This document shows, in pieces, positions 1-64,000 of a stretch of DNA of 64,000 nucleotides. The translations under genes were made by a program, and so were the position numbers. The stretch comes from Bacteroidales bacterium (lineage in GTDB: Bacteria; Bacteroidota; Bacteroidia; Bacteroidales; Marinilabiliaceae): contig JAFYCM010000048.1 in the NCBI GenBank assembly GCA_017539645.1, forward strand, positions 52,624-116,623, given 5' to 3'. Numbering within the stretch: the stretch's first letter is position 1; each line of letters starts with the position of its first letter. Below the pieces are notes generated by a model. The model saw only the letters and a list, made by a program, of their open reading frames with translations, had not been told where the DNA came from and ran no database searches.

Positions 1-2526
1 ATAATCGCAATTTCTTAAGTTATAAGGCGTTATGCCTTTATCAAATCTTTTTGCGAGTTTATCATAGAATTGGTTAAGGTGCATTTTTATTGCAGGAAAA
101 TCATCAATGTTAATTGGTTCAATTCCAGCACTTCTTACACCATTATGTGGGTTAATCAAGAATAAATCATCATTCGGCACCCACGCCTGAATGTCCCTTC
201 CGCGTAGAAGCGGCTTTATCAGTTCCGCACTTTTGGCATCTTCAGCAATAAGGCGGCTGCGTGTTTCACCATCAATGAAAAAAGCATCGTTGAAACCTGT
301 CAAAATTCCACGATAAATGGCTATGGGCAAGTCTTTCAATGGTTTTCCTTGCTGCATTCTGTTCAAAACGGCAGTGTGAGCGGCAGAACGGATTATCCAC
401 GGCTCTTCGCTAAATTCTTTGCTGTCAAATTTTTGCAATGCAGAAGTAACTTCAGTCATGAAATTGCCGTGATATGTTTTTTGGTTCAAAGAAAGAGCTA
501 ATACGTCGTTCTTTACTTCAGATTTTCGAGTTATAAAGATGCAAACTATAGTTGCTGCATCTTGAAAAAACTGTATATCTCCGAAGTTTAGAATCTGTTG
601 CAACGATGTTTTTGATAAGAATCTGCGAAGCTCTTTTCCATAATCGACAATCATCCATTTGTTTGGCATAATGAACGATTGCAAACCGTTAGGTTTTAGC
701 AGATTATAGCCTCGCTCTGTAAACAGGCAATACAAATCGCCGCTTTTGTTGTAGCTCTCGTAGCCACATTGAGCATATACATCACTCATAGCGCCCATCG
801 ACTGCAATTGCACATACGGCGGATTTCCAATCACCACATCGAAGCCGCCGCGCTCGAAGACCTGCGGAAACTCCTTCGCCCAATCGAAAGCCTTGTCACC
901 AGCCACTTCTGGGTCGGCTATCAGTGAGTTGCCGCACTTGATGTTTTTGTTGAGCGAGTTAAGTTTGCGGTTGGGCTTAGCGGTTCGCAGCCACAGCGCG
1001 AGTTTGGCAATCTCTACACTCTCCTCGTTTATATCCACGCCGAAGAGGTTGTTTTCGAGGATAGAATTCTCGATGTTCGGAAAGACAAAGTCGGAGCCAG
1101 TAATCTTAGCATCCATCTCGTCGATAAGGTGGTGCTCTCCAATAAGGAACTGAAGAGCAGCATTGAGGAATGCGCCCGAGCCGCACGCGGGGTCGCAGAT
1201 GCTTATGCCGAGCAGCCACTCGCGGTAGGCGTTGAGTTTGTCGATGAGCGCCTTCTTGGTGTCGTGGCGGCGGTTACGGTCGGAGAAATATTCACTTTCA
1301 TCAATGCCCAACTCCGCTTTTTTCTCGGTACACAGACGCCCAACGGTGTTCTCAACTATGTATTTGGTGATATATTGCGGAGTGTAGAACACGCCATCGC
1401 GCTTGCGCTTGGTGGTGGTAGAGACGTTGCGCGCAACGTCTCTACTTGCCGATTGCATAGCAACATTTTCGATTTCGTTTAGCGAATTTTCGAATATGTG
1501 ACCAAGGATATTTACATCGACTTCGCTTTTGTAGTCGTAGTCGGCCAAGCGGCGCGTATGCGTAGCCAACACATCGTCGCTAATGGTGAGGTTGTCGAGC
1601 ACCTCGTCTGGCTTGAAGAGTCCGCCGTTGTACGCAAAAATCTCAATATCCTTGCCTTTGTAACCTGTGTCTAAGTAGCCGAAATACTTCTTGATACGGT
1701 TGTAGAGAGGCACGTACGCATCGAGTTCAGATAGCTTTTCCCAATCGGCAATGATTTTCACCATTGTGTTTGGCTGCAGCAAACCGCTATCCTCTGCAAA
1801 GAATATGAAGAGCAGGCGGTCGAGCAGTTTCTGTGTCTTTTTGTATAGTTCTACAGTAGATACATTACACGCGTCACCGCAGTTATTCTTACAAATATCA
1901 TCAAACAGAACTTGCTTGAACGTAGAGTAGTCGCGATACAGCGCATTAGTGATTGCATCTTCGCTACTTACGCTTTCGGTTTTGATGCGTTTAGGCAGAT
2001 TAGCAGCAATGTTTTCGTAAGCAAGACAAAGCCAAAGCATGCGGAACTCATCTTCGGTGAGGTGGAAGAGGTCGAACTCGATGCACTCAACAGCATTTTC
2101 GATATAGAAGCGCAGTTTCTCAAAGTTAGAAATGACAACATAGACTGCGTTTTTGTTCTGATTCTTGTAGCCAAAGGCTTGTTGCTCAATCTTGCTGAGG
2201 TCGGTGGTTTTGTGGTCTTTGAGTTCTATCACGCCCACAACTTTTTCGTCGACGAGAATAGCGCCATCGGCTTTTTTCGAGTTTGTCTCGTTTTTCTGCT
2301 CTGTGATTAGGTTGTAGTTGGGCGAAGGATTTAGTGTGTAGCCAAGAACCTTGACGAATAGTTCGCGCAAGAAGCCTTCTTGAAATTGCTCTTCTTTGCT
2401 CTGACGGATATTTATCTGAATATCAGCGTTCAGAAAGTAGCTTTTGTATTGGCTCCACGCCTGCGCTATGGTCTCTTCTGAAAGCGCAGATATGTATTTC
2501 TTGACGATGTTTTTCTGAAACAACAT
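1..2526 (-). CDS. Single-chain type IIG restriction-modification enzyme (Eco57I-like), partial
   Basis: At least 841 residues are readable from an ATG at 2526; the C-terminus, presumably the target-recognition domain, runs off the left edge. Residues about 40-145 look like a PD-(D/E)xK nuclease: Asp87 in KADGAI and the E101-L-K103 pair in VIELKD. The methyltransferase core follows, with SAM motif I DPACGSGAFL at about 445 and the amino-methylase motif NPPY at about 568, preceded by the typical DGVFYTPQYITKYIV segment. This combination is typical of fused enzymes that cut and N6-methylate with one polypeptide. No partner restriction or modification gene is adjacent. Residues about 361-370 are encoded by a 28-bp palindromic repeat inserted in frame in a linker. 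Function is inferred from motifs; the recognition site cannot be read from sequence. Confidence 0.85.
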   Translation of the reverse strand, partial: MLFQKNIVKKYISALSEETIAQAWSQYKSYFLNADIQINIRQSKEEQFQEGFLRELFVKVLGYTLNPSPNYNLITEQKNETNSKKADGAILVDEKVVGVIELKDHKTTDLSKIEQQAFGYKNQNKNAVYVVISNFEKLRFYIENAVECIEFDLFHLTEDEFRMLWLCLAYENIAANLPKRIKTESVSSEDAITNALYRDYSTFKQVLFDDICKNNCGDACNVSTVELYKKTQKLLDRLLFIFFAEDSGLLQPNTMVKIIADWEKLSELDAYVPLYNRIKKYFGYLDTGYKGKDIEIFAYNGGLFKPDEVLDNLTISDDVLATHTRRLADYDYKSEVDVNILGHIFENSLNEIENVAMQSASRDVARNVSTTTKRKRDGVFYTPQYITKYIVENTVGRLCTEKKAELGIDESEYFSDRNRRHDTKKALIDKLNAYREWLLGISICDPACGSGAFLNAALQFLIGEHHLIDEMDAKITGSDFVFPNIENSILENNLFGVDINEESVEIAKLALWLRTAKPNRKLNSLNKNIKCGNSLIADPEVAGDKAFDWAKEFPQVFERGGFDVVIGNPPYVQLQSMGAMSDVYAQCGYESYNKSGDLYCLFTERGYNLLKPNGLQSFIMPNKWMIVDYGKELRRFLSKTSLQQILNFGDIQFFQDAATIVCIFITRKSEVKNDVLALSLNQKTYHGNFMTEVTSALQKFDSKEFSEEPWIIRSAAHTAVLNRMQQGKPLKDLPIAIYRGILTGFNDAFFIDGETRSRLIAEDAKSAELIKPLLRGRDIQAWVPNDDLFLINPHNGVRSAGIEPINIDDFPAIKMHLNQFYDKLAKRFDKGITPYNLRNCDY
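1418..1445. repeat. 28-bp perfect palindrome inside the type IIG gene
   Basis: The half-site GTAGAGACGTTGCG is followed directly by its exact reverse complement. The element lies inside the coding region and is translated through without a stop. A close relative with the same GACGTTGCGCGCAACGT core lies at 61037-61062, and a degenerate relative ending ACGTCTCTAC at 52704-52726. It therefore looks like an interspersed palindromic repeat family, not a regulatory site of this gene. Confidence 0.8.
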
Positions 2527-2662
2527 AGATTGTATGGTTTTGTAATTCGAAGCACTAAGATAAGTTTAGTTACGAATAATGAGAATTGAGGAACACTTAT
2601 GAAACTGATTTGCACAGATTTATTTACGCGATTTGCTAAAGCCTGCAGGGCTGAAATAACAC

Positions 2663-2686
2663 AGCCATGGGTGTGAACCCATGGCT
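2663..2686. repeat. Intergenic hairpin, 10-bp stem
   Basis: AGCCATGGGT and ACCCATGGCT form a perfect 10-bp stem around GTGA in the 209-bp gap between the DUF4834 gene and the type IIG gene. No T-run follows on either strand, so it is more likely a small palindromic repeat than a terminator. Otherwise the gap (2527-2735) shows nothing recognisable. Confidence 0.5.
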
Positions 2687-2735
2687 ATCAAATCGGCAAA
2701 TTCATTTGTCGGGGATTACAACGAGCGCGCAAAAA

Positions 2736-2984
2736 TCACTCTTTCACCTCTTCAAAATCGACATATTCGCCGCCTAACTTTTCAGAAAGAGTCTGGCCGT
2801 TTTTGTCTTTTTTGGGACGATAAGTAAAGTCGTTTTCTGATTTTTCTTCTGGTTGCGCACCAAAATTTTTGCTCATTCGCTTCAAAAACAACTTCAAAGC
2901 TAAAGGCATTACGAGGCGAAAAAGCAAACGTAATACGAAGAAAATCAGTAATAATGTAAATATGAGAGAAAAGAATTTTTCCAT
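2736..2984 (-). CDS. DUF4834-like small membrane protein
   Basis: This 82-residue protein has one hydrophobic N-terminal stretch (about residues 5-35) followed by a charged soluble tail of about 45 residues that contains YRPKKDKNG and ends in acidic residues. This is the usual size and layout of the DUF4834 family, which is found in Bacteroidota. The function is unknown. It lies 5 bp downstream of ispH on the same strand and probably closes the ispH-containing operon. Confidence 0.65.
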   Translation of the reverse strand: MEKFFSLIFTLLLIFFVLRLLFRLVMPLALKLFLKRMSKNFGAQPEEKSENDFTYRPKKDKNGQTLSEKLGGEYVDFEEVKE

Positions 2985-2989
2985 GAATC

Positions 2990-3853
2990 TTAGTTATTAT
3001 AAATACGCTCTGCCTTCAGCTTAATATTCTGCATTAACCAAAGCGGAGTAGATGTTGCACCAAAGATACCAATTGACGACGTTTCTGCTGGCATTTGAAT
3101 ATTATCTAAATCATCTTCCGTTGTAAGAAAAAACGAGTATTTATTGCTGTTTTTGGCTATTTCGAATAGCACTTTCGAATTGGAACTTTTGGCACCTCCA
3201 ACGAAAAACAACACATCGTGCTCTTTTGCAAACTTACGCAGCTGATTAGCTCGACCTGCCATTTGAGTACAAATAGTATTGTGAGCTATTACATCGCTTT
3301 GCGATTTACTTTTGATTGCCTCAATAAGTAGAGCGTATTGCTCGGGGTCTTTTGTAGTCTGTGCGAAAATTTCAATTGGTTTTGAAAAATCTATTTTATG
3401 AATGTCGTCAATAGTTTCTATAAGAATGCATTCATTGTTTGTCTGGCCTACAAGACCAATAACTTCCGCATGACCCTTCTTTCCAAATATTACAATCTGA
3501 CCACCAGAAGTCTTCTGCTTTTCCCACGAACTACGTATGCGCTTTTGCAAGCTAAGCACCATCGGGCAAGTAGCATCAGTGAGCGTAAGTTTGCGCTCTT
3601 CAACAATAGCATAACTCGTAGGAGGCTCACCATGAGCACGAAACATAACATCAACATCTGAAAGTTTCTTCATATCGTCGACGCTAATAACCTTAAGTCC
3701 TTTTTGCTGAAGACGCTCTATCTCTCTCTCGTTATGAACAATATCGCCAATGCAATAGACGTTTTCTTTCTCAGCCAATTTTAACTCGGCTGTATCTATA
3801 GCACGTCTTACACCGAAACAAAAACCGGACTCTTCATCAATAATAATATTCAT
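2990..3853 (-). CDS. ispH: 4-hydroxy-3-methylbut-2-enyl diphosphate reductase (IspH)
   Basis: The last enzyme of the MEP isoprenoid pathway, an iron-sulfur reductase that makes IPP and DMAPP from HMBPP. The 287 residues match the family's length. The three cluster-ligand cysteines are visible at C12 (GFCFGV), C96 (DATCPM) and C195 (NTICTQ). The substrate-binding histidines are at H40 (DIVHN), H74 (RAHGE) and H128 (KGHAE). It lies 13 bp downstream of cmk on the same strand; a cmk-ispH pairing is common in this phylum. ispD of the same pathway occurs at 43734 in this window. Confidence 0.95.
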   Translation of the reverse strand: MNIIIDEESGFCFGVRRAIDTAELKLAEKENVYCIGDIVHNEREIERLQQKGLKVISVDDMKKLSDVDVMFRAHGEPPTSYAIVEERKLTLTDATCPMVLSLQKRIRSSWEKQKTSGGQIVIFGKKGHAEVIGLVGQTNNECILIETIDDIHKIDFSKPIEIFAQTTKDPEQYALLIEAIKSKSQSDVIAHNTICTQMAGRANQLRKFAKEHDVLFFVGGAKSSNSKVLFEIAKNSNKYSFFLTTEDDLDNIQMPAETSSIGIFGATSTPLWLMQNIKLKAERIYNN

Positions 3854-3866
3854 AACTATCTGAATA

Positions 3867-4556
3867 TTAGATTATTTGACGCTTTTTCAATTCGTTTATT
3901 ATAAAGTCGAACTGCTCTTCTTTAGTTATATCACTATTATCAAGCAAAATGGCGTCATCTGCTCTACGTAGAGGACTCTCTTTGCGCGTAGTATCAATCA
4001 AATCGCGTTCCTTTACATTGGTAAGAATTGTCTCAAAATCTACTGTTTCACCTTTTTGTTTCATTTCATCATAACGACGTTGAGCTCTAACTTCATCACG
4101 CGCCGTCATAAATATCTTCAAATCTGCATTTGGAAAAACTACAGTTCCTATATCGCGACCATCCATAACCAAACTTGTCTTTTGTCCCATATTTCTTTGA
4201 TAATCAACAAGTTTAGCACGAACTGCTTGTATAGCACTTACCTTACTTACATTTTGGCTTACTTGAATACCACGAATCTCTTTCTCAACATTTTGACCAT
4301 TCAAAAATGTAGTGTTAGTTCCGGTAGAAGCTTCGTATGTAAATGTAATATCTATATCGTTTAGAGAAGAAATGATGGCTTGTTCATCAAACTTACTATC
4401 CGTAATAAAGCCATGCTTCAAAGCATAGAGAGTAACCGAGCGATACATTGCACCCGTATCTACGTATGCAATGGCAAGTTTTTTTGCTAAATCTTTAGCT
4501 ACAGTACTTTTTCCGCAAGATGAAAAGCCATCGATGGCTATGATATAGTTTTTCAT
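3867..4556 (-). CDS. cmk: Cytidylate kinase
   Basis: Phosphorylates CMP and dCMP using ATP. The 229-residue protein has the P-loop GFSSCGKST at residues 10-18, the DTGAMYR nucleoside-binding segment at about 37-43, the MDGRDIGTVVFP motif and a C-terminal RRADDAILLDNS-type segment, all diagnostic of Cmk. The start codon overlaps the stop of the upstream membrane-protein gene by 4 bp (4553-4556), indicating translational coupling. Confidence 0.95.
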   Translation of the reverse strand: MKNYIIAIDGFSSCGKSTVAKDLAKKLAIAYVDTGAMYRSVTLYALKHGFITDSKFDEQAIISSLNDIDITFTYEASTGTNTTFLNGQNVEKEIRGIQVSQNVSKVSAIQAVRAKLVDYQRNMGQKTSLVMDGRDIGTVVFPNADLKIFMTARDEVRAQRRYDEMKQKGETVDFETILTNVKERDLIDTTRKESPLRRADDAILLDNSDITKEEQFDFIINELKKRQII

Positions 4557-5344
4557 TTTTTATTTTTATTTCGTCTAATTATCGTTCTAATACCATAAAA
4601 TGCACTAACAAAGATTATTACAACTGCAAGTGCTATAGCACTACGAATCAAAATTACATTGAAATAATTTGAATCGTAAAGCGATAAATTGAAAGTAGTG
4701 ATATAAAATTCATTATCGTTAGTTTCTCCTGCAACCTCTTCAAGTTTACCAGTAATTTGTTGTATTCTGCCTATGGGAAGATTGTCAACATCGGCATAAC
4801 ATGGCAACACAGCAATAAGCATTCGCGTGCTATCAGCAAAAACTGCAGAATAGATAGGAATGTAATTATCGATATTATCACCTGGAGTACGCGTTACCTC
4901 GAAGAGGTTTGTTTTGCGACTAATTATTTGACTACTATTTTCAGACGTCTTTACCTCTCTATCTACAGAAGAATAAATGACACTATGATTTTTTATCAAG
5001 TAGTAACCAGTAGACTCAAGTTTGGCGGGTTTAGGTATATAATAGAATTGTCCCGCAACTTCACGAGCAGAAGTCAACTCTATTATTCGTGAGGCTTGAG
5101 CAGGTTTCAAACCAGTAATATCCTCAGTTTTCGAATCTTCGAGTGTAGCTTCACCTTTGAAATAGATTTTCATCTTATAAAGGTCAACACTCAAAAAAAC
5201 AGCAAAATAGATAACTAAAGCAGAAAATATCAATGCAATCTTCTGCCAATTAATTTTAGTAATCTGTTGTTTATTTATAATGATACGTACGAGTAAAGCC
5301 ATAACAGCTATCACTACAACGGAAATAATCACATGTTTATCCAT
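4553..5344 (-). CDS. Uncharacterised membrane protein with a large periplasmic domain
   Basis: The 263 residues contain two N-terminal hydrophobic segments (about 5-23 and 36-56), a polar domain of about 170 residues and a third membrane segment near 232-253 followed by a basic tail (RRNKNKK). I do not recognise the family. It sits between the deoxynucleoside kinase and cmk genes with a 1-bp gap and a 4-bp overlap, so it is co-transcribed with nucleotide kinases, though nothing in it suggests nucleotide metabolism. Confidence 0.75.
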   Translation of the reverse strand: MDKHVIISVVVIAVMALLVRIIINKQQITKINWQKIALIFSALVIYFAVFLSVDLYKMKIYFKGEATLEDSKTEDITGLKPAQASRIIELTSAREVAGQFYYIPKPAKLESTGYYLIKNHSVIYSSVDREVKTSENSSQIISRKTNLFEVTRTPGDNIDNYIPIYSAVFADSTRMLIAVLPCYADVDNLPIGRIQQITGKLEEVAGETNDNEFYITTFNLSLYDSNYFNVILIRSAIALAVVIIFVSAFYGIRTIIRRNKNKK

Positions 5345-5345
5345 A

Positions 5346-5960
5346 TTATATATTTATGCGAGAAATTTCTGATGCGATAATATTTACAATTTTTTCTTCA
5401 GCTTCTTTATCATTTACATAATCAACGCCATCAACATCAATTATCAAATGATCACCTTTATACTTAGCAATCCAGTTCTCATATCTTTCGTTTAGATACT
5501 GAAGATATTCAGGACTAATATTTTGCTCATATTCTCGGTTACGCTTCTTTATTTGCTGCAAAAGTGTCGGAACGGAAGCACGAAGATAAATCAATAAATC
5601 TGGTCGACGAATGAAATTTTCCATAGTGCGGAAAAGTTCTCTGTAAGTTTCATAATCGCGTTTCTGCATCAAACCCATATGAAAAAGGTTATCAGCAAAT
5701 ATGTATGCGTCCTCGTAAATAGTTCTATCCTGAACAACCGTAATATTCGACCAAAGTAGCTTTTGCAAAGCTCGAAAACGTCGAACAAAAAACAGAATCT
5801 GCATATTGAACGACCATCGCGACATATCATTATAAAAATCCGACAAGTAAGGATTGTCAGATTCATTTTCATAGTACACTTCCCATCCGTAACGATCGCA
5901 GAGAATCTTAGTCAAAGAAGTCTTTCCACTACCAATATTTCCAGCTATTCCTATATACAT
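5346..5960 (-). CDS. Deoxynucleoside kinase (dNK/dGK family)
   Basis: Salvages deoxynucleosides by phosphorylating them to dNMPs. The 204 residues carry the P-loop GNIGSGKTSL at residues 7-16, the VVQDRTIYEDA motif equivalent to the family's DRS/ERS substrate-binding box, and the LID-like arginines in IKKRNREYE. Substrate preference (dA/dG versus dC/T) cannot be told from motifs alone. It lies 6 bp downstream of the GH3-family gene. Confidence 0.85.
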   Translation of the reverse strand: MYIGIAGNIGSGKTSLTKILCDRYGWEVYYENESDNPYLSDFYNDMSRWSFNMQILFFVRRFRALQKLLWSNITVVQDRTIYEDAYIFADNLFHMGLMQKRDYETYRELFRTMENFIRRPDLLIYLRASVPTLLQQIKKRNREYEQNISPEYLQYLNERYENWIAKYKGDHLIIDVDGVDYVNDKEAEEKIVNIIASEISRINI

Positions 5961-5966
5961 AGAAGG

Positions 5967-7475
5967 TCACTTATTTAGTTCAAGTATCGAATCTATATAT
6001 TCTCGGTTATTGAACAAACGCGGAACCTTATTTTGTCCACCAAGTTTATCCTTACTGTCGAGCCAATCGAAGAATAAGTTTTTACGAGCTACAGTAATCA
6101 ACGGAGCCTCGAGAGTAAAGTTATTCTTACGCTTAGCTTCATAATCAGAATTAAGTCGTTGAAGAGATTTATCAAATACATCAGTAAATAGATTAATATC
6201 GCTCGGTGCTTTCGAAAATTCTATTAACCACTGATGGTAACCTTTGGCGCTACCGCTCATAAATACAGGAGCACCAGTATATTCCTTTATCTCTGCTTGA
6301 GTAGCTTTACAAGCTTCGTTCAACGCACGCTCAGCATTATCAATCATAAGCTCTTCACCAAAAGCATTGATAAAATTCTTAGTACGACCAGATATAATAA
6401 TCTTAGGCGGACGCAACGAAGTAAAACGAACCGTATCACCAATCATATAACGCCACAAACCACCATTAGTAGATATAACCATAGCATAATCGACACCAAG
6501 TTCAACCTCAGCAACAGAATATGCTTTTGGATATGGATTATCTATATCAGACAAAGGAATAAACTCGTAGAAAATTCCAGAGTCAAGCATAAGCAACATA
6601 CCTTCTTCTTCTGGATCATTCTGAAACGCAAAGAATCCTTCGCTGGCATTATATGTCTCGAGAAAATTCAAGCCTTTACTCGTGATATTTTTATACTGCT
6701 GACGATACGGAGTAAAATTAACGCCACCGTGCATAAAGAGTTCCAAATTAGGCCATATCTCATGCAAGTCAGTTTTATTAGAAAGTTTCAAAATATGTTG
6801 CAGCAGAATCATCAACCAACTCGGCACTCCGGCCAACGATGTTATATTTTCATTAACAGTGACCTTAGAAATTTTTTCAAGCTTTTCTTCCCATTTACTC
6901 AAGAGTGCAATATCAGGCGAAGGAGTTTTAGCAAACTTAGAATAGAAAGGCGCATTATCTATAAGAATAGCAGATAGATCACCCGTCTGCATTCCATTGC
7001 CAATATCACTAATTTTCTTCGAACCACCCAAAGTCAAACATTTACCTTGAAAAAGTTTAGAATCAGGATTTCTATGCAGATATGAAATCAACACATCCTT
7101 AGCACCACGATAATGACATTCTTGCAAAGCTTCACTCGTAACAGGTATAAACTTACTCTTCGCATTCGTAGTACCTGACGACTTAGCAAACCACTTAATC
7201 TGACCAGGCCAGCAAACATTTTTCTCACCTTTGAGCATTTTATCTATGTACGGCGAAAAATCTTCATAAGAACGCACTGGCACTATCGTTCTAAACTGCT
7301 CATAACTCCTTATATTCGAAAAATTATATTCTTTACCTATAAGGGTATTCTTAGCAGTCTCTATCAAATTATCAAGCTGATTATTTTGAATAACATCAGA
7401 AAAAGACTCAAACTGCGATATTTCTTTCAATCGAGTCGTACTAAAAAATCCTAAAAGAGTGTTTATAAAAGGCAT
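5967..7475 (-). CDS. GH3 auxin-responsive promoter family protein (acyl-adenylating fold)
   Basis: A 502-residue protein of the GH3 family, which adopts the ANL adenylate-forming fold. Plant members conjugate amino acids to hormones; the role of the Bacteroidota members is not established. Family hallmarks visible are KSSGTTNAKSKFIP (phosphate-binding loop) near residue 93, the ETYNASEGFFAFQ segment near 277 and GLWRYMIGDTVRF near 340. The length is normal for bacterial members. It is co-directional with its neighbours and lies 1 bp from the outer-membrane protein gene. Confidence 0.9.
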   Translation of the reverse strand: MPFINTLLGFFSTTRLKEISQFESFSDVIQNNQLDNLIETAKNTLIGKEYNFSNIRSYEQFRTIVPVRSYEDFSPYIDKMLKGEKNVCWPGQIKWFAKSSGTTNAKSKFIPVTSEALQECHYRGAKDVLISYLHRNPDSKLFQGKCLTLGGSKKISDIGNGMQTGDLSAILIDNAPFYSKFAKTPSPDIALLSKWEEKLEKISKVTVNENITSLAGVPSWLMILLQHILKLSNKTDLHEIWPNLELFMHGGVNFTPYRQQYKNITSKGLNFLETYNASEGFFAFQNDPEEEGMLLMLDSGIFYEFIPLSDIDNPYPKAYSVAEVELGVDYAMVISTNGGLWRYMIGDTVRFTSLRPPKIIISGRTKNFINAFGEELMIDNAERALNEACKATQAEIKEYTGAPVFMSGSAKGYHQWLIEFSKAPSDINLFTDVFDKSLQRLNSDYEAKRKNNFTLEAPLITVARKNLFFDWLDSKDKLGGQNKVPRLFNNREYIDSILELNK

Positions 7476-7476
7476 A

Positions 7477-8247
7477 TTATCTTCGTTTATTTCTTACACC
7501 AAAATTCAATCCTACAGTAATCATAATAGTATTTTGACAACCATGCGGATTCATCACAACGCTATTTGAATATTCATTATAATAATAAGATTCAGACGAA
7601 TCCTTTATTTGCTTCACAACTTCATCAAGAAAAGGAATAAGAGAAAGTCGAGCATTCAAAAACATTCGAGTAGTATTACTCAATTTATAAGAAACACCCA
7701 AATCACCACCAAAACCAAGTTTTATTTTTCGATAATTATAAGACACTGTAGCATCCTGAGTAGTACCCACAAATTGCGGATCAGATACAAAAGAGAGATA
7801 ATTCATAATAAAATTACCACCTACAAAAACACCAAAATATGGTCGTATATCTCTTTTACCAAAAAATAATTTACCATTCATATTCAAACCAAGAGACCTA
7901 TAATAAGCATCAAAAGAACCTCTATAATTAGTAGTAAGATTTATCCAATACTGATCATTATACGGATTAGATAAATAATTCAGCTCAGCACCTATCCCAA
8001 CAACTTCACTCTGCATCCACATACCGTTCAAATAAGAGACAAAACCCAAGCGAGCTACATCAGTAAAATTCACTTGATTGGATTCTCGACCAATTTTAGT
8101 CGGTATATTCAATCCCAAACCTCCACCAATATAAATTTGACCAGTCTCAGAAATAGATTTCTTTCTCGCATATATAGAAGTAGATATTAATATTATAAAT
8201 AATACAATAATACTTCTATATAAGAATAATGTTTCACGTGAAACCAT
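7477..8247 (-). CDS. Outer-membrane beta-barrel protein (PorT/OmpW-like fold)
   Basis: A 256-residue exported protein with signal peptide IIVLFIILISTSIYA after a short basic start, then alternating aromatic/glycine strands (GQIYIGGGLGLNIP, GVFVGGNFIMNY, LGFGGDLGVSYKL) ending MITVGLNFGVRNKRR, as in small beta-barrels. I chose the ATG at 8247 because it gives a normal signal peptide; the in-frame ATG at 8283 would add 12 residues encoded by one parS site and put both parS sites in the reading frame. Even with the 8247 start, the other parS site overlaps codons 1-6. Exact function unknown. Confidence 0.7.
   Translation of the reverse strand: MVSRETLFLYRSIIVLFIILISTSIYARKKSISETGQIYIGGGLGLNIPTKIGRESNQVNFTDVARLGFVSYLNGMWMQSEVVGIGAELNYLSNPYNDQYWINLTTNYRGSFDAYYRSLGLNMNGKLFFGKRDIRPYFGVFVGGNFIMNYLSFVSDPQFVGTTQDATVSYNYRKIKLGFGGDLGVSYKLSNTTRMFLNARLSLIPFLDEVVKQIKDSSESYYYNEYSNSVVMNPHGCQNTIMITVGLNFGVRNKRR
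8230..8245. promoter_or_regulatory. parS-like ParB-binding site 1
   Basis: TGTTTCACGTGAAACC matches the Bacillus-type parS consensus (TGTTNCACGTGAAACA) at 15 of 16 positions and is palindromic over the central 14. It overlaps the first codons of the outer-membrane protein gene, next to mnmG, a gene often found near replication origins. Confidence 0.8.
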
Positions 8248-8266
8248 AATTGAATAAGTAATATTT

Positions 8267-8282
8267 TGTTTCACGTGGAACA
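8267..8282. promoter_or_regulatory. parS-like ParB-binding site 2
   Basis: Read on the minus strand, the 16 bases are TGTTCCACGTGAAACA, an exact match to the classical parS consensus. It lies 21 bp from site 1 and directly beside the mnmG stop codon. Two sites this close would act as a strong ParB loading centre for chromosome segregation. Confidence 0.85.
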
Positions 8283-8284
8283 TA

Positions 8285-10165
8285 TTAATAACCTAGGAGG
8301 GTTAATAGAATATTAATATCTGATGGAGAAACTCCAGAAATAGAAGAGGCTTCACCGATAGTTTTAGGGTTTATTCGTGAAAGTTTTTCACGAGCCTCAA
8401 AGCTTAATGAGAGAATAGATTGATAGTCTATATTATTGATATGTAGATTAGAATATTTAGAGAGAGATTGAATTTTATTTTGTTCACGCTCTATGTATCC
8501 TGAGTATTTATAGTGTATATCTATAGAATCGAAAAGTATTTGTTTTTGCTCTTCAGAATATGAGTTAAATTGAGATTTGAAGAAAGAGGTATTATTATAA
8601 ATATGCGAGAAAGAAATATTTGGATAGTAAAGTAACTTATAAAGTTTGGTAGATTGATTAATTGAATTATAACCTTGCTGTGTAAGTATAGGTGTAGATA
8701 ACTCGGATTTAATTTTAGTATTCTCAAGTTTAGTATAAATAGAATTGAGTAATTCTATCTTGGCGTTATAAAGAGAATATTGTTCAGAATTAACTAAACC
8801 AATATTATGTGCGAGTGGCGTAAGTCTATCATCGGAATTATCTTGACGAAGGAGAATACGATATTCAGCACGAGAAGTAAACATTCTATACGGCTCATCA
8901 ACTCCTTTATTAATAAGATCGTTTATAAGAACGCCAATATACGATTGATCGCGACCTAAAATAAGCTGGTAAGTAGAATTTATACTCTTATAATGCGCAT
9001 TGATACCTGCTATTATACCTTGACCAGCTGCTTCCTCGTAACCTGTAGTACCATTAATTTGACCAGCAAAGAAAAGATTTTGAATCTTTCTTGTCTCAAG
9101 AGTATAATTAAGTTGAGTTGGATCTAAATAGTCGTATTCAATAGCATAGCCGGGACGAAGAATTTGCACGTTTTCTAAACCTTCTATCTCATTCAGCGCA
9201 TTTAATTGAACGTCTATAGGTAATGAACTACTAAAACCATTAAGATAATATTCATAAGTATTATTTCCTTCTGGTTCAATAAAGAGTTGATGCTTATCCT
9301 TAGAAGCGAAGTTCACAATTTTAGTTTCGATACTTGGACAATATCGTGGACCAACAGACTTAATTGTACCATTGAAAAGCGGTGAACGATCTAATGAATT
9401 TCGAATAATATCGTGAACAGTTGTATTCGTATAAGTTATGAAACACTTTCTCTGGGGTTGAACTTTGTTCGAGTTATTAGAAAAGGAAAACTTATATGGT
9501 GAATACTCTATTTCTTGCTCAGTGAGTTTACTAAAATCAATAGTCCTACCATCAAGACGAACAGGAGTTCCAGTCTTAAGACGACCTATTTCGAATCCGT
9601 ACTCAGAAGAGAGTTGCTCTGTAATACCATAAGATGCAGCATCAGCCATGCGACCACCAGGATAATTAACTTCGCCTATATGAATGAGACCATTCATAAA
9701 GGTACCTGTAGTGAGTACTACTGAACGAGAATAAAAATTAACTCCTTGAACAGTATGAACACCTATAACCTTAGAATCAGATATAAGCAAACTATTAACT
9801 GAATCTTGCCAGAAGTATACGTTAGGATTATGTTCAAGTTGATAGCGCCAATATGATGAAAAAATAGCTTTATCACATTGCGAACGAGGAGACCACATTG
9901 CATTACCTTTAGACATATTCAGCATCCTAAATTGAATAGAGGAATAGTCAGTAACAATACCAGTCAAACCGCCCATAGCATCAATGTCACGAACAATCTG
10001 ACCTTTTGCAATGCCTCCTATCGCAGGATTACATGACATAGCAGCTATCTTAGTTAGATCGAGTGTTATAAGTAGGGTTTTAGAGCCAAGTTTAGCAGCT
10101 GCATTAGCAGCTTCACAACCAGCATGGCCAGCACCAACAACTATGACATCAAAATCAAAAGTCAT
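8285..10165 (-). CDS. mnmG: tRNA uridine-5-carboxymethylaminomethyl modification enzyme MnmG
   Basis: The FAD-dependent partner of MnmE that modifies the wobble uridine of several tRNAs. The 626-residue length is normal. The dinucleotide motif GAGHAGCEAA lies at residues 11-20, and the family signatures CNPAIGGIAKG (about 45-55) and RPGYAIEYDY (about 350) are present, as is the GQINGTTGYEEAAGQG segment. Its start overlaps the end of ybeY by 11 bp. MnmE is not in this window. Confidence 0.96.
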   Translation of the reverse strand: MTFDFDVIVVGAGHAGCEAANAAAKLGSKTLLITLDLTKIAAMSCNPAIGGIAKGQIVRDIDAMGGLTGIVTDYSSIQFRMLNMSKGNAMWSPRSQCDKAIFSSYWRYQLEHNPNVYFWQDSVNSLLISDSKVIGVHTVQGVNFYSRSVVLTTGTFMNGLIHIGEVNYPGGRMADAASYGITEQLSSEYGFEIGRLKTGTPVRLDGRTIDFSKLTEQEIEYSPYKFSFSNNSNKVQPQRKCFITYTNTTVHDIIRNSLDRSPLFNGTIKSVGPRYCPSIETKIVNFASKDKHQLFIEPEGNNTYEYYLNGFSSSLPIDVQLNALNEIEGLENVQILRPGYAIEYDYLDPTQLNYTLETRKIQNLFFAGQINGTTGYEEAAGQGIIAGINAHYKSINSTYQLILGRDQSYIGVLINDLINKGVDEPYRMFTSRAEYRILLRQDNSDDRLTPLAHNIGLVNSEQYSLYNAKIELLNSIYTKLENTKIKSELSTPILTQQGYNSINQSTKLYKLLYYPNISFSHIYNNTSFFKSQFNSYSEEQKQILFDSIDIHYKYSGYIEREQNKIQSLSKYSNLHINNIDYQSILSLSFEAREKLSRINPKTIGEASSISGVSPSDINILLTLLGY

Positions 10166-10592
10166 CTATAGAAAATTGAGTACGTAATAATTGTAATGAT
10201 TTTTCTTCTGCTTCACGCATAATTTTAGCATCTTCTGGCGATTTATCTTTCAAACCACATAGATGCAGTACACCATGAATTATAACACGATATAATTCAC
10301 AGTTATAGGAAACAGAATATTGTTCAGAGTTAGATTTGACGGTATCTACAGAAATAAAAATATCACCTGATACTATATCATTTTCGTCATAATCAAAAGT
10401 TATAACATCAGTATAATAGTCATGTGATAGATACTGTCGATTTATGTTCAATAAATAATCATCGGAACAAAAGATATAAGAAATATTACCTAACGATAGT
10501 TTGTAAGAGGAGATAACTTCTTTTATCCATTGTTTTATAGCACGACGATTACGCAAATGAGCATTTGCATCTTCTTCGTAAAAATTAATCAT
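10155..10592 (-). CDS. ybeY: Endoribonuclease YbeY, 16S rRNA maturation
   Basis: Zinc-dependent RNase involved in 16S rRNA 3' maturation and ribosome quality control. The 145 residues include HDYYTDVITFDY and the metal motif HGVLHLCGLKDK. The two first histidines of the family's H-x3-H-x5-H signature are present but the third is replaced by aspartate/lysine, as I recall for Bacteroides homologues. The gene overlaps mnmG by 11 bp and the upstream ATPase gene by 4 bp. Confidence 0.9.
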   Translation of the reverse strand: MINFYEEDANAHLRNRRAIKQWIKEVISSYKLSLGNISYIFCSDDYLLNINRQYLSHDYYTDVITFDYDENDIVSGDIFISVDTVKSNSEQYSVSYNCELYRVIIHGVLHLCGLKDKSPEDAKIMREAEEKSLQLLRTQFSIDDF

Positions 10593-10990
10593 AAGTTAAA
10601 TGTTAGTGATACTACCCTACCTTCGTTAGAAAATTCAAGTTTATCAGATAAAAGTTTCATGAGATATATACCACGTCCACAAACTTTATCAACATTTTCT
10701 GGGGCAGTAGGGTCAGGTACATTTTTATAATCAAATCCATTACCACAATCAGTAATGGTATAAACAATATTCTTATTAGTATAAGAGTAGTGAACTAACA
10801 CATTTTTAGATGAATCAGATTTATTGCCATGTATTATGGCATTATTGACTGCTTCAACAACAGAAATAAGGATTTTTGCATAAACATCATCACCCTTAAT
10901 TATTCTGGTTTGTTGTTCGTCAATAAGATTCTCAATTTTAGATATATTGGCTACATCTGACGATAAAGAAATCTGACCCTGAAATTTCAT
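10589..10990 (-). CDS. RsbW-like HATPase (anti-sigma/serine kinase family)
   Basis: A 133-residue protein of the SpoIIAB/RsbW-type HATPase_c_2 family. The ATP-binding N-box EAVNNAIIHGN, the G1 box DCGNGFD and the G2-like GRGIYLM are all present. The ATG at 10990 (MKFQGQ) is preferred over an ATG at 11068, which would lie inside the upstream EnvC-like gene and add a hydrophobic stretch foreign to the family. It overlaps ybeY by 4 bp. Such kinases normally phosphorylate a STAS protein in a partner-switching module; the only STAS-like gene here is at 19721, but a link is not shown. Confidence 0.85.
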   Translation of the reverse strand: MKFQGQISLSSDVANISKIENLIDEQQTRIIKGDDVYAKILISVVEAVNNAIIHGNKSDSSKNVLVHYSYTNKNIVYTITDCGNGFDYKNVPDPTAPENVDKVCGRGIYLMKLLSDKLEFSNEGRVVSLTFNL

Positions 10991-11019
10991 AATGATATAT
11001 AAAGCAAATATATAAAATA

Positions 11020-12201
11020 CTAATTTTCTAACCACATAAGAGGATTTTGCTTTACTTCTCCATCCCATAGTTCGAAGTGAAGCACATTACTATTAAGTCC
11101 TGTAGAGTTTTCTACTAAACCTATTTGAGTTGAGGGTGTGACATTATCATCTTTCTTTACAAAAACTTTCGAAAGGTTAGAATAAACGGTTATAATTGCA
11201 CCATGACGAATAATAACAGAAATATTATTACCAGGAATAACTATTACCTTCGACACTACCCCATCAAAAACTGGAAAGATAGAATGGCTATCGAGTACAT
11301 CTAAATCGATACCATTATTACGAACTAAAACGTTCGGTAGAAGCGGATGTTCATGCTCACCAAAGTTGCTTACAACAACATATTTAGAAGCAGGCCATTT
11401 CAAATGTCCTTTTGCCTCAGATATATTGGTGTAAAGAACAGTTTCTTCCTTTGATATTTTATTAGCTGCTTTCAATTTTTTGGCACGCTCAGCTTCCTCT
11501 TGAATAAGTTTAAGTATGTTCTTTTCTAATTCATTAGCTCGAGCTTGATCTTTTTGTATAACAGCGTGAAGATTAGAAACATTCTTTGTTAAGCTATCAA
11601 TCAAGTTTTGACGAGAAGAATATTCAGACTTCAAAACAACTGTTTCATGTGAAACCTCCTGAAGAAGTTTACTTACTGAACTCTTCTTATTCTTTATAGT
11701 AGATTGCAAACTATCATATTTAGCAATCATTCTATCTAGCGACTCCTTTTGACTTCTCTTATAGATATTTACATTACGAAGAAAAAGCACTTTGTTGTAA
11801 GAATCGCTAATAGAAGAACCAGAAAAAACAAAAAGTAAAGGATTATTATTATACTTATTCAAGTATATGAATTTCAAGCATTTAGCATAATCTTCTTTTA
11901 CGTTCGATATTTGTCTGTCGAGCGAATCAAGAACAGCTGTGATCGATTCTATTTGCTTATTATAAGTATAGATTTCGTAGTTATATGTACTTATTAACTT
12001 CTTACGATTCAACAACTTCTGATCGAGAAGAGAAATAATTGTAAGTTCAGAATTTTTACGTTTATCATACTCGTCAATCAATGTTGCATTATGACTGATG
12101 TTAGTGAGAATCACTTCCTTTTCCTTATTCAAATCGGAAATGGATTGAGCGAAACCAACAAAACAGTTAGCAACTAATATTGACAATAAAACAAAACGCA
12201 T
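11020..12201 (-). CDS. EnvC-like murein hydrolase activator (coiled coil plus M23/LytM domain)
   Basis: A 393-residue exported protein: signal peptide at 1-18, a long coiled coil (about 20-250, rich in K/E/Q heptads) and a C-terminal LytM fold (about 270-390). The LytM zinc ligands look incomplete: the usual HxGxD is NNGIDLD, while LHFEL keeps one His. This points to an activator of cell-wall amidases rather than an active endopeptidase. A parS-like 14/16 match is embedded at 11641-11656. It lies 9 bp downstream of the DUF4292 gene. Confidence 0.85.
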   Translation of the reverse strand: MRFVLLSILVANCFVGFAQSISDLNKEKEVILTNISHNATLIDEYDKRKNSELTIISLLDQKLLNRKKLISTYNYEIYTYNKQIESITAVLDSLDRQISNVKEDYAKCLKFIYLNKYNNNPLLFVFSGSSISDSYNKVLFLRNVNIYKRSQKESLDRMIAKYDSLQSTIKNKKSSVSKLLQEVSHETVVLKSEYSSRQNLIDSLTKNVSNLHAVIQKDQARANELEKNILKLIQEEAERAKKLKAANKISKEETVLYTNISEAKGHLKWPASKYVVVSNFGEHEHPLLPNVLVRNNGIDLDVLDSHSIFPVFDGVVSKVIVIPGNNISVIIRHGAIITVYSNLSKVFVKKDDNVTPSTQIGLVENSTGLNSNVLHFELWDGEVKQNPLMWLEN

Positions 12202-12210
12202 ATCTGCAAA

Positions 12211-12915
12211 TCAAATAGAATCTAAAAGTAAAATATCACGACGTTTTATATAAGCATTAACATCGTAATCCTTTGATACAAAGTTAATATTAATAATAGT
12301 CGGTATCATCAAATTTTCATAAACTGAATAATTCGAATAAGAAACATCCAATGTCAAATCTTTATATCGTAAAGACATATCATTTACAAGTTTGAAAGAA
12401 TCAACATTAATTCTGTATGATGCCACCGACGATGAATCAAAAAGAGAAAACAAAAGTGTAGAGTCACTATAAGAAAGAGACTTTTTGTAATCGAAATCAT
12501 GTTTGCCCATAAATTTGTAAAGTGGCGGAATCTGACCTAAAAAAACCAACTGAAAAGTTTCTACAAAAAGATCATTAGAAGGATAAGAAAAATTCAGTTG
12601 ATCAAAACTAGACTTCGAAGAAATAGTCTGATTATTCAAATCTAAAGACAAAACAGAAAGCGGAGGAAAGTTCAAATAAAAATCAGACTTTACATAATCA
12701 TGAAACTTTAGAATCGACGTAGATTTCAATCTGTATCTACTTCCATGAGCAAGATTAATAGTTACATCAGAATTTTTGAATTTGATGTAGTTAAACGTCT
12801 GATTTTGTGAAGATATAATATCATTATTTATAATATTACTAATATCATCTTTTTGCCTATTTTTAGAACATGATATTAAGAATAAAATAAAAATAAAGTA
12901 TACTAAACGCTTCAT
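12211..12915 (-). CDS. DUF4292-family lipoprotein
   Basis: A 234-residue protein with a lipoprotein signal (LFLISCSKN, Cys16). The body is a beta-rich domain with many D/N/S/Y residues, resembling the LolA/LolB-like DUF4292 family usually encoded next to an M23/EnvC-type protein in Bacteroidota, exactly as here. A role in lipoprotein or cell-envelope assembly is inferred from context only. It lies 2 bp downstream of ruvB. Confidence 0.7.
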   Translation of the reverse strand: MKRLVYFIFILFLISCSKNRQKDDISNIINNDIISSQNQTFNYIKFKNSDVTINLAHGSRYRLKSTSILKFHDYVKSDFYLNFPPLSVLSLDLNNQTISSKSSFDQLNFSYPSNDLFVETFQLVFLGQIPPLYKFMGKHDFDYKKSLSYSDSTLLFSLFDSSSVASYRINVDSFKLVNDMSLRYKDLTLDVSYSNYSVYENLMIPTIININFVSKDYDVNAYIKRRDILLLDSI

Positions 12916-12917
12916 AA

Positions 12918-13907
12918 TCAGAATAAACTATATTGATTAGACTGATAATCTTCGTAGTTAAGAATCTTTTTGGCCAAAGAAGAGGCTACCCTACCCTTAG
13001 GAGTAAGTTGAATAAATCCATTCTTTATCAAAAATGGTTCAACAACTTCTTCTAGTGTTCCTACATCTTCGCCCAAAGACGATGACAAAGTAGAAATACC
13101 TACAGGACCACAATGATAATTGAACAACAAAACAGATAGATATTTTCTATCCATATCATTCAAACCAAAAGAGTCGATATTTAGCGCATCGAGACCTTTT
13201 TTAGTTATATCTATATCTATTCTATTATCACCGTAAACTTGAGCAAAATCTCGTATTCTACGCAATATTGCATTAGCTATACGAGGCGTACCGCGACTAC
13301 GACGTGATATTTCATGAGCTGAATCATCATCAATAGAAATATTAAGAATATAGGCCGAACGCTTAACTATTGAAGAAAGTGTATCTACGTCGTAATAATC
13401 GAAATGAAAATTTATGCCAAATCTATCGCGCAATGGAGCAGTAAGTAGTCCAGAACGAGTTGTAGCACCAATTAGCGTAAAAGGATTCAAATCTATCTGC
13501 AAACTGCGCGAAGAAGGACCTTTATCAATAACTATATCAATGCGAAAATCTTCCATAGCCGAGTATAGATACTCTTCAACTATGGGAGAAAGTCGATGAA
13601 TTTCGTCAATAAAAAGAACATCATTTTTTTCAAGAGAGGTAAGTATACCAGCTAAATCAGCAGGCTTAGAAAGTACTGGTCCGCTCGAAATAATGAAATT
13701 GGAACCAAGTTCCGATGCTATAATTGAAGAAAGTGACGTCTTACCCAATCCAGGAGGACCATAAAGCAAAATATGGTCTAATGAATCACCTCTGAACTTT
13801 GCAGCATTAACAAAAACACGCAAGTTCTCAACAATAGAACTTTGACCATTGAAATCATCAAACGACTTAGGGCGCAATCCACCCTCTTGATCAAAGTTTA
13901 CTGGCAT
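12918..13907 (-). CDS. ruvB: Holliday junction branch-migration helicase RuvB
   Basis: The AAA+ motor that drives branch migration with RuvA. The 329 residues have Walker A GPPGLGKTSLSS (about residues 50-61), Walker B LFIDEIHRLS, the sensor GATTRSGLLTAPLRDRFG and the C-terminal winged helix (GPVGISTLSSSLGED). Length and order match the family. Neither ruvA nor ruvC is in this window. It is one base downstream of the response-regulator stop codon. Confidence 0.97.
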   Translation of the reverse strand: MPVNFDQEGGLRPKSFDDFNGQSSIVENLRVFVNAAKFRGDSLDHILLYGPPGLGKTSLSSIIASELGSNFIISSGPVLSKPADLAGILTSLEKNDVLFIDEIHRLSPIVEEYLYSAMEDFRIDIVIDKGPSSRSLQIDLNPFTLIGATTRSGLLTAPLRDRFGINFHFDYYDVDTLSSIVKRSAYILNISIDDDSAHEISRRSRGTPRIANAILRRIRDFAQVYGDNRIDIDITKKGLDALNIDSFGLNDMDRKYLSVLLFNYHCGPVGISTLSSSLGEDVGTLEEVVEPFLIKNGFIQLTPKGRVASSLAKKILNYEDYQSNQYSLF

Positions 13908-14276
13908 TTATAAAAGATTTTTTGTGCTTAATATCTGATTGAAAGCATTTACATCAAATGGTTTAGACATATAGTTATCCATGCCCGCTTCGAGGCATTT
14001 AGCTCTATCGCTGTCGTAAACATTCGAAGTAAGACCTATAATGTATGATTTATTACCGTTCGTCTTTTCATCTTCACGAATTGCTTTGGTAGCTTCATAA
14101 CCATCCATAATAGGCATCATAATATCCATCAAAATGACGTCGTAGCAGTTATTTGCGCATTTTTTCACTGCTTCTTCGCCATCAAAGGCAATATCAGCAT
14201 CTATATTCAGCTTTTTCAAGTTGAATATCATCAGCTTCTGGTTAAGTGCGTTGTCTTCTACTAAAAGTAATTTCAT
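13908..14276 (-). CDS. Stand-alone CheY-like response regulator
   Basis: A 122-residue single receiver domain with acidic pocket E7-D8, phospho-acceptor Asp in VILMDIMMP (about D51), Thr in GLTSN and Lys in MSKPF. The sequence style ([17 protein letters not shown]) is that of receivers served by hybrid histidine kinases, not the chemotaxis CheY at 20044. It is the first gene of the minus-strand block and starts beside the AT-rich gap. A TAnnTTTG-like element (14302-14309, minus) upstream could be its -7 box, but no -33 partner is evident. Confidence 0.9.
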
Positions 14277-14698
14277 TGTTATCCACTTTAGTGTGCCTAC
14301 ACAAATATAGATATATTCTTTTATTAGATATATCTCTATGATTATTATATATAACTGTTGAATTCTTAGTAACTCTATAAAGATTTATTTGTGTATTTAT
14401 CTATGAACATAAAACTAAGGTTTATCAACAATTCAATTCCTATAAACATTGGCTTTTGCCTATTTATGAACATTAGTAGATAAATATGTTTTGACATTTT
14501 TCACAGTTCGTTTTTTGTATGATAACTCCACAATTTATCATTGAAAATGCTTCGATAAATGTTTCAAAATATTAACGGCATAATTCGTTCAAAATTGTAA
14601 GTATTTATAAATCAGCATATATATGTAAAAAGTGTTTTTTCGACACATATAACTTGTTTATAAATATTAACAGTATTGTTGATAATAACTGGCGATTA
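14277..14698. other. Candidate chromosomal replication origin (AT-rich, DnaA-box-like words)
   Basis: A 422-bp gene-free stretch, visibly much richer in A/T than its flanks. It contains DnaA-box-like words: TTATCCACT at 14279-14287, TTATCAACA at 14422-14430, TTATGAACA at 14464-14472, and on the minus strand TTATAAACA at 14655-14663 and TTATCAACA at 14677-14685; TTATCAACT follows at 14696-14704. Apart from the flanking gene at 14699-15409, genes point away from it on both sides for about 14 kb (left) and 25 kb (right). Two parS sites lie 6 kb to the left. None of the words is a perfect TTATCCACA, so the call is an inference. Confidence 0.5.
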
Positions 14699-15409
14699 TC
14701 AACTCTTAATCAAAACAACTGAACCATACATATCAGCTATTGGGATAAAGTTCTCACTAACTGAGTTTTCAAACTTGTCTAATATATACTTCACATTATC
14801 CCAGATGTGGTTATAGTCGTGTATTACCATTACTCCACCTTTGCTTAACTGACCATAAACTTTAGATAGAGTATTTATCAACAAGTCATCTTCTACTACG
14901 TCAATAAAAGCAAACGAGATAGGTTCATTTATATTGAAACTGTAATTTTCAATATTTATATGTGTGTTACTATCAGACAATTGCTTTATTTGTTCAACAG
15001 GTATTTTCTTTATAGGAATAGTCTTGTTATGCTCTACGCTATTGCATTCGTACTCTTTTAGTTCGATGGTTTTATCAACAAGATTGTCGAAAAGGTATAT
15101 GTTCTTATTACTATTAGAAAGACAGTAGGTTATAAGTCTCAATATTTCGTTGAGTTCCAGGCCATACATACATGCGCAACCTTCAACATTCTTATATTTT
15201 ATACGCTCCAAAATTTCCCAGATGCTGAAGAATAAAACCTTATCTTTAGTTTTACGCTCTAATTTTTTTATTTCATCGTTGAGCGTTTTATTGTTCTTTA
15301 GTTTTATCCACTTGTGTGGTTTGAAAACTACAAACGACCAATTGCTCCAGTAAATACTTAGTAAAACGAGAGCGATAATGTTTATGAAAACAATGTTTAC
15401 TATTAACAT
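14699..15409 (-). CDS. Membrane-anchored TylF/class I methyltransferase-like protein
   Basis: The 236 residues begin with one membrane segment (about 2-20) followed by a basic linker and a Rossmann-like domain. VEGCACMYGLELNEIL resembles the SAM-binding start of TylF/MycF-type O-methyltransferases, and FAFIDVVEDDLL with KGGVMVIHDYNH resembles their metal-site and strand-5 regions. The glycine-rich motif I is weak, so SAM binding is uncertain. It is divergent from the glycosyltransferase gene with only 32 bp between starts, suggesting linked envelope-glycan functions. Confidence 0.55.
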   Translation of the reverse strand: MLIVNIVFINIIALVLLSIYWSNWSFVVFKPHKWIKLKNNKTLNDEIKKLERKTKDKVLFFSIWEILERIKYKNVEGCACMYGLELNEILRLITYCLSNSNKNIYLFDNLVDKTIELKEYECNSVEHNKTIPIKKIPVEQIKQLSDSNTHINIENYSFNINEPISFAFIDVVEDDLLINTLSKVYGQLSKGGVMVIHDYNHIWDNVKYILDKFENSVSENFIPIADMYGSVVLIKS

Positions 15410-15441
15410 GATTCTTATTTCTAATTTTAGCGAAAAATAGT

Positions 15442-16428
15442 ATGAACAAAATTATTCACTTTTACTCAACCAATAAGGCCAAGAACGATATATCAGATAT
15501 TGTTTGTAACCAATTAGGATTCAAAAATATAGCCATATTACCAAACTCTAAAGGAAAGATAAAAACCTTCTTTGCAAAAGTTATAACGATGATGTTATTA
15601 CCGTTCAAAGTTGGAAAAGGTGATGTATTACTTGTGCAGTATCCGTTCAAGAAATTCTATCCATACATATGTGTGATGGCAAAAAAACGTGGAGCAAAGA
15701 CTATCACGCTTATTCATGATTTAGGTTCGTTTCGTCGTAAAAAACTGACCGAGGAAGGTGAAATAAAAAAGTTATCGCTCACTGATTATATAATAGCGCA
15801 TAATGATACTATGTGTAATTGGTTTACAGATAGAAATATAAATAGACCAGTTATTTGTTTAGGTATTTTCGATTATATATCGTCTTCTGAGCCAAATACA
15901 AATCATAATGGTGATATTGTAATAGTTTCGAGCTACAATAATCGACGCAGCAAATATTTATATGAATTCGATGAAGTATTGCAACATTCAAAAGTATTGG
16001 CTTATGGTTGGTGCAAAGAGATAGATTTCTCTAAATTTCAACATATTATATATAAAGGTACAGTGCCAAGCTCTCAATTGGTTTCAACAATTCAAGGTTC
16101 ATGGGGATTGGTATGGGATGGTGACAGCATTGACGAATGTACAGGTGCATGGGGTGAATACCTAAAAATAAACAATCCACACAAAATATCATTCTACATA
16201 CGTTGTGGAATACCAGTTGTAGTTTGGAGTCAATCGGCTATGGCAAAGTTTATTACAGAAAATAAGTTAGGTATAGCAGTGGAAAACCTTCGAGAACTTG
16301 AAAACAAAATAAATTCTATAAGCCAAGAAGAGTATGATACTATGTTTGCATCTGTAAAAGAGTTCAAAGAAAAATTGAGCAGAGGTTATTTTGTAGAACA
16401 AGCATTGCAGAAAACTAACATAATATAA
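15442..16428 (+). CDS. Glycosyltransferase (Gtf3/galactofuranosyltransferase-like, GT-B)
   Basis: A 328-residue cytosolic protein resembling the GT-B enzymes annotated as beta-1,6-galactofuranosyltransferase or Gtf3. Visible features are an N-terminal YSTNKAKNDISD start, DVLLVQYPF and ITLIHDLGSFRRKK in the first Rossmann domain, and GLVWDGDSIDECTG followed by NNPHKISFYIRCGIPVVV in the nucleotide-sugar-binding half. The donor and acceptor sugars cannot be inferred. It ends 3 bp before ribF and opens the plus-strand side of the window. Confidence 0.7.
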   Translation: MNKIIHFYSTNKAKNDISDIVCNQLGFKNIAILPNSKGKIKTFFAKVITMMLLPFKVGKGDVLLVQYPFKKFYPYICVMAKKRGAKTITLIHDLGSFRRKKLTEEGEIKKLSLTDYIIAHNDTMCNWFTDRNINRPVICLGIFDYISSSEPNTNHNGDIVIVSSYNNRRSKYLYEFDEVLQHSKVLAYGWCKEIDFSKFQHIIYKGTVPSSQLVSTIQGSWGLVWDGDSIDECTGAWGEYLKINNPHKISFYIRCGIPVVVWSQSAMAKFITENKLGIAVENLRELENKINSISQEEYDTMFASVKEFKEKLSRGYFVEQALQKTNII

Positions 16429-16431
16429 TCG

Positions 16432-17289
16432 ATGAATTTTGCTGCAACTATAGGAACGTTCGATGGTGTTCATTTGGGGCATGTAAGTTTGTTGAGCGAA
16501 TTGCGCAAACTATCAACTGAACATAATCTTGAACCAATGGTTATTACATTCAGTAATATTCCAAGGAATGTAATAAAGCAAGAGCATACGAAGTATCTCA
16601 CAACAATCGAAGAAAAAAAAGAACTACTTCTTCAGCAAGAGATAAAAAAAATAGAAGTTTTGAATTTCAACGATGAAATTTCTAAGCTAAAAGCAGAAGA
16701 TTTCATAAAGGATTATATACGCAAACTGAACGTAAAACTTCTATTATTGGGGTATAATCATCGTTTTGGCTCAGATAATCTCTCTTTTGATGAATACAGT
16801 AGAATAGCCAAAAAGTATGGTATAGAGATTGTTAGAGCAAGTAAGTATGGTGAAAATTGCAGTTCATCAGAAATACGCAACGAAATACTTGGCGGCAAAA
16901 TTGAACACGCCTCTACCCTACTTGGTAGAAATTATACATTGCAAGGAACTGTAGTAAAAGGCGATTCTATTGGACGCACAATAGGTTTTCCTACTGCCAA
17001 CATAGAGCCAGATGCAGAAAAATTAATACCTGGCAATGGTGTGTATATATGTAAATGCCAAATATATAACCAGATATACGATTCAATGTGCAATATTGGC
17101 TATAGGCCGACACTTGCGGGCAATGAATTTCGTATAGAAGTACATATTTTAGATTTTCAAGGAAATCTGTATGGTAAAAAAATAAAAATAGAATTTTGTA
17201 AGTATTTACGTAAAGAAATGAAATTCAGAACACTCGACGAATTATCAAAACAAATCTCAAAAGATGTGTTAAAAATACGCGAAAAATAG
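16432..17289 (+). CDS. ribF: Bifunctional riboflavin kinase / FAD synthetase
   Basis: Makes FMN and FAD from riboflavin. The 285-residue protein has the N-terminal adenylyltransferase domain (IGTFDGVHLGH at about 6-16, CSSSEIRNEI near 143) and the C-terminal flavokinase domain (GDSIGRTIGFPTANIE near 178, then NGVYICKC). It starts 3 bp after the glycosyltransferase stop. ribD at 45972 belongs to the same pathway. Confidence 0.95.
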   Translation: MNFAATIGTFDGVHLGHVSLLSELRKLSTEHNLEPMVITFSNIPRNVIKQEHTKYLTTIEEKKELLLQQEIKKIEVLNFNDEISKLKAEDFIKDYIRKLNVKLLLLGYNHRFGSDNLSFDEYSRIAKKYGIEIVRASKYGENCSSSEIRNEILGGKIEHASTLLGRNYTLQGTVVKGDSIGRTIGFPTANIEPDAEKLIPGNGVYICKCQIYNQIYDSMCNIGYRPTLAGNEFRIEVHILDFQGNLYGKKIKIEFCKYLRKEMKFRTLDELSKQISKDVLKIREK

Positions 17290-17337
17290 AACAATAATGA
17301 TTTTACCTGCGTAATAACATTTGTTGGGAAAAAATAT

Positions 17338-17369
17338 TTTGTTTTGGTAGCAACAAAACAATAACTTTG
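17338..17369 (+). promoter_or_regulatory. Bacteroidota-type promoter of the chemosensory operon
   Basis: A -33 TTTG at 17338-17341 is followed after 20 bp by a perfect -7 TAACTTTG at 17362-17369, fitting the TTTG / TAnnTTTG consensus of the Bacteroidota housekeeping sigma factor. The predicted transcript starts near 17376, giving an A-rich leader of about 48 nt to the ATG at 17424. It also argues against translation from the earlier ATG at 17367, which overlaps the -7 box. Confidence 0.7.
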
Positions 17370-17423
17370 AGGTTTGTAGTATGGAAGTATATTATTTCTT
17401 TTACTAACCGAAAACCGAAAAAG

Positions 17424-17945
17424 ATGAAAAAGATATTAGTCTTATTGCTGTTGTCGTTAGTAACGTATACAGCGCACGCTCAGAATAATCCTCAATTGGC
17501 GAAGGCAAAAGCAATGCTTATATTGAGTTTTGTTCGCTATGTGGGATGGAATGAATCAGTAAGAACTGGCGACTTTGTAATTGGAGTCGTGAAGGATAAG
17601 GAGCTTGTTGGTTTTTTGAAAAAACAATCCGAAGGCAAGAAATTCGGTTTTCAAGATGTTGTTATCAAGGAATATAATAACGTTGAAGATATAACCGATT
17701 GTCAGGTAATTTGTGTATCACAGAAGTATAACTTCATAAAGAATGCAGACAAAATATTAGACAAAGTAGGAAAAAACACATTGGTTATCACTGAGGTAGA
17801 AGGTGCAACAGCACGAGGTTCTATGATCAACTTCGTTGTAAGAGACGATAAATTGAAATTTGAATTGCATAAACAAAATGCTCAAGTGGCAGGTATACAG
17901 ATAAGTGCGAAACTATCTGATATGAGTTCTGCCATAAATCTTTGA
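17424..17945 (+). CDS. YfiR/DUF4154-family periplasmic protein
   Basis: A 173-residue protein with signal peptide MKKILVLLLLSLVTYTAHAQ and a mature domain resembling YfiR (DUF4154): AKAMLILSFVRYVGWNES, then a strand-rich core with FVIGVVKD and a conserved GSMINFVVRDDKLKFELH ending. In Pseudomonas, periplasmic YfiR represses the membrane cyclase YfiN; no GGDEF protein is encoded here, so it may instead sense for the chemoreceptor or GAF membrane proteins downstream. It is the first gene after the promoter at 17338. Confidence 0.8.
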   Translation: MKKILVLLLLSLVTYTAHAQNNPQLAKAKAMLILSFVRYVGWNESVRTGDFVIGVVKDKELVGFLKKQSEGKKFGFQDVVIKEYNNVEDITDCQVICVSQKYNFIKNADKILDKVGKNTLVITEVEGATARGSMINFVVRDDKLKFELHKQNAQVAGIQISAKLSDMSSAINL

Positions 17946-17968
17946 TAAATAAGTAAAAGAAATCAACC

Positions 17969-19708
17969 ATGGGAAAAGTATCGAGTTTTTTGGGTAAGTT
18001 GAATATTAACCAAAAAATGAAAATAGGTTTTGGTGTAATTTTCGCTTACATATTACTGAACGCTATTGTAACTATAGTAATACACATAGTTACGCAAAGC
18101 AAGCAATCGACGGAGACAGAGGAATATTTGCCAGTAAGAGCAGACCTTCTCGAGATGCAAAACCTTATTACAGAGTCAAAACGATTGACGGCAAGTTGGG
18201 TTTTCATTGAGAAGCAAGATAAAACTCCAGATAAAATTCGTCTTCGTACTATAGTTGATACTACCTTCACTAAGGTGTTCACTAACGTGAAAGAGATGAC
18301 TAAAGATTGGGAAACTTCTTTCACAGATACTTTGAATTATCTCGATACTAACATTCAGGAATATTTCAATTTACAACGTCAGGTGATGGACAACCTTAAC
18401 TCATTTGATGCCTACGATGATATGATGGCTCAAATGGAGAGTGAAAACTTGGCTGGTCCTGATGGTGATATAGCAATCATGTCTGTTGACCTTAATCAGG
18501 TAATGGAATACATGATTAATATTTGCGATGACAAGTGTACCGAGATAAAAGATAGCATACAGACATATACCAATATTCAGCTCTTTGTAGTAGTATTTAT
18601 GAGTTTGTTGGTTATAGCTATTGCAGTATTTGTAGCTATAATATTGATACAATCGATCGTAAAGCCTCTCAAAGACGGTGTTGAATTTGCGCAAGCAATT
18701 GGTAATGGTAATTTGAATGCCAATATTTCAGTTCATTCGAATGACGAAATTGGTCAATTGTGCGATGCTTTGCGCCAAATGGCTATAAACCTCAGAAATA
18801 TTGTATTCACTATAAATACAAACTCAAGTAAGTTGGTTGTTTCTGGTGAAACATTGAAGGCAAATTCAATGAAGTTGTCTAAAGGTGCGTCAGAGCAAGC
18901 AGCATCGGCAGAGGAAGTTTCTACTGCAATCGAAGAGATGGTTGCAAATATTGATCAGAATACGGAGAACGCTATTGCGACCGAAAAGATTACCTCTTCT
19001 ACAGTGGAGAATGTTAACCTTTCGAGCCAATATTCAAACGAGGCTGCCGAGGCAATGGGTATCATATCACAAAAGATTACCATCATCTCTGATATAGCAT
19101 TCCAAACAAACATTTTGGCATTGAACGCTGCTGTTGAAGCTGTTCGCGCTGGCGAACATGGCAAAGGCTTCTCTGTAGTTGCAGCCGAAGTAAGAAAGTT
19201 GGCAGAGAGAAGTAAGCAAGCAGCTAAGGAGATAGTTGATCTTGTTAATAAAGGTATGAAAGTGTCGCAACTCGCTGGTGAGAAGGCTAAAGCACTTGTA
19301 CCTGACATTGAGAAAACTACCGTACTTATAAAAGAAATATCTGCTGCTTCTATAGAACAAAAAACTGGTGCAGAGCAGATTAACACTGCAATGCAGAACT
19401 TGAACGTAATTACTCAAGAAAACGCTTCTGCGAGTGATGAACTTACCAATAGTTCTTTGGAATTGTCTCAATTGGCAGACAACCTCAAGAAAGTGGTAGG
19501 CTTCTTCAAACTCGATGGCGAGCAAACATATCAAGAAGAAAACAATAACACTGAATCGGAATCTGCTTCAGAAAGTAACGAAACAGAAGAGCAATCGAGA
19601 AGTGAGGTTGTAAGAGAAGCAAGACAAACACATACAACTGGAACTACCATTGACTTAGGAAAGTTATCTGCGAAGGATCTCGATGACGGCAACTACGAAT
19701 CGTTCTAA
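17969..19708 (+). CDS. Methyl-accepting chemotaxis protein with C-terminal CheR-tether pentapeptide
   Basis: The 579 residues comprise TM1 (about 19-42), a periplasmic helical sensor domain of about 160 residues, TM2 (about 204-228), HAMP (about 229-280) and the cytoplasmic signalling domain with the hairpin tip [16 protein letters not shown] (about 376-391). Glu/Gln-rich heptads on both arms provide methylation or deamidation sites. After a poorly conserved acidic linker, the last five residues are NYESF, closely matching the NWETF tether that binds CheR in enterobacterial receptors. It is the only receptor in the window. Confidence 0.95.
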
Positions 19709-19720
19709 AACTTTTTAGTA

Positions 19721-20026
19721 ATGAGTGAGTACAAAATAGAAGTTGTTGAAAAAAAAGAGGGTGCAGAAATACATTGTTCTGGTAATCTTGTAATCAACAA
19801 CATAGAAAAAATAGTTGAATACATACGAGAAAACGTGAGTCTTGAGCGAGGATATACCTTGTTTGTAGATAATCCAGAAAACTTAGACATAACGTTCATA
19901 CAGTTAGTAATATCTATGCGAAAGCAGATAGAAGCTGGCAACAATAAATTGGCGATAAAAATGGAGTTGAAAGACGACATGCGTCAATTAATAACAAAAT
20001 CAGGTTTAGATTACGCAATAAAATAA
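19721..20026 (+). CDS. STAS-domain protein
   Basis: A 101-residue SpoIIAA-like STAS fold: beta-rich N-terminus, LFVDNPENLDITFIQLVIS at the phosphorylation-loop position, and a helical C-terminus. The DSSG-type serine loop of classical anti-sigma antagonists is absent and replaced by ITFIQ, as in STAS proteins attached to chemotaxis operons, so kinase-dependent switching by an RsbW-like enzyme is unlikely. It lies between the receptor and CheY genes. Confidence 0.7.
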   Translation: MSEYKIEVVEKKEGAEIHCSGNLVINNIEKIVEYIRENVSLERGYTLFVDNPENLDITFIQLVISMRKQIEAGNNKLAIKMELKDDMRQLITKSGLDYAIK

Positions 20027-20043
20027 TATAACATACCGAATAT

Positions 20044-20409
20044 ATGGCAAAGACAGTTCTTATAGTTGACGACTCAGAAAGTATACGTGAGGTTGTGAAC
20101 TTTACTCTACAAAACGAAGGTTATGACGTTTTGGTGGGAGTAGATGGAGAAGATGCATTGAAATTTCTTGATGGTCGTAATATTGATATTGTTATTACCG
20201 ACCTTCACATGCCAAATCTTGATGGTTTGGGTTTGATTCGTAAGATTCGTGAAATGGATGCTTATAAGCATATTCCTATTCTCTTCCTTACGACAGAATC
20301 ACAGACTGAAAAGAAAATGGAAGCTAAGGAAGCCGGTGCAACTGGTTGGATTATAAAACCATTCGTTCCTGCGAAATTGTTAAGTGCTATTTCTCGTGTG
20401 CTACGTTAA
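20044..20409 (+). CDS. cheY: Chemotaxis response regulator CheY
   Basis: A 121-residue receiver with the acidic pair D9-D10, phospho-acceptor D53 in IVITDLHMPN, the Thr pair in FLTTES and Lys in IIKPF. It is the output regulator expected to be phosphorylated by CheA, encoded two genes downstream of the receptor. No flagellar motor genes occur here, so its target is unknown; gliding or another surface machine is possible. Confidence 0.9.
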   Translation: MAKTVLIVDDSESIREVVNFTLQNEGYDVLVGVDGEDALKFLDGRNIDIVITDLHMPNLDGLGLIRKIREMDAYKHIPILFLTTESQTEKKMEAKEAGATGWIIKPFVPAKLLSAISRVLR

Positions 20410-20490
20410 TGCAACGTTAACGGTATAATAGACAGAGAAATAATATTTTATAAATGACACGCTAGGAAAAGAAATAGAAAGTTATCAACT

Positions 20491-22578
20491 ATGGATGATG
20501 CGATAGATAAGTTCAAAGAGAAGTTCAAAGAAGAAGCTCTCGATAATGTCGCAAACATAGAGGAATCGCTTTTTCAGTTAGAAAACGAACCGGATAACAA
20601 AGAGTTGATAGAAAAACTCTTCCGTTCGATGCATACTATAAAAGGCGGTGGTGCTATGTTTGGTTTCAACGATTTGAGTACGTTTACACATAATCTTGAG
20701 ACCATTTACGACCTTATACGAAATGATAAGTTAGCAGTTACTAAGGATGTTATTTCGTTGACTTTTGAGAGTTTGGATTACATTCGTCAATTGCTCGATT
20801 TGGGTGTATTGACGGATCCAGATGATATTGCACGTCAGAAAGACTATATCGATCGCATTCAGAAGTATTTTCCAGAGGGCGAGGGATTATATGTAAATCC
20901 AAACAAAAAGGCTGCAACTCCGCAAGTTGCTGCACCTACTCAAGCGGCTGCTGCTCCACAAGGTGGAAAGAAAAACTATTTGGTTAATTTCTTCCCATTG
21001 GATACGCTATTGAATAATGGTTCAAACCCATTCTTCATTATTGACGACCTAACAGCAATGGGCGACTACAAAACGGTGGCTTTTATCAATGATATAAAGC
21101 CATTCAAAGATTTGAGTCCGCTCTCATTAGGCATCAAGTGGCAGATAATATTGTCGACTGACCAAGATGTAAACGATATAAAAGACGTATTCATCTTTGT
21201 AGAGGACGAGTGTAAGGTAGATATAAAAGAGCTTCCGGATGGTAAGATAGTGGAAGACACAGAGAATCTACCTAAGATTATCGACGAAGCCATCAGTCAG
21301 GGTAAATTGTTGGAAGCAAGCCAGTTTGAAATATTCAAGACTGTTAAGCCTGAAGTAAAAGAGCCGAAAGTAGAAGTGGCCAAAAAAGCTCCAACAGCGC
21401 AAGAAACAAAGATTTCATCGATGCGTGTTTCGTCAATTAAGATTGACGAACTCGTTGATGCTGTTAGTGAGTTAGTTACCATGCAAGCTCAGCTCAACTT
21501 GGTGGCAAGTAAGATTGACAATCAATCGTTGCTGGCAATTACAGAGCAGATGGAGAAACTCACGCGTCAATTGCGTGAAAACTCATTCGAGTTGAGTTTG
21601 ATTCCGCTTCAAGGCGAGTTAGTTCGTTTCCAGCGTTTGGTTCGCGACCTATGTAATAAACTTGGTAAGCAAATTAAGTTTGAAGTAGAAGGTGGCGAAA
21701 TAGAACTTGATAAAAACATTATAGAGCATCTTACCGATCCTCTACTTCACATAATTAGAAACTCAGGCGACCATGGTATTGAGTTGCCAGAAGAGCGTAT
21801 AGCTAAAGGTAAGAATCCTGAGGGTATAATTAAGTTGAAGGCCTTCTACTCAGGTTCGTCCGTAGTTATAAAGATTATGGACGATGGTAAGGGTATGGAT
21901 CCGAGCAAGATTCTAAATAAAGCAATCGAAAAAGGTCTTGTAGATCCCAATACTAAACTTTCGAAGAAAGAGATACTCAACTTGGTTTTTGCAAGTGGAT
22001 TCTCTACCGCCGAGAAAGTAAGCGACGTATCGGGTCGTGGTGTTGGTATGGATGTTGTAAAGAGCAAGATTGCTGAAATCCGTGGTGAGGTTAGTATCGA
22101 CTCTGAAATAGATCAGGGCACGACAATTACGTTAGACCTGCCATTGACACTATCGATTATTGATGGTTTGCTTACGAAAGTTAATAATGAGCAATTCATT
22201 ATACCACTATCGAACATAGAGCGAATAATTTCGTTTAGCGACGTCGACTTCAATAATAACAGTCAGAGCAGCATGTTCGTATATAACAACGAACAAGTTG
22301 TATGCATAAAGCTCGATGAATTCTTCTACAAGAAAGAAGAAGAACTCGACAAGGCGAAGATTGTTCTCGTTAGATGGAGCGATAAACTTGTTGGTTTGGT
22401 AGTAGATCAGGTTTTAGGAGAGTTTCAGATTGTAGTAAAACCGCTCGGGCGTTTCTTACGTAAGATAGATATGATTTCGGGTGCTTCGGTTATGGGCGAT
22501 GGATCACTATCGTTGGTAATAGACACAACCCGATTGATAAACTTCTACAATCAACGGAAGTATAAGGTAAACCATTGA
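20491..22578 (+). CDS. cheA: Chemotaxis histidine kinase CheA
   Basis: A 695-residue kinase. P1 Hpt domain: phospho-acceptor H48 in MHTIKGGGAMFGF. An Ala/Pro-rich linker (about 140-165) leads to a divergent 100-residue domain in the P2 position. The dimerisation helices start near 310 (SSIKIDELVDAVSELV). The catalytic domain shows the N-box HIIRNSGDHGIE, G1 DDGKGMD and G2 GRGVGMDVV. A CheW-like P5 domain ends the protein. All catalytic motifs are intact. Confidence 0.96.
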   Translation: MDDAIDKFKEKFKEEALDNVANIEESLFQLENEPDNKELIEKLFRSMHTIKGGGAMFGFNDLSTFTHNLETIYDLIRNDKLAVTKDVISLTFESLDYIRQLLDLGVLTDPDDIARQKDYIDRIQKYFPEGEGLYVNPNKKAATPQVAAPTQAAAAPQGGKKNYLVNFFPLDTLLNNGSNPFFIIDDLTAMGDYKTVAFINDIKPFKDLSPLSLGIKWQIILSTDQDVNDIKDVFIFVEDECKVDIKELPDGKIVEDTENLPKIIDEAISQGKLLEASQFEIFKTVKPEVKEPKVEVAKKAPTAQETKISSMRVSSIKIDELVDAVSELVTMQAQLNLVASKIDNQSLLAITEQMEKLTRQLRENSFELSLIPLQGELVRFQRLVRDLCNKLGKQIKFEVEGGEIELDKNIIEHLTDPLLHIIRNSGDHGIELPEERIAKGKNPEGIIKLKAFYSGSSVVIKIMDDGKGMDPSKILNKAIEKGLVDPNTKLSKKEILNLVFASGFSTAEKVSDVSGRGVGMDVVKSKIAEIRGEVSIDSEIDQGTTITLDLPLTLSIIDGLLTKVNNEQFIIPLSNIERIISFSDVDFNNNSQSSMFVYNNEQVVCIKLDEFFYKKEEELDKAKIVLVRWSDKLVGLVVDQVLGEFQIVVKPLGRFLRKIDMISGASVMGDGSLSLVIDTTRLINFYNQRKYKVNH

Positions 22579-22582
22579 TACT

Positions 22583-23041
22583 ATGGAAGAAGAAAAAATA
22601 ATATCGCTGACTACATTTCGCTCGGCAGGTGAGTATTTTGCATTCGAAACCATAAGAATTCGCCATATACTCGAGAACGTAACGCCAACACAAGTTCCTT
22701 TGACTAAGGATTATGTGCTTGGTATTATAAATAACCATGGAAATATGATTCCAGTAGTTGACTTTAGAAAAATTACTGGAGCCAAGGATTACGAAGAGAA
22801 TACAGAAGAAAGTTCAATCATAGTAGTAGCTTGCGAAGATAATAGCGGCGAGCAACTCGTCTCTTTCAAAGTAGATGAAGTAGACGATGTATTGAACTGT
22901 AATATAGATGATATATCGAAAGAAGTTGTTTATGAAGTAGAGCCAAGCGTACAAAAGTCGCTTACTGGAACCATAAAAATTGGCGATAAATTCATCTATA
23001 CTGTAGATATAGATACAATAGCTAAAGTGATAGAACAGTAA
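22583..23041 (+). CDS. cheW: Coupling protein CheW (copy 1)
   Basis: A 152-residue CheW domain that links receptors to CheA: FRSAGEYFAFETIRIRHIL start, the YVLGIINNHGNMIPVVDFRK core and a C-terminal hydrophobic repeat. It starts 4 bp after cheA and is followed 3 bp later by a second cheW. Two separate CheWs with a single receptor suggest different array positions or partners. Confidence 0.92.
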   Translation: MEEEKIISLTTFRSAGEYFAFETIRIRHILENVTPTQVPLTKDYVLGIINNHGNMIPVVDFRKITGAKDYEENTEESSIIVVACEDNSGEQLVSFKVDEVDDVLNCNIDDISKEVVYEVEPSVQKSLTGTIKIGDKFIYTVDIDTIAKVIEQ

Positions 23042-23044
23042 AAG

Positions 23045-23515
23045 ATGGAAGAAGAACAGATAAATTCATACCTAACATTCAAGATAGGCGAAGAACTTTA
23101 CGGAGTTCACGTTGAGCAAGTTTCGGAAATTTTGGAATACAAAGAGCCCGAGACTCGTACGAGTAATTTGCCCTATCTATTAGGTTTGGTCGACCACCGT
23201 GGTAGTATTATCCCATTGATAGACACGAGTATAAAATTTGGTGGTCAAGCCATACAGACAGATGACAAGGTATGTCTGTTAGTTCTGAACATAAAAAATA
23301 ATGACGAAACGTTCGAAGTGGCATTAATTGTGAATGAGATTTCTGACGTTTTGACAATAGAAGAAGCAGAAAAATCACACATTGAGACTAATTATAAGCC
23401 AGGTTATGTACAGTTTGCTGTCAAAAGAGAGGATATGTTTATGCTCGTAATAGATGCAAACAAAGTATTTGGCGATATGGAAATAGTCGAAATGAAAAAA
23501 TTTAGTGGTAAGTAA
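23045..23515 (+). CDS. cheW: Coupling protein CheW (copy 2)
   Basis: A 156-residue CheW with the canonical YLTFKIGEELYGVHVEQVSE start and YLLGLVDHRGSIIPLIDT core, closer to textbook CheW than copy 1. It is packed between the first cheW and cheR (3-bp spacings), consistent with one transcript. Confidence 0.93.
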   Translation: MEEEQINSYLTFKIGEELYGVHVEQVSEILEYKEPETRTSNLPYLLGLVDHRGSIIPLIDTSIKFGGQAIQTDDKVCLLVLNIKNNDETFEVALIVNEISDVLTIEEAEKSHIETNYKPGYVQFAVKREDMFMLVIDANKVFGDMEIVEMKKFSGK

Positions 23516-23518
23516 CAC

Positions 23519-24391
23519 ATGTCGGTAAACGAGAAATTATCAACTGGGGCGGAGTTGGACTGCTTCAAAGCAGAGCTTTCGGAGGCAGACTTCAAGATCT
23601 TCAGCAACTATATATATTCCGAATTTGGAATAAAGATGCCGGAGGTTAAGAGAGTCATGCTACAAGGAAGGTTGCTGAAGCGAATCCGACAATTGAAAAT
23701 GTCTTCGTATACTGAGTATAAAGAGTATTTTTTTAGTAAAGAGGGACAGCAGAAAGAACTATATAACTTTCTAAGCGTAGTTACGACCAACAAGACGGAT
23801 TTTTTCCGTGAGCCAGTGCATTTCGACTTTTTGACCAACACGCTTTTGCCTGAATTGGTGAACGAGCAAAAGAAATCTATGGTCAAAATATGGTCGGCTG
23901 CATGTTCGAGTGGCGAAGAGCCATACACCATAAGTATAGTATTGAACGAATTCAAAGAAGAGCATCCTCAATTCGGTTTCAGCATACTTGGCACGGATAT
24001 TTCGCTAAATGTACTCGACAAAGCGGCAAAAGGAATATACGCAGAGAAGGAAGTAGACCTGATTCCGCTCAATTTGAAGAAAAAATACTTCCTTAGAAGT
24101 AAGGACCGAAAGAACCCTACAGTAAAGGTTCAGCCGATACTTCAAAAAAATTTTTCACTTCAGTACCTGAATTTGATGGATTCGGTATACGATTTGAAGG
24201 AGACGTTTGACGTAATATTTTGTAGAAACGTGTTGATCTATTTCGATAGAGAGACACAAGAGAAAGTGATAAATAAATTATGTGAACGATTGATACCAGG
24301 AGGATACTTATTCATAGGACACAGTGAATCGGTAGCGAATATGAACGTACCATTGATAAACATAAAACCAACCATTTTCAAAAGAAAATAA
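23519..24391 (+). CDS. cheR: Chemoreceptor methyltransferase CheR (catalytic copy)
   Basis: SAM-dependent methylation of receptor glutamates. The 290 residues contain the N-terminal helical domain (FNYIY-like start, RLLKRIRQLKMSSYTEY), TTNKTDFFRE, the intact SAM motif WSAACSSGEEPYT, LGTDIS and FDVIFCRNVLIYF. This is the only one of three CheR-like proteins in the locus with a fully conserved SAM pocket. It is the likely user of the NYESF tether on the receptor. Confidence 0.95.
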   Translation: MSVNEKLSTGAELDCFKAELSEADFKIFSNYIYSEFGIKMPEVKRVMLQGRLLKRIRQLKMSSYTEYKEYFFSKEGQQKELYNFLSVVTTNKTDFFREPVHFDFLTNTLLPELVNEQKKSMVKIWSAACSSGEEPYTISIVLNEFKEEHPQFGFSILGTDISLNVLDKAAKGIYAEKEVDLIPLNLKKKYFLRSKDRKNPTVKVQPILQKNFSLQYLNLMDSVYDLKETFDVIFCRNVLIYFDRETQEKVINKLCERLIPGGYLFIGHSESVANMNVPLINIKPTIFKRK

Positions 24392-24406
24392 AAAACAAAG
24401 CGATAT

Positions 24407-25306
24407 ATGGATAGTCTTTCAGACAAGCAATTACTTCGTGAGTTGCGATTGCGGCTCGAAGAGAGAAAAACATTTGAAGAAAAATACAATGGATTATTTA
24501 GTGAGTATCAACTTTTGGGCAAACGCCTAAAAGAGTCGGAAGCACTGAAGAGCCATTTCATATCGAACATAACCAATGAGATAGTAAACCCATTCTCATC
24601 AATTATTGGTTTGTCTAAATCGATATTGTCGGTTGAGAAACAAGATTGGAAGAAGATTGTAACTATGGTTGCAATGATACATAGCGAAGCTTTCAACCTC
24701 GATTTTCAGTTGAAAAACATATTTACGGCAGCCAAGATTGAAGCAGGTGAGGTTCAGCCAAATATCTCTAAGGTGAATGTTAAGAGTTTGGTTCAGACGG
24801 TTATCGACAGCTTCTTGGTTGTAGCTCGCAAAATGGGCATCGAGATAGAGTTTGACTACAGAATAGAATTTGGATTTGGAAAGAACTTCTACTACAAGAC
24901 CGACTCAGAAAAACTCAAGCAAATACTTACTAACATTATAAACAATGCCGTAAAGTATAGCTACAAAGAGTCGAAAGTTATTGTTTCTATGTGGGTAGAA
25001 GACGATATACTTAATATCTCTGTACAAGACTTTGGTACTGGTATTTCGGAGAAGAATCAGAATTTGATATTCGAAAGATTCAAGCGACTCGATACTGGTA
25101 TTAACTCAATAAACCAAGGACATGGTTTGGGACTTTCGATTACCAAATCGTTGTTGGATTTGTTGAATGGCACGATAAGTATAAAGAGTAAAAAAGGAGA
25201 AGGAACCACGTTTACCATATCATTGCCAGAATCGTCGGCAGTTGTAAACGACTTGACCGATGATGACGGTGGATTCTTTGTTGACGACGGTGACGAGTTA
25301 TTTTAG
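24407..25306 (+). CDS. Histidine-kinase-like protein lacking the phospho-acceptor His
   Basis: A 299-residue soluble protein: an N-terminal coiled coil (about 10-48), a HisKA-like helix pair and a complete HATPase domain (N-box QILTNIINNAVKYS, G1 QDFGTGISE, G2 GHGLGLSI, GEGTTFTISLP). The H-box reads ITNEIVNPFSSIIG where kinases have SHEIRTP; Asn57 replaces His (codon AAT). It therefore cannot autophosphorylate conventionally and may act as an ATP-binding scaffold, an allosteric partner or a phosphatase. The acidic C-terminus (DDDGGFFVDDGDELF) is unusual. It lies between cheR and cheD. Confidence 0.85.
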   Translation: MDSLSDKQLLRELRLRLEERKTFEEKYNGLFSEYQLLGKRLKESEALKSHFISNITNEIVNPFSSIIGLSKSILSVEKQDWKKIVTMVAMIHSEAFNLDFQLKNIFTAAKIEAGEVQPNISKVNVKSLVQTVIDSFLVVARKMGIEIEFDYRIEFGFGKNFYYKTDSEKLKQILTNIINNAVKYSYKESKVIVSMWVEDDILNISVQDFGTGISEKNQNLIFERFKRLDTGINSINQGHGLGLSITKSLLDLLNGTISIKSKKGEGTTFTISLPESSAVVNDLTDDDGGFFVDDGDELF

Positions 25307-25317
25307 AAAAACGACGA

Positions 25318-25791
25318 ATGGAATATTCACAACATTTTTTATATCCATCGTCATTTTTCACGAGTCGAGAGCCTTATATAGTGAAGACAGTTCTAGGTTC
25401 GTGTGTGGCAGTTTGTCTTTGGGATAAGCGGTTACACTTTGGAGGAATAAATCACTATATGTTGCCTATGTGGAATGGTGCCGATTTGGCATCGCCTAAG
25501 TATGGCAATATAGCGATCGAGAAGTTGTTGGAGAGAATGCGAAGCATGGGCAGCCGCACAGAAGACCTGCAAGCGAAAGTTTTTGGAGGTGGCGACTTGC
25601 TAAGTGTATCTGGTGAATCATCGACAACAAAGATAGGTGAGCGAAATATCGAGGTAGCCAAAATGATGCTTGCTCAGGAGAAGATACCTATAGTAGGCTC
25701 AAGTTTGGGAGGAAAGAGGGGAAGGAAAATTATTTTCCTGACCGATACTGGAGAAGTAAGGCATAAGTTTCTCGAAAAACACGAGATATAG
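25318..25791 (+). CDS. cheD: Chemoreceptor glutamine deamidase CheD
   Basis: Converts receptor Gln residues to Glu. The 157-residue protein has the catalytic Cys in [13 protein letters not shown], the catalytic His in GGINHYMLP and the FGGGDLL segment. It is co-transcribed with cheB, which starts 14 bp downstream, completing the adaptation set (R, D, B). Confidence 0.93.
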
Positions 25792-25805
25792 AAGCGATAA
25801 ATGTC

Positions 25806-26963
25806 ATGGAAAAGAAGATCAGAGTATTAGTAGTAGACGATTCGGCGGTTGTACGTCAGTCACTTTCGACCATCTTGGAGAATGATCCGGAGATTGAAGT
25901 GATGGGCACAGCTGCAGATCCTATTATTGCAGTGAAGAAAATATCAAAGGAGGTACCAGATGTTATCACTCTTGATATTGAGATGCCGCGTATGGATGGC
26001 TTGACATTTCTGAAAAAGATAATGACTCAACATCCAATACCAGTTGTAGTAATATCATCACTTACACAACGTGGTACGGAGACAGCAATGAAAGCGTTGG
26101 AATACGGTGCTACTGAGATTATCGGTAAGCCATCGATGAATCCTGATCGCTTTTTCCAAGAATCACATATCATGTTATGCGATGCTGTGAAAGCGGCAGC
26201 GCAAGCTAAACTTAAGAGAAAACGTCCTGAGGAACTTGGTGCTCAGCCGCAGGCAGCGCCAGTGGTAGCTCCAAGGCCATCGGTGTTTTCTTCTCGTCGC
26301 GTGCAGACTACTCCTATCGTTGTGTCGCCTAAATACACGGCCGATGCAGTAATAGAAAAGGGTAATGCAAACGACATCATCGTTGATACCGATACAGTCA
26401 TAGTGCTTGGTTCGTCTACGGGTGGAACAGAGGCAATACGTGTGTTACTACGTACGATGCCAGAGCGTATGCCGGGTATAGCCATTGTGCAGCACATGCC
26501 TGAAGGCTTTACTCGTTCGTTTTCTAACAGCTTGAATCAGATTTCGAAACTCGAAGTTAAGGAAGCGGAGAATGGCGATAAACTTTATAGAGGTCGTGTG
26601 TTGATTGCTCCAGGCAATAAGCACATGCTTTTGAAGCGCGTTGGCAAAGAATACTTTGTTGAAGTAAAAGAAGGACCGCTTGTAAACCGTCATCGTCCCT
26701 CGGTAGACGTATTGTTCCGTTCGGCAGCGCGCTATGCTGGTAAGAATGCCATTGGCGTTATACTTACTGGTATGGGTAACGATGGAGCTAAAGGACTTCA
26801 GGAGTTGCACGACACTGGTGCACGAACCATAGCTCAAGACGAGCAGTCGTGTGTAGTGTTTGGTATGCCAAAGGAGGCTATCAAAGCCGGTGCAGCCGAT
26901 GAAATCATAGCTCTTGATAAGATTACAGATAGATTGGTGACTATGTCACAAATGCATAAATAA
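25806..26963 (+). CDS. cheB: Chemotaxis methylesterase/deamidase CheB
   Basis: A 385-residue two-domain protein: an N-terminal receiver ([10 protein letters not shown], Asp in [12 protein letters not shown]) and a C-terminal methylesterase with the catalytic triad visible as Ser in GSSTGGTEA, His in VQHMPEGFT and Asp in [11 protein letters not shown] Pro/Ala-rich linker (about 140-165) joins the two. Length and order are normal. Confidence 0.96.
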
Positions 26964-27006
26964 AAACACATAGCCGTCGTAATAAGAGGCTTTTCATATT
27001 TACTAA

Positions 27007-28899
27007 TTGATGAAAAACAAGAAACTCAATAGACAAATTTGGAGCTACGCCCTGAAAGGTTTCTTTTTCGGCATGCTTATAGCGTTAATAGCTACGTTGT
27101 TAGCTGCTGACTCTGCGGCATATCATCAGAGTAGACATACACTTTCAGATTTTGTGGATTTGTTTCCATCTATTTGGGTGGTTGCTCTTTTCCCTGTGTT
27201 ATGCGGCGCAGCAACATATTTTGTGGCATGGCAGCTTTCGAAAATCATTCATAAACAGAAGATTTCGATAAAACAAAAAGAGAAACGCGGAACTGTAATC
27301 TTGAAGTTCGTAGAGGACTTGGGAGAAGGCAAGTTTGATGCAACGCTGCAAATAGAAGACGAGAACGATAAACTTGGTAATGCGCTTACCAAACTTCACG
27401 ATTACCTCATTTCTAACAAGAAAGAAGAGGAGCAGCGCCGCCTCGACGAGCAGCAGCGTACGTGGGTGACCAATGGTTTGGCTCAGTTCGCAGAAATTCT
27501 TCGCCGCAACAATGATAACATGGAAGAGTTGTCGTACAACATCATCCGTTATCTTGTTGACTACATGAAGATTAATCAGGCTGGCTTCTTCTTGCTTAAT
27601 TCTACTGAAGAGGAGGCTGGAGAAGTGCGTAAGTACTTCGAACTCATTGGTTTCGTTGCATATAATAGAAAGAAATACACAGAGAAGATAATTCCTTGGG
27701 GCGAAGGCCTTGTTGGTCGATGCGGTCTTGAGCAAGAGACTATTTATATGACCGACATACCAGATAACTATGTAACAGTAACATCAGGATTGGGCGAGTC
27801 GAACCCACGTTCATTGTTGCTTGTACCATTGAAGAGTAACGATGAGGTATTTGGTGTTATAGAGATGGCATCGTTCCAACCATTCTTGGAATACGAAATA
27901 CAATTCGTAGAGAAGACGGCAGAGAGTATTGCTATGACCATTTCGAATGTGCGTAACAATATCAAGACCTCTAACTTGCTGCGTGAGACGCAGAATCAAG
28001 CTGAACAGATGGTTCAGAAAGAGGAGCAGTTGAATCAGAACATCGAAGAGTTACAAGCTACTCAAGAGGAGAACGAACGTCGCCAGATAGAGATGAACTG
28101 TATTATGGCCGCTGTGAACAAAGCTTCGTTGAGTTGTGAGTTCGAAGTCGATGGTACCATAATCAAGATAAACGAAAACTTCCTCAAGACGTTTAAGTAT
28201 CGCCCAGAAGAGATTGAGGGTCAGAATATCAAGGTGTTCATCTTCAAAGAAGACGTTGAGCAGTTTGAAGAAATGCTCGAAGTTGTGCGCAAAGGTGAGA
28301 CCTACAGCGGTCGTGTACGTCGCAGAACGAAGAAGGGCGAGGAGGTTTGGTTGCTCTCTACATATTCACCGGTCATCAATTCTGAAGGAAGAGTGTTCAA
28401 GATATTGAGCCTCGAGAATGATATTTGCGATCAGGTTAAACTTGAGGAGGAGATGAAGCGCAGCAAGGAAGAATTGGAAATAATGATTCAAGATGCGCGT
28501 AAGGAGATGAAGGAGCAGTTCAAAGAGATTGAGGCCGTCAAAGTACGTAACGAGATGACGCTTCAAGGTGCTTTGGACGCTATAATAACTATAAATAAAG
28601 AGGGTGTAATAGAGTTCTTCAACGCAGCGGCAGAGAAACTTTGGGGTTATAGTAGCCAAGAGGTTCTCCAGCAGAACGTGAAGATGCTATTCTCAGAAGA
28701 TTCTATACAAAACGACGAGTTCATCAAAGATTTCGTTACACCAGAGTTGACAAAGATTGTGGGTGAACGTCGTGAGGTACCTATCAAGAATAAGTTTGGC
28801 GAGGAAGTGCCAGTGTTGTTCTTGCTTTCGGAAGCTGAGGTTGGCGACGAACACTCATTTACAGCATTTATACAAAACGTAGAAGTGGAACTCTTCTAA
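27007..28899 (+). CDS. Membrane GAF-PAS-PAS sensor protein without output domain
   Basis: The 630 residues contain two TM segments (about 15-35 and 55-76), a HAMP-like linker (about 90-135), a GAF domain (about 150-315, with WGEGLVGRCG and YMTDIPDNYVTVTSG), a coiled coil (about 318-365) and two PAS domains (about 365-490 and 520-630). No kinase, cyclase or phosphatase domain follows. The GAF closely resembles that of the PP2C protein at 32045, so the two are paralogues. I infer a regulatory membrane partner feeding the same pathway. Confidence 0.85.
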   Translation: MMKNKKLNRQIWSYALKGFFFGMLIALIATLLAADSAAYHQSRHTLSDFVDLFPSIWVVALFPVLCGAATYFVAWQLSKIIHKQKISIKQKEKRGTVILKFVEDLGEGKFDATLQIEDENDKLGNALTKLHDYLISNKKEEEQRRLDEQQRTWVTNGLAQFAEILRRNNDNMEELSYNIIRYLVDYMKINQAGFFLLNSTEEEAGEVRKYFELIGFVAYNRKKYTEKIIPWGEGLVGRCGLEQETIYMTDIPDNYVTVTSGLGESNPRSLLLVPLKSNDEVFGVIEMASFQPFLEYEIQFVEKTAESIAMTISNVRNNIKTSNLLRETQNQAEQMVQKEEQLNQNIEELQATQEENERRQIEMNCIMAAVNKASLSCEFEVDGTIIKINENFLKTFKYRPEEIEGQNIKVFIFKEDVEQFEEMLEVVRKGETYSGRVRRRTKKGEEVWLLSTYSPVINSEGRVFKILSLENDICDQVKLEEEMKRSKEELEIMIQDARKEMKEQFKEIEAVKVRNEMTLQGALDAIITINKEGVIEFFNAAAEKLWGYSSQEVLQQNVKMLFSEDSIQNDEFIKDFVTPELTKIVGERREVPIKNKFGEEVPVLFLLSEAEVGDEHSFTAFIQNVEVELF

Positions 28900-28910
28900 G
28901 AGTTGAAAAG

Positions 28911-29717
28911 ATGGAATTCAAGGCTTTTTTAGACGAGTTCAAAAATCAGACTGGATTCGATTTTTGCGACTATAGTGACGAATCTCTCAATCGACGACTA
29001 ATAAAAATCCAAAAGGAGACAAGTCTCGACTACGAGGGAATATTGTCTCGCGTGGCAGTTGACGAAAAATTCAAGCAGAAGATAGTCGAAGACATCACAG
29101 TAAATACCACTGAACTCTTTCGTGACCCAGATGTTTGGGTGGGTCTATATAAAAAATTGTATTGCAGCATTCCGCGCAATGTAACCACAGCATTCTGGCA
29201 TATCGGCTGCTCAATAGGATTGGAAGTATATTCCAATTTGATATTGCTAAACGAGCTGAATATGCTAGACTCTGTGCGGGTTATGGCAACAGACCTTAAT
29301 TCGAGTGTGCTCGAAACGGCCAAGGCAGGAGTGTATGTATACAATAAGCAGTTTGAGGACAATTTCAACAAGGTGTTTATGGAGCTTGGCAAGAATGTCA
29401 GGTTCGATAAGTATTTCGATAGAGATAAAGACACCTTGAAAGTTAAGCCGTTCCTCACAGCTGTGCCGAAATTCAAGCAGCAAAACTTAGTAAGCGAAGA
29501 TGCTCCGTTCCCATTCAAAACGGACTTCGTATTCTTGCGTAACGTGATGATATACTTCAACAACAAGTTGCAAGTGAAAATCATGAAGATGGTGTACGAC
29601 AAGATGTACGATGGTGCCTATTTGATATTGGGCAAGCAAGAGCGTTTGCCGCTTAACATGAGTGGTCGATTTGAGGCAATTGCTAATCTGTATAGAAAAA
29701 ATGCCTTGAACTTATAG
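28911..29717 (+). CDS. CheR-like protein with degenerate SAM motif (second copy)
   Basis: A 268-residue protein with the overall CheR layout: N-terminal helical domain, VNTTELFRDPDVW, ATDLNSSVLETAKAGVY and FVFLRNVMIYFNN. The SAM loop, CSSGEEPYT in the good copy, reads CSIGLEVYS here, so the Glu-Glu-Pro that organises the pocket is altered. Activity is uncertain; a binding-only role on the receptor or another protein is possible. It starts 12 bp after the GAF-PAS gene. Confidence 0.8.
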   Translation: MEFKAFLDEFKNQTGFDFCDYSDESLNRRLIKIQKETSLDYEGILSRVAVDEKFKQKIVEDITVNTTELFRDPDVWVGLYKKLYCSIPRNVTTAFWHIGCSIGLEVYSNLILLNELNMLDSVRVMATDLNSSVLETAKAGVYVYNKQFEDNFNKVFMELGKNVRFDKYFDRDKDTLKVKPFLTAVPKFKQQNLVSEDAPFPFKTDFVFLRNVMIYFNNKLQVKIMKMVYDKMYDGAYLILGKQERLPLNMSGRFEAIANLYRKNALNL

Positions 29718-29746
29718 CATATATATCACATAACAACACACAAGCT

Positions 29747-30544
29747 ATGTTCTTAGCTATAAACGACATAAAGGAAATAGCAGTAAAGATGACTGAAGCT
29801 ATAGGAGTGGAATACACTTCCTATAAGTTTTCTTTTTTTCGTCGTAGGCTATCGAAGATTTTCGACGACTTGCATATAAATAAGGTGCAAGATTTCTACA
29901 CCATGCTTGCCGACAAGAAATCTGCCGATAACATTGCTTATAGAATGTTGGTTGCCGACACCGAAATGTTTCGCGACCCATCGATGTGGCGACATTTACG
30001 TAAGCTCTTGACCGACAAGCCGGAGCCTAAAATCTGGCTGCCAGTGCTTACCAATGGTTACGAGCTATTCAGTTTGTTAGTGATATTGAAGCAAGCTAAT
30101 ATTGCCAACGCTCGCATAGTGGTCAATTGTGAGTCGAAACAGGCGATAGAAGGTTTGCAAAGTGTAATTATTCCTGCCAAGGTTCAGGAGGTGAATATCT
30201 CGAACTTTGAACGACTTGAAGTAACTAACGATAGCATAGATAATTACGTAGTATCTACCACCGACGGCTACGCGTTCAAGACAGATATGCTTGCTAACGT
30301 GGAGTTTAGAAACCGATGGTTTATGAACGAAGCCGCAGATAAATACGACTTAATTATAGCTCGCAACGCAATGATAAATTATGACAGTCAATTGCAAGAG
30401 CGAGTTATAAAGCGACTTAGCGAATCGATAGAGCGTAATACTATATTATGCATAGGTGTAAAAGAGCAACTTTTGTATAAAATACCAAACTTGAATACAA
30501 AGAATGCTGCCGACGGATTGTACGTAAAAGAGTTGATAGTATGA
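29747..30544 (+). CDS. CheR-like protein without SAM motif (third copy)
   Basis: A 265-residue CheR homologue. It keeps ADTEMFRDPSMWRHL and YDLIIARNAMINYDSQLQE, but the SAM-binding segment is replaced by IWLPVLTNGYELFSLLVI and the later acidic strand-2 motif is lost. It is probably non-catalytic. Its stop overlaps the start of the CheB-like gene by 4 bp. Copies two and three show stepwise decay of the methyltransferase pocket while the fold is kept. Confidence 0.75.
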   Translation: MFLAINDIKEIAVKMTEAIGVEYTSYKFSFFRRRLSKIFDDLHINKVQDFYTMLADKKSADNIAYRMLVADTEMFRDPSMWRHLRKLLTDKPEPKIWLPVLTNGYELFSLLVILKQANIANARIVVNCESKQAIEGLQSVIIPAKVQEVNISNFERLEVTNDSIDNYVVSTTDGYAFKTDMLANVEFRNRWFMNEAADKYDLIIARNAMINYDSQLQERVIKRLSESIERNTILCIGVKEQLLYKIPNLNTKNAADGLYVKELIV

Positions 30545-31101
30545 GTGATTATAAAGCAGTTGTCATAGGAGGTTCGGCTGGCAGTTTTTCGCTTATGCTC
30601 AAGATGTTAGCAGGCATAAAGAGCGACTTCAAGTTGCCCATAATATTGTGTATGCATAGATTGAAGCACGTACGTTCGGGAATTGCCGAGAGTATGCAAA
30701 TAAAATCTAAGTTGCCAATAATTGAACCTATGGACAAGCAACGTATAGAGCCAGGAGCAGTATATTTGGCGCCAGCAAACTATCATATGTTCATAGAACT
30801 TGATGGCACAGTATCGCTCTCGACCGAGGAGATGAACTTCTTCTGTCGTCCGTCAATCGACTATACGCTGTCGTCGTGCGCTGCTGCGTATCGAGAAAAA
30901 TTGGTAGGAATAATTTTGACTGGAGCTAATGCTGATGGTGCTAAGGGGTTGAAAGATATAGCCGACAAAAAAGGTTACACCATAGTGCAAGACCCAGCAA
31001 CTGCCGAAGTCGATACAATGCCAAAGTCTGCTTTGGCAGTAATGACTCCCAACGAGGTGCTGAAACCAGAGGGAATCATAGCTTTTTTGAATAATTTGTA
31101 G
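30541..31101 (+). CDS. CheB methylesterase domain without receiver
   Basis: A 186-residue stand-alone CheB catalytic domain. The triad is intact: Ser in GGSAGSFS, His in CMHRLKH and Asp in TGANADGAKG. With no receiver it cannot be controlled by phosphorylation in cis. It overlaps the third cheR-like gene by 4 bp, forming an R/B pair separate from the main one, as in accessory adaptation modules. Confidence 0.88.
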   Translation: MSDYKAVVIGGSAGSFSLMLKMLAGIKSDFKLPIILCMHRLKHVRSGIAESMQIKSKLPIIEPMDKQRIEPGAVYLAPANYHMFIELDGTVSLSTEEMNFFCRPSIDYTLSSCAAAYREKLVGIILTGANADGAKGLKDIADKKGYTIVQDPATAEVDTMPKSALAVMTPNEVLKPEGIIAFLNNL

Positions 31102-31103
31102 AT

Positions 31104-32033
31104 ATGAACTTTTTGAAATTATTAGACCAGATTGGAGAATATGCCATTCGCTTTGCGAACTATTTGAGGTCGCAACCAAAGCGAATAGCAGTTACTTCGT
31201 GCGACATTGCGCGAAGGGCCGTAGTGTCTGTAAAATATGGATTCGAAAAGCTCAGAAAGAGAATAAAAGTCATTCCGTTTGAAAAGCGAGTGGCCATAGC
31301 AGTTACTGCATCTGCCGTAACATTTATTTGCTGGCAGATGTTTGCTTACACCGTTTATCAATCGCTATTTATAATAGTAAATCTCGTATTTACAGCAAGT
31401 TTGGCACTATACGTAAGCCGCTTGATATACAGAATCCGTGAGCAACGTCGCGATTTCGACCAGCGTCTTCAATCTCTTGCTACTGTGCGCCGACGTCGTG
31501 AGGCAGAGCTTCAGCAAGTTCGTGCCGAAAACGAGATTCTCAAGCAATCGCTCAGCAAAGAGAAGGTTTACGAGGCTACAAGTCAGTCGCTTATCGATGC
31601 TATAAAGATGAACAAAGCGGCTCAGCAGCCAGGCGACGAAGCTGGACATTTTATATTGCTATCAATATCGCAGTGCTTCGAGATTTGTGGTGGTATTATT
31701 TATCTACGCGACAAAAATTCAGAAGAAGAAGTGCTCAACTACGCAGGCAGTTTTGCTCTCGACGAGAAGCCGTCGCGCATGACCATGACAATCGACGATG
31801 CTCTTGTTGGCGAAGTGTTCAAAAGTTGCAAACCAATGTATTTAGCCGATATACCCAGCGAAAATATGCGCGCTATTACTGGTTTGGGACGTGCTCGTGA
31901 GCTTCAAATGTATATACTACCAATATCGATAGACCAAAAAGTTATTGGTATAATAGAGGTGGCAAGTTTTGTCAAATTGGACATTGCCAATTTGTGGGAT
32001 AGTGTAAACGAACAACTTGCACAAGAAATATAA
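31104..32033 (+). CDS. Membrane coiled-coil GAF protein
   Basis: A 309-residue protein with an amphipathic N-terminus, two adjacent TM segments (about 62-84 and 88-108), a coiled coil (about 112-160) and a C-terminal GAF domain (about 165-300, with DDALVGEVF and YLADIPSENM). No enzymatic domain is seen. The GAF is a third, more divergent relative of those at 27007 and 32045. It starts 2 bp after the orphan CheB gene. Confidence 0.8.
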   Translation: MNFLKLLDQIGEYAIRFANYLRSQPKRIAVTSCDIARRAVVSVKYGFEKLRKRIKVIPFEKRVAIAVTASAVTFICWQMFAYTVYQSLFIIVNLVFTASLALYVSRLIYRIREQRRDFDQRLQSLATVRRRREAELQQVRAENEILKQSLSKEKVYEATSQSLIDAIKMNKAAQQPGDEAGHFILLSISQCFEICGGIIYLRDKNSEEEVLNYAGSFALDEKPSRMTMTIDDALVGEVFKSCKPMYLADIPSENMRAITGLGRARELQMYILPISIDQKVIGIIEVASFVKLDIANLWDSVNEQLAQEI

Positions 32034-32044
32034 GGAATAGGTAT

Positions 32045-34666
32045 ATGAAGAATAAGAAACAGCAAACAGTGTTCAAATACCTTTCGCCTCGGGGCTTTTC
32101 CGAGATGCAATGGTATGCCGCATTTGTGGCTGTCATTGTTGTGCTCTTTATTGGCTGGACTTCGGTGATGAGCCTCTTGGGCTTTAGTGTCTCGTTTTTC
32201 AGCATTGCATATCTGCACCGTAGCCTGTTTGTTTGGCTATTCGACATTGCTGTTGTTCTGCTCCCATTATTTACCTTATATATAAGTAATTACCGTCGTA
32301 TAAAGCTCGACGAACTCAGGCGCAAGATAGACGACCTTCAAGGTCAAATAGATACCAGTATAATTATGGCTGGTAAGATTGGCGCCGGACAGGAACTCGA
32401 CGATCAGACTGAAAATGAGGAGAGCGACCTTCAGAAAGCGCTCCTTGCATTGGGTAAAAACCTTTCGGATACTAAAGAGAAAGAACAACAGTTTGGCTGG
32501 GTAAGTAAAGGCAAGGAAAAAATCTCCGATATTCTGCGTGTCAACAACGACCTCGAAGAGTTGGCAGTTGCCTCGCTTCAAGGCATAGTGTCGTATTATG
32601 GCGCTGTGCAAGGCGTGTTCTTCATTCTTGATGATAATGGCATATTGAAGGCTGTTACTCAGTATGCATACGACCGTCGTAGATATGAAAAAGTAGAAAT
32701 AGAAATTGGTCACGGACTTGTTGGTGCGGCTGCCTACGAGAAGCAAATCATCTATCGCACCGAAATTCCCGATGATTATTTCACCATAACTTCAGGCTTA
32801 CTCAACGACCAGAAGCCAAAGTCGATACTCATCATACCACTATTGCAAGAGCAACAAGTGCAAGGCGTGCTCGAACTTTCGTTCTTCCGCAAGAGTCTGC
32901 CAGATTACTTCATTGCGCTTGCAGAAGAGATTGGCAACGTTGTAGGTGGTAGTATCTATAACATGAAAAACAACCTCCGCACGGAAAACCTTCTCCACGA
33001 ATCGCAGAAGATGACCGAGACTCTTCGCAAAAACGAGGAGCAGCTCCGCGAGAATGCGCGCGAGATGATGGAGGCGCAAGAGCAACTTGAATCATCGAAT
33101 AAAGAGTTGGCCGAAAAGATGCGCGAGGTTGAGCTTGCACAGAAGAAGTTGCAGGCGTTGCTTACCAATGCGTCGGAGTTTATCTCTATATACGATGAGA
33201 ATCGCGAATTGGTGTTCGAAAGTCCTTCTATTCGCCGAATATTGGGCTATGGACCCGATGAAGAGGTTCATGGTATGGACGAGGAGATGATGACTCCTCG
33301 TGGTTACAAGAGCATCTGCAGCATGTTCGATTATTTGCTCGAAACACCCGGTGGTGAGGCTGCCGAGCAATATACATACCTAAAGAAAAACGGCGAGAAG
33401 ATTTTCCTTGAGACGCAAGGCAAGAACCTCATACACGACCCAGCCATCCGCGGTTTGATATTCAACACTCGCGATATTACTGAACGTAAGCGTGCCGAGA
33501 AAGAGGAACGCATGAAGAGCCGTATGCAATCACTGTCGGAGAACTCTCCGGATATGATTATACGTACGAACACGAAAGGAAAGATGGTTTATGCCAATCC
33601 AGCAGCATCGAAATTCTTGCAGAAAGATGTCGCAGAGCTTGTTAGCATGCGTATTTCCGAAATTGACACAAACCCTAATTTCGTTCAATATATTACAGAT
33701 ACGCTCAAAGATATTCGTCGTAGCAAAGCGGCAGTTGAGTCTGAGATTGAAGTCGAAGTTGAAGGAGAGCAGCGTATTGTAGAGATAAAAGGCATTCCAG
33801 AGTTTGGCGAAGACGAAACGCTCGAGTCTGTGCTCTACTCTGCTCACGACGTGACTGAACTTAAGCGCATCGAACAAGAGGTAAAAGATAAGAACAAGAA
33901 GATTCAGGATAGTATTAATTATGGTAAGCGCATTCAGATGGCTATCATGCCAGAGGCGTCAATATACCAACAGAGCTTCCCGAATTCCTTCATGTTTTAT
34001 AGGCCCAAAGACGTCGTTTCGGGTGACTTCCCATGGTATTTCGAGTGGGGCGATATTAGCTATGTAGCTGCTGTAGACTGTACAGGTCACGGTGTGCCAG
34101 GTGCAATTCTGTCTATTATTGGTTACTTGATGCTTACTAACATAGTAGACAATGGTCACGAACTTACAGCAGCTCAGATTCTCGATAGACTTCATGCGGC
34201 AGTGCGCAAGACACTTCGTCAGGATGTCGATGGAGCCAATGGTCGAGAAGGTATGGATATTGGTCTGTGCCGAATCGACAAATCGAAGAAAGAACTACAA
34301 TTTGCTGGTGCTCACCGTCCATTGTACTATGTACGCGATGGTGAATTTACCGAGTATAAAGCCTCACGTAAAGGCATTGGTGGTATACCTTTGCCTGGTC
34401 GTCCGGAAAAAGATTTTGAGAACAACGTCATTGAATATAAAGAGGGAGATAGATTTTTCGTATTCTCCGATGGTCTGCCAGACCAATTGGGCGGTGGGCC
34501 AGGAGTGAAGAAGAAATATCAAACTTCGCGTTTCAAAGATTTGCTCGATCGCGACAAGAACGAAAGCATGGTAGGTATCGAAAAAGACCTTATCAAAGAC
34601 TTCTACGAATGGGTCGGCGATGAGAAACAAGTCGATGACGTATTACTAATAGGAATCGAATTATAA
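32045..34666 (+). CDS. Membrane GAF-PAS-PAS-PP2C (SpoIIE-type) serine/threonine phosphatase, SiaA/RsbU-like
   Basis: The 873 residues carry two TM regions (about 22-45 and 50-80), GAF (about 150-310), a coiled coil (about 318-375), two PAS domains (about 375-485 and 495-620) and a C-terminal SpoIIE/PP2C phosphatase (about 625-873). The phosphatase metal-site motifs are present: DVVSGDF, DCTGHGVPGA, EGMDIGLC, FSDGLPDQ and VDDVLLIG. SiaB- and SiaC-like genes follow directly, so the natural substrate is predicted to be phospho-SiaC, as for SiaA in Pseudomonas; the sensor part differs from SiaA. Confidence 0.9.
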   Translation: MKNKKQQTVFKYLSPRGFSEMQWYAAFVAVIVVLFIGWTSVMSLLGFSVSFFSIAYLHRSLFVWLFDIAVVLLPLFTLYISNYRRIKLDELRRKIDDLQGQIDTSIIMAGKIGAGQELDDQTENEESDLQKALLALGKNLSDTKEKEQQFGWVSKGKEKISDILRVNNDLEELAVASLQGIVSYYGAVQGVFFILDDNGILKAVTQYAYDRRRYEKVEIEIGHGLVGAAAYEKQIIYRTEIPDDYFTITSGLLNDQKPKSILIIPLLQEQQVQGVLELSFFRKSLPDYFIALAEEIGNVVGGSIYNMKNNLRTENLLHESQKMTETLRKNEEQLRENAREMMEAQEQLESSNKELAEKMREVELAQKKLQALLTNASEFISIYDENRELVFESPSIRRILGYGPDEEVHGMDEEMMTPRGYKSICSMFDYLLETPGGEAAEQYTYLKKNGEKIFLETQGKNLIHDPAIRGLIFNTRDITERKRAEKEERMKSRMQSLSENSPDMIIRTNTKGKMVYANPAASKFLQKDVAELVSMRISEIDTNPNFVQYITDTLKDIRRSKAAVESEIEVEVEGEQRIVEIKGIPEFGEDETLESVLYSAHDVTELKRIEQEVKDKNKKIQDSINYGKRIQMAIMPEASIYQQSFPNSFMFYRPKDVVSGDFPWYFEWGDISYVAAVDCTGHGVPGAILSIIGYLMLTNIVDNGHELTAAQILDRLHAAVRKTLRQDVDGANGREGMDIGLCRIDKSKKELQFAGAHRPLYYVRDGEFTEYKASRKGIGGIPLPGRPEKDFENNVIEYKEGDRFFVFSDGLPDQLGGGPGVKKKYQTSRFKDLLDRDKNESMVGIEKDLIKDFYEWVGDEKQVDDVLLIGIEL

Positions 34667-34694
34667 AAAGTACTATATTTACACACTTTTAATT

Positions 34695-35279
34695 ATGTGC
34701 AGTATGAATAAAATAGTCGGAAGCAAAGACTTCTTAGAGTTTGCATATGAGCTATATCACACTATGCAAGCCAACGAAATCAACTTGGTCTATGAAGGTG
34801 TTGTAACACAAGAGATTACAAAAACATTCACCGCATTGACTGAGAAGAACATGGTGAAAAACGAGGAGTCGAACCAAGTTCAACGTAAAGTTTTCAACGT
34901 TATGGTAGAATGCTTGCAGAACATCAGTAAGCATGCCGATGCTATGACCGAAGATGCCGATGAAGAGCGTCGCGGTATTGTGTTGGTTAGCCATGGTGAG
35001 AATTTTTACAATGTCATCACTGGTAACGTCATAAAGAAAGAGAAGAGAGATAAGCTTGAGAAGAGCCTTGAGCATATCAACAGCCTCGACAAAGAGGGTC
35101 TTTCGGCATTGTATAAACAGCAAATCAAAGAAGGAAAATTATCTGAAAAAGGTGGAGCTGGTCTTGGCTTTATAGATATTGCTAAGAAGTCTGGCAACAA
35201 AATTGAATACCAATTCAAAGAATTGACGGATGACCGTTTCTTCTTCATAGTAATAACAACCATTTCAAGAAATAACTAA
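34695..35279 (+). CDS. SiaB-like protein kinase (DUF6272)
   Basis: A 194-residue protein resembling SiaB, the HATPase-type kinase that phosphorylates SiaC. The ATP-binding elements are recognisable as VECLQNISKHAD (N-box region, about 70-81) and GGAGLGFIDIA (lid glycines, about 154-164). An alternative start at 34704 would remove three residues. It sits between the PP2C phosphatase and the SiaC-like gene, the order seen in Sia operons. Confidence 0.85.
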   Translation: MCSMNKIVGSKDFLEFAYELYHTMQANEINLVYEGVVTQEITKTFTALTEKNMVKNEESNQVQRKVFNVMVECLQNISKHADAMTEDADEERRGIVLVSHGENFYNVITGNVIKKEKRDKLEKSLEHINSLDKEGLSALYKQQIKEGKLSEKGGAGLGFIDIAKKSGNKIEYQFKELTDDRFFFIVITTISRNN

Positions 35280-35297
35280 TAGACAAACCCCAAAAGA

Positions 35298-35672
35298 ATG
35301 GACGTAATAAGCATAAAAGGTACAGATGATACGCCGAGCGTAACACTTGACAAAGACAAAGGCGCATTTATTTTCGAAGGTCGCTCACTGCCAGAAGACG
35401 TAGGCGATTTCTATCAGCCAATACTTAATTGGTTGGATGCGTATGCTCAAGAGCCAAATGATACCACTGATGTGATGTTCAAACTTGAATATTTCAACAC
35501 TGCATCGTCGAAAGTTATCCTCGACATTTTGCTAAAATTCGAAGAGATAAACGAGGCAAAAGGTGGTGTAACTATCAAGTGGCACTATCACGAGGACGAA
35601 GAGGATATGAAAGAGGCAGGTGAAGAATACGAAGACATCGTCTCTGAGCCATTTGAATACATTGTCTACTAA
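35298..35672 (+). CDS. SiaC-like regulatory phosphoprotein (DUF1987)
   Basis: A 124-residue acidic protein of the SiaC/DUF1987 family. Its LEYFNTASSKVI segment carries a threonine at position 68, the same number as the Thr68 phosphorylated by SiaB in Pseudomonas aeruginosa SiaC. There, unphosphorylated SiaC binds and stimulates the diguanylate cyclase SiaD; no such cyclase is encoded here, so the effector must be different. The adjacent ABC transporter, which begins 50 bp later, is the obvious candidate. Confidence 0.88.
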   Translation: MDVISIKGTDDTPSVTLDKDKGAFIFEGRSLPEDVGDFYQPILNWLDAYAQEPNDTTDVMFKLEYFNTASSKVILDILLKFEEINEAKGGVTIKWHYHEDEEDMKEAGEEYEDIVSEPFEYIVY

Positions 35673-35721
35673 TAATGGTAGGCAATAGTTTATACACCGC
35701 ACTATAAGAAGATAGTTACAC

Positions 35722-38700
35722 ATGAGTGAAGAAATCCTTGGCGCTCTTATGGAATTGTTTGGCTTGATTGCCAAGCAAGACGATGGAGTTGAAGCAGCGG
35801 AAGTCGAGTTTGTGCGACAGTTTCTCAAGTCTCAGATTGAGGTTGAGAAAATAGAGTCGTACATGGCTTTGTTTACTGAGAAAGCAAAATCTACAGTAAA
35901 ATACGACAAAGATGGCAACCCCATCGTTGACGTGCGCGACTCTGTGAAAATCCTTGGATTTTGTCGTAAGATAAACAAGAAACTCAACCGCGAGCAGAAG
36001 GTTGTTGTATTGGTGCGTATCTACGAGATGCTCAGCGTTTCCCGCAAATTCACCGAGAAACGAATGGAGGTCATCAATACAGTAGCAGATGTATTTACTC
36101 TTGCTAAAGATGAAGTCAAGGCTATTGAGGCGTTCAACGTTCAAGATAGCATAGAAAACCTTGATATTCAGTCGATACTCATTGCTAACGAACAAGAAGA
36201 TCAGACCTATACAAACGCACTTCACGTTACAGTTGGTGCACTCGATGGAAACATATTCATACTGCGTGTTCAGAGTGCCAACATGTATTTTATACGTTAC
36301 TTAGGTAACCAAGAAGTGTTTGTGAACGGTCAGCTATTGGCTCCAAGGCATGTATATCCGCTCTCGAAAGGTAGTTTCATAAAAATGCCGCAAGGCGCGC
36401 CGCTTTACTATACTGATATTGTAGCAAAGTTCATGAACGAGACCACGCTTCAGAAAATCTCGTTCGAAGTGAAGAATATGTATTATCGCTTCAAAAATGG
36501 AGCTTTAGGTTTGCGCAATATCAATATGGCCGAAGAGCAAGGCAAACTCATAGGTATTATGGGTGCGTCGGGTGCTGGTAAGACAACGCTTTTGAACGTG
36601 CTTTGTGGCAACGAAGCACCGTCGGAAGGCGAAGTGCTTATCAATGGCTTGAATCTTCACACGCAGAGTGACTTGCTCGAGGGTGTAATTGGTCTTATAC
36701 CACAAGATGATCTTCTTATAGAGGAACTTACTGTATATCAGAATCTTTACTACAATACAAAACTTTGCTTCAAGGATAAAACCGAGGAAGAAATTGACCA
36801 AATGGTCTGCAACACGCTTATGAGCTTAGGTCTCTACGAGCGTAAAGATTTGACCGTTGGTTCGCCGCTCAACAAGACCATCAGTGGTGGTCAGCGTAAG
36901 CGTTTGAACATCGCCCTCGAGCTTATCCGAGAGCCAGCCATTCTCTTCGTTGATGAGCCTACATCAGGTCTTTCATCGCGCGACTCGGAGAATGTGATGA
37001 ACCTCTTGCGCGAGTTGTCGCTCAAAGGCAAACTTGTGTTTGTAGTTATCCACCAGCCATCGTCGGACATTTATAAGATGTTCGATAAGATGTTTATTCT
37101 CGATACTGGTGGTTATCCAGTATATTATGGTAACCCAACGCAGTCGATAACATACTTCAAGCACCTCGACGAGCAAGTAAATGCCGATGTGGGCGAGTGT
37201 CCTGTGTGTGGTAACCTAAATCCAGAACTTGTTTTCAACGTACTCGATGCTTCGGTAATCGACGAATATGGTAATTATACCAACCAGCGCAAGGTTAAGC
37301 CTGAGGAGTGGTATAATAAATACGAAGAAAATATTGAGTTGCCGAAAGTAAAGACGGTAACCGACCAACCGCCGCGTGGACTTAACATTCCAAGTTGGTT
37401 CAAGCAGTTCAGAATATATACTGTGCGTGATTTCTGGGCTAAGATTAGCAACACTCAGTATATACTTTTGAATATACTCGAGGCGCCGCTGTTGGGTTTC
37501 ATATTGGCGTACCTCATACGCTATATTGTCGATCCAGACTCCGATGTATATATCTTCCGCGAGAACGAGAACATACCTATATATATATTTATGGGTATCA
37601 TCGTGGCGATATTCTTTGGTTTGATTATTTCGGCGGAAGAGATTTTCAAAGATGCCAAGATACTCAAGCGAGAAGCCTTTTTGAACCTAAGTAGGTCGGC
37701 CTATTTGGTATCGAAAATATTCATATTGATGGGTATTTCGGCCATTCAGATGATATTGTTCTTGCTGGTAGCCAATGCAATAATTGGATTCAAAGGCATG
37801 AACACCGAGTTCTTCTTGATGTTGTTTTCGGTGTCGGTATCGTCGAACTTGATAGGCTTGATAATATCATCGGCATTCAACTCGATTGTAACCATCTACA
37901 TTATGATTCCGCTCTTGATGATACCTCAGATGGTGTTGGGCGGTGCAATGTTTACATTCGATAAACTGAACAAAGACTTCACTACCGTAGGCGAAGTGCC
38001 GCTCATTGCCGAGTTCATTCCAGCGCGCTTTGCATACGAAGGATTGACGGTATATCAGTACAAGCATAATAATTATGGAAAACTGTTCTTCGAAGACGAG
38101 ATGAAGAACAGTCAGGCCAACTATAAGCAAGTCTACTATTTGCCAGAACTTTCGCAGGCGCTCGATAAGTCGATAAATGCGCAGCGACGCAATAAGGAGA
38201 AAGATAGTACGGGTGTATACACCAAGACCTATACAATGGATTTGGCGCTGCTACGCAACGAGTTAGGCAAAGAGACACGTCGCGTACCTAATATTGAGTT
38301 CTCGGCGTTGGAAAAGTTGAATACTGCTGATTTCAACGAAGAGGTTTACGAGGCTACGCAGAACTACATTAGCCAACTGACGGCCGTTTATGGTGAAATG
38401 GCGCGTACTGCCATAAATAATATCGATAGAAAAATCGACTATTATCTCGAGAATAAGAAAGAATTATTCCTCGCAACTAAGGATGCCTACTACAACGAGC
38501 AGTTGACAGACATATTGAAAAAGACATTTGATAAGAACAAGATTCTGCGCGATGGTGACAACCTCATACAGGTGCTTGATCCAATCTATCAGATGCCAGA
38601 GCCAAAAGGTTTGCTGCCATTCCGTACGCATTTCTTTGCGCCATACAAATATGTACCAGTTATCGGTGTGTTTGTAGAGACGTTGTGGTTCAACATAGTA

Positions 38701-38895
38701 TCTATATGGTTGTTGTCGATATTCTTCTACGTAGTGCTCTATTTCGACTGGACACGCCGTGCAATAGAATATCTGTCGCATGTGGATTACAAAGAAATAA
38801 TGGATGAAATAAAGCAGCATTTACCAAAAATTCAGAAACCAAAATTTCTGAGTAGCGTAAAAGCGATAGTATCCAAAAAGAAAGCGAAGAAATAA
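35722..38895 (+). CDS. TerB-FHA-like-ABCG fusion ABC transporter
   Basis: The 1057 residues start with a TerB-like helical domain (about 1-140) and an FHA-like beta domain (about 170-245). The ABC ATPase has Walker A GASGAGKTT (about 281-289), signature ISGGQRKR (about 388), Walker B ILFVDEP and H-loop VIHQPSS. A CPVCGN motif near 494 resembles a metal knuckle. ABC-2 type membrane segments span about 583-760, with a further TM near 985-1008 and a basic tail. Half-size ABCG layout with N-terminal signalling domains suggests phospho-dependent control of export. Substrate unknown. Confidence 0.9.
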   Translation: MSEEILGALMELFGLIAKQDDGVEAAEVEFVRQFLKSQIEVEKIESYMALFTEKAKSTVKYDKDGNPIVDVRDSVKILGFCRKINKKLNREQKVVVLVRIYEMLSVSRKFTEKRMEVINTVADVFTLAKDEVKAIEAFNVQDSIENLDIQSILIANEQEDQTYTNALHVTVGALDGNIFILRVQSANMYFIRYLGNQEVFVNGQLLAPRHVYPLSKGSFIKMPQGAPLYYTDIVAKFMNETTLQKISFEVKNMYYRFKNGALGLRNINMAEEQGKLIGIMGASGAGKTTLLNVLCGNEAPSEGEVLINGLNLHTQSDLLEGVIGLIPQDDLLIEELTVYQNLYYNTKLCFKDKTEEEIDQMVCNTLMSLGLYERKDLTVGSPLNKTISGGQRKRLNIALELIREPAILFVDEPTSGLSSRDSENVMNLLRELSLKGKLVFVVIHQPSSDIYKMFDKMFILDTGGYPVYYGNPTQSITYFKHLDEQVNADVGECPVCGNLNPELVFNVLDASVIDEYGNYTNQRKVKPEEWYNKYEENIELPKVKTVTDQPPRGLNIPSWFKQFRIYTVRDFWAKISNTQYILLNILEAPLLGFILAYLIRYIVDPDSDVYIFRENENIPIYIFMGIIVAIFFGLIISAEEIFKDAKILKREAFLNLSRSAYLVSKIFILMGISAIQMILFLLVANAIIGFKGMNTEFFLMLFSVSVSSNLIGLIISSAFNSIVTIYIMIPLLMIPQMVLGGAMFTFDKLNKDFTTVGEVPLIAEFIPARFAYEGLTVYQYKHNNYGKLFFEDEMKNSQANYKQVYYLPELSQALDKSINAQRRNKEKDSTGVYTKTYTMDLALLRNELGKETRRVPNIEFSALEKLNTADFNEEVYEATQNYISQLTAVYGEMARTAINNIDRKIDYYLENKKELFLATKDAYYNEQLTDILKKTFDKNKILRDGDNLIQVLDPIYQMPEPKGLLPFRTHFFAPYKYVPVIGVFVETLWFNIVSIWLLSIFFYVVLYFDWTRRAIEYLSHVDYKEIMDEIKQHLPKIQKPKFLSSVKAIVSKKKAKK

Positions 38896-38914
38896 ACTCA
38901 TAAAACTTATAGTA

Positions 38915-39859
38915 ATGATAAAGCACATGTTGATGGCCGTTGCATTAGTCGGCGGTCTGCATCTTATGACAGGATGTTCAGGAAATTCAAACAGTTCTGA
39001 AGGTTCACTCGACGAGCCAATTCCAGATTCAACAATAACAAACGGTCCTCTCGAAATTTCGGAAGGTGTTGTAAATGATATGATTCAGAACATATCATCG
39101 CCAGTAGAAATGGCAAACATGATTCTTGGTTCGGGAGTCCCATTCTCGCAGCAGATGCTTAATCCTTCAGAAAACATGAAGAATTATAGCACGAGCTTCA
39201 AGCGTGCAATCAACCTTGGTGCTTATAGTGCTGACCTTGGTTACATCAACTGCTACAACAAGAACACCGTTGTTGTTTCTTACCTCTTGGCAGTTAAGGA
39301 GTTGGCTGATGGTATTAACGTTGGTCAGTTCATCGATTTCCAGATGTTGAAGAGACTTGCGTCTAACTCATCGAACCTCGATTCGTTGAAGCAGATGTCA
39401 GTAACCAGCTTCAATGATATGGATAAATACCTCCGCGAGCAGAAACGCGCTAATGTAAGTACTGCAATTATCGCGGGTGCATGGACAGAAGGTATCTACT
39501 TGACTTGCTCGGTTGTTGAGCAAATGCAGCAAAACAAGAATACCGATCCAGCTAAATTGAAAGAACTTGTACACCGCCTCGGTGAGCAGAAAGATATTGT
39601 AAACATTCTCAAAATAGTTGTTCATAACTACTCACAACTCGATCGTAACTTCCAAACGCTCGAAGATAAAATCAATGAACTTCAGACTGTTTATGAGGGT
39701 GTTCGTATCACTACCGAGTTTGCTCCACCCGAAATGGTTGAACAAGATGGTATGCTTGTGATTGTACAACACGAAATCAGCCACGTTGAGATTAGCGATG
39801 AGCAGATAGCTCAAATCATCGCAAAAATCAAAGAATTGCGTGAGTTTATCGTAGGCTAA
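38915..39859 (+). CDS. Helical lipoprotein of unknown function
   Basis: A 314-residue protein with a lipoprotein signal (LMTGCSGN, Cys21) followed by an S/N-rich linker and a largely helical body containing INLGAYSADLGYINCYN and a C-terminal helix (DEQIAQIIAKIKELREFI). I do not recognise the family. It starts 19 bp after the ABC transporter gene and is probably its envelope partner. Confidence 0.75.
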   Translation: MIKHMLMAVALVGGLHLMTGCSGNSNSSEGSLDEPIPDSTITNGPLEISEGVVNDMIQNISSPVEMANMILGSGVPFSQQMLNPSENMKNYSTSFKRAINLGAYSADLGYINCYNKNTVVVSYLLAVKELADGINVGQFIDFQMLKRLASNSSNLDSLKQMSVTSFNDMDKYLREQKRANVSTAIIAGAWTEGIYLTCSVVEQMQQNKNTDPAKLKELVHRLGEQKDIVNILKIVVHNYSQLDRNFQTLEDKINELQTVYEGVRITTEFAPPEMVEQDGMLVIVQHEISHVEISDEQIAQIIAKIKELREFIVG

Positions 39860-39900
39860 TAGTTGGCAAAAGAAGAGAACTAACAATAAAAAAGAAGAAG

Positions 39901-40335
39901 ATGAAGAATATTATATTAACAATTATCGCCCTCTTCGGTTTGGCATCGATGGCGTCGGCACAGTGTGGCGACGATTTGATGAAAAAAGCTCTCGCTGCGA
40001 TGGGTGGATACCAATATATCAAAGACTTTGACATAAAAGTGCCTGCTGGTGCAGCCGATGGAACTACGTTCTCTATCGTGCTCAATAGCCGTACGCACTA
40101 TCAAATAAATGTGGCTAATGGCGCTTCGAACCCAGAGCACGTTACAATCAAAATTTTCGATGCATCGGGCAAATTGACCGGTATCAATGCTTCGAATGGT
40201 AAGGTGTTCGATACTTTCCAGTTTATCTGTGGTAAGACGGGTGCATACAAATTACAAGTAACTTGCTCAGGCGAGGCTTGCGCGCGTGCCGTACTTTCAC
40301 TCATAAAGCAATATACCGAAGCTGAAATGCCGTAA
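39901..40335 (+). CDS. Small secreted protein of unknown function
   Basis: A 144-residue protein with signal peptide MKNIILTIIALFGLASMASA and a mature beta-rich domain with four cysteines (CGDD, FICG, TCSGEACAR), which could form disulfides. It has no recognised domain. It is the last gene before the terminator at 40363 and likely belongs to the same transcript as the transporter and lipoprotein. Confidence 0.75.
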   Translation: MKNIILTIIALFGLASMASAQCGDDLMKKALAAMGGYQYIKDFDIKVPAGAADGTTFSIVLNSRTHYQINVANGASNPEHVTIKIFDASGKLTGINASNGKVFDTFQFICGKTGAYKLQVTCSGEACARAVLSLIKQYTEAEMP

Positions 40336-40362
40336 TTTGCGGTTTATATTATAAAACTATAT

Positions 40363-40398
40363 AGAAGGTCGCTCATGATTGAGTGACCTTCTTTTTTC
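40363..40398 (+). terminator. Rho-independent terminator of the chemosensory operon
   Basis: AGAAGGTCGCTCA and TGAGTGACCTTCT form a long stem (one unpaired base) followed by a T-rich run. It closes the 23-kb plus-strand gene array. The rest of the intergenic region up to the next terminator (40399-40582) shows no recognisable element. Confidence 0.85.
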
Positions 40399-40582
40399 GA
40401 TGTATATCTACGCGAATTCGTGTTTTCTACTAGAAATGTATATCTCAGGTCAAGAGCTCCATATCAATGGGGAATTAGGCTCATTTTGAGCAAGTAAATA
40501 GACTCGGAATGGATTTTATCTGCCACTGTTCATAATGCCAGAAGATGCATAGAAAGCGAGTAAAAACAGAGCGTAGACAAAA

Positions 40583-40616
40583 CAAAAAAGGGAACAACCT
40601 TGTTGGTTGCTCCCTA
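40583..40616 (-). terminator. Rho-independent terminator of the 40640 lipoprotein gene
   Basis: Read on the minus strand, AGGGAGCAAC pairs with GTTGTTCCCT (9 of 10 plus a wobble) around a short loop and is followed by a T-rich run. It faces the previous terminator, so the two convergent transcripts are insulated. Confidence 0.8.
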
Positions 40617-40639
40617 TCTAAGAATATGATGTAATACGA

Positions 40640-41386
40640 TTAGTCTATCAATTCCATATCTTGTGAATTGACATCAACCTTGATGGTGTGGTAGTCAGAT
40701 TCGCGATACATACCGGCGCTATTCATTACGCATACACATACACGAAGGCGAGTGTTGGCATATCTCAAATTGTTTGTATTTAGTGGCAATTTTATTGTTA
40801 TAGTGCCATCGTCGTTATTTGTGTAAGAATTGAGATAGAAATAGCATGCTGACATGCGTACTGGAGCGGCATCTGGTTCGTATGGCGTAACGGTAAAGCC
40901 TAGAATAGCGTTCTCTTTTTGTGCCGAAATGGTGGCAGTTACCGTTTTATTGTCGGCATTGAAGTAGAATTCCGAGCAATCTATTTCGCCAATCGTGTCA
41001 GATTCTTCGAACTTGAGAGTTTGCGATACGGAATATGTTTGGCCGTTGGCAGTGCGAGCAACGAAGTCGTATGTGCCATTGAGACTATTTATAGTTGTGA
41101 AGCTAACATCACCGCTGCTATACCACGCGTATTCGCTGAACTGAACCATTGTCAAGTTCACTTGGTCGCTCTCGTGAACGATAGAAGTGCTACTTATTTT
41201 GAAATCTTCGATCGACGAAGTTACCGAGAAGAAAGGCGTATAGCAACGCGTGCTATCTGTCCCAGACTCAATAATATAGCCAGTAATATTAGGAGTGAAT
41301 GTGAGCTCATCTTCTTCGATGCATGATACAAATGCCGAAGTAGCTGTGATGGCCGAGATACCGAGTAGTAAAAGGGTCTTTTTCAT
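40640..41386 (-). CDS. Lipoprotein with Ig-like repeats, unknown function
   Basis: The 248 residues begin with a lipoprotein signal (AFVSCIEED, Cys22) followed by a beta-sandwich-like protein with regular strands (GTYDFVARTANGQTYSVS, GTITIKLPLNTN). I see no catalytic motif. It is monocistronic, with its own promoter (41406-41438) and terminator (40583-40616), convergent to the chemosensory operon. Confidence 0.7.
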   Translation of the reverse strand: MKKTLLLLGISAITATSAFVSCIEEDELTFTPNITGYIIESGTDSTRCYTPFFSVTSSIEDFKISSTSIVHESDQVNLTMVQFSEYAWYSSGDVSFTTINSLNGTYDFVARTANGQTYSVSQTLKFEESDTIGEIDCSEFYFNADNKTVTATISAQKENAILGFTVTPYEPDAAPVRMSACYFYLNSYTNNDDGTITIKLPLNTNNLRYANTRLRVCVCVMNSAGMYRESDYHTIKVDVNSQDMELID

Positions 41387-41405
41387 TTAGTCGAGGAAAT
41401 TTGCA

Positions 41406-41438
41406 CAAAAGTACATACTATAATAGAACGAATGCAAA
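41406..41438 (-). promoter_or_regulatory. Bacteroidota-type promoter for the 40640 lipoprotein gene
   Basis: On the minus strand a TTTG (41435-41438) and TACTTTTG (41406-41413) are separated by 21 bp, matching TTTG / TAnnTTTG. The start codon lies 20 bp downstream of the -7 box. Confidence 0.65.
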
Positions 41439-41646
41439 AAAAATCAGCAAAAAGTTAAAATTACACAATGTATGGCCTCTAATTGACGAAAAAGGGCTTT
41501 TGCATTGGCGCTCGTTTAGCCGATTATATAGTAATCACGGAGTTATTTATCTGTTGAATCTGTAACTTCTTGGCTTTCTATCAATATACAAATAATGAAT
41601 ATTACCTATATTTGTTAGCTACGAAACACAAGAAAACTAAGAAATC

Positions 41647-43113
41647 ATGCTCAGTCAAAGTCTACAGCAGAAAATGCAGCAAAAGTTGTCGCCGCTGCAA
41701 ATACAACTGATGAAGTTGATAGAGGTGCCAGCTGCCCTATTGGAGCAGAGAATAAAAGAAGAGATGGTTAATAATCCGGTGCTTGAAGTGGATTCAGAGC
41801 AAGGAGGGCGCGACAACGACGAAGATGATGATGAGGCCAAAGACGAGGTGCCGGAAGAGCGTGAAGACCGCGACGCCACTATAGAAGAGTATCTGCAAAT
41901 GGAGGAGACTCCGGCCTACAAACTTCAAGCGAACAACTTCTCAGCCGACGACAAACCTATTGAGGTGCAGATGACTGAGGGCATGTCGTTCTACGAACAT
42001 CTTGAAGAGCAAATAGGCTTGCAAGATCTCAACGAGCATCAACTTGAAATAGCTCACTACATAATAGGCAATATAGATGAAGATGGCTACCTACGCCGTT
42101 CGCCGCAAGAGATTGCCGATGATATGTCGTTTTCTACCAACGAGGAGATTGCCGACGAAGAGGTTGAACAGGTATTGAAGGTTGTTCAACAGCTCGACCC
42201 GGCTGGTGTGGGAGCATCGAACCTCAAGGAGTGCTTGCTGCTTCAATTGCGTACGCGTAACCTCGAAGATCCAATTAACGGTTTGGCATATCGCATTGTG
42301 AACGATTGTTTTGATGATTTTACAAACAAGCGATTTGACCGCATTCTCAAGCGTCTGCGCATAACCGACAGCGAGGATATGAAGGACGCTATAGAGGAGA
42401 TCCTTCGCCTCAACCCTAAGCCAGGCAGCGCATATAGCGGCACACTTGTGAAGGCAGCGCAGCATATTATACCCGATTTTATCGTTGAGTATGAGAATAA
42501 TAAACTCACGTTCCATCTTAACCGTCGCAGCGAGCCCGAACTACGCATAAGTAGTAGGTATACCGATATGCTCGAAGGCTACGTAAAGAATAAAGATGGC
42601 CAGACGCGTGAGCAGAAAGAGGCTATAACATTTGTGCGCCAAAAGCTAGATGCTGCCAAATGGTTCATCGATGCTATAAAGCAACGACGAAACACGCTAA
42701 ATCTCGTGATGGATGCCATTCTGAAATATCAAGGTGATTATTTTATTGATGGCGATGAGACTAAGCTAAAGCCGATGATTCTCAAGGATATAGCCAAAAT
42801 GACAGAACTCGATGCATCAACCATATCGCGTGTGTCGAATAGTAAATATGTACAGACGCCGTTTGGTATATACCCGCTGAAATACTTCTTTAGTGAGGGT
42901 ATCCAAAGTGCTGAAGGCGAAGATGTTAGCTCGCGTGAAGTAAAATCCATCTTGGCGGAGAGTGTAGCTAATGAGGACAAACGCAATCCGCTCACAGACG
43001 AGAAGTTAATGGAGATTTTGTCGGCAAAATCTTATAACATTGCACGCCGAACGGTGGCCAAATATCGCGAACAACTTGGCATACCAGTGGCACGTTTGAG
43101 AAAAGAGTTATAA
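41647..43113 (+). CDS. rpoN: RNA polymerase sigma-54 factor RpoN
   Basis: A 488-residue sigma-54: region I (LSQSLQQKMQQKLSPLQIQ at the N-terminus, Gln/Leu-rich), an acidic region II (about 50-95), the core-binding domain, the HTH (TISRVSNSKYVQTPFGIYPLKYFF) and the RpoN box ARRTVAKYRE at about 466-475. No enhancer-binding activator is encoded in the window. A TATATTTG at 41607-41614 may be the -7 of its promoter, but no -33 is evident. Confidence 0.97.
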   Translation: MLSQSLQQKMQQKLSPLQIQLMKLIEVPAALLEQRIKEEMVNNPVLEVDSEQGGRDNDEDDDEAKDEVPEEREDRDATIEEYLQMEETPAYKLQANNFSADDKPIEVQMTEGMSFYEHLEEQIGLQDLNEHQLEIAHYIIGNIDEDGYLRRSPQEIADDMSFSTNEEIADEEVEQVLKVVQQLDPAGVGASNLKECLLLQLRTRNLEDPINGLAYRIVNDCFDDFTNKRFDRILKRLRITDSEDMKDAIEEILRLNPKPGSAYSGTLVKAAQHIIPDFIVEYENNKLTFHLNRRSEPELRISSRYTDMLEGYVKNKDGQTREQKEAITFVRQKLDAAKWFIDAIKQRRNTLNLVMDAILKYQGDYFIDGDETKLKPMILKDIAKMTELDASTISRVSNSKYVQTPFGIYPLKYFFSEGIQSAEGEDVSSREVKSILAESVANEDKRNPLTDEKLMEILSAKSYNIARRTVAKYREQLGIPVARLRKEL

Positions 43114-43115
43114 GC

Positions 43116-43724
43116 ATGTTGCAGAAAATTGCATACCTAACATCGATACTGTTCCACCCACTGCTACTAACCATATACGCAGTGATATACGTATTGTGGG
43201 GAAGCACAATGTGGAGCGTACTACCGACGGCGTACAAAATAGTTACAACACTCTATGTGAGCCTTGGCATCAGTCTGTTACCGCTCATTTCGCTCGTTTT
43301 GCTATTCATAAAGCGTAACTTCAGCGGCATGGATTTGACGAAGACGCGAGACAGAATGATTCCGCTAATCTTCACCGCTGTGTCGTCGATAATTACGTAC
43401 TATTTCATAACTACTTACATAGCCGTTCCGATGCCCATCATACGCATAGTGCAGGCGCAGTGTCTATCTACGATAGTAGCTTGCATAATTACCCCATTTT
43501 GGCGCATCAGTCTGCATCTTATAGCTTGCGGAGCGTTGTTAGTATTTACCTACATGGTAGGTGTGGCAAACAGCATAGATTTCTATCGCGAGGCTATGGT
43601 GATGTTTGTCATAACAGGCATGGTGTCGTGGGCGAGGCTATATGTACAAGCGCACACGCCATTGCAACTTGTGGGCGGCTTTGTGCTTGGCATTGTCGCC
43701 ATGTTTTTGATGATGATATTTTAG
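43116..43724 (+). CDS. PAP2-like polytopic membrane protein
   Basis: A 202-residue protein with about six hydrophobic segments. The C-terminal ARLYVQAHTPLQLVGG resembles the third PAP2 phosphatase motif (R/H-containing, before a GG helix), and ISLHLIACG may be the second; the first motif (KxxxxxxRP) is not obvious, with KTRDRMIP being the nearest. Lipid-phosphate phosphatase activity is therefore uncertain. It lies 2 bp after rpoN. Confidence 0.65.
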   Translation: MLQKIAYLTSILFHPLLLTIYAVIYVLWGSTMWSVLPTAYKIVTTLYVSLGISLLPLISLVLLFIKRNFSGMDLTKTRDRMIPLIFTAVSSIITYYFITTYIAVPMPIIRIVQAQCLSTIVACIITPFWRISLHLIACGALLVFTYMVGVANSIDFYREAMVMFVITGMVSWARLYVQAHTPLQLVGGFVLGIVAMFLMMIF

Positions 43725-43733
43725 CCACTTAAG

Positions 43734-44408
43734 ATGAAGCGTGCAATAGTTATAGTGGCTGGTGGCTCAGGCAAGCGCATGGGCACCGACATACCTAAAC
43801 AGTTTCTCATTGTGGGCGGGAAGCCCGTTTTGGCGTCTACCATCGAGCGTTTTCATACCTACGATGCCCAGATGCAAATAGTGCTAGTGTTGCCCGAAAA
43901 TCAAATTACATATTGGCAAACGCTTTGTGCTGAATATCAATTCAATATAAAGCATACGATAGCAAAAGGCGGCGAGACGCGCTTCCATAGCGTGAAGAAT
44001 GGTTTGGCTGCCGTAGTCGATGCCGAAGTGGTTGGCGTTCACGATGGTGTGCGTCCGTTGGTGAGTGTGGCTACTGTGGAGCGTTGTTTCGATTGTGCTG
44101 CGAAGTATGGTACGGCAGTGCCCGTCATGCCTGCGGTAGAATCCGTTCGTTTTATTGATGCCGATGGAAGTTCACATGCCGTAAATAGAGCCCAAATACG
44201 TATGGTACAAACGCCGCAAGTGTTTCAGTACGACATACTTATGAATAGTTACAATCAACCATATACCGACCTGTTCACCGACGATGCGAGTGTGGTAGAG
44301 ACTGCAGGACACGCCATAACGTTGATAGAAGGTAATAAGGAAAATATAAAACTGACTACGCCAGACGATTTGGTGTATGCAAAAATGCTTATGGCAAAGG
44401 AGAAATAG
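43734..44408 (+). CDS. ispD: 2-C-methyl-D-erythritol 4-phosphate cytidylyltransferase
   Basis: MEP-pathway enzyme coupling MEP to CTP. The 224 residues include VAGGSGKRMGTDIPKQF (nucleotide loop, about 8-24), VHDGVRPLVS, the AVNRAQIRMVQTPQVFQ region and DDASVVE. All family motifs are present. Nine base pairs separate it from the PAP2-like gene. Confidence 0.95.
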   Translation: MKRAIVIVAGGSGKRMGTDIPKQFLIVGGKPVLASTIERFHTYDAQMQIVLVLPENQITYWQTLCAEYQFNIKHTIAKGGETRFHSVKNGLAAVVDAEVVGVHDGVRPLVSVATVERCFDCAAKYGTAVPVMPAVESVRFIDADGSSHAVNRAQIRMVQTPQVFQYDILMNSYNQPYTDLFTDDASVVETAGHAITLIEGNKENIKLTTPDDLVYAKMLMAKEK

Positions 44409-44410
44409 GC

Positions 44411-45970
44411 GTGGAACAGATAAACAGCATAGAGCAGTTTCGCGAATTGGTGGTCTACGACTACAAACGTGCACTCCTTGGTGCGGAACTCCGACGAGTA
44501 GTGAGCCTCAGTGGCAGTGCGCGATTCATCACGGCGCGCAATGATGTGGCGCAAGTGGAGTTGGCGCGTTATCTCACAGCCGACGATGAAGTCTTTGCTT
44601 CGGGCATCGATTTGACACTGCAATTGGCGCGTGGCAGCATAAATATCAACGAGTTTTTCGAGAATTATTACGCCACGTCGAGCGATAAGTATTCATTATC
44701 TACGACCTCCAACCTTCCTAAAGCGCTTGGAATGGCTATGGCTATGAATATGGACGCCGAACGTCACAGCGTAGTAATGTGCAGCATCGACGGATATATG
44801 GCCAACGATGGGCGCTTTTTCGAAGCCATAAGTATGTCGGTGCAACATAAACTGCCGATGTGCATTGTGGTTTGGAATACTACCGATGAGCGCACCGTAA
44901 GTACACTCAAGCGCCAGTTGTCGGGCTTTAGCATGGTAAGTAAAAACGGCAATGCGCTGCAGGTCCAGACCGTTCGCGGCGGCGACTTTGCAGCCATCTG
45001 TCATACTTTTGAGCAGCAAATCAGCGTTGCCCGTTCGCGTCAATGTCCGTCGGTAACGCTGGTAGAGAGTGCCGAAGACGATGTGCAGAGCATGGCATCG
45101 TGGATGAGTGAGCGCAAAATAGCCGACTCTCAGCAACTTAGCGAGATGCGTGCCGACATTCGAAAGAAAGTTGAGGCGGCGTATAAAAAGGCATACTACA
45201 CGTCGCTTGTGAAGATGGCGCCAATGAAGTCGCAGCGCCGTCGCATAAATGTGTTTGATGAACTCGCCAAGAGCGTCGAAAATACTATTGTTATTGATGA
45301 TGAAATATGCCCAGTCGACCGCGCTGTAGGCATGACGTGCCGTGGTAAATATCCGCTTGTCGATGCTATGTCGGAGAGTGTGGCGCAGGCGCATTGGAGC
45401 AACGAGAAACTCCTCGTGCGCACCACCGACTACCATGTGTCGAAGTTGTTGGCGCTTTCGTCGGACGTAAATATTGTGCTGCCTGCCACTATAAATCAAG
45501 AGAACGAAATAGTGCGCACGCTCTGTCGCAATATGGTAGCGGCCGTTGTGCTGCCCGCCTTCTCGTTCGACGATAATATTACGCACGACATAAAACTTGG
45601 TGGAGCATACGTGGAGACGGCTGGCAACTTTGCCACGCTGCTCTGTTTCGGCAGAAATGTCACGCCTGCTGTTGATGCAGCCAACATGCTTCGCCAAGAA
45701 GATATTATCTGCGAGGTGGTGAGCTTAGCCTCTCTGCAGCCCTTCGACGTGGAACGCGTGGTAGAGAAATCGCTCGAACGTACGCAGCGACTTATGCTGA
45801 TAGATAGCGAAAAGAATCACGCGGCATCCGTATATATATTGGGCAAATTGGCGGCTCGCGGCGCATTGCACGGCATTAGCGACAAAATAGAGATTATTGC
45901 GCCACACAAAGATTGTGAGCCCATAGAAGCCGCCGAAATAGTGGCAGCCGTGAAAAAATCTGCGCGATAA
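44411..45970 (+). CDS. Degenerate fused 2-oxoacid dehydrogenase E1-like (TPP) protein
   Basis: A 519-residue protein read from a GTG 2 bp after ispD; no in-frame ATG occurs before about residue 106. It resembles fused alpha/beta E1 components: a TPP-like half with CSIDGYMANDG...CIVVWN where functional enzymes have GDG...NN, and a transketolase-like pyrimidine and C-terminal half (IVIDDEICPVDRAVGMTC, then GGAYVETAGNFATLLCFG). It is shorter than the roughly 670-residue fused enzymes and key residues are altered, so catalysis is doubtful. Its partner E2/E3 genes are absent here. Confidence 0.6.
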   Translation: MEQINSIEQFRELVVYDYKRALLGAELRRVVSLSGSARFITARNDVAQVELARYLTADDEVFASGIDLTLQLARGSININEFFENYYATSSDKYSLSTTSNLPKALGMAMAMNMDAERHSVVMCSIDGYMANDGRFFEAISMSVQHKLPMCIVVWNTTDERTVSTLKRQLSGFSMVSKNGNALQVQTVRGGDFAAICHTFEQQISVARSRQCPSVTLVESAEDDVQSMASWMSERKIADSQQLSEMRADIRKKVEAAYKKAYYTSLVKMAPMKSQRRRINVFDELAKSVENTIVIDDEICPVDRAVGMTCRGKYPLVDAMSESVAQAHWSNEKLLVRTTDYHVSKLLALSSDVNIVLPATINQENEIVRTLCRNMVAAVVLPAFSFDDNITHDIKLGGAYVETAGNFATLLCFGRNVTPAVDAANMLRQEDIICEVVSLASLQPFDVERVVEKSLERTQRLMLIDSEKNHAASVYILGKLAARGALHGISDKIEIIAPHKDCEPIEAAEIVAAVKKSAR

Positions 45971-45971
45971 G

Positions 45972-46994
45972 CTAAAGATTATAGTACGTACATAGTTGAA
46001 CGTTATCTATAACGCACTGATTATTAGCTGCGTGCGAAAAGTTTGGCGCTTTTATGCCATCGCGAAGGATTATTGGCGATTTGTATACGTATGCCTCATC
46101 CCAGAGGTTTGCGTCGATGAATGGTTGGAGCGTTTTGCTGCCGCCCTCTATAATTATGGATTGAATGCCTTCGCTATAAACGGCTGATAATATGTTGTTT
46201 ATATCGCCATTGAAATCGACTTTTAGATATTTCACGCAGCCGCAATCTTCCGTTTTCTGAGCATTGAGTATTATGGTGCGGTAGCCATCGTTCATAATAT
46301 TTAGCGAGCTTATCGTGCGCAAATGTGGGTCAACCACGAAGCGCACGGGATTGTTGCCGGCGTAAAGACGCGCAGTGAGCGAAGGATTGTCGTTTATGGC
46401 TGTGTTTGCGCCGATTAGAATGGCTTGTTCTGTGGTGCGTTGCTTGTGAACGAGCGTTTTGCATGCATCGTTTGTGAGCCAAACCTGCTGGCCAGTCTTG
46501 CCAATGAACCCATCGGCTGATTCTGCCCATTTCAATATTACGTATGGCCGATGTTTCTCGTGAAACGTGAAGAAGCGGCGGTTCAAGTGACGGCATTCCT
46601 TTTCGAGTACGCCAGTAATTACCTCAATTCCAGCTTCGCGCAGCATATTTATGCCCTTCCCACTAACCGCGCTGAAACTATCTATGCAGCCAACAACAAC
46701 GCGTGGAACGCCCATTTCGATAATCAGTTTGGAGCAAGGAGGCGTCTTGCCGTAGTGGGCGCATGGTTCAAGACTTACGTATAAAGTGCTGTCTTTCAGT
46801 AGATTCTTGTCGCGCACCGAAGCAATAGCGTTTACTTCGGCATGGCCCTCGCCAGCTTTGCGGTGGTAGCCTTCGCCAATAATCTTGTCGTTGCGTACGA
46901 TCACGCAGCCCACCATAGGGTTAGGGTAGGTTAATCCTTCGGCCATCTGCGCAAGTTGTATGCAGCGGCGCATATATAGTTCGTGTTGGTTCAT
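45972..46994 (-). CDS. ribD: Bifunctional riboflavin deaminase/reductase RibD
   Basis: The 340 residues from the ATG at 46994 (MNQHELYM) include the N-terminal deaminase with zinc motif GHAEVNAI and PCAHYGKTPPC, then the reductase half with ILKWAESADGFIG and IIEGGSKTLQPF. An upstream ATG at 47063 would read through the prmC leader and is rejected. A parS-like 14/16 word lies inside at 46552-46567. It is convergent with the E1-like gene, with 1 bp between stops. Confidence 0.94.
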   Translation of the reverse strand: MNQHELYMRRCIQLAQMAEGLTYPNPMVGCVIVRNDKIIGEGYHRKAGEGHAEVNAIASVRDKNLLKDSTLYVSLEPCAHYGKTPPCSKLIIEMGVPRVVVGCIDSFSAVSGKGINMLREAGIEVITGVLEKECRHLNRRFFTFHEKHRPYVILKWAESADGFIGKTGQQVWLTNDACKTLVHKQRTTEQAILIGANTAINDNPSLTARLYAGNNPVRFVVDPHLRTISSLNIMNDGYRTIILNAQKTEDCGCVKYLKVDFNGDINNILSAVYSEGIQSIIIEGGSKTLQPFIDANLWDEAYVYKSPIILRDGIKAPNFSHAANNQCVIDNVQLCTYYNL

Positions 46995-47057
46995 AGAATT
47001 TTTTCTGTAAAAGTAAGCACACCACGTAATAGCTTTGCAAAGAATAAAGTACAAGAG

Positions 47058-47912
47058 ATGCAAAAGTTGACTTTAGATAGCGTTCGTAGAGAGATTTCGG
47101 CACAATTGGACGAAACGTATGGCGCAGATAGTGAGTCTGTTGCGCGCAATTTGCTTTGCGACTACTACGACATATCGTTCACGCAGTTGATTTTGAACGG
47201 TAATCAAGAAGTTGTTGCGCGCGATTATGAACGGCTTAATACGTATGCAGAACGACTGAAGCGCAACGAGCCACTGCAATACATAATAGGATACACCACA
47301 TTTTGCGGCTTGCGCTTCGAGGTGAATAGTAGCGTACTTATTCCGCGACCTGAGACGCAGCAGATTGTCGATTTGGTGGCAGAGCGGCTCATTGGTAGCG
47401 AATCGGTGCTCGACATTGGTACGGGTTCGGGTTGCATACCTATTGCCGTCAAAAAGCGTAAACCAATGGCACACGTCTCTGCCGTAGATGTCTCTATGGA
47501 GGCCTTGACAGTGGCTAAACGCAATGCGGTGCAGAACGAAACAGATGTGCATTTTGCAAAATGCGACATATTGCGCGAAATGCCCGAAGGAGCTTACGAT
47601 ATAGTGGTGTCGAATCCGCCATACGTATGCGAAGAGGAACGTGCCGACATGCAGAAAAATGTGCTCGACTACGAACCATCGCTCGCGCTTTTTGTGCCCA
47701 ACGACGACCCGCTGCTATTCTATCGGGAGATAGCGCGAAAATCTCTTTCGGGGCTACTGAAACGCAACGGGCATTTGGTATTCGAGATAAACGAGCGTTT
47801 TGGGCAGGAGACGGCCGAGATGCTGCGTCAGATGGGCTTTGGTAATGTGGAGGTTCTGAAGGATTATTGCGATAAGGAAAGGTTCGTTTTAGCTAAGAAA
47901 ATTGAAAATTGA
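47058..47912 (+). CDS. prmC: Peptide chain release factor N5-glutamine methyltransferase
   Basis: Methylates the GGQ glutamine of RF1/RF2. From the ATG at 47058 the protein has 284 residues: an N-terminal helical domain, the SAM motif VLDIGTGSGCIPIAVK and the glutamine-binding motif VVSNPPYV. A start at 46983 is ignored because it would overlap ribD. It is divergent from ribD over 63 bp. Confidence 0.94.
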   Translation: MQKLTLDSVRREISAQLDETYGADSESVARNLLCDYYDISFTQLILNGNQEVVARDYERLNTYAERLKRNEPLQYIIGYTTFCGLRFEVNSSVLIPRPETQQIVDLVAERLIGSESVLDIGTGSGCIPIAVKKRKPMAHVSAVDVSMEALTVAKRNAVQNETDVHFAKCDILREMPEGAYDIVVSNPPYVCEEERADMQKNVLDYEPSLALFVPNDDPLLFYREIARKSLSGLLKRNGHLVFEINERFGQETAEMLRQMGFGNVEVLKDYCDKERFVLAKKIEN

Positions 47913-47930
47913 AAATTGAAAATACCTTTG
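47902..47930 (+). promoter_or_regulatory. Putative promoter of the serpin gene
   Basis: TACCTTTG at 47923-47930 is a perfect TAnnTTTG -7 box; a weak ATTG (47901-47904) lies 18 bp upstream. It overlaps tandem copies of a GAAAATT heptamer at the end of prmC (47898-47922). Confidence 0.45.
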
Positions 47931-47951
47931 TGATTATTAATTAGTTACACG

Positions 47952-49187
47952 ATGAAAACAAAAATCCTTATCTCAATGCTACTGCCCACATTCTTGCTTG
48001 CTTGTAGCGAAAACGATGAAACCCCAGAAAACAGACCAACTGCCAAAGATCGCGTAGATATTGCGCTCAACAAATCGGAAGCTGCCGTAAACGAAGCTGC
48101 TGTTGGATTCTCGCTAAAATTTATGAATCAGACGCTTAGCAGCGGAAATGAAAATGCTTTCCTTTCGCCGCTCTCGTTGCAAATGGCGATGTCGATGCTT
48201 ACGAATGGTGCGGCTGGACAGACGCAAGCAGAACTGCAGAACACGCTGGGCTTCGAAGGCTTGGACGTGGCCGATATGAATAGCTACAATAAAGTGATGG
48301 CTGCGGCTCTCAAAGATGTAGATAACACAACCACCATTGGCATTGCCAACTCTATCTGGTGCAACAAAAGCATCACGTTCAAGAGCGAATTTGTGAACGC
48401 GTGTGCCGAATATTTCGACGCTACGGCTCAAACGGTCGATTTCTCATCGGCCGAAGCAGCTAAAACTATAAATGCGTGGTGCGCCGATAAGACTAATAAC
48501 TTAATTACCAAAGTTCTTGACGAAGCGCCAAGCGATTTGGCTGCTGCGCTTATCAATGCGCTCTATTTCAAAGGCATTTGGGCCGATGAATTCGATAGCG
48601 ACCTCACGAGTAAGGCCGATTTTACTAATGTCGACGGCAAAGTGGCTTCGGTCGACATGATGGTGCAAACCAATAACTATCGTCATTACGAAGGCGAGAA
48701 ATATGCTGCCGTTGAGCTACCGTACGGCAATGGCGCATTTAGCATGGTAGTGGTTTTGCCAAATGAAGGTGTCGACATCAATGGCTGCGTGGCCGATGTG
48801 GCTGAAAATTGGGGCGAAATAGTAAATAGTTTCTCGTATAGAGATGTGAATTTGTGGTTGCCTAAGTTCGAGGTGAAATACGAAAAGAAACTCAATGATG
48901 ATTTGAAAGCATTGGGCATCGTAGCGGCTTTTGGCGATCAGAATGCCGATTTCTCAGCAATGTCTGAAAGTCCGTTGTTTGTCTCTTTTGTCAATCAACA
49001 TACTTACATCAAAGTTGATGAGAAAGGTACTGAGGCGGCTGCGGTTACGGTTGTTGGAATGTTAGCAACGTCGGCAGGTCCAGAGCCAGACCCAATTGTT
49101 TTCCACGTTACGCGTCCGTTCATCTATATAATCAAAGAGAAGAGTACAGGAGCGTTGTTATTCTGTGGCAAGATGATGACAATGTAG
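47952..49187 (+). CDS. Serpin-family serine protease inhibitor, lipoprotein
   Basis: A 411-residue protein with lipobox LPTFLLACSEN (Cys18) and a full serpin fold: ENAFLSPLSLQMAMSMLTNGA, NALYFKGIWADEF, AAVELPYGNGAFSMVVVLP and the hinge EKGTEAAAVT. The reactive loop continues VVGMLATSAGPEPDP before FHVTRPFIYII, so the scissile bond probably falls around Ala-Thr-Ser, implying small-residue (elastase-like) targets. A surface lipid anchor suits protection against host or competitor proteases. It is flanked by palindromic repeats downstream. Confidence 0.93.
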   Translation: MKTKILISMLLPTFLLACSENDETPENRPTAKDRVDIALNKSEAAVNEAAVGFSLKFMNQTLSSGNENAFLSPLSLQMAMSMLTNGAAGQTQAELQNTLGFEGLDVADMNSYNKVMAAALKDVDNTTTIGIANSIWCNKSITFKSEFVNACAEYFDATAQTVDFSSAEAAKTINAWCADKTNNLITKVLDEAPSDLAAALINALYFKGIWADEFDSDLTSKADFTNVDGKVASVDMMVQTNNYRHYEGEKYAAVELPYGNGAFSMVVVLPNEGVDINGCVADVAENWGEIVNSFSYRDVNLWLPKFEVKYEKKLNDDLKALGIVAAFGDQNADFSAMSESPLFVSFVNQHTYIKVDEKGTEAAAVTVVGMLATSAGPEPDPIVFHVTRPFIYIIKEKSTGALLFCGKMMTM

Positions 49188-49290
49188 TTACGAATTACGA
49201 GTTATGAGTTACGAATTCATAATTACGAGTTCGATTATATAACCACGGAATACACGAAAAGCGCGAATATTTTCAGTGGTTGAATAAAAT

Positions 49291-49345
49291 GAGTTCCTAA
49301 TTACGATTGAAGCAGTGTTTGCTCATAGTTCGTAATTAGGAACTC
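49291..49345. repeat. Inverted repeat, 16-bp arms (TCGTAATTAGGAACTC family)
   Basis: GAGTTCCTAATTACGA at 49291-49306 is the exact reverse complement of TCGTAATTAGGAACTC at 49330-49345, separated by 23 bp. A related element with the same CTAATTACGA core lies at 58673-58727. Several loose copies of TACGAATT/AATTACGA precede it (49188-49230). This looks like a small dispersed palindromic element. Confidence 0.7.
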
Positions 49346-49352
49346 GTATTTT

Positions 49353-49808
49353 CTACAAATCTTTATTCTGCGTGTCGATAATTATGGTCACGGGACCATC
49401 GGCAAGCATATCTATCTGCATATCAGCGCCAAACTCGCCAGTTGGGACTGTCTTTCCCAGCGCTTGCGACAATTTCTCCACAAAACTCTCATAAATAGGC
49501 ACTGCCTTTTCGGGACGCGCGGCAGCAATGAACGATGGGCGATTGCCCTTCTTGGTCTTAGCAAAGAGGGTGAATTGGCTCACAACGAGTATTTCGCCAT
49601 CAACATCTGCCACGGAGCGGTTCATAAGACCATTCTCATCGCTGAAGATGCGCATCTGCACAATCTTCGACACAAGCCAATCGAGTTCGGCTGCATCGTC
49701 GGTATCCTCCACACCGAAAAGTATGAAAAGTCCCTCACCTATGGCGCCATTCACTTTGCCTTCTATACTTACGCTGGCGCGCTTTACCCTTTGTAGTATT
49801 GCTCTCAT
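49353..49808 (-). CDS. dtd: D-aminoacyl-tRNA deacylase
   Basis: Hydrolyses D-amino acids from mischarged tRNA. The 151 residues begin MRAILQRVKRASVSIEG and contain the catalytic-site motifs SQFTLFAKTKKGNRPSF and the C-terminal GEFGADMQIDMLADGPVTI, with the usual Gly-cis-Pro (here DGPV). Length and sequence are typical. Confidence 0.95.
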   Translation of the reverse strand: MRAILQRVKRASVSIEGKVNGAIGEGLFILFGVEDTDDAAELDWLVSKIVQMRIFSDENGLMNRSVADVDGEILVVSQFTLFAKTKKGNRPSFIAAARPEKAVPIYESFVEKLSQALGKTVPTGEFGADMQIDMLADGPVTIIIDTQNKDL

Positions 49809-49951
49809 TTTGTTTGTAAGTTTTGGAGTTTGAAGTTATACGTTCTGCCGGCATAAATAAAAATCTATTTTCCACCAACACGAAACATAAATTCACCATT
49901 ATTAACATTGATAAAAATATTTTCGCAGCAGTAAACTGAATAAGAGCATTT

Positions 49952-52597
49952 ATGAAGATGATAAACAAAATTGCTTTATATGCCGCGGCACTCTGTCTGT
50001 GCGCTACAACGGCAAGAGCAACAACAGAATTGACCAAAGCAGAGGTTGAGAATCTCTATAAAACATATTTCGAAAATGGTGTGCCTAAGCGTGCTACGGT
50101 GCACGACCCATCGATAGTTATTGGCTACGAGAAAAACGGTGTGGTGACTGGCGTAGAGAGCGAAGGCAGCAAGAAAATCTACTGCGTGTTTGGCTCGCAT
50201 CGCGCGTGGGCAAAGAGCTACGACTTGCAAAATTGGTCATATTTCTCCAATAATATTTCTACTAACTACGCCACCATCTTTGCCGACGATGCCAATTGGT
50301 CGAAAAAGGGCAGTTCGAGCTATGACATCAGTGGCAACATGTGGGCGCCCGACGTGGTTTGGAATCCTACGATGGGCAAGTGGTGTATGTATATGAGTAT
50401 CAATGGCGACAATTGGTACAGCTCCATTGTGCTGCTCACTGCCGACGACCTGCTTGGCAACTGGACCCGTGTGGGTGCCGTTGTCTACTCGGGTTTCACG
50501 GCATCGAACTGGAAAGAGACCGACCTCGATGAGGTGCTTGGCGTAGATACTTATCCTGATAGATATGTACAAAACCGCAACGGCAATCGCACCTATGGGC
50601 AAAACTGCATCGACCCATGCACATTCTTCGACGAAGATGGCAACATGTGGATGACCTACGGCTCGTGGTTTGGCGGTCTATATATGCTCAAACTCGACCC
50701 TGCTACCGGCTTGCGCGATGCTACTTATACATACGAAACCAACGATGGCACGCCAACCAACGCCCTCAGCGACGCATATCAGGGCATAAAGATTTATGGC
50801 GGTTTCCACGTGTCGGGCGAGGCATCGTACATAGAATATATAGGTGATAGATATTACCTTTTTGTTACTTATGGCGGTTTGACCTCGACTGGCGGCTATA
50901 ACATGCGAGTATTCTCGTCGGCAAAGGTTACAGGTCCATACTACGATTTGTCGGGTCAAGATGCGCGCTACACGTCGTCGAGCAGCATAAATAACAACAA
51001 TTGCTGCGGCACTGTCAATGGTTATGTAGGTACGCGCTTGATGTCGTATTATCGTTGGAGTTTTATGAATTACGGCTACACCGCGCAGGGTCACAACTCG
51101 GCTGTTGTCGACACTGATGGCAAGACGTATTTAGTATACCACACACGTTTTGACGATGGCACAGAAGGTCACCAAGTGCGTGTGCATCAGATGTTTCAGA
51201 CGATGAATGGCGGTTTGGCTGCAGCTCCGTTTGAATATAAAGGCGAAACGCTCACCGAAACGCCCTACGAGCTAAGCGACGTTGTAGGTACGTATAATAT
51301 TCTATATCATGGTTATGGCACGTCGTACGCCAACCGCACCTGCGTCACCGAAAAGAGCATCACGCTGAACGAAGATGGCAGTGTGACGGGCGCATACACG
51401 GGCACATGGAAGCAAGAAGCCAATGCGCCACAAATAACTATAAAACTTGGCAACGAGACGTTTTGCGGCGTGCTACTTACGCAATGCATAGAGGAGACCA
51501 ACTATCCAACACTCTGCTTCACCGCAACGAGCGAAAACGACCTCTGCGTGTGGGGCTACAAAGCTTTCTCGGACGAGGCTGTGGTGGTCTACAACGCCTA
51601 CAACTTCGATTCGTCAATATCTACAACCATCTACTCGGGCTTGAAACTAACCTTGCCAACAACGGGTATTTATGGTGCATCAATCAGCTGGAAATCGCAA
51701 AATACCGAGATAATCACCGATGAAGGAGAGGTGAAAAACGTAGCTGCCGACACCAATGTAACTCTCACCGAGACAATTACTTGCGGCGAAGTATCGTATT
51801 CCAAAGACGTCGTAGTGACAGTGAAAACGCTCTCAAACCTCACTTCGACACTGCCAATTTCCGAGGAGGCTGTGGTGGGTATCTATTCGTCGGCTAACGA
51901 GTTCAAAGCTGCCACGCCAAGCAGCAGCATAACAGCCGAAACGGGCATATCTATAAGTTTCCAAATGAACGAGACCATCGACTCCGATTGGACGCCAATA
52001 GCCAAATCGACTGATGGTAAGTATATTATGTATCTGTCGGTGCTTCACTACAACGACAACGACTTCTACGAGAAGTCTGCGCAGTCGTTCAACGGCGGTA
52101 CGTACACTTCGTTCTACAACAAGAAATATTACGCTACCATCAGCTTCAACCCCGATGGCACGGTGAGCTACTATCGCGATGGTGTACTTATGCTTACCTA
52201 TGCTGCCAACACGTCGCCGGACTGGCATGCAACTACGGTTGCCGCTACAACGCCTGCAAAGGTTGTGTCAGCTGTGATAAACTACTATCTGAAGAACCAG
52301 ATAAATTTCCAACTCTCGGTGTCGAATGTGGTAGTTGGTTATGCTGTTGGCTACGAAGTTCCAGAGCCCGATCCAACGCCTACGCCAGTGCGCACCATCG
52401 AGAATAGCGGCGTAACTATAAATAGCGACCATTTGACCATAAATATCGAAGGCAAAGGCGCCAATGACGTATGTACTATTTACGATATGCGTGGCATCGT
52501 TGTGGCACGCGGCACACAGAACAGTTTTTCGCTTAGCAAAGCAGGATTATACGTAGTGCGCGTTGGCAAAGCAATAAGTAAGATTCTCATCAAATAG
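49952..52597 (+). CDS. Secreted GH43 endo-arabinanase-like enzyme with T9SS-like tail
   Basis: An 881-residue exported enzyme. Signal peptide about 1-23; GH43 five-blade propeller about 45-420 with base Asp in HDPSIV (D52), the modulator Asp in CIDPCTFF and acid Glu in GEASYIEYIG. A beta-barrel resembling the GH43_C domain (about 435-530) and an Ig-like domain with SISWKSQNTEIITDEG (about 550-625) follow, then a LamG-like module. After a PDPTPTP linker the last 75 residues end YDMRGIVVARG...VRVGKAISKILIK, resembling a type IX secretion sorting tail. Endo-arabinan cleavage is inferred from family. Confidence 0.88.
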   Translation: MKMINKIALYAAALCLCATTARATTELTKAEVENLYKTYFENGVPKRATVHDPSIVIGYEKNGVVTGVESEGSKKIYCVFGSHRAWAKSYDLQNWSYFSNNISTNYATIFADDANWSKKGSSSYDISGNMWAPDVVWNPTMGKWCMYMSINGDNWYSSIVLLTADDLLGNWTRVGAVVYSGFTASNWKETDLDEVLGVDTYPDRYVQNRNGNRTYGQNCIDPCTFFDEDGNMWMTYGSWFGGLYMLKLDPATGLRDATYTYETNDGTPTNALSDAYQGIKIYGGFHVSGEASYIEYIGDRYYLFVTYGGLTSTGGYNMRVFSSAKVTGPYYDLSGQDARYTSSSSINNNNCCGTVNGYVGTRLMSYYRWSFMNYGYTAQGHNSAVVDTDGKTYLVYHTRFDDGTEGHQVRVHQMFQTMNGGLAAAPFEYKGETLTETPYELSDVVGTYNILYHGYGTSYANRTCVTEKSITLNEDGSVTGAYTGTWKQEANAPQITIKLGNETFCGVLLTQCIEETNYPTLCFTATSENDLCVWGYKAFSDEAVVVYNAYNFDSSISTTIYSGLKLTLPTTGIYGASISWKSQNTEIITDEGEVKNVAADTNVTLTETITCGEVSYSKDVVVTVKTLSNLTSTLPISEEAVVGIYSSANEFKAATPSSSITAETGISISFQMNETIDSDWTPIAKSTDGKYIMYLSVLHYNDNDFYEKSAQSFNGGTYTSFYNKKYYATISFNPDGTVSYYRDGVLMLTYAANTSPDWHATTVAATTPAKVVSAVINYYLKNQINFQLSVSNVVVGYAVGYEVPEPDPTPTPVRTIENSGVTINSDHLTINIEGKGANDVCTIYDMRGIVVARGTQNSFSLSKAGLYVVRVGKAISKILIK

Positions 52598-52664
52598 GTT
52601 TTGTTTTATACTACAGCAAGAGGGCGAGGGCTGCGGCTTTCGTCCTTTTTTTATACACAAAAAC

Positions 52665-52701
52665 AGGGCTGTCACGGGAGGTGGCAGCCCTATTGTTTTT
52701 T
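52665..52701. terminator. Bidirectional terminator between convergent GH43 genes
   Basis: AGGGCTGTCAC pairs with GTGGCAGCCCT (one wobble) around GGGAG and is flanked by a T-rich run on the right and an A-run on the left, so it can serve both the plus-strand GH43 gene and the minus-strand GH43/GH51/GH2 operon. Confidence 0.8.
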
Positions 52702-52703
52702 AC

Positions 52704-52726
52704 GGACGCGGCATGCACGTCTCTAC
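52704..52726. repeat. Degenerate GTAGAGACG-type palindromic element
   Basis: GGACGCGGCATGCACGTCTC followed by TAC resembles the right half of the palindrome family at 1418-1445 (shared CGTCTCTAC end), with a decayed left arm. It lies immediately after the terminator. Confidence 0.45.
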
Positions 52727-52746
52727 TTTGTACTTATTACCTTCTT

Positions 52747-53703
52747 TCAAATCGTAGGCACAACGGGCAAAATATCGCCATTTTCATCGAAATAGAGGCG
52801 GTCGATGCATACTTCGCGGTTGTAGCCAGCTTCACGTCCCATGGTCACGCCATCGGGCCAATAGAAGCGGTGATAGACGATATACCAAATGTCGGTTCCA
52901 GGAATGTTGAGCACCGAGTGGTGACCTGTGCCATAAATACTATGCTCGGCATCTTTGCGCAGTACAACTTTCGACGTCTCAGGGTCGGGAATTTCGGTGG
53001 GCGAATCGCTCTTCACGTAGCGCACACAGTAGTTCGGACTGCGTGTGTCGTCTTGGCTCCACATGAAGTAATATTTACCCTTGCGATAGAACACATACGT
53101 ACCCTCGCGATAGAGTTTGCTGCTGTGTATGAGCTCTTTAGTAGTGCCGGGCTTGATAGCTGTCATCGATGGCTCGAGCTCGCTAACAGCCATGAAATGG
53201 TTGCCCCAATAGAGATACGTTTTGCCCGAAACGGGGTCGGTGAATACGTCAGGGTCGATGCACTGACCACCATCGGCAGTGGCTGGACGCTCGGCAATAA
53301 GCGGTTTGTCCATTGCCTTGAATGGTCCCGTTGGGTCGTCGGCCACAGCAACGCCAATCTTCGTTTCGGCGGTGAAATAGTAGTAATATTTATACGAACC
53401 GTCCGCCAACTTTTTCTCCTCGATGCAAGGCGCCCAAGCACGCGAATCGGCCCACGCGACGTCCTTTTTGAGGTCGATAATTATGCCTTCGTCGGTCCAT
53501 ATGCGCAAATCTTCCGACGAAAAACAGTGGAACACGTCGCCCGTCCAGTTGGTGAAACCGTCGGTGGTTGGATATATATAAAACTTATGCGTCTTATGCG
53601 AGTAGAGAATCTCAGGATCGGCAAAGCGACCTTTCAGCACAGGATTCTGCGCCATCGTACATACGCACGAAAATATTGATAATAAGGATATTACAAATTT
53701 CAT
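52747..53703 (-). CDS. Secreted GH43-family glycosidase (arabinofuranosidase-like)
   Basis: A 318-residue exported single-domain GH43: signal peptide MKFVISLLSIFSCVCTMA, base Asp in GRFADPEIL, modulator Asp in CIDPDVFTD and acid Glu in YREGTYVFYR. It cleaves arabinose- or related side chains by family; the exact linkage is unknown. Its start overlaps the stop of the GH51 gene by 4 bp (53700-53703), so it is the last gene of a GH2-GH51-GH43 operon. Confidence 0.88.
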   Translation of the reverse strand: MKFVISLLSIFSCVCTMAQNPVLKGRFADPEILYSHKTHKFYIYPTTDGFTNWTGDVFHCFSSEDLRIWTDEGIIIDLKKDVAWADSRAWAPCIEEKKLADGSYKYYYYFTAETKIGVAVADDPTGPFKAMDKPLIAERPATADGGQCIDPDVFTDPVSGKTYLYWGNHFMAVSELEPSMTAIKPGTTKELIHSSKLYREGTYVFYRKGKYYFMWSQDDTRSPNYCVRYVKSDSPTEIPDPETSKVVLRKDAEHSIYGTGHHSVLNIPGTDIWYIVYHRFYWPDGVTMGREAGYNREVCIDRLYFDENGDILPVVPTI

Positions 53704-56192
53704 TTTACTGTAAATATTTGGAATGAATATGGAGGTAGCTCTACATACTCGCCTTTTGCGTTTGCGTCACTGATGCTTGGCGAAGCCTTTCTGTCGGTAG
53801 GCGAACCGCAGAAGCCTTCTGTCACGGTTTTGTTGTTAATATTTACACCACTGATTTTCAGTCGAGTAGACACGGGAAGTGCATTCACAACTTTCACGTA
53901 AGTATGTCCATCGCTATCCTTCACAACGCTTGCCACCACGCGGCGCGAAACCTCAGGTGTAGCATCGATACTGTTATTTACGTATACATTGCCCGAATAG
54001 GAGCCAAAGAGACGTTGCGTGTGGTAGCTCGGCGTGAGTTGCGGGGCTTCGTTGCCACGGAAATAAATCATGTCGGGGTCCCAATTGCGGTGCAGAGTGT
54101 TGCAGAGCAGCGGTGCGTAGCTCGTCATCATCACCACATCGGCGTTGCGTTCCACGTTGCAGAGGTGAATAGCCTCGCAGAGAGCCGATTCGATGGTGCT
54201 TCGGCGGCTTCGGGCTTGCACCGAATATTCACCGAGGTAGACTTTGGGAGCATTGCGGTCGTAATTATCGTAGTAATGCTGATTGTTCAAATACCAGCCC
54301 GGCGACTCGTAGTAATGCTCATCTACCATATCTATGACGTCCTTGTGCTCGTTGGCAAAGCGCCAACCTTCAATGTAATCCGATGAAGGGTAGTGGAACG
54401 GACCTACTGTGCCACAGAGAGTTATGTCGGGATATTTAGCTTTCACGGCCTTAGCTATCATCAGCATACGCTCTTCGAAGACGGTGCTGATGAGGTCTTC
54501 GTTGCCTATACCTATGTATTTCAAATTGAATGGTTTAGGATGTCCCGCATCGGCACGAAGTTTAGCCCATTTGCTTGAGGTTGGGTCGCCATTTGCCCAC
54601 TCGATGAGGTTGAGAATCTCCTTGCAGTAGTCATCCATTTCGTCCATAGGTATACCGCCTTGCTGACCGCCGTAGTTTTCGTGGTTAGGTGCGGAGTTTT
54701 GACAAGGAACGCCAGCAGCCAACACAGGCAGAGGCTCAGCGCCCATATCTTCGCACCACTGGAAGAATTCGTAGAATCCAAGGCCGCGCGTTTGATGGTA
54801 GTTCCAGATGTTGAAAGCGGGAGTTCGTTGTTCGAGAGGACCGACGGTTTCGTTCCAGTGATAGATATTCTCTAAGCCCTGACCATGCGACATGCAGCCG
54901 CCAGGGAAGCGTACAAACTTGGGTTTGAGAGCCGCAATAGCCTCAGCAATGTCGCGGCGAAGACCATTGCGACGACCTTTGTAAGTATCCTTAGGGAAGA
55001 GGCTAATCATGTCGGCATCGGTTTCGCCCTCAACCTCCAATGCGAGTTTTGCCGATGTAGCCGATTTCTGCGCCACAAGAGTCAATTCGGTGTGGTGCCA
55101 GCTATTCAGCAGTTTGCTATGCATAGTTACGTAGCCTCGTGCAATAATCTCATCGCCATCTTTCAGTGCCACAAGGACTTTTGAGTCATCTTTTGCACGC
55201 AAGAAGGCACTGAATATGTATTCTGCACCTTGCTCCACGCGCATTCCGTCCCAGCCAGAGTTCTCGATGGTTTGCGATTTTAGTCGCGCATAGTGGCAAT
55301 TGACCTTGCTAATAGGTCTTATGGTATCTATGGTAATAGGCTTATCGCTGTGCCAAGCGGTGGTAGAGTTCCAGCCCTTTTGCTCGCCGTTGTATTCAAA
55401 ATCACGATTTTCAATCATTTCGGCGTACAAACCGCCATCGGCAGCATAACTAATATCTTCGAAGAAGATGCCAATAAGGTTGTCGGAAATGGGCTTAATA
55501 TTCTTATTATCAACGTTAAGCGTAGCCTCGGCATAACCTTTCGTAATTATGTCGGCAAAACGAACGCTGTCGTCGGCGAATGTCTCGCTATTTGCTTCTG
55601 CTTCAGCTTTTTGCTGCTTATGGAACGAGACGAGAGCATTGTACTCATCCGACGTAAGATTGAATAGCTGACCACTAAGTTTTTTGCCATCAATCTCGAC
55701 AAAAGTTGGGCTTACTTCGAAGACACTTTGGTCTGACACTTCGTCGACCGAAAAGTGGCGGAAATCGAACGAAGCTTTGGTCATTCTATACGTATCGTTA
55801 TGCGTATAATAGACCGTAAAGCCATCGCCATTTTTCATAATGAAAGGCGAAGTGCAAGGGCCAATCGACATCTTAGGATAATCCTGCGGACGCCATGTGA
55901 TGAGGTCGGCAGAATAGGCAGCGGCAAATGTTGGAGCATTGTCGTTTACTTGCCAAACGGCGCGCCAAGTGCCATCGGATGCGCGCAATACGTAAGGAGA
56001 ATACATACGTTTTTCTGAACCCCATTGCGAGTAGTCCGATGCGCAAAGTTGCCCCAAATCAGACCATTGCCCGTTTGCGTCTTTGATAGCTGCGTGCAAT
56101 CCAGCACGTTCGTTAGGCGAATAGATAAATACAGATTGTGCAAAGGCCACAGAGCAAATCAGTGTGGCTAATGTGCTTATAATTAGTTTCAT
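53700..56192 (-). CDS. GH51 alpha-L-arabinofuranosidase with N-terminal GH43-like fragment
   Basis: The 830 residues from ATG 56192 begin with signal peptide MKLIISTLATLICSVAFAQ. Residues about 20-190 form an incomplete propeller-like region with GH43-style repeats but without a catalytic triad. The GH51 part (about 215-830) has the acid/base Glu in YIGIGNEDLI and nucleophile Glu in VYLGEYSVQ, with a C-terminal beta-domain. Retaining exo-arabinofuranosidase activity is inferred. An ATG at 56216 would extend it 8 residues and is less likely. 25 bp separate it from the GH2 stop. Confidence 0.9.
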   Translation of the reverse strand: MKLIISTLATLICSVAFAQSVFIYSPNERAGLHAAIKDANGQWSDLGQLCASDYSQWGSEKRMYSPYVLRASDGTWRAVWQVNDNAPTFAAAYSADLITWRPQDYPKMSIGPCTSPFIMKNGDGFTVYYTHNDTYRMTKASFDFRHFSVDEVSDQSVFEVSPTFVEIDGKKLSGQLFNLTSDEYNALVSFHKQQKAEAEANSETFADDSVRFADIITKGYAEATLNVDNKNIKPISDNLIGIFFEDISYAADGGLYAEMIENRDFEYNGEQKGWNSTTAWHSDKPITIDTIRPISKVNCHYARLKSQTIENSGWDGMRVEQGAEYIFSAFLRAKDDSKVLVALKDGDEIIARGYVTMHSKLLNSWHHTELTLVAQKSATSAKLALEVEGETDADMISLFPKDTYKGRRNGLRRDIAEAIAALKPKFVRFPGGCMSHGQGLENIYHWNETVGPLEQRTPAFNIWNYHQTRGLGFYEFFQWCEDMGAEPLPVLAAGVPCQNSAPNHENYGGQQGGIPMDEMDDYCKEILNLIEWANGDPTSSKWAKLRADAGHPKPFNLKYIGIGNEDLISTVFEERMLMIAKAVKAKYPDITLCGTVGPFHYPSSDYIEGWRFANEHKDVIDMVDEHYYESPGWYLNNQHYYDNYDRNAPKVYLGEYSVQARSRRSTIESALCEAIHLCNVERNADVVMMTSYAPLLCNTLHRNWDPDMIYFRGNEAPQLTPSYHTQRLFGSYSGNVYVNNSIDATPEVSRRVVASVVKDSDGHTYVKVVNALPVSTRLKISGVNINNKTVTEGFCGSPTDRKASPSISDANAKGEYVELPPYSFQIFTVK

Positions 56193-56217
56193 ATATGTAC
56201 TTATAACGCTAAACATT

Positions 56218-58629
56218 CTACTTAGAACTTACATTGAAAGTCTTTACAACGTTCTTCATACCATCACACGAAATTGTGAGTTTTACGTTGCCACCCTTTT
56301 GTCCAGCACGAAGAATAAGAAGTGCAGATCCATTCCATAGTCGGCGATGGTCGGTCACGTTAAGTTCTTCCGACGTGTTGTCGCCATTGCTAACAGCAGC
56401 TATGGTTGCATCGCCTTCCACTTTGAAGCGTAGATTGTTTTGTGCCGTAACAGCTTTGCGACCTTTCTTGTCGAGGGCGTATATACGTATATGTTGCAAA
56501 TCCATGCCGTCGGCTTTCCATTGAGCATTGTCGGCTTCGACGCTAAGTTTTGTCATAGGAGTAGAGGTCTCAATGCGATGACGTGCAACCACTTTGCCGT
56601 CTTTTTTAGCCACAGCCTCGGCGTAACCATCTTTATACTCAATACCATTCCAACGAATTTGGTTGCGCATTTTGGCATTGTTGATGTCGTTTTTCTTCAC
56701 GCCCACACTCTTGCCATTCACAAAAAGTTCCACTTCGTCGGCATTGGTGTAGGTAATAATGTCGAGTTTCTGACCATCGATGCGGTTCCAATGGTCGCTC
56801 AAGCCATCGTTGTTGGTGTTTACGCCATTCCATTCGCCCGATTCTGCTTTTTTATCGACTATGGCAATATGTACGAGAGGTTCGTTGCGGAAAAATGAGC
56901 GCATGTAATATGCTTTAGGTTTTGGCTCAAGAGAGATGTCGAACACGCCTTGTGTCCAGCCTTTAGCGGGCCAACCGTTGCTTTCGCCGAGGTAGTCTAT
57001 AGCACCCCAATAGGCCAAGCCCATCGTTTTGTCGCGGTTCATCTCAAAGAAGTTTTGTCCCATGGCAGCCACTGAGGCTTCGCTTTGGTAGAATGTCATC
57101 CAAGGGAATTTTTGACCATCGCCGGGGAAATACATATAACGATAGTTATACGACTGAAAATCAGTTACCATAGCTAATGCGCAAGGCAGCGAGTCGGTCT
57201 CCCAATTGCGGTAGCGAGGATGCATAGCTACAGTCACTTTGCGCGTAGAGTCGAAACGTGCAATGAGCTCATGCATAAGCTTATACATAGTCACACCGAA
57301 GTCGTTATATGGCATATTGGGGTCTTGTTGCAGCTCGTTGCCAAGGCTCCAAGCAATAACCGAAGGCGAGTTACGATCGCGCTTAATCCACTCTGGCACA
57401 TCGTATTGCCAAAGTTGCTCGAAAGCCACGCGACCTCCAGTGTGCTGACGCGTCCATTTGTCGTAGAGTTCGTCAACGACGAGAATACCGTTGCGGTCGC
57501 AAAGTTCAATAAACTCGCGGCTGTAAGGGTTGTGGCTCGTACGTATGTGGTTGAGGCCCCACTCTTTCATAAGCTTGATGCGTTTCTCTATGGCGCGAGG
57601 ATATGCAGCAGCGCCCAGAGCACCAAGAGAATGGTGGTTGGCATAGCCTTGCAGCAAAACTTTTTTGCCATTGAGTTTCAGACCTACGTTGGGGATAATC
57701 TCAATAGTACGTATGCCAAAATGGTCGGTGGCTACATCGACGGCCTCATTTTTTTCGTTGTATAGAGTGAGTTCAACGCTGTAGATGTTAGGATTTTCGG
57801 TATCCCAAAGTTGAGGATTTGTAATCTCAATCTCTGGCAGAGGCTGTTCGATATAGCGAGTTGGCGTCGAACGGCGTATTTCGCTCTTGCCTTGGTAGAC
57901 AATCTTGCCATCGGGAGCAGTGATTTTTATATCGATAGGCATCTTTTTGTCGCGCCCCATGGTAGCCACTTCTACGCCAATATTTACGAAGCGATTGTCG
58001 CGTGTGGTGATATACATAGGATAGCGAGCAAAATAGAGCTGTTTGTTGGTGGTAATCATATATACATCGCGGAAAAGTCCGCCACCAGTGTACCAGCGTG
58101 AATTTTTAGGGTCGCGAGTGTCGGCCATTACAGCAATGACGTTATCCTCGCCGAAGCGCAGTTTGTCGGTAATATCTATCTCGAAACCAACATAGCCATA
58201 GTTCGTTGCGCCAACCAATTCGCCGTTGAGATATACATCACCGACATACATAATGCCACCGAAATCGAGCAATATGCGTCGACCTTTGAGGCTGTCGGCT
58301 GGCGTGAAATGTTTGCGATACCAGCCGCGAGCCATCTCCTTGAAGCCGCGGCTCGAAAGGCGGCTCTTGATGTTGGCTGCCGCGTCGGTGTTGTCGGCTT
58401 TCTCGTCGGCTGCTGGAGCAACCCACTCTTGCTCAATCTGGAAATCGTGTGGAATGTCGACAAGTCGCCAGCTGGAGTCGTCGAAGTCTTTATTGGCAGC
58501 GCCATCTACATCGCCTAAATGAAATCGCCAGCCGAAATTTATACTCTCTTTGCTACGTTGCGTTTGCGCCTGCACGTAGCACGTCAACGCAAGCATCGCT
58601 ATTGTTAGTATTATGTTTACCCGTTTCAT
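56218..58629 (-). CDS. GH2 beta-galactosidase-like enzyme
   Basis: 803 residues from ATG 58629 with signal peptide MKRVNIILTIAMLALTCYVQAQ. Sugar-binding, Ig-like and TIM-barrel domains follow in the GH2 order: FGWRFHLGD, IRTSHNPYSREFIELCDRNG, acid/base Glu in WSLGNELQQ and nucleophile Glu in FYQSEASVA, then two further beta-domains. Exported and co-transcribed with GH51 and GH43, it would remove galactose (or similar) decorations from arabinogalactan or pectic side chains. No SusC/SusD pair or regulator is nearby. Confidence 0.9.
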   Translation of the reverse strand: MKRVNIILTIAMLALTCYVQAQTQRSKESINFGWRFHLGDVDGAANKDFDDSSWRLVDIPHDFQIEQEWVAPAADEKADNTDAAANIKSRLSSRGFKEMARGWYRKHFTPADSLKGRRILLDFGGIMYVGDVYLNGELVGATNYGYVGFEIDITDKLRFGEDNVIAVMADTRDPKNSRWYTGGGLFRDVYMITTNKQLYFARYPMYITTRDNRFVNIGVEVATMGRDKKMPIDIKITAPDGKIVYQGKSEIRRSTPTRYIEQPLPEIEITNPQLWDTENPNIYSVELTLYNEKNEAVDVATDHFGIRTIEIIPNVGLKLNGKKVLLQGYANHHSLGALGAAAYPRAIEKRIKLMKEWGLNHIRTSHNPYSREFIELCDRNGILVVDELYDKWTRQHTGGRVAFEQLWQYDVPEWIKRDRNSPSVIAWSLGNELQQDPNMPYNDFGVTMYKLMHELIARFDSTRKVTVAMHPRYRNWETDSLPCALAMVTDFQSYNYRYMYFPGDGQKFPWMTFYQSEASVAAMGQNFFEMNRDKTMGLAYWGAIDYLGESNGWPAKGWTQGVFDISLEPKPKAYYMRSFFRNEPLVHIAIVDKKAESGEWNGVNTNNDGLSDHWNRIDGQKLDIITYTNADEVELFVNGKSVGVKKNDINNAKMRNQIRWNGIEYKDGYAEAVAKKDGKVVARHRIETSTPMTKLSVEADNAQWKADGMDLQHIRIYALDKKGRKAVTAQNNLRFKVEGDATIAAVSNGDNTSEELNVTDHRRLWNGSALLILRAGQKGGNVKLTISCDGMKNVVKTFNVSSK

Positions 58630-58672
58630 GTTTTTGTATTTTACGTTGATTATTAGACATCTATATAATTGC

Positions 58673-58727
58673 AAATTCCTAATTACGAAGCAGGGGCAAC
58701 GTGCGCATCAATCGTAATTAGGAATTT
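58673..58727. repeat. Inverted repeat, 16-bp arms (second TCGTAATTAGGAA copy)
   Basis: AAATTCCTAATTACGA at 58673-58688 is the exact reverse complement of TCGTAATTAGGAATTT at 58712-58727. It shares the 10-bp core with the element at 49291-49345 while the outer six bases differ but still pair, which is the signature of compensatory change in a hairpin. Confidence 0.7.
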
Positions 58728-58748
58728 GTAGCTCGTAATTACTTAGGC

Positions 58749-59696
58749 TCAAAAACAGCTCTTCAGCACAGCTTTGACTGAGTCTACTGCAGCAAGTGTG
58801 TAGAAATGTATGTCGGGAACGCCGGCGGCTTTGAGTTCGCGCACTTGCTGGGTGAGCCACTCTATGCCCACTTGCTGCACGGCGTTGTCGTCTTTGCATC
58901 GTTCTACGGCGTCCACCAAATCTTGCGGCATGTTGCAGCCGAAGGTACGCGGCAATATGTTGAGTTGGCGAGCCTTTTTGAGCGGTTTCAGCCCCGGAAC
59001 TATCGGCACCGTGATGCCTGCCTCGCGACAACGTTTCACAAAGTCGAAGAACTTGCTATTGTCGTAGAAGAGTTGCGTAATTATGTATTCGGCGCCAGCG
59101 TCAACTTTTGCCTTTAGGTATTTTATATCAGTCTCGAAATTAGGTGCTTCGGCATGTTTCTCGGGGTAGCCCGCCACGCCAAACGAGAATTTGGTCGTCA
59201 TTGGTTCGTTGAGTGTGCCATCGAGGAAGCGACCATTGTTTATGTCGTTTATCTGACCGATGAGGTCGGTAGCATGCTTATGGCAGTCGCCTTCTTGCAC
59301 CATCACCTCTTTATCGGCATCGCCACGAAGCACAAAAAGGTCGTGAATGCCAAGAAAATTGAGGTCTATAAGTACGTATTCCGTCTCGCTGCGAGTGAAT
59401 CCGTTGCACAAGATATGCGGCACCGCCGGTATGCCATAATGATTTTGAATAGCAGCTGCAACAGCCACAGTGCCAGGCCTTTTGCGCACAAAAACCTTCT
59501 GCAGTTTGCCATCGCCAGTAGGCATATATACAGGCTCCGAATGGTGAGTGGTGATATTTATGAAAAGTGGTCCGAAATCTTTCAGTTCATCAATATTCTG
59601 AATGGTACGTTGTAGGCCATTGCCCTTTATTGGTGGAAGAATTTCTATGGAGAAACCCGTTTCGGTGCGTGAGCGTAGAATCTCGGCAACTGACAT
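58749..59696 (-). CDS. metF: 5,10-methylenetetrahydrofolate reductase
   Basis: FAD-dependent reduction of methylene-THF to methyl-THF for methionine synthesis. The 315 residues contain FSIEILPPIKGNG, FVLRGDADKEV (flavin-binding region), FGVAGYPEKHAEA and the YIITQLFYDNSKFFDFV segment. Length and motifs are standard. Confidence 0.95.
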   Translation of the reverse strand: MSVAEILRSRTETGFSIEILPPIKGNGLQRTIQNIDELKDFGPLFINITTHHSEPVYMPTGDGKLQKVFVRKRPGTVAVAAAIQNHYGIPAVPHILCNGFTRSETEYVLIDLNFLGIHDLFVLRGDADKEVMVQEGDCHKHATDLIGQINDINNGRFLDGTLNEPMTTKFSFGVAGYPEKHAEAPNFETDIKYLKAKVDAGAEYIITQLFYDNSKFFDFVKRCREAGITVPIVPGLKPLKKARQLNILPRTFGCNMPQDLVDAVERCKDDNAVQQVGIEWLTQQVRELKAAGVPDIHFYTLAAVDSVKAVLKSCF

Positions 59697-59717
59697 AAAT
59701 ATCTATATTATAAACGA

Positions 59718-60038
59718 TTATACATTTAGAAACTTCATCAGCGCGTCGTAGTTGCGCTTGATGGTGGTGGGGTTGTCGGCAGATGAAGCTGGTGCGACCA
59801 CAGAGGCGTCATAACCATAACGATCGAGGGCTTTGGAAATAACCTCTGAGCTCTCGGCAGATATGTATATAGTAACATCGGTGTCGACATCGCTATGGGT
59901 AACAACATTAATATTTTTGATGCGAGCTCCATTGTCTTCAAGCACGTTGACAATGCGCGTCAACTGGAAATCAGCGCTATTCAAATGTATGTTGACAACT
60001 GTGGTTTCGGCTTCGTCGATAATTACTTGCTGTTGCAT
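59718..60038 (-). CDS. ACT-domain protein, truncated relative to CBS-CBS-ACT homologues
   Basis: A 106-residue ACT-like domain (VVNIHLNSADFQLTRIVNVL, ending KRNYDALMKFLNV). In Bacteroides a protein of about 220 residues beside pdxJ carries two CBS domains before a very similar ACT end (RYDALMTYLNV). Here the CBS pair is absent: no CBS coding sequence is seen between the start and pdxJ. Its ligand is unknown. It is divergent from pdxJ. Confidence 0.7.
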   Translation of the reverse strand: MQQQVIIDEAETTVVNIHLNSADFQLTRIVNVLEDNGARIKNINVVTHSDVDTDVTIYISAESSEVISKALDRYGYDASVVAPASSADNPTTIKRNYDALMKFLNV

Positions 60039-60220
60039 ATTATTTGACTCTTTGTAATCGCAAATGAAATATATTTGCGTCGCAAAATTACACTAATTTA
60101 TAGTGGAAAGATAAGTTAAACGCACGAAAAGGGTAATCTTGCAGATAATTAATACTTTTCAAATAGACACTATCGACGCTTCGCTTCCCACCACTAATAA
60201 TTAGAAAAAACAAATAACAG

Positions 60221-60934
60221 ATGACTAAGCTAAGTGTAAACATCAACAAAATCGCTACAATCAGAAATGCTCGCGGTGGCAATGTGCCCAATGTCGTAAA
60301 AGCTGCTCAAGACATACAAACCTTTGGCGCTGATGGCATCACCGTTCACCCGCGCCCAGACGAACGTCACATTCGCTATGCCGATGTGGTCGACCTTCGA
60401 CCTGTGGTGACCACCGAGTTCAATATAGAGGGCTACCCATCGGATAAGTTTATGGAGTTGGTTATAAGCGTGAAACCTACGCAGGTTACGCTCGTGCCCG
60501 ACGCTCCCGATGCCATAACCTCGAATGCCGGCTGGGACACTGTGCGCCACTTCGATTTCTTGCAAGAGATAGTTGGCCGCCTGAGTGAAGCTGGCATACG
60601 TACATCGATATTCGTCGACCCCGACAAAACTATGGTTGAGCAAGCCGCAAAGATTGGTGCCGACCGCATAGAACTCTATACCGAGCCTTATGCTGCTAAC
60701 TATGCTGCCAACCGCGAAAAGGCCATTGCGCCTTTCGTCGAGGCTGCCAACGAAGCCAAGAAGTTAGGCCTCTCAGTTAATGCAGGCCACGACCTAAACC
60801 TCGAAAACTTGGGATTCTTCTGCGAGCAGATTCCTTTCGTGAAGGAGGTCTCTATTGGTCATCACCTTATTTCCGACGCGCTATACTTAGGCCTCGAAGA
60901 GACGGTGAAACGCTATAAAGCGCTTTGTAAGTAG
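60221..60934 (+). CDS. pdxJ: Pyridoxine 5'-phosphate synthase
   Basis: Final enzyme of the DXP-dependent vitamin B6 pathway. The 237 residues begin [19 protein letters not shown] and contain [13 protein letters not shown], the catalytic Glu in [13 protein letters not shown] and [12 protein letters not shown], ending in [13 protein letters not shown]. All hallmark motifs are intact. Confidence 0.96.
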
Positions 60935-60979
60935 TAAGTTATAAGTACGTAAGTACTAAGTATATAAGTAGATATGAAT

Positions 60980-61004
60980 GGCTGTCCTTCGGGGCGGCCT
61001 TTTT
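60980..61004 (+). terminator. Rho-independent terminator after pdxJ (UUCG tetraloop)
   Basis: GGCTGTCC, TTCG and GGGCGGCC form an 8-bp stem with two wobble pairs and a stable UUCG loop, followed by TTTTT. Between it and the pdxJ stop is a run of TAAGTA-like short repeats (60935-60970). Confidence 0.75.
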
Positions 61005-61160
61005 GCGTATTTATCGAATTCCAAATACGCCTGAACTGAGACGTTGCGCGCAACGTTTCTACAATGTCCGCAAATCATTTGGAAGAGGACAAAATATGTT
61101 CGAGGGGATTTGCAATCCACGAGTTTCGGCTTGCGGATTTCAAATCCGCCTGAACTGAAA
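61005..61160. repeat. Cluster of hairpin repeats at the RHS-debris boundary
   Basis: Three elements are packed here. GCGTATTT/AAATACGC (61005-61030) and GCGGATTT/AAATCCGC (61133-61149) are both followed by CTGAACTGA. Between them, GAGACGTTGCGCGCAACGTTTC (61038-61059) is a near-perfect copy of the palindrome found at 1418-1445. No gene is present. Confidence 0.65.
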
Positions 61161-61165
61161 GATGG

Positions 61166-62014
61166 TTATAATCCTCTATTTTTCCGTTCATTTTCGAAAA
61201 GTTTCCAAGTGATATTATAAACCAATTGATCCAGTTTTCTTGAACCAGAACCAAAGTCTTCTGGGTTATCTGGAGAAATAAGTAATCTTTTATTCTTGAA
61301 ATCGAAATAGTATGGATTATAAGGAGAATAAATCCTCATTTCCAAACTGAAGTTTGACATGATTTTACGATAGTTTTTCTTGATATCTAATCTGTTCCAA
61401 AAATCACTCTCACATGTTACGCTATCGCATATATCGATTTTTAGCCCATCAAAATCCTTTGATATGGCATGTTTATACTTTATGACTATTGGAGAATCTT
61501 TATAATCTTCGAAAAACACACTTACATCATAGAATCCTTTGGATAAAGTAACTAAAGTGTCTGGCATTATAAATCGGAACTTGCATTGCGGGTCGGTATT
61601 ACCAAAAACAGATACTATGTAAGAATATCTATATAGCAAATCGGATATGTCGTGAACTAGGTGAAAATGTAAATCAGAGAACTCTTCGCATTCGTAAACA
61701 TCAAAAATGTACTTTATGGTATCAAGTCTATCAGTATTGTATGTAACCCTTAGGGTATGCTTCTCAGTTGAGAGAGTGTTTGAGGGAGTATTTAGACTTG
61801 TCACATATTCATTTAGTTCTCTGCTTGTTGTGTCTACGATGGGACGTATAGAAAAATATCCATCATCATGGAAATATGCAGTACCATTGATGATTGTATC
61901 GTTTGAAACGAAAGTCATCTTATTGAATATACAATTGTGAATTATCTGAGCATTGCAACAAAGTGTAACGCCACAAAGCATCAGTATTAAATTTATTTTC
62001 CCCATATACCCCAT
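61166..62014 (-). CDS. Exported protein of unknown function (RHS-array resident)
   Basis: The 282 residues start with a signal peptide (MGKINLILMLCGVTLCCNAQ from ATG 62005, or three residues longer from 62014). The body is beta-rich with YFHDDGYFSIRP and a basic C-terminus; AT-rich with codon use unlike the glycosidase genes, consistent with recent transfer. It resembles no family I know. Its position, hemmed by hairpin repeats in an RHS debris array, suggests an immunity-like or cargo protein. Confidence 0.6.
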   Translation of the reverse strand: MGYMGKINLILMLCGVTLCCNAQIIHNCIFNKMTFVSNDTIINGTAYFHDDGYFSIRPIVDTTSRELNEYVTSLNTPSNTLSTEKHTLRVTYNTDRLDTIKYIFDVYECEEFSDLHFHLVHDISDLLYRYSYIVSVFGNTDPQCKFRFIMPDTLVTLSKGFYDVSVFFEDYKDSPIVIKYKHAISKDFDGLKIDICDSVTCESDFWNRLDIKKNYRKIMSNFSLEMRIYSPYNPYYFDFKNKRLLISPDNPEDFGSGSRKLDQLVYNITWKLFENERKNRGL

Positions 62015-62030
62015 GTTTTTCCCGTTCTCC

Positions 62031-62176
62031 GTAGACTCTGCCTACGGTGCTGCCTAAAAGCAAGGCTCATGCCTTGTACATTCGCTATGTCGTTTTGTTG
62101 CGCTTTCATTTTTGCTTTTTCGTTTCTGCTAGGCAGAAATCTTGCTGTTATATCCGACGTAGCATCATGCTACGCC
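62031..62176. repeat. Hairpin-rich dispersed repeat, copy A
   Basis: About 146 bp beginning CCCGTTCTCCGTAG and ending at TGCTACGCC, alignable over its whole length with copy B (62834-62989). The shared central part TTCGCTATGTCGTTTTGTTG is identical. Internal hairpins include CAAGGC/GCCTTG and CGTAGCA/TGCTACG. Confidence 0.8.
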
Positions 62177-62190
62177 AAGCATTTGTAATG

Positions 62191-62823
62191 CTATTCCATA
62201 ATATCATCTTCTATCCATAATGAATTGTGAAATTGTTTTACTACACCATTGTTATCAAAACAAAACACTTCGAGAATCTCTGCAGAGCATATAGGCTCCC
62301 CCTTATACAACAAATCGTCAGAGACATCGAATGCACATTTCATAAAGATTCCATTACTAAGACAAGACACGAATGTTGTAGGTGAGTAATTTTCATCCCA
62401 ATAGTTCTTTGTTGCCTTGCATATATCAGTCAATATTATTACACCATTAGCTTGATTGTTGACTATGTATATCACCAATTCATTGTAAATTTTGCACGAT
62501 AGTAATGCACATTTACTATTTTCATTGATATCAATAAATCCTAATAAACGTAATTGAGCATCCGATATGAAATTTTCTACAAAGTCTTTTCTTGTTCTTA
62601 GATATGCTCTTTCAGAATATTTTTCTCTATAAGCCCAACCATTCAATTCGTCTATTTCAGCATATTTACGCTTATCTACATATGGAATGGGTATGCCATC
62701 AATATTTAGAAGAGAATCGACACTACACAATATACTAATTGCATAATGATTAACTTTTTTCTGTGCATAAAATTGATTGGTTACACATATTAGTAGTATA
62801 AAAATTGATAGTATATGTTTCAT
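62191..62823 (-). CDS. Exported protein of unknown function (RHS-array resident)
   Basis: A 210-residue protein from ATG 62823 with signal peptide MKHILSIFILLICVTNQFYA. An upstream in-frame ATG (62922) lies in repeat B and is rejected. The body is mixed alpha/beta with YLRTRKDFVENFISDAQLRL and an acidic end (WIEDDIME). Unknown family; possible immunity protein to an adjacent lost toxin tip, by position only. Confidence 0.6.
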   Translation of the reverse strand: MKHILSIFILLICVTNQFYAQKKVNHYAISILCSVDSLLNIDGIPIPYVDKRKYAEIDELNGWAYREKYSERAYLRTRKDFVENFISDAQLRLLGFIDINENSKCALLSCKIYNELVIYIVNNQANGVIILTDICKATKNYWDENYSPTTFVSCLSNGIFMKCAFDVSDDLLYKGEPICSAEILEVFCFDNNGVVKQFHNSLWIEDDIME

Positions 62824-62833
62824 AATATCTCCC

Positions 62834-62989
62834 CCCGTTCTCCGTAGGCTGAGCTTACGATGCTGACTAAAAGCAAGGCTCTTGCCTTGCACATTCGCTA
62901 TGTCGTTTTGTTGCGCTTTCATTTTTGCTGTTTTGTTTCCGCAAGGCTGGAGCCTTGCTACTATATCCGACGTAGCAACATGCTACGCC
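62834..62989. repeat. Hairpin-rich dispersed repeat, copy B
   Basis: About 156 bp alignable with copy A. It contains three stem-loops: GCAAGGC/GCCTTGC near 62872, GCAAGGCT/AGCCTTGC near 62941 and CGTAGCA/TGCTACG near 62971. It interrupts the HEYGH fragment just upstream on the minus strand. Confidence 0.8.
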
Positions 62990-62992
62990 GAA

Positions 62993-63052
62993 CTAAGGTA
63001 AATAAGCACCACCATAGTTGCGACCTTGAAGAGTATGGCCATATTCATGCAT
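62993..63052 (-). pseudogene. RHS toxin-tip fragment (HEYGH), 19 residues
   Basis: The sequence MHEYGHTLQGRNYGGAYLP followed by a stop matches the start of the longer tip at 63616-63843 and is cut off by repeat B. The HEYGH zinc motif is the hallmark of metallopeptidase-like C-terminal domains of Bacteroidota RHS proteins. The frame is open upstream to 63088, overlapping the preceding lipoprotein gene out of frame. Confidence 0.65.
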
Positions 63053-63119
63053 ATACAGATTACTTATCTCTTTTATCGTTATAATACCTCACCACTATCT
63101 CACTCATTTCATCTGTGGG
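63048..63119. repeat. 72-bp exact direct repeat (first copy; second at 63839-63910)
   Basis: Bases 63048-63119 are identical to 63839-63910, 791 bp apart. The repeat covers the 3' end of the lipoprotein gene plus the first codons of the HEYGH tip, exactly the tip/immunity junction. It would allow homologous exchange or deletion of one cassette. Confidence 0.85.
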
Positions 63120-63590
63120 CGGGTAGGTTAAAGGGTGAATATTGTCAAAATTCGCTATGTAAGATTTAATTGGTATGTCATATCGAGCAAGGATCATTTT
63201 TTCATTCACAATTCTATACCAGCTACAAGTATTGAGTATATATTCACTAATGAAGAATACAGTAGCAGTATCTTCATCTATGATATCTTCCTCTTCCCAA
63301 TAATACATATTGCGGTATTCATAGGGAGGAATTAGATGGTTAGAATAATCATTGCTGGAATGCAAAATAGTATCATACACACAATGTATATCACGAATAG
63401 TTGTAGTTTTTCTTCTATCAACGGAGTCACACTCATAAGTTTTAAGTGTTAGTGCCACAATGGTAGAATCAGATTTGTTTTTTATGCTAATACTATTCCC
63501 TGGAAATTCCTCATACAATGAAAATTTATTGCAACTTGCTAAAAATATTAACAATTGCAGTAGGACAAATATTTTTTTACGCAAATTCAT
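63060..63590 (-). CDS. Lipoprotein, candidate immunity protein
   Basis: A 176-residue protein with a lipoprotein signal (LLIFLASCNKF, Cys20) and a mature domain of unknown family. Its last 50 residues are nearly repeated by the partial gene at 63851-64000, including the identical end YPPTDEMSEIVVRYYNDKRDK. The final codons overlap, in another frame, RHS-tip sequence (GIITIKEISNLYMHEYGH). Position directly behind an RHS tip suggests immunity, by analogy with RHS tip/immunity pairs. Confidence 0.65.
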   Translation of the reverse strand: MNLRKKIFVLLQLLIFLASCNKFSLYEEFPGNSISIKNKSDSTIVALTLKTYECDSVDRRKTTTIRDIHCVYDTILHSSNDYSNHLIPPYEYRNMYYWEEEDIIDEDTATVFFISEYILNTCSWYRIVNEKMILARYDIPIKSYIANFDNIHPLTYPPTDEMSEIVVRYYNDKRDK

Positions 63591-63615
63591 TTTTGTAATA
63601 CTATTTAGAATAAAT

Positions 63616-63843
63616 TCACTCTGAGTAACCTAAGAATCCGTAGGTAGGATGCGAATCTTTTGCATATAGCATCCACACGTCATCTCCAAAATAACGCCTT
63701 GCATAGGCGCTTGCTTCACGTTCATACCATTGGTTTTTATGGTCATTGTGAGAGGCTGCGCTGCGGAGGCTTGGAACGCCAATACAAAATAAATAAGCAA
63801 CACCATAGTTGCGGCTTTGCATAATATGACCATATTCGTGCAT
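63616..63843 (-). pseudogene. Orphan RHS C-terminal toxin tip, HEYGH metallopeptidase-like
   Basis: 75 residues: HEYGHIMQS zinc-binding helix, GVAYLFCIGVPSL and the downstream WYEREASAYARRYFGDDVW with the likely third-ligand Glu. This is the layout of tips attached to RHS repeat-associated core domains in Bacteroidota. The RHS core is missing and the frame is open only to 63879, so this is a displaced tip, silent unless recombined onto a complete rhs gene upstream. Confidence 0.7.
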
Positions 63844-63850
63844 ATACAGA

Positions 63851-64000
63851 TTACTTATCTCTTTTATCGTTATAATACCTCACCACTATCTCACTCATTT
63901 CATCTGTGGGTGGGTATGTTATGGGATGGTTGTTATTGTTGTCAAAATTATCTAAATAGAACCGAACTGGTATATCGTATCGAGCTAAGACTTTATTTTC
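63851..64000 (-). CDS. Lipoprotein (candidate immunity) homologue, partial
   Basis: The final 49 codons and stop of a second copy of the 63060 lipoprotein gene; the start lies beyond the right edge. The readable part (ENKVLARYDIPVRF then an N-rich insertion and the YPPTDEMSEIVV end) diverges from the first copy upstream but is identical over the last 72 bp region, indicating recombination at the 3' end. Confidence 0.65.
   Translation of the reverse strand, partial: ENKVLARYDIPVRFYLDNFDNNNNHPITYPPTDEMSEIVVRYYNDKRDK

Follow-up and report, generated by a model that had tools for sequence, protein, structure and literature searches.

The operon analysed here, from a Bacteroidales bacterium, links a chemosensory array to a switch based on protein phosphorylation and to a membrane exporter; switch and exporter appear to form a separate module. 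In the model that we favour, with about even confidence, the TerB-ABCG exporter is gated by a PP2C-SiaB-SiaC switch that has CheR/CheB-type enzymes of its own and that is co-expressed with the array in Marinilabiliaceae. The operon points to an output of a Sia-type switch that would proceed without c-di-GMP, and presents the exporter as a conserved, concrete candidate target for the SiaC copies of this order, no GGDEF match having been found in 60 genomes of the family. Chemotaxis-type adaptation enzymes would furthermore be linked to a phosphatase instead of an array, and the operon suggests candidate outputs of Bacteroidota chemosensory systems.

Operon extent and the chemosensory genes

The operon comprises 22 co-directional open reading frames on the plus strand of the window (the whole 64-kb stretch of DNA analysed), extending from the ATG of yfiR at 17424 to the stop codon of exp at 40335. 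None contains an internal stop. The gene number and the short intergenic gaps, which range from -4 to 81 bp, agree with an earlier note on this DNA, which had also placed a promoter at the start and a strong hairpin terminator at the end. A promoter-like motif, TTTG-N20-TAACTTTG, is found at positions 17338-17369 on the plus strand and matches the Bacteroidota -33/-7 promoter pattern exactly. With two exact matches in the window versus 1.19 expected by chance, the motif by itself is weak evidence; it is nevertheless placed as a promoter should be, 5′ of the operon, and between yfiR and exp the plus strand carries no other exact match. At the opposite end an intrinsic terminator, namely a hairpin of 13 pairs with a T run, is located at 40363-40392 on the plus strand. 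As regards a split of the two halves by internal terminators, terminator-like plus-strand sites within the operon reach at most 7 pairs each. The junction between the halves, from the GAF-PAS gene to cheR2, measures 3-57 bp in 45 loci and carries the -33/-7 motif in none of these 45. The 22 genes are presumably read as one transcript.

Pfam/NCBIfam searches confirmed YfiR/HmsC-like, MCP, CheA, three CheR, CheD, two CheB, GAF/PAS, SpoIIE-type PP2C, DUF6272/SiaB, SiaC and ABC-2/ABCG assignments, while CheY and both CheW proteins are assigned from sequence reading and conserved position, with no domain search behind them. On these assignments the first half does hold the complete Che set that had been ascribed to it, and a chemosensory-array set of MCP, CheA, CheW, CheY, CheR and CheB is present.

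The first gene of the operon encodes a YfiR/HmsC-like protein (DUF4154, 17424-17945; PF13689, 92.5 bits) and is followed by a methyl-accepting chemotaxis protein with a HAMP domain and two predicted transmembrane helices (17969-19708; PF00015, PF00672), in which two sites fit the methylation consensus. The third gene product is a STAS-domain protein (19721-20026); the window copy scores 16.0 bits, below the cut-off of 22.6, and homologues in two relatives lie above it with 32.6 and 26.5 bits. CheY (20044-20409), whose motif residues are retained in 14/14 relatives above 60% identity, precedes CheA (20491-22578; Hpt, H-kinase_dim, HATPase and CheW domains), the single CheA match in the own genome. 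Two CheW proteins (22583-23041 and 23045-23515) and the canonical CheR1 (23519-24391; PF01739, 205.2 bits) are followed by a histidine-kinase-like ATPase (24407-25306; PF02518) with an Asn at the position of the phospho-accepting H-box His, which is found in 55/55 rows above 150 bits. CheD (25318-25791; PF03975, 100.2 bits) and a CheB composed of receiver and methylesterase domains (25806-26963; PF01339, PF00072) complete the set. The final gene of the che block encodes a 2-TM GAF-PAS-PAS protein identified by profile search (27010-28899; the reading frame begins with TTG at 27007, followed by ATG), in which no output domain was found and whose residues 341-360 are among the most conserved (0.92 vs a mean of 0.75).

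The phosphoswitch and the exporter

Directly downstream, CheR2 (28911-29717; PF01739, 113.5 bits) opens the Sia-side block and is followed by CheR3 (29747-30544; PF01739, 56.5 bits), whose SAM motif is divergent in the window copy according to a motif survey, and by CheB2 (30541-31101; PF01339, 162 bits), a methylesterase domain alone, lacking the receiver. In loci chosen by PP2C, CheB2 stands upstream of PP2C in 77/77 with flank, and at least two CheR-like genes precede PP2C in 72/72 with enough flank. The earlier note had drawn the split between the halves elsewhere, and this has to be corrected: CheR2, CheR3 and CheB2 belong with PP2C and not with the array, and as judged from gene order the true module boundary is located 3′ of the GAF-PAS gene (28899). 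CheB2 retains Ser, His and Asp of the catalytic triad in 84/84 aligned rows; strict sequence patterns for the triad match in only 43/83 rows and, given the alignment, are too strict.

The next gene encodes a fast evolving GAF membrane protein (31104-32033; GAF_2, 31.2 bits; 24% median identity within the family), and is followed by the phosphatase, a 2-TM GAF-PAS-PAS-PP2C protein with a SiaA-like C-terminus (32045-34666; SpoIIE, PF07228). Its match to the SiaA model, with 161.7 bits below the whole-protein cut-off of 700, covers residues 604-870 only, and the sensor half is different. The PP2C metal motifs are complete in 80/86 rows. Methylation of the GAF-PAS protein or of the PP2C coiled coil by CheR2/CheB2 at a canonical site was considered and rejected, since the methylation consensus fits the MCP alone, with no match in the GAF-PAS, GAF or PP2C proteins.

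The SiaB-family protein kinase (DUF6272, 34695-35279) is recognized by NF038262 with 171.1 bits (cut-off 85) and is related to PDB entry 6kko, chain A. The window copy carries the GHKL kinase motifs E..QN and GGAGLG, and E..QN is retained in 76/77 rows. In the SiaC-family phosphoswitch protein (35298-35672; PF09345, 136 bits; aligned to 6kko/6k4f) the phospho-acceptor Thr68 is kept, as aligned with 6kko. The surrounding YFNT context is present in 73/80 SiaC rows, the remaining seven being two fragments and five paralogues (Thr in four, Ser in one) from the own genome, which contains seven SiaC genes. In these alignments the catalytic residues of SiaB, SiaC, PP2C and CheB2 are retained.

The exporter (35722-38895), as described by Pfam, solved relatives and transmembrane prediction, consists of a PF00005 nucleotide-binding domain followed by a PF01061 ABC-2 membrane domain, in which a long stretch separates predicted TM5 from TM6, and its solved relatives include ABCG chains. 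In the complete Pfam list (E≤5) the N-terminus of the window protein matches TerB with 24.3 bits against a cut-off of 24.4 besides two weak others, and TerB is found in 22/24 exporter N-termini. Of the TerB-FHA-ABCG label in the earlier note, the FHA part is not supported: PF00498 is missing from the complete Pfam lists of the window exporter and from the best 25 of 36 families for 24 exporter N-termini. An FHA domain as phospho-threonine reader was dropped on that account. The only trace of one is an E=0.97 match to the yeast Mek1 entry 5yyx, the FHA domain of Mek1. Co-conserved with the exporter is a lipoprotein (38915-39859) with an invariant Cys21 in 32 sequences, for which searches returned no convincing family, fold or solved relative. 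The last gene encodes a small exported protein (39901-40335), possibly Ig-like on sub-threshold matches, with a signal peptide read from the sequence.

Conservation of gene order and alternative explanations

The synteny extends well beyond the own genome. CheA and the exporter are encoded on the same strand within 20 kb in 37/60 family genomes, the arrangement being not decidable in 13/60, and the complete 22-gene arrangement could be followed in two other genera; the gene order is conserved beyond chance. Throughout the order cheR2-cheR3-cheB2-GAF-PP2C and siaB-siaC-ABC-lipo-exp recur, often apart from che genes, and siaB-siaC-ABC-lipo-exp is intact in all four rearranged family cases read. 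Among 149 order genomes, 33 contain both CheA and the exporter, 8 CheA only, 11 the exporter only and 97 neither, corresponding to an odds ratio of 36, which was stratified on genome size only and which shared ancestry may inflate. That array and Sia switch jointly gate the exporter, as had been proposed, is partly supported. Synteny, junctions, co-occurrence even without linkage and the lack of GGDEF matches favour it, but it is weakened by the 11/149 genomes with an exporter orthologue and no detected CheA, five of whose loci were read, and by 9/60 family genomes in which CheA and exporter share a contig but are either separated by 42-119 kb or encoded on opposite strands.

In a first alternative, two independent pathways are merely co-transcribed, the array steering a surface motor (e.g. 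T9SS/gliding via CheY) and the Sia module its exporter, with no cross-talk. Elsewhere, loci are found with the module but no che core in view, and others with the che core but no module, the own genome encodes GldL of the T9SS motor, and CheY is 93-96% identical over five family copies compared with 51-64% for CheA (best segment), as though a conserved target constrained CheY. We nonetheless consider this explanation unlikely: module and CheA co-occur even where unlinked, CheA being present in 18/21 genomes chosen for a module without che core in view, and CheR/CheB-type genes lie beside the Sia genes in all loci with enough flank.

The pairing of SiaC and exporter, counted among the matches listed (150 exporter and 150 SiaC rows), bears on a second alternative, according to which the exporter is the sensor: its TerB region would read substrate flux and report to SiaC/SiaB, the true target (a sigma-factor circuit, the STAS protein or a motor) being elsewhere. 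Partner binding is how Sia-type switches act, and in the own genome no exporter is found near the other SiaC copies and no SiaC near the two exporter paralogues (three exporters share the TerB-type N-terminus), thus the pairing is not general there. However, the exporter adjoins siaB-siaC in two arrangements. Of 44 orthologous exporter genes, 39 are immediately preceded by siaC in co-directional orientation, the other five being without SiaC among the matches listed; of the 106 exporter paralogues listed, 23 have SiaC tail-to-tail within about 1 kb, each of the 23 in a different genome; for the remaining 83 no SiaC lies within 1.5 kb among the matches listed. In seven tail-to-tail loci scanned with the window proteins, the only further shared partners were a relative of the lipoprotein (2/7) and a distant PP2C (1/7), and a sensor role of the exporter appears quite improbable. 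A plain chemotaxis operon with accessory genes present by chance is in line with the che core lacking Sia genes within 20 kb in 11/11 order-level loci (L053-L063), but is very improbable in view of the 22-gene order in other genera, the 3-57 bp junctions in 45 loci and the CheA-exporter odds ratio of 36 (phylogeny uncorrected).

Proposed mechanism and comparison with known systems

In the preferred reading, in which the switch gates the exporter, the second half of the operon would be a self-contained signalling-export module. The membrane-bound GAF-PAS-PP2C protein would take the role of SiaA and oppose the SiaB kinase, thereby setting the phosphorylation of SiaC Thr68, and the module's own CheR/CheB-type enzymes and GAF proteins would act with PP2C. 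Unphosphorylated SiaC would then dock on the exporter N-terminus (TerB region) and alter the activity of the exporter. SiaC of P. aeruginosa can no longer bind its partner once Thr68 is phosphorylated (PMC8457831). The lipoprotein and the small exported protein may serve as periplasmic or outer-membrane partners of the exporter. In Marinilabiliaceae the module would be transcribed with the upstream array (MCP-CheA-CheW-CheY plus CheR, CheD and CheB), and array and exporter would therefore be expressed together, probably for one surface behaviour; a signal from CheA/CheY may reach the Sia proteins, and array and switch may be physically coupled. In a wider version, which we regard as doubtful, SiaC is the c-di-GMP-free on/off switch of Bacteroidales TerB-ABCG exporters, PP2C is set by its own CheR/CheB adaptation and the array is wired in within Marinilabiliaceae; a chemotaxis-style sensory memory would therefore feed a Ser/Thr phosphoswitch.

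As output of SiaC the exporter would replace the diguanylate cyclase of Pseudomonas. The lack of GGDEF genes noted previously for the window extends to the own genome (97.45% complete) and to 60 family genomes, with no match in either, rendering a SiaD-type output unlikely, and c-di-GMP was set aside as output of the switch. SiaC-family matches, in comparison, occur in 63/149 genomes of the order (at least one) and number up to 21 per genome. Among the titles and abstract openings listed, from literature mostly outside subscription journals, none describes the operon or a SiaC-exporter pair, and none of the papers covered mentions DUF6272.

A partner switch within a motility/polysaccharide locus, its direct target unknown, is HmpUVW of Nostoc punctiforme (PMC8256260). 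HmpV is given there as a STAS-domain-only protein, while the operon has a member of the SiaC family, and the passages on HmpUVW in PMC8256260 name no exporter. With SiaABCD of Pseudomonas aeruginosa the operon shares homologous proteins, namely a PP2C phosphatase that is SiaA-like in its C-terminal part, the SiaB kinase and SiaC with Thr68. Yet it is not classed as SiaABCD, because the GGDEF protein SiaD is absent (no GGDEF in the own genome or in 60 family genomes); furthermore, its PP2C has GAF-PAS sensing ahead of the phosphatase, and its Sia genes adjoin CheR/CheB-type genes and an ABCG exporter. Rv1747-type FHA-ABCG exporters likewise possess an N-terminal regulatory part, tied to Ser/Thr phosphorylation; theirs is FHA, whereas the N-terminus of the operon exporter is TerB-like, and Pfam lists no FHA for it. 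In CheB-CheR-PAS histidine kinase fusions, CheB/CheR enzymes are coupled to PAS sensors within a fused histidine kinase, whereas in the operon they are encoded by separate genes beside PP2C.

Gene content and conservation of the operon

The operon comprises the 22 co-directional genes described in the earlier note, all on the plus strand and extending from the ATG at 17424 to the stop codon at 40335, with gaps of -4 to 81 bp and no internal stops. It is followed by a hairpin of 13 pairs (40363-40392), in agreement with the proposed terminator. The che and Sia gene sets are confirmed by domain searches, CheY and both CheW proteins being assigned from sequence and position; the FHA domain claimed for the exporter (TerB-ABCG, 35722-38895), however, is absent from the Pfam lists. 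An exact match to the -33/-7 motif (TTTG-N20-TAACTTTG) is located upstream of the first gene (17338-17369, plus strand), but the window holds two exact matches versus 1.19 expected. Downstream of the operon, a minus-strand probable lipoprotein gene (40640-41386) and a gene resembling sigma-54 (rpoN, 41647-43113) were seen by eye. A paper on this operon was not found in a literature search, most subscription papers being outside its reach.

All 22 genes are found in unchanged order in two other genera of the Marinilabiliaceae (L044+L045, L046+L047), and the synteny of cheA, the Sia genes and the exporter is not confined to the genome of origin. Exporter and CheA are encoded on the same strand less than 20 kb apart in 37 of the 60 family genomes, on one contig but more distant or on opposite strands in nine, and on separate contigs in 13, while in G192 of the same family CheA has no match and the best exporter hit (E 1.1e-203) falls short of orthologue grade. 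When the collection was scanned with the PP2C alignment, 198 relatives were obtained, 80 of which were kept, including a 97% identical PP2C in the MAG Bacteroidales bacterium SIG108. Among kept relatives with sufficient flank, 42 of 68 have the che core upstream of PP2C and 58 of 73 have siaB-siaC-ABC downstream; the two sides are both complete in 28 of 62. Joined loci with family or genus in their title are mostly from Marinilabiliaceae; one (L125) is titled Chlorobiota.

Three separable blocks

The operon consists of three blocks which act as units, namely yfiR-mcp-STAS-cheY-cheA-cheW-cheW-cheR-HK-cheD-cheB-GAFPAS, cheR2-cheR3-cheB2-GAF-PP2C and siaB-siaC-ABC-lipo-exp. The GAF-PAS/cheR2 junction measures 3-57 bp in 45 loci, none of which contains the -33/-7 motif there; between ABC and lipo the motif occurs in three loci. 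Blocks two and three are found joined without a che core nearby, in five cases in genomes without detected CheA (G093, G018, G053, G014, G043). Block three lies 42-119 kb from CheA in some family genomes, remaining intact though apart in L174-L177 and being divergent from the che block in L178 and L179. The 20-kb che loci L053-L063, 11 in all and taken at order level, gave no match to siaB, siaC or the exporter orthologue. In L050-L052, selected for SiaC on the CheA contig, Sia genes are located 0-16 kb from CheA in different arrangements. Outside the family, G054 (L051, L173) carries CheA about 14 kb from cheR2-cheB2-GAF-PP2C-siaB-siaB-siaC-ABC on one contig, on opposite strands.

CheB2 is encoded upstream of PP2C in all 77 loci with flank, these loci having been picked by PP2C, and at least two CheR-like genes in all 72 with sufficient flank. 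The Ser, His and Asp residues of CheB2 are retained in 84 of 84 aligned rows; the SAM motif of the window's CheR3 is divergent, and the methylation consensus is matched in the MCP only.

Across 149 Bacteroidales genomes, 33 have both CheA and the exporter orthologue, eight CheA only, 11 the exporter only and 97 have neither of the two (odds ratio 36 by Fisher's test, p 2.6e-16, kinship ignored), an association that persists within three genome-size classes. CheA is found in three of 19 SiaC-bearing genomes without exporter orthologue. It is matched in 18 of 21 genomes selected for the module seen without che core, or in 16 of 18 once L131, L145 and L153 are left out, whose upstream flank is too short to exclude linkage.

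SiaC and the exporter

SiaC is encoded directly upstream of at least 39 of 44 exporter orthologues, with gaps of 21-371 bp. Among the matches listed, it is tail-to-tail with 23 of 106 exporter paralogues (in 23 of 54 genomes), and the other 83 have no SiaC nearby. For the exporter as a candidate SiaC target, the orthologue pairing is the strongest evidence. Thr68 is retained in the window's SiaC; in P. aeruginosa, according to PMC8457831, phosphorylation of SiaC Thr68 stops partner binding, and its authors propose that DUF1987 proteins may modulate adjacent proteins. The observation of the earlier note is confirmed overall, and its interpretation, that array and Sia switch may jointly gate an envelope exporter or surface machine, is supported in part. 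The operon is best read as encoding a Sia-type switch that would control an ABCG exporter, with the array putatively co-expressed in Marinilabiliaceae.

The own genome encodes one CheA match, seven SiaC proteins, three exporters with the window-type N-terminus, and GldL. GGDEF, noted as missing from the window, has no match across this genome either, and no SiaC was matched near the two exporter paralogues. One of its loci (L170, 7065-15966) contains an exporter paralogue that is immediately preceded by a paralogue of the lipoprotein gene, a PP2C gene lying farther upstream; siaC was not matched in the 16 kb of L170. A second class of TerB-ABC exporters is positioned tail-to-tail with siaB-siaC pairs (L181-L187), two of the seven genomes concerned (G112, G125) having no CheA match.

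Kinase-like protein and CheY of the che block

The kinase-like protein encoded between cheR1 and cheD (24407-25306) carries Asn at the position of the phospho-accepting His in all 55 rows above 150 bits, some genomes being represented twice. In 18 weaker HK-like rows of the same loci, His is present in ten and the pattern is not fitted in eight. As judged from its sequence, the protein is a conserved pseudokinase-like component of che operons in the order, and its role is probably that of a regulatory ATPase, not of a histidine kinase. Across five copies in the family, identity is 93-96% for CheY (20044-20409) and 51-64% for CheA, which suggests that the CheY output partner is strongly constrained.
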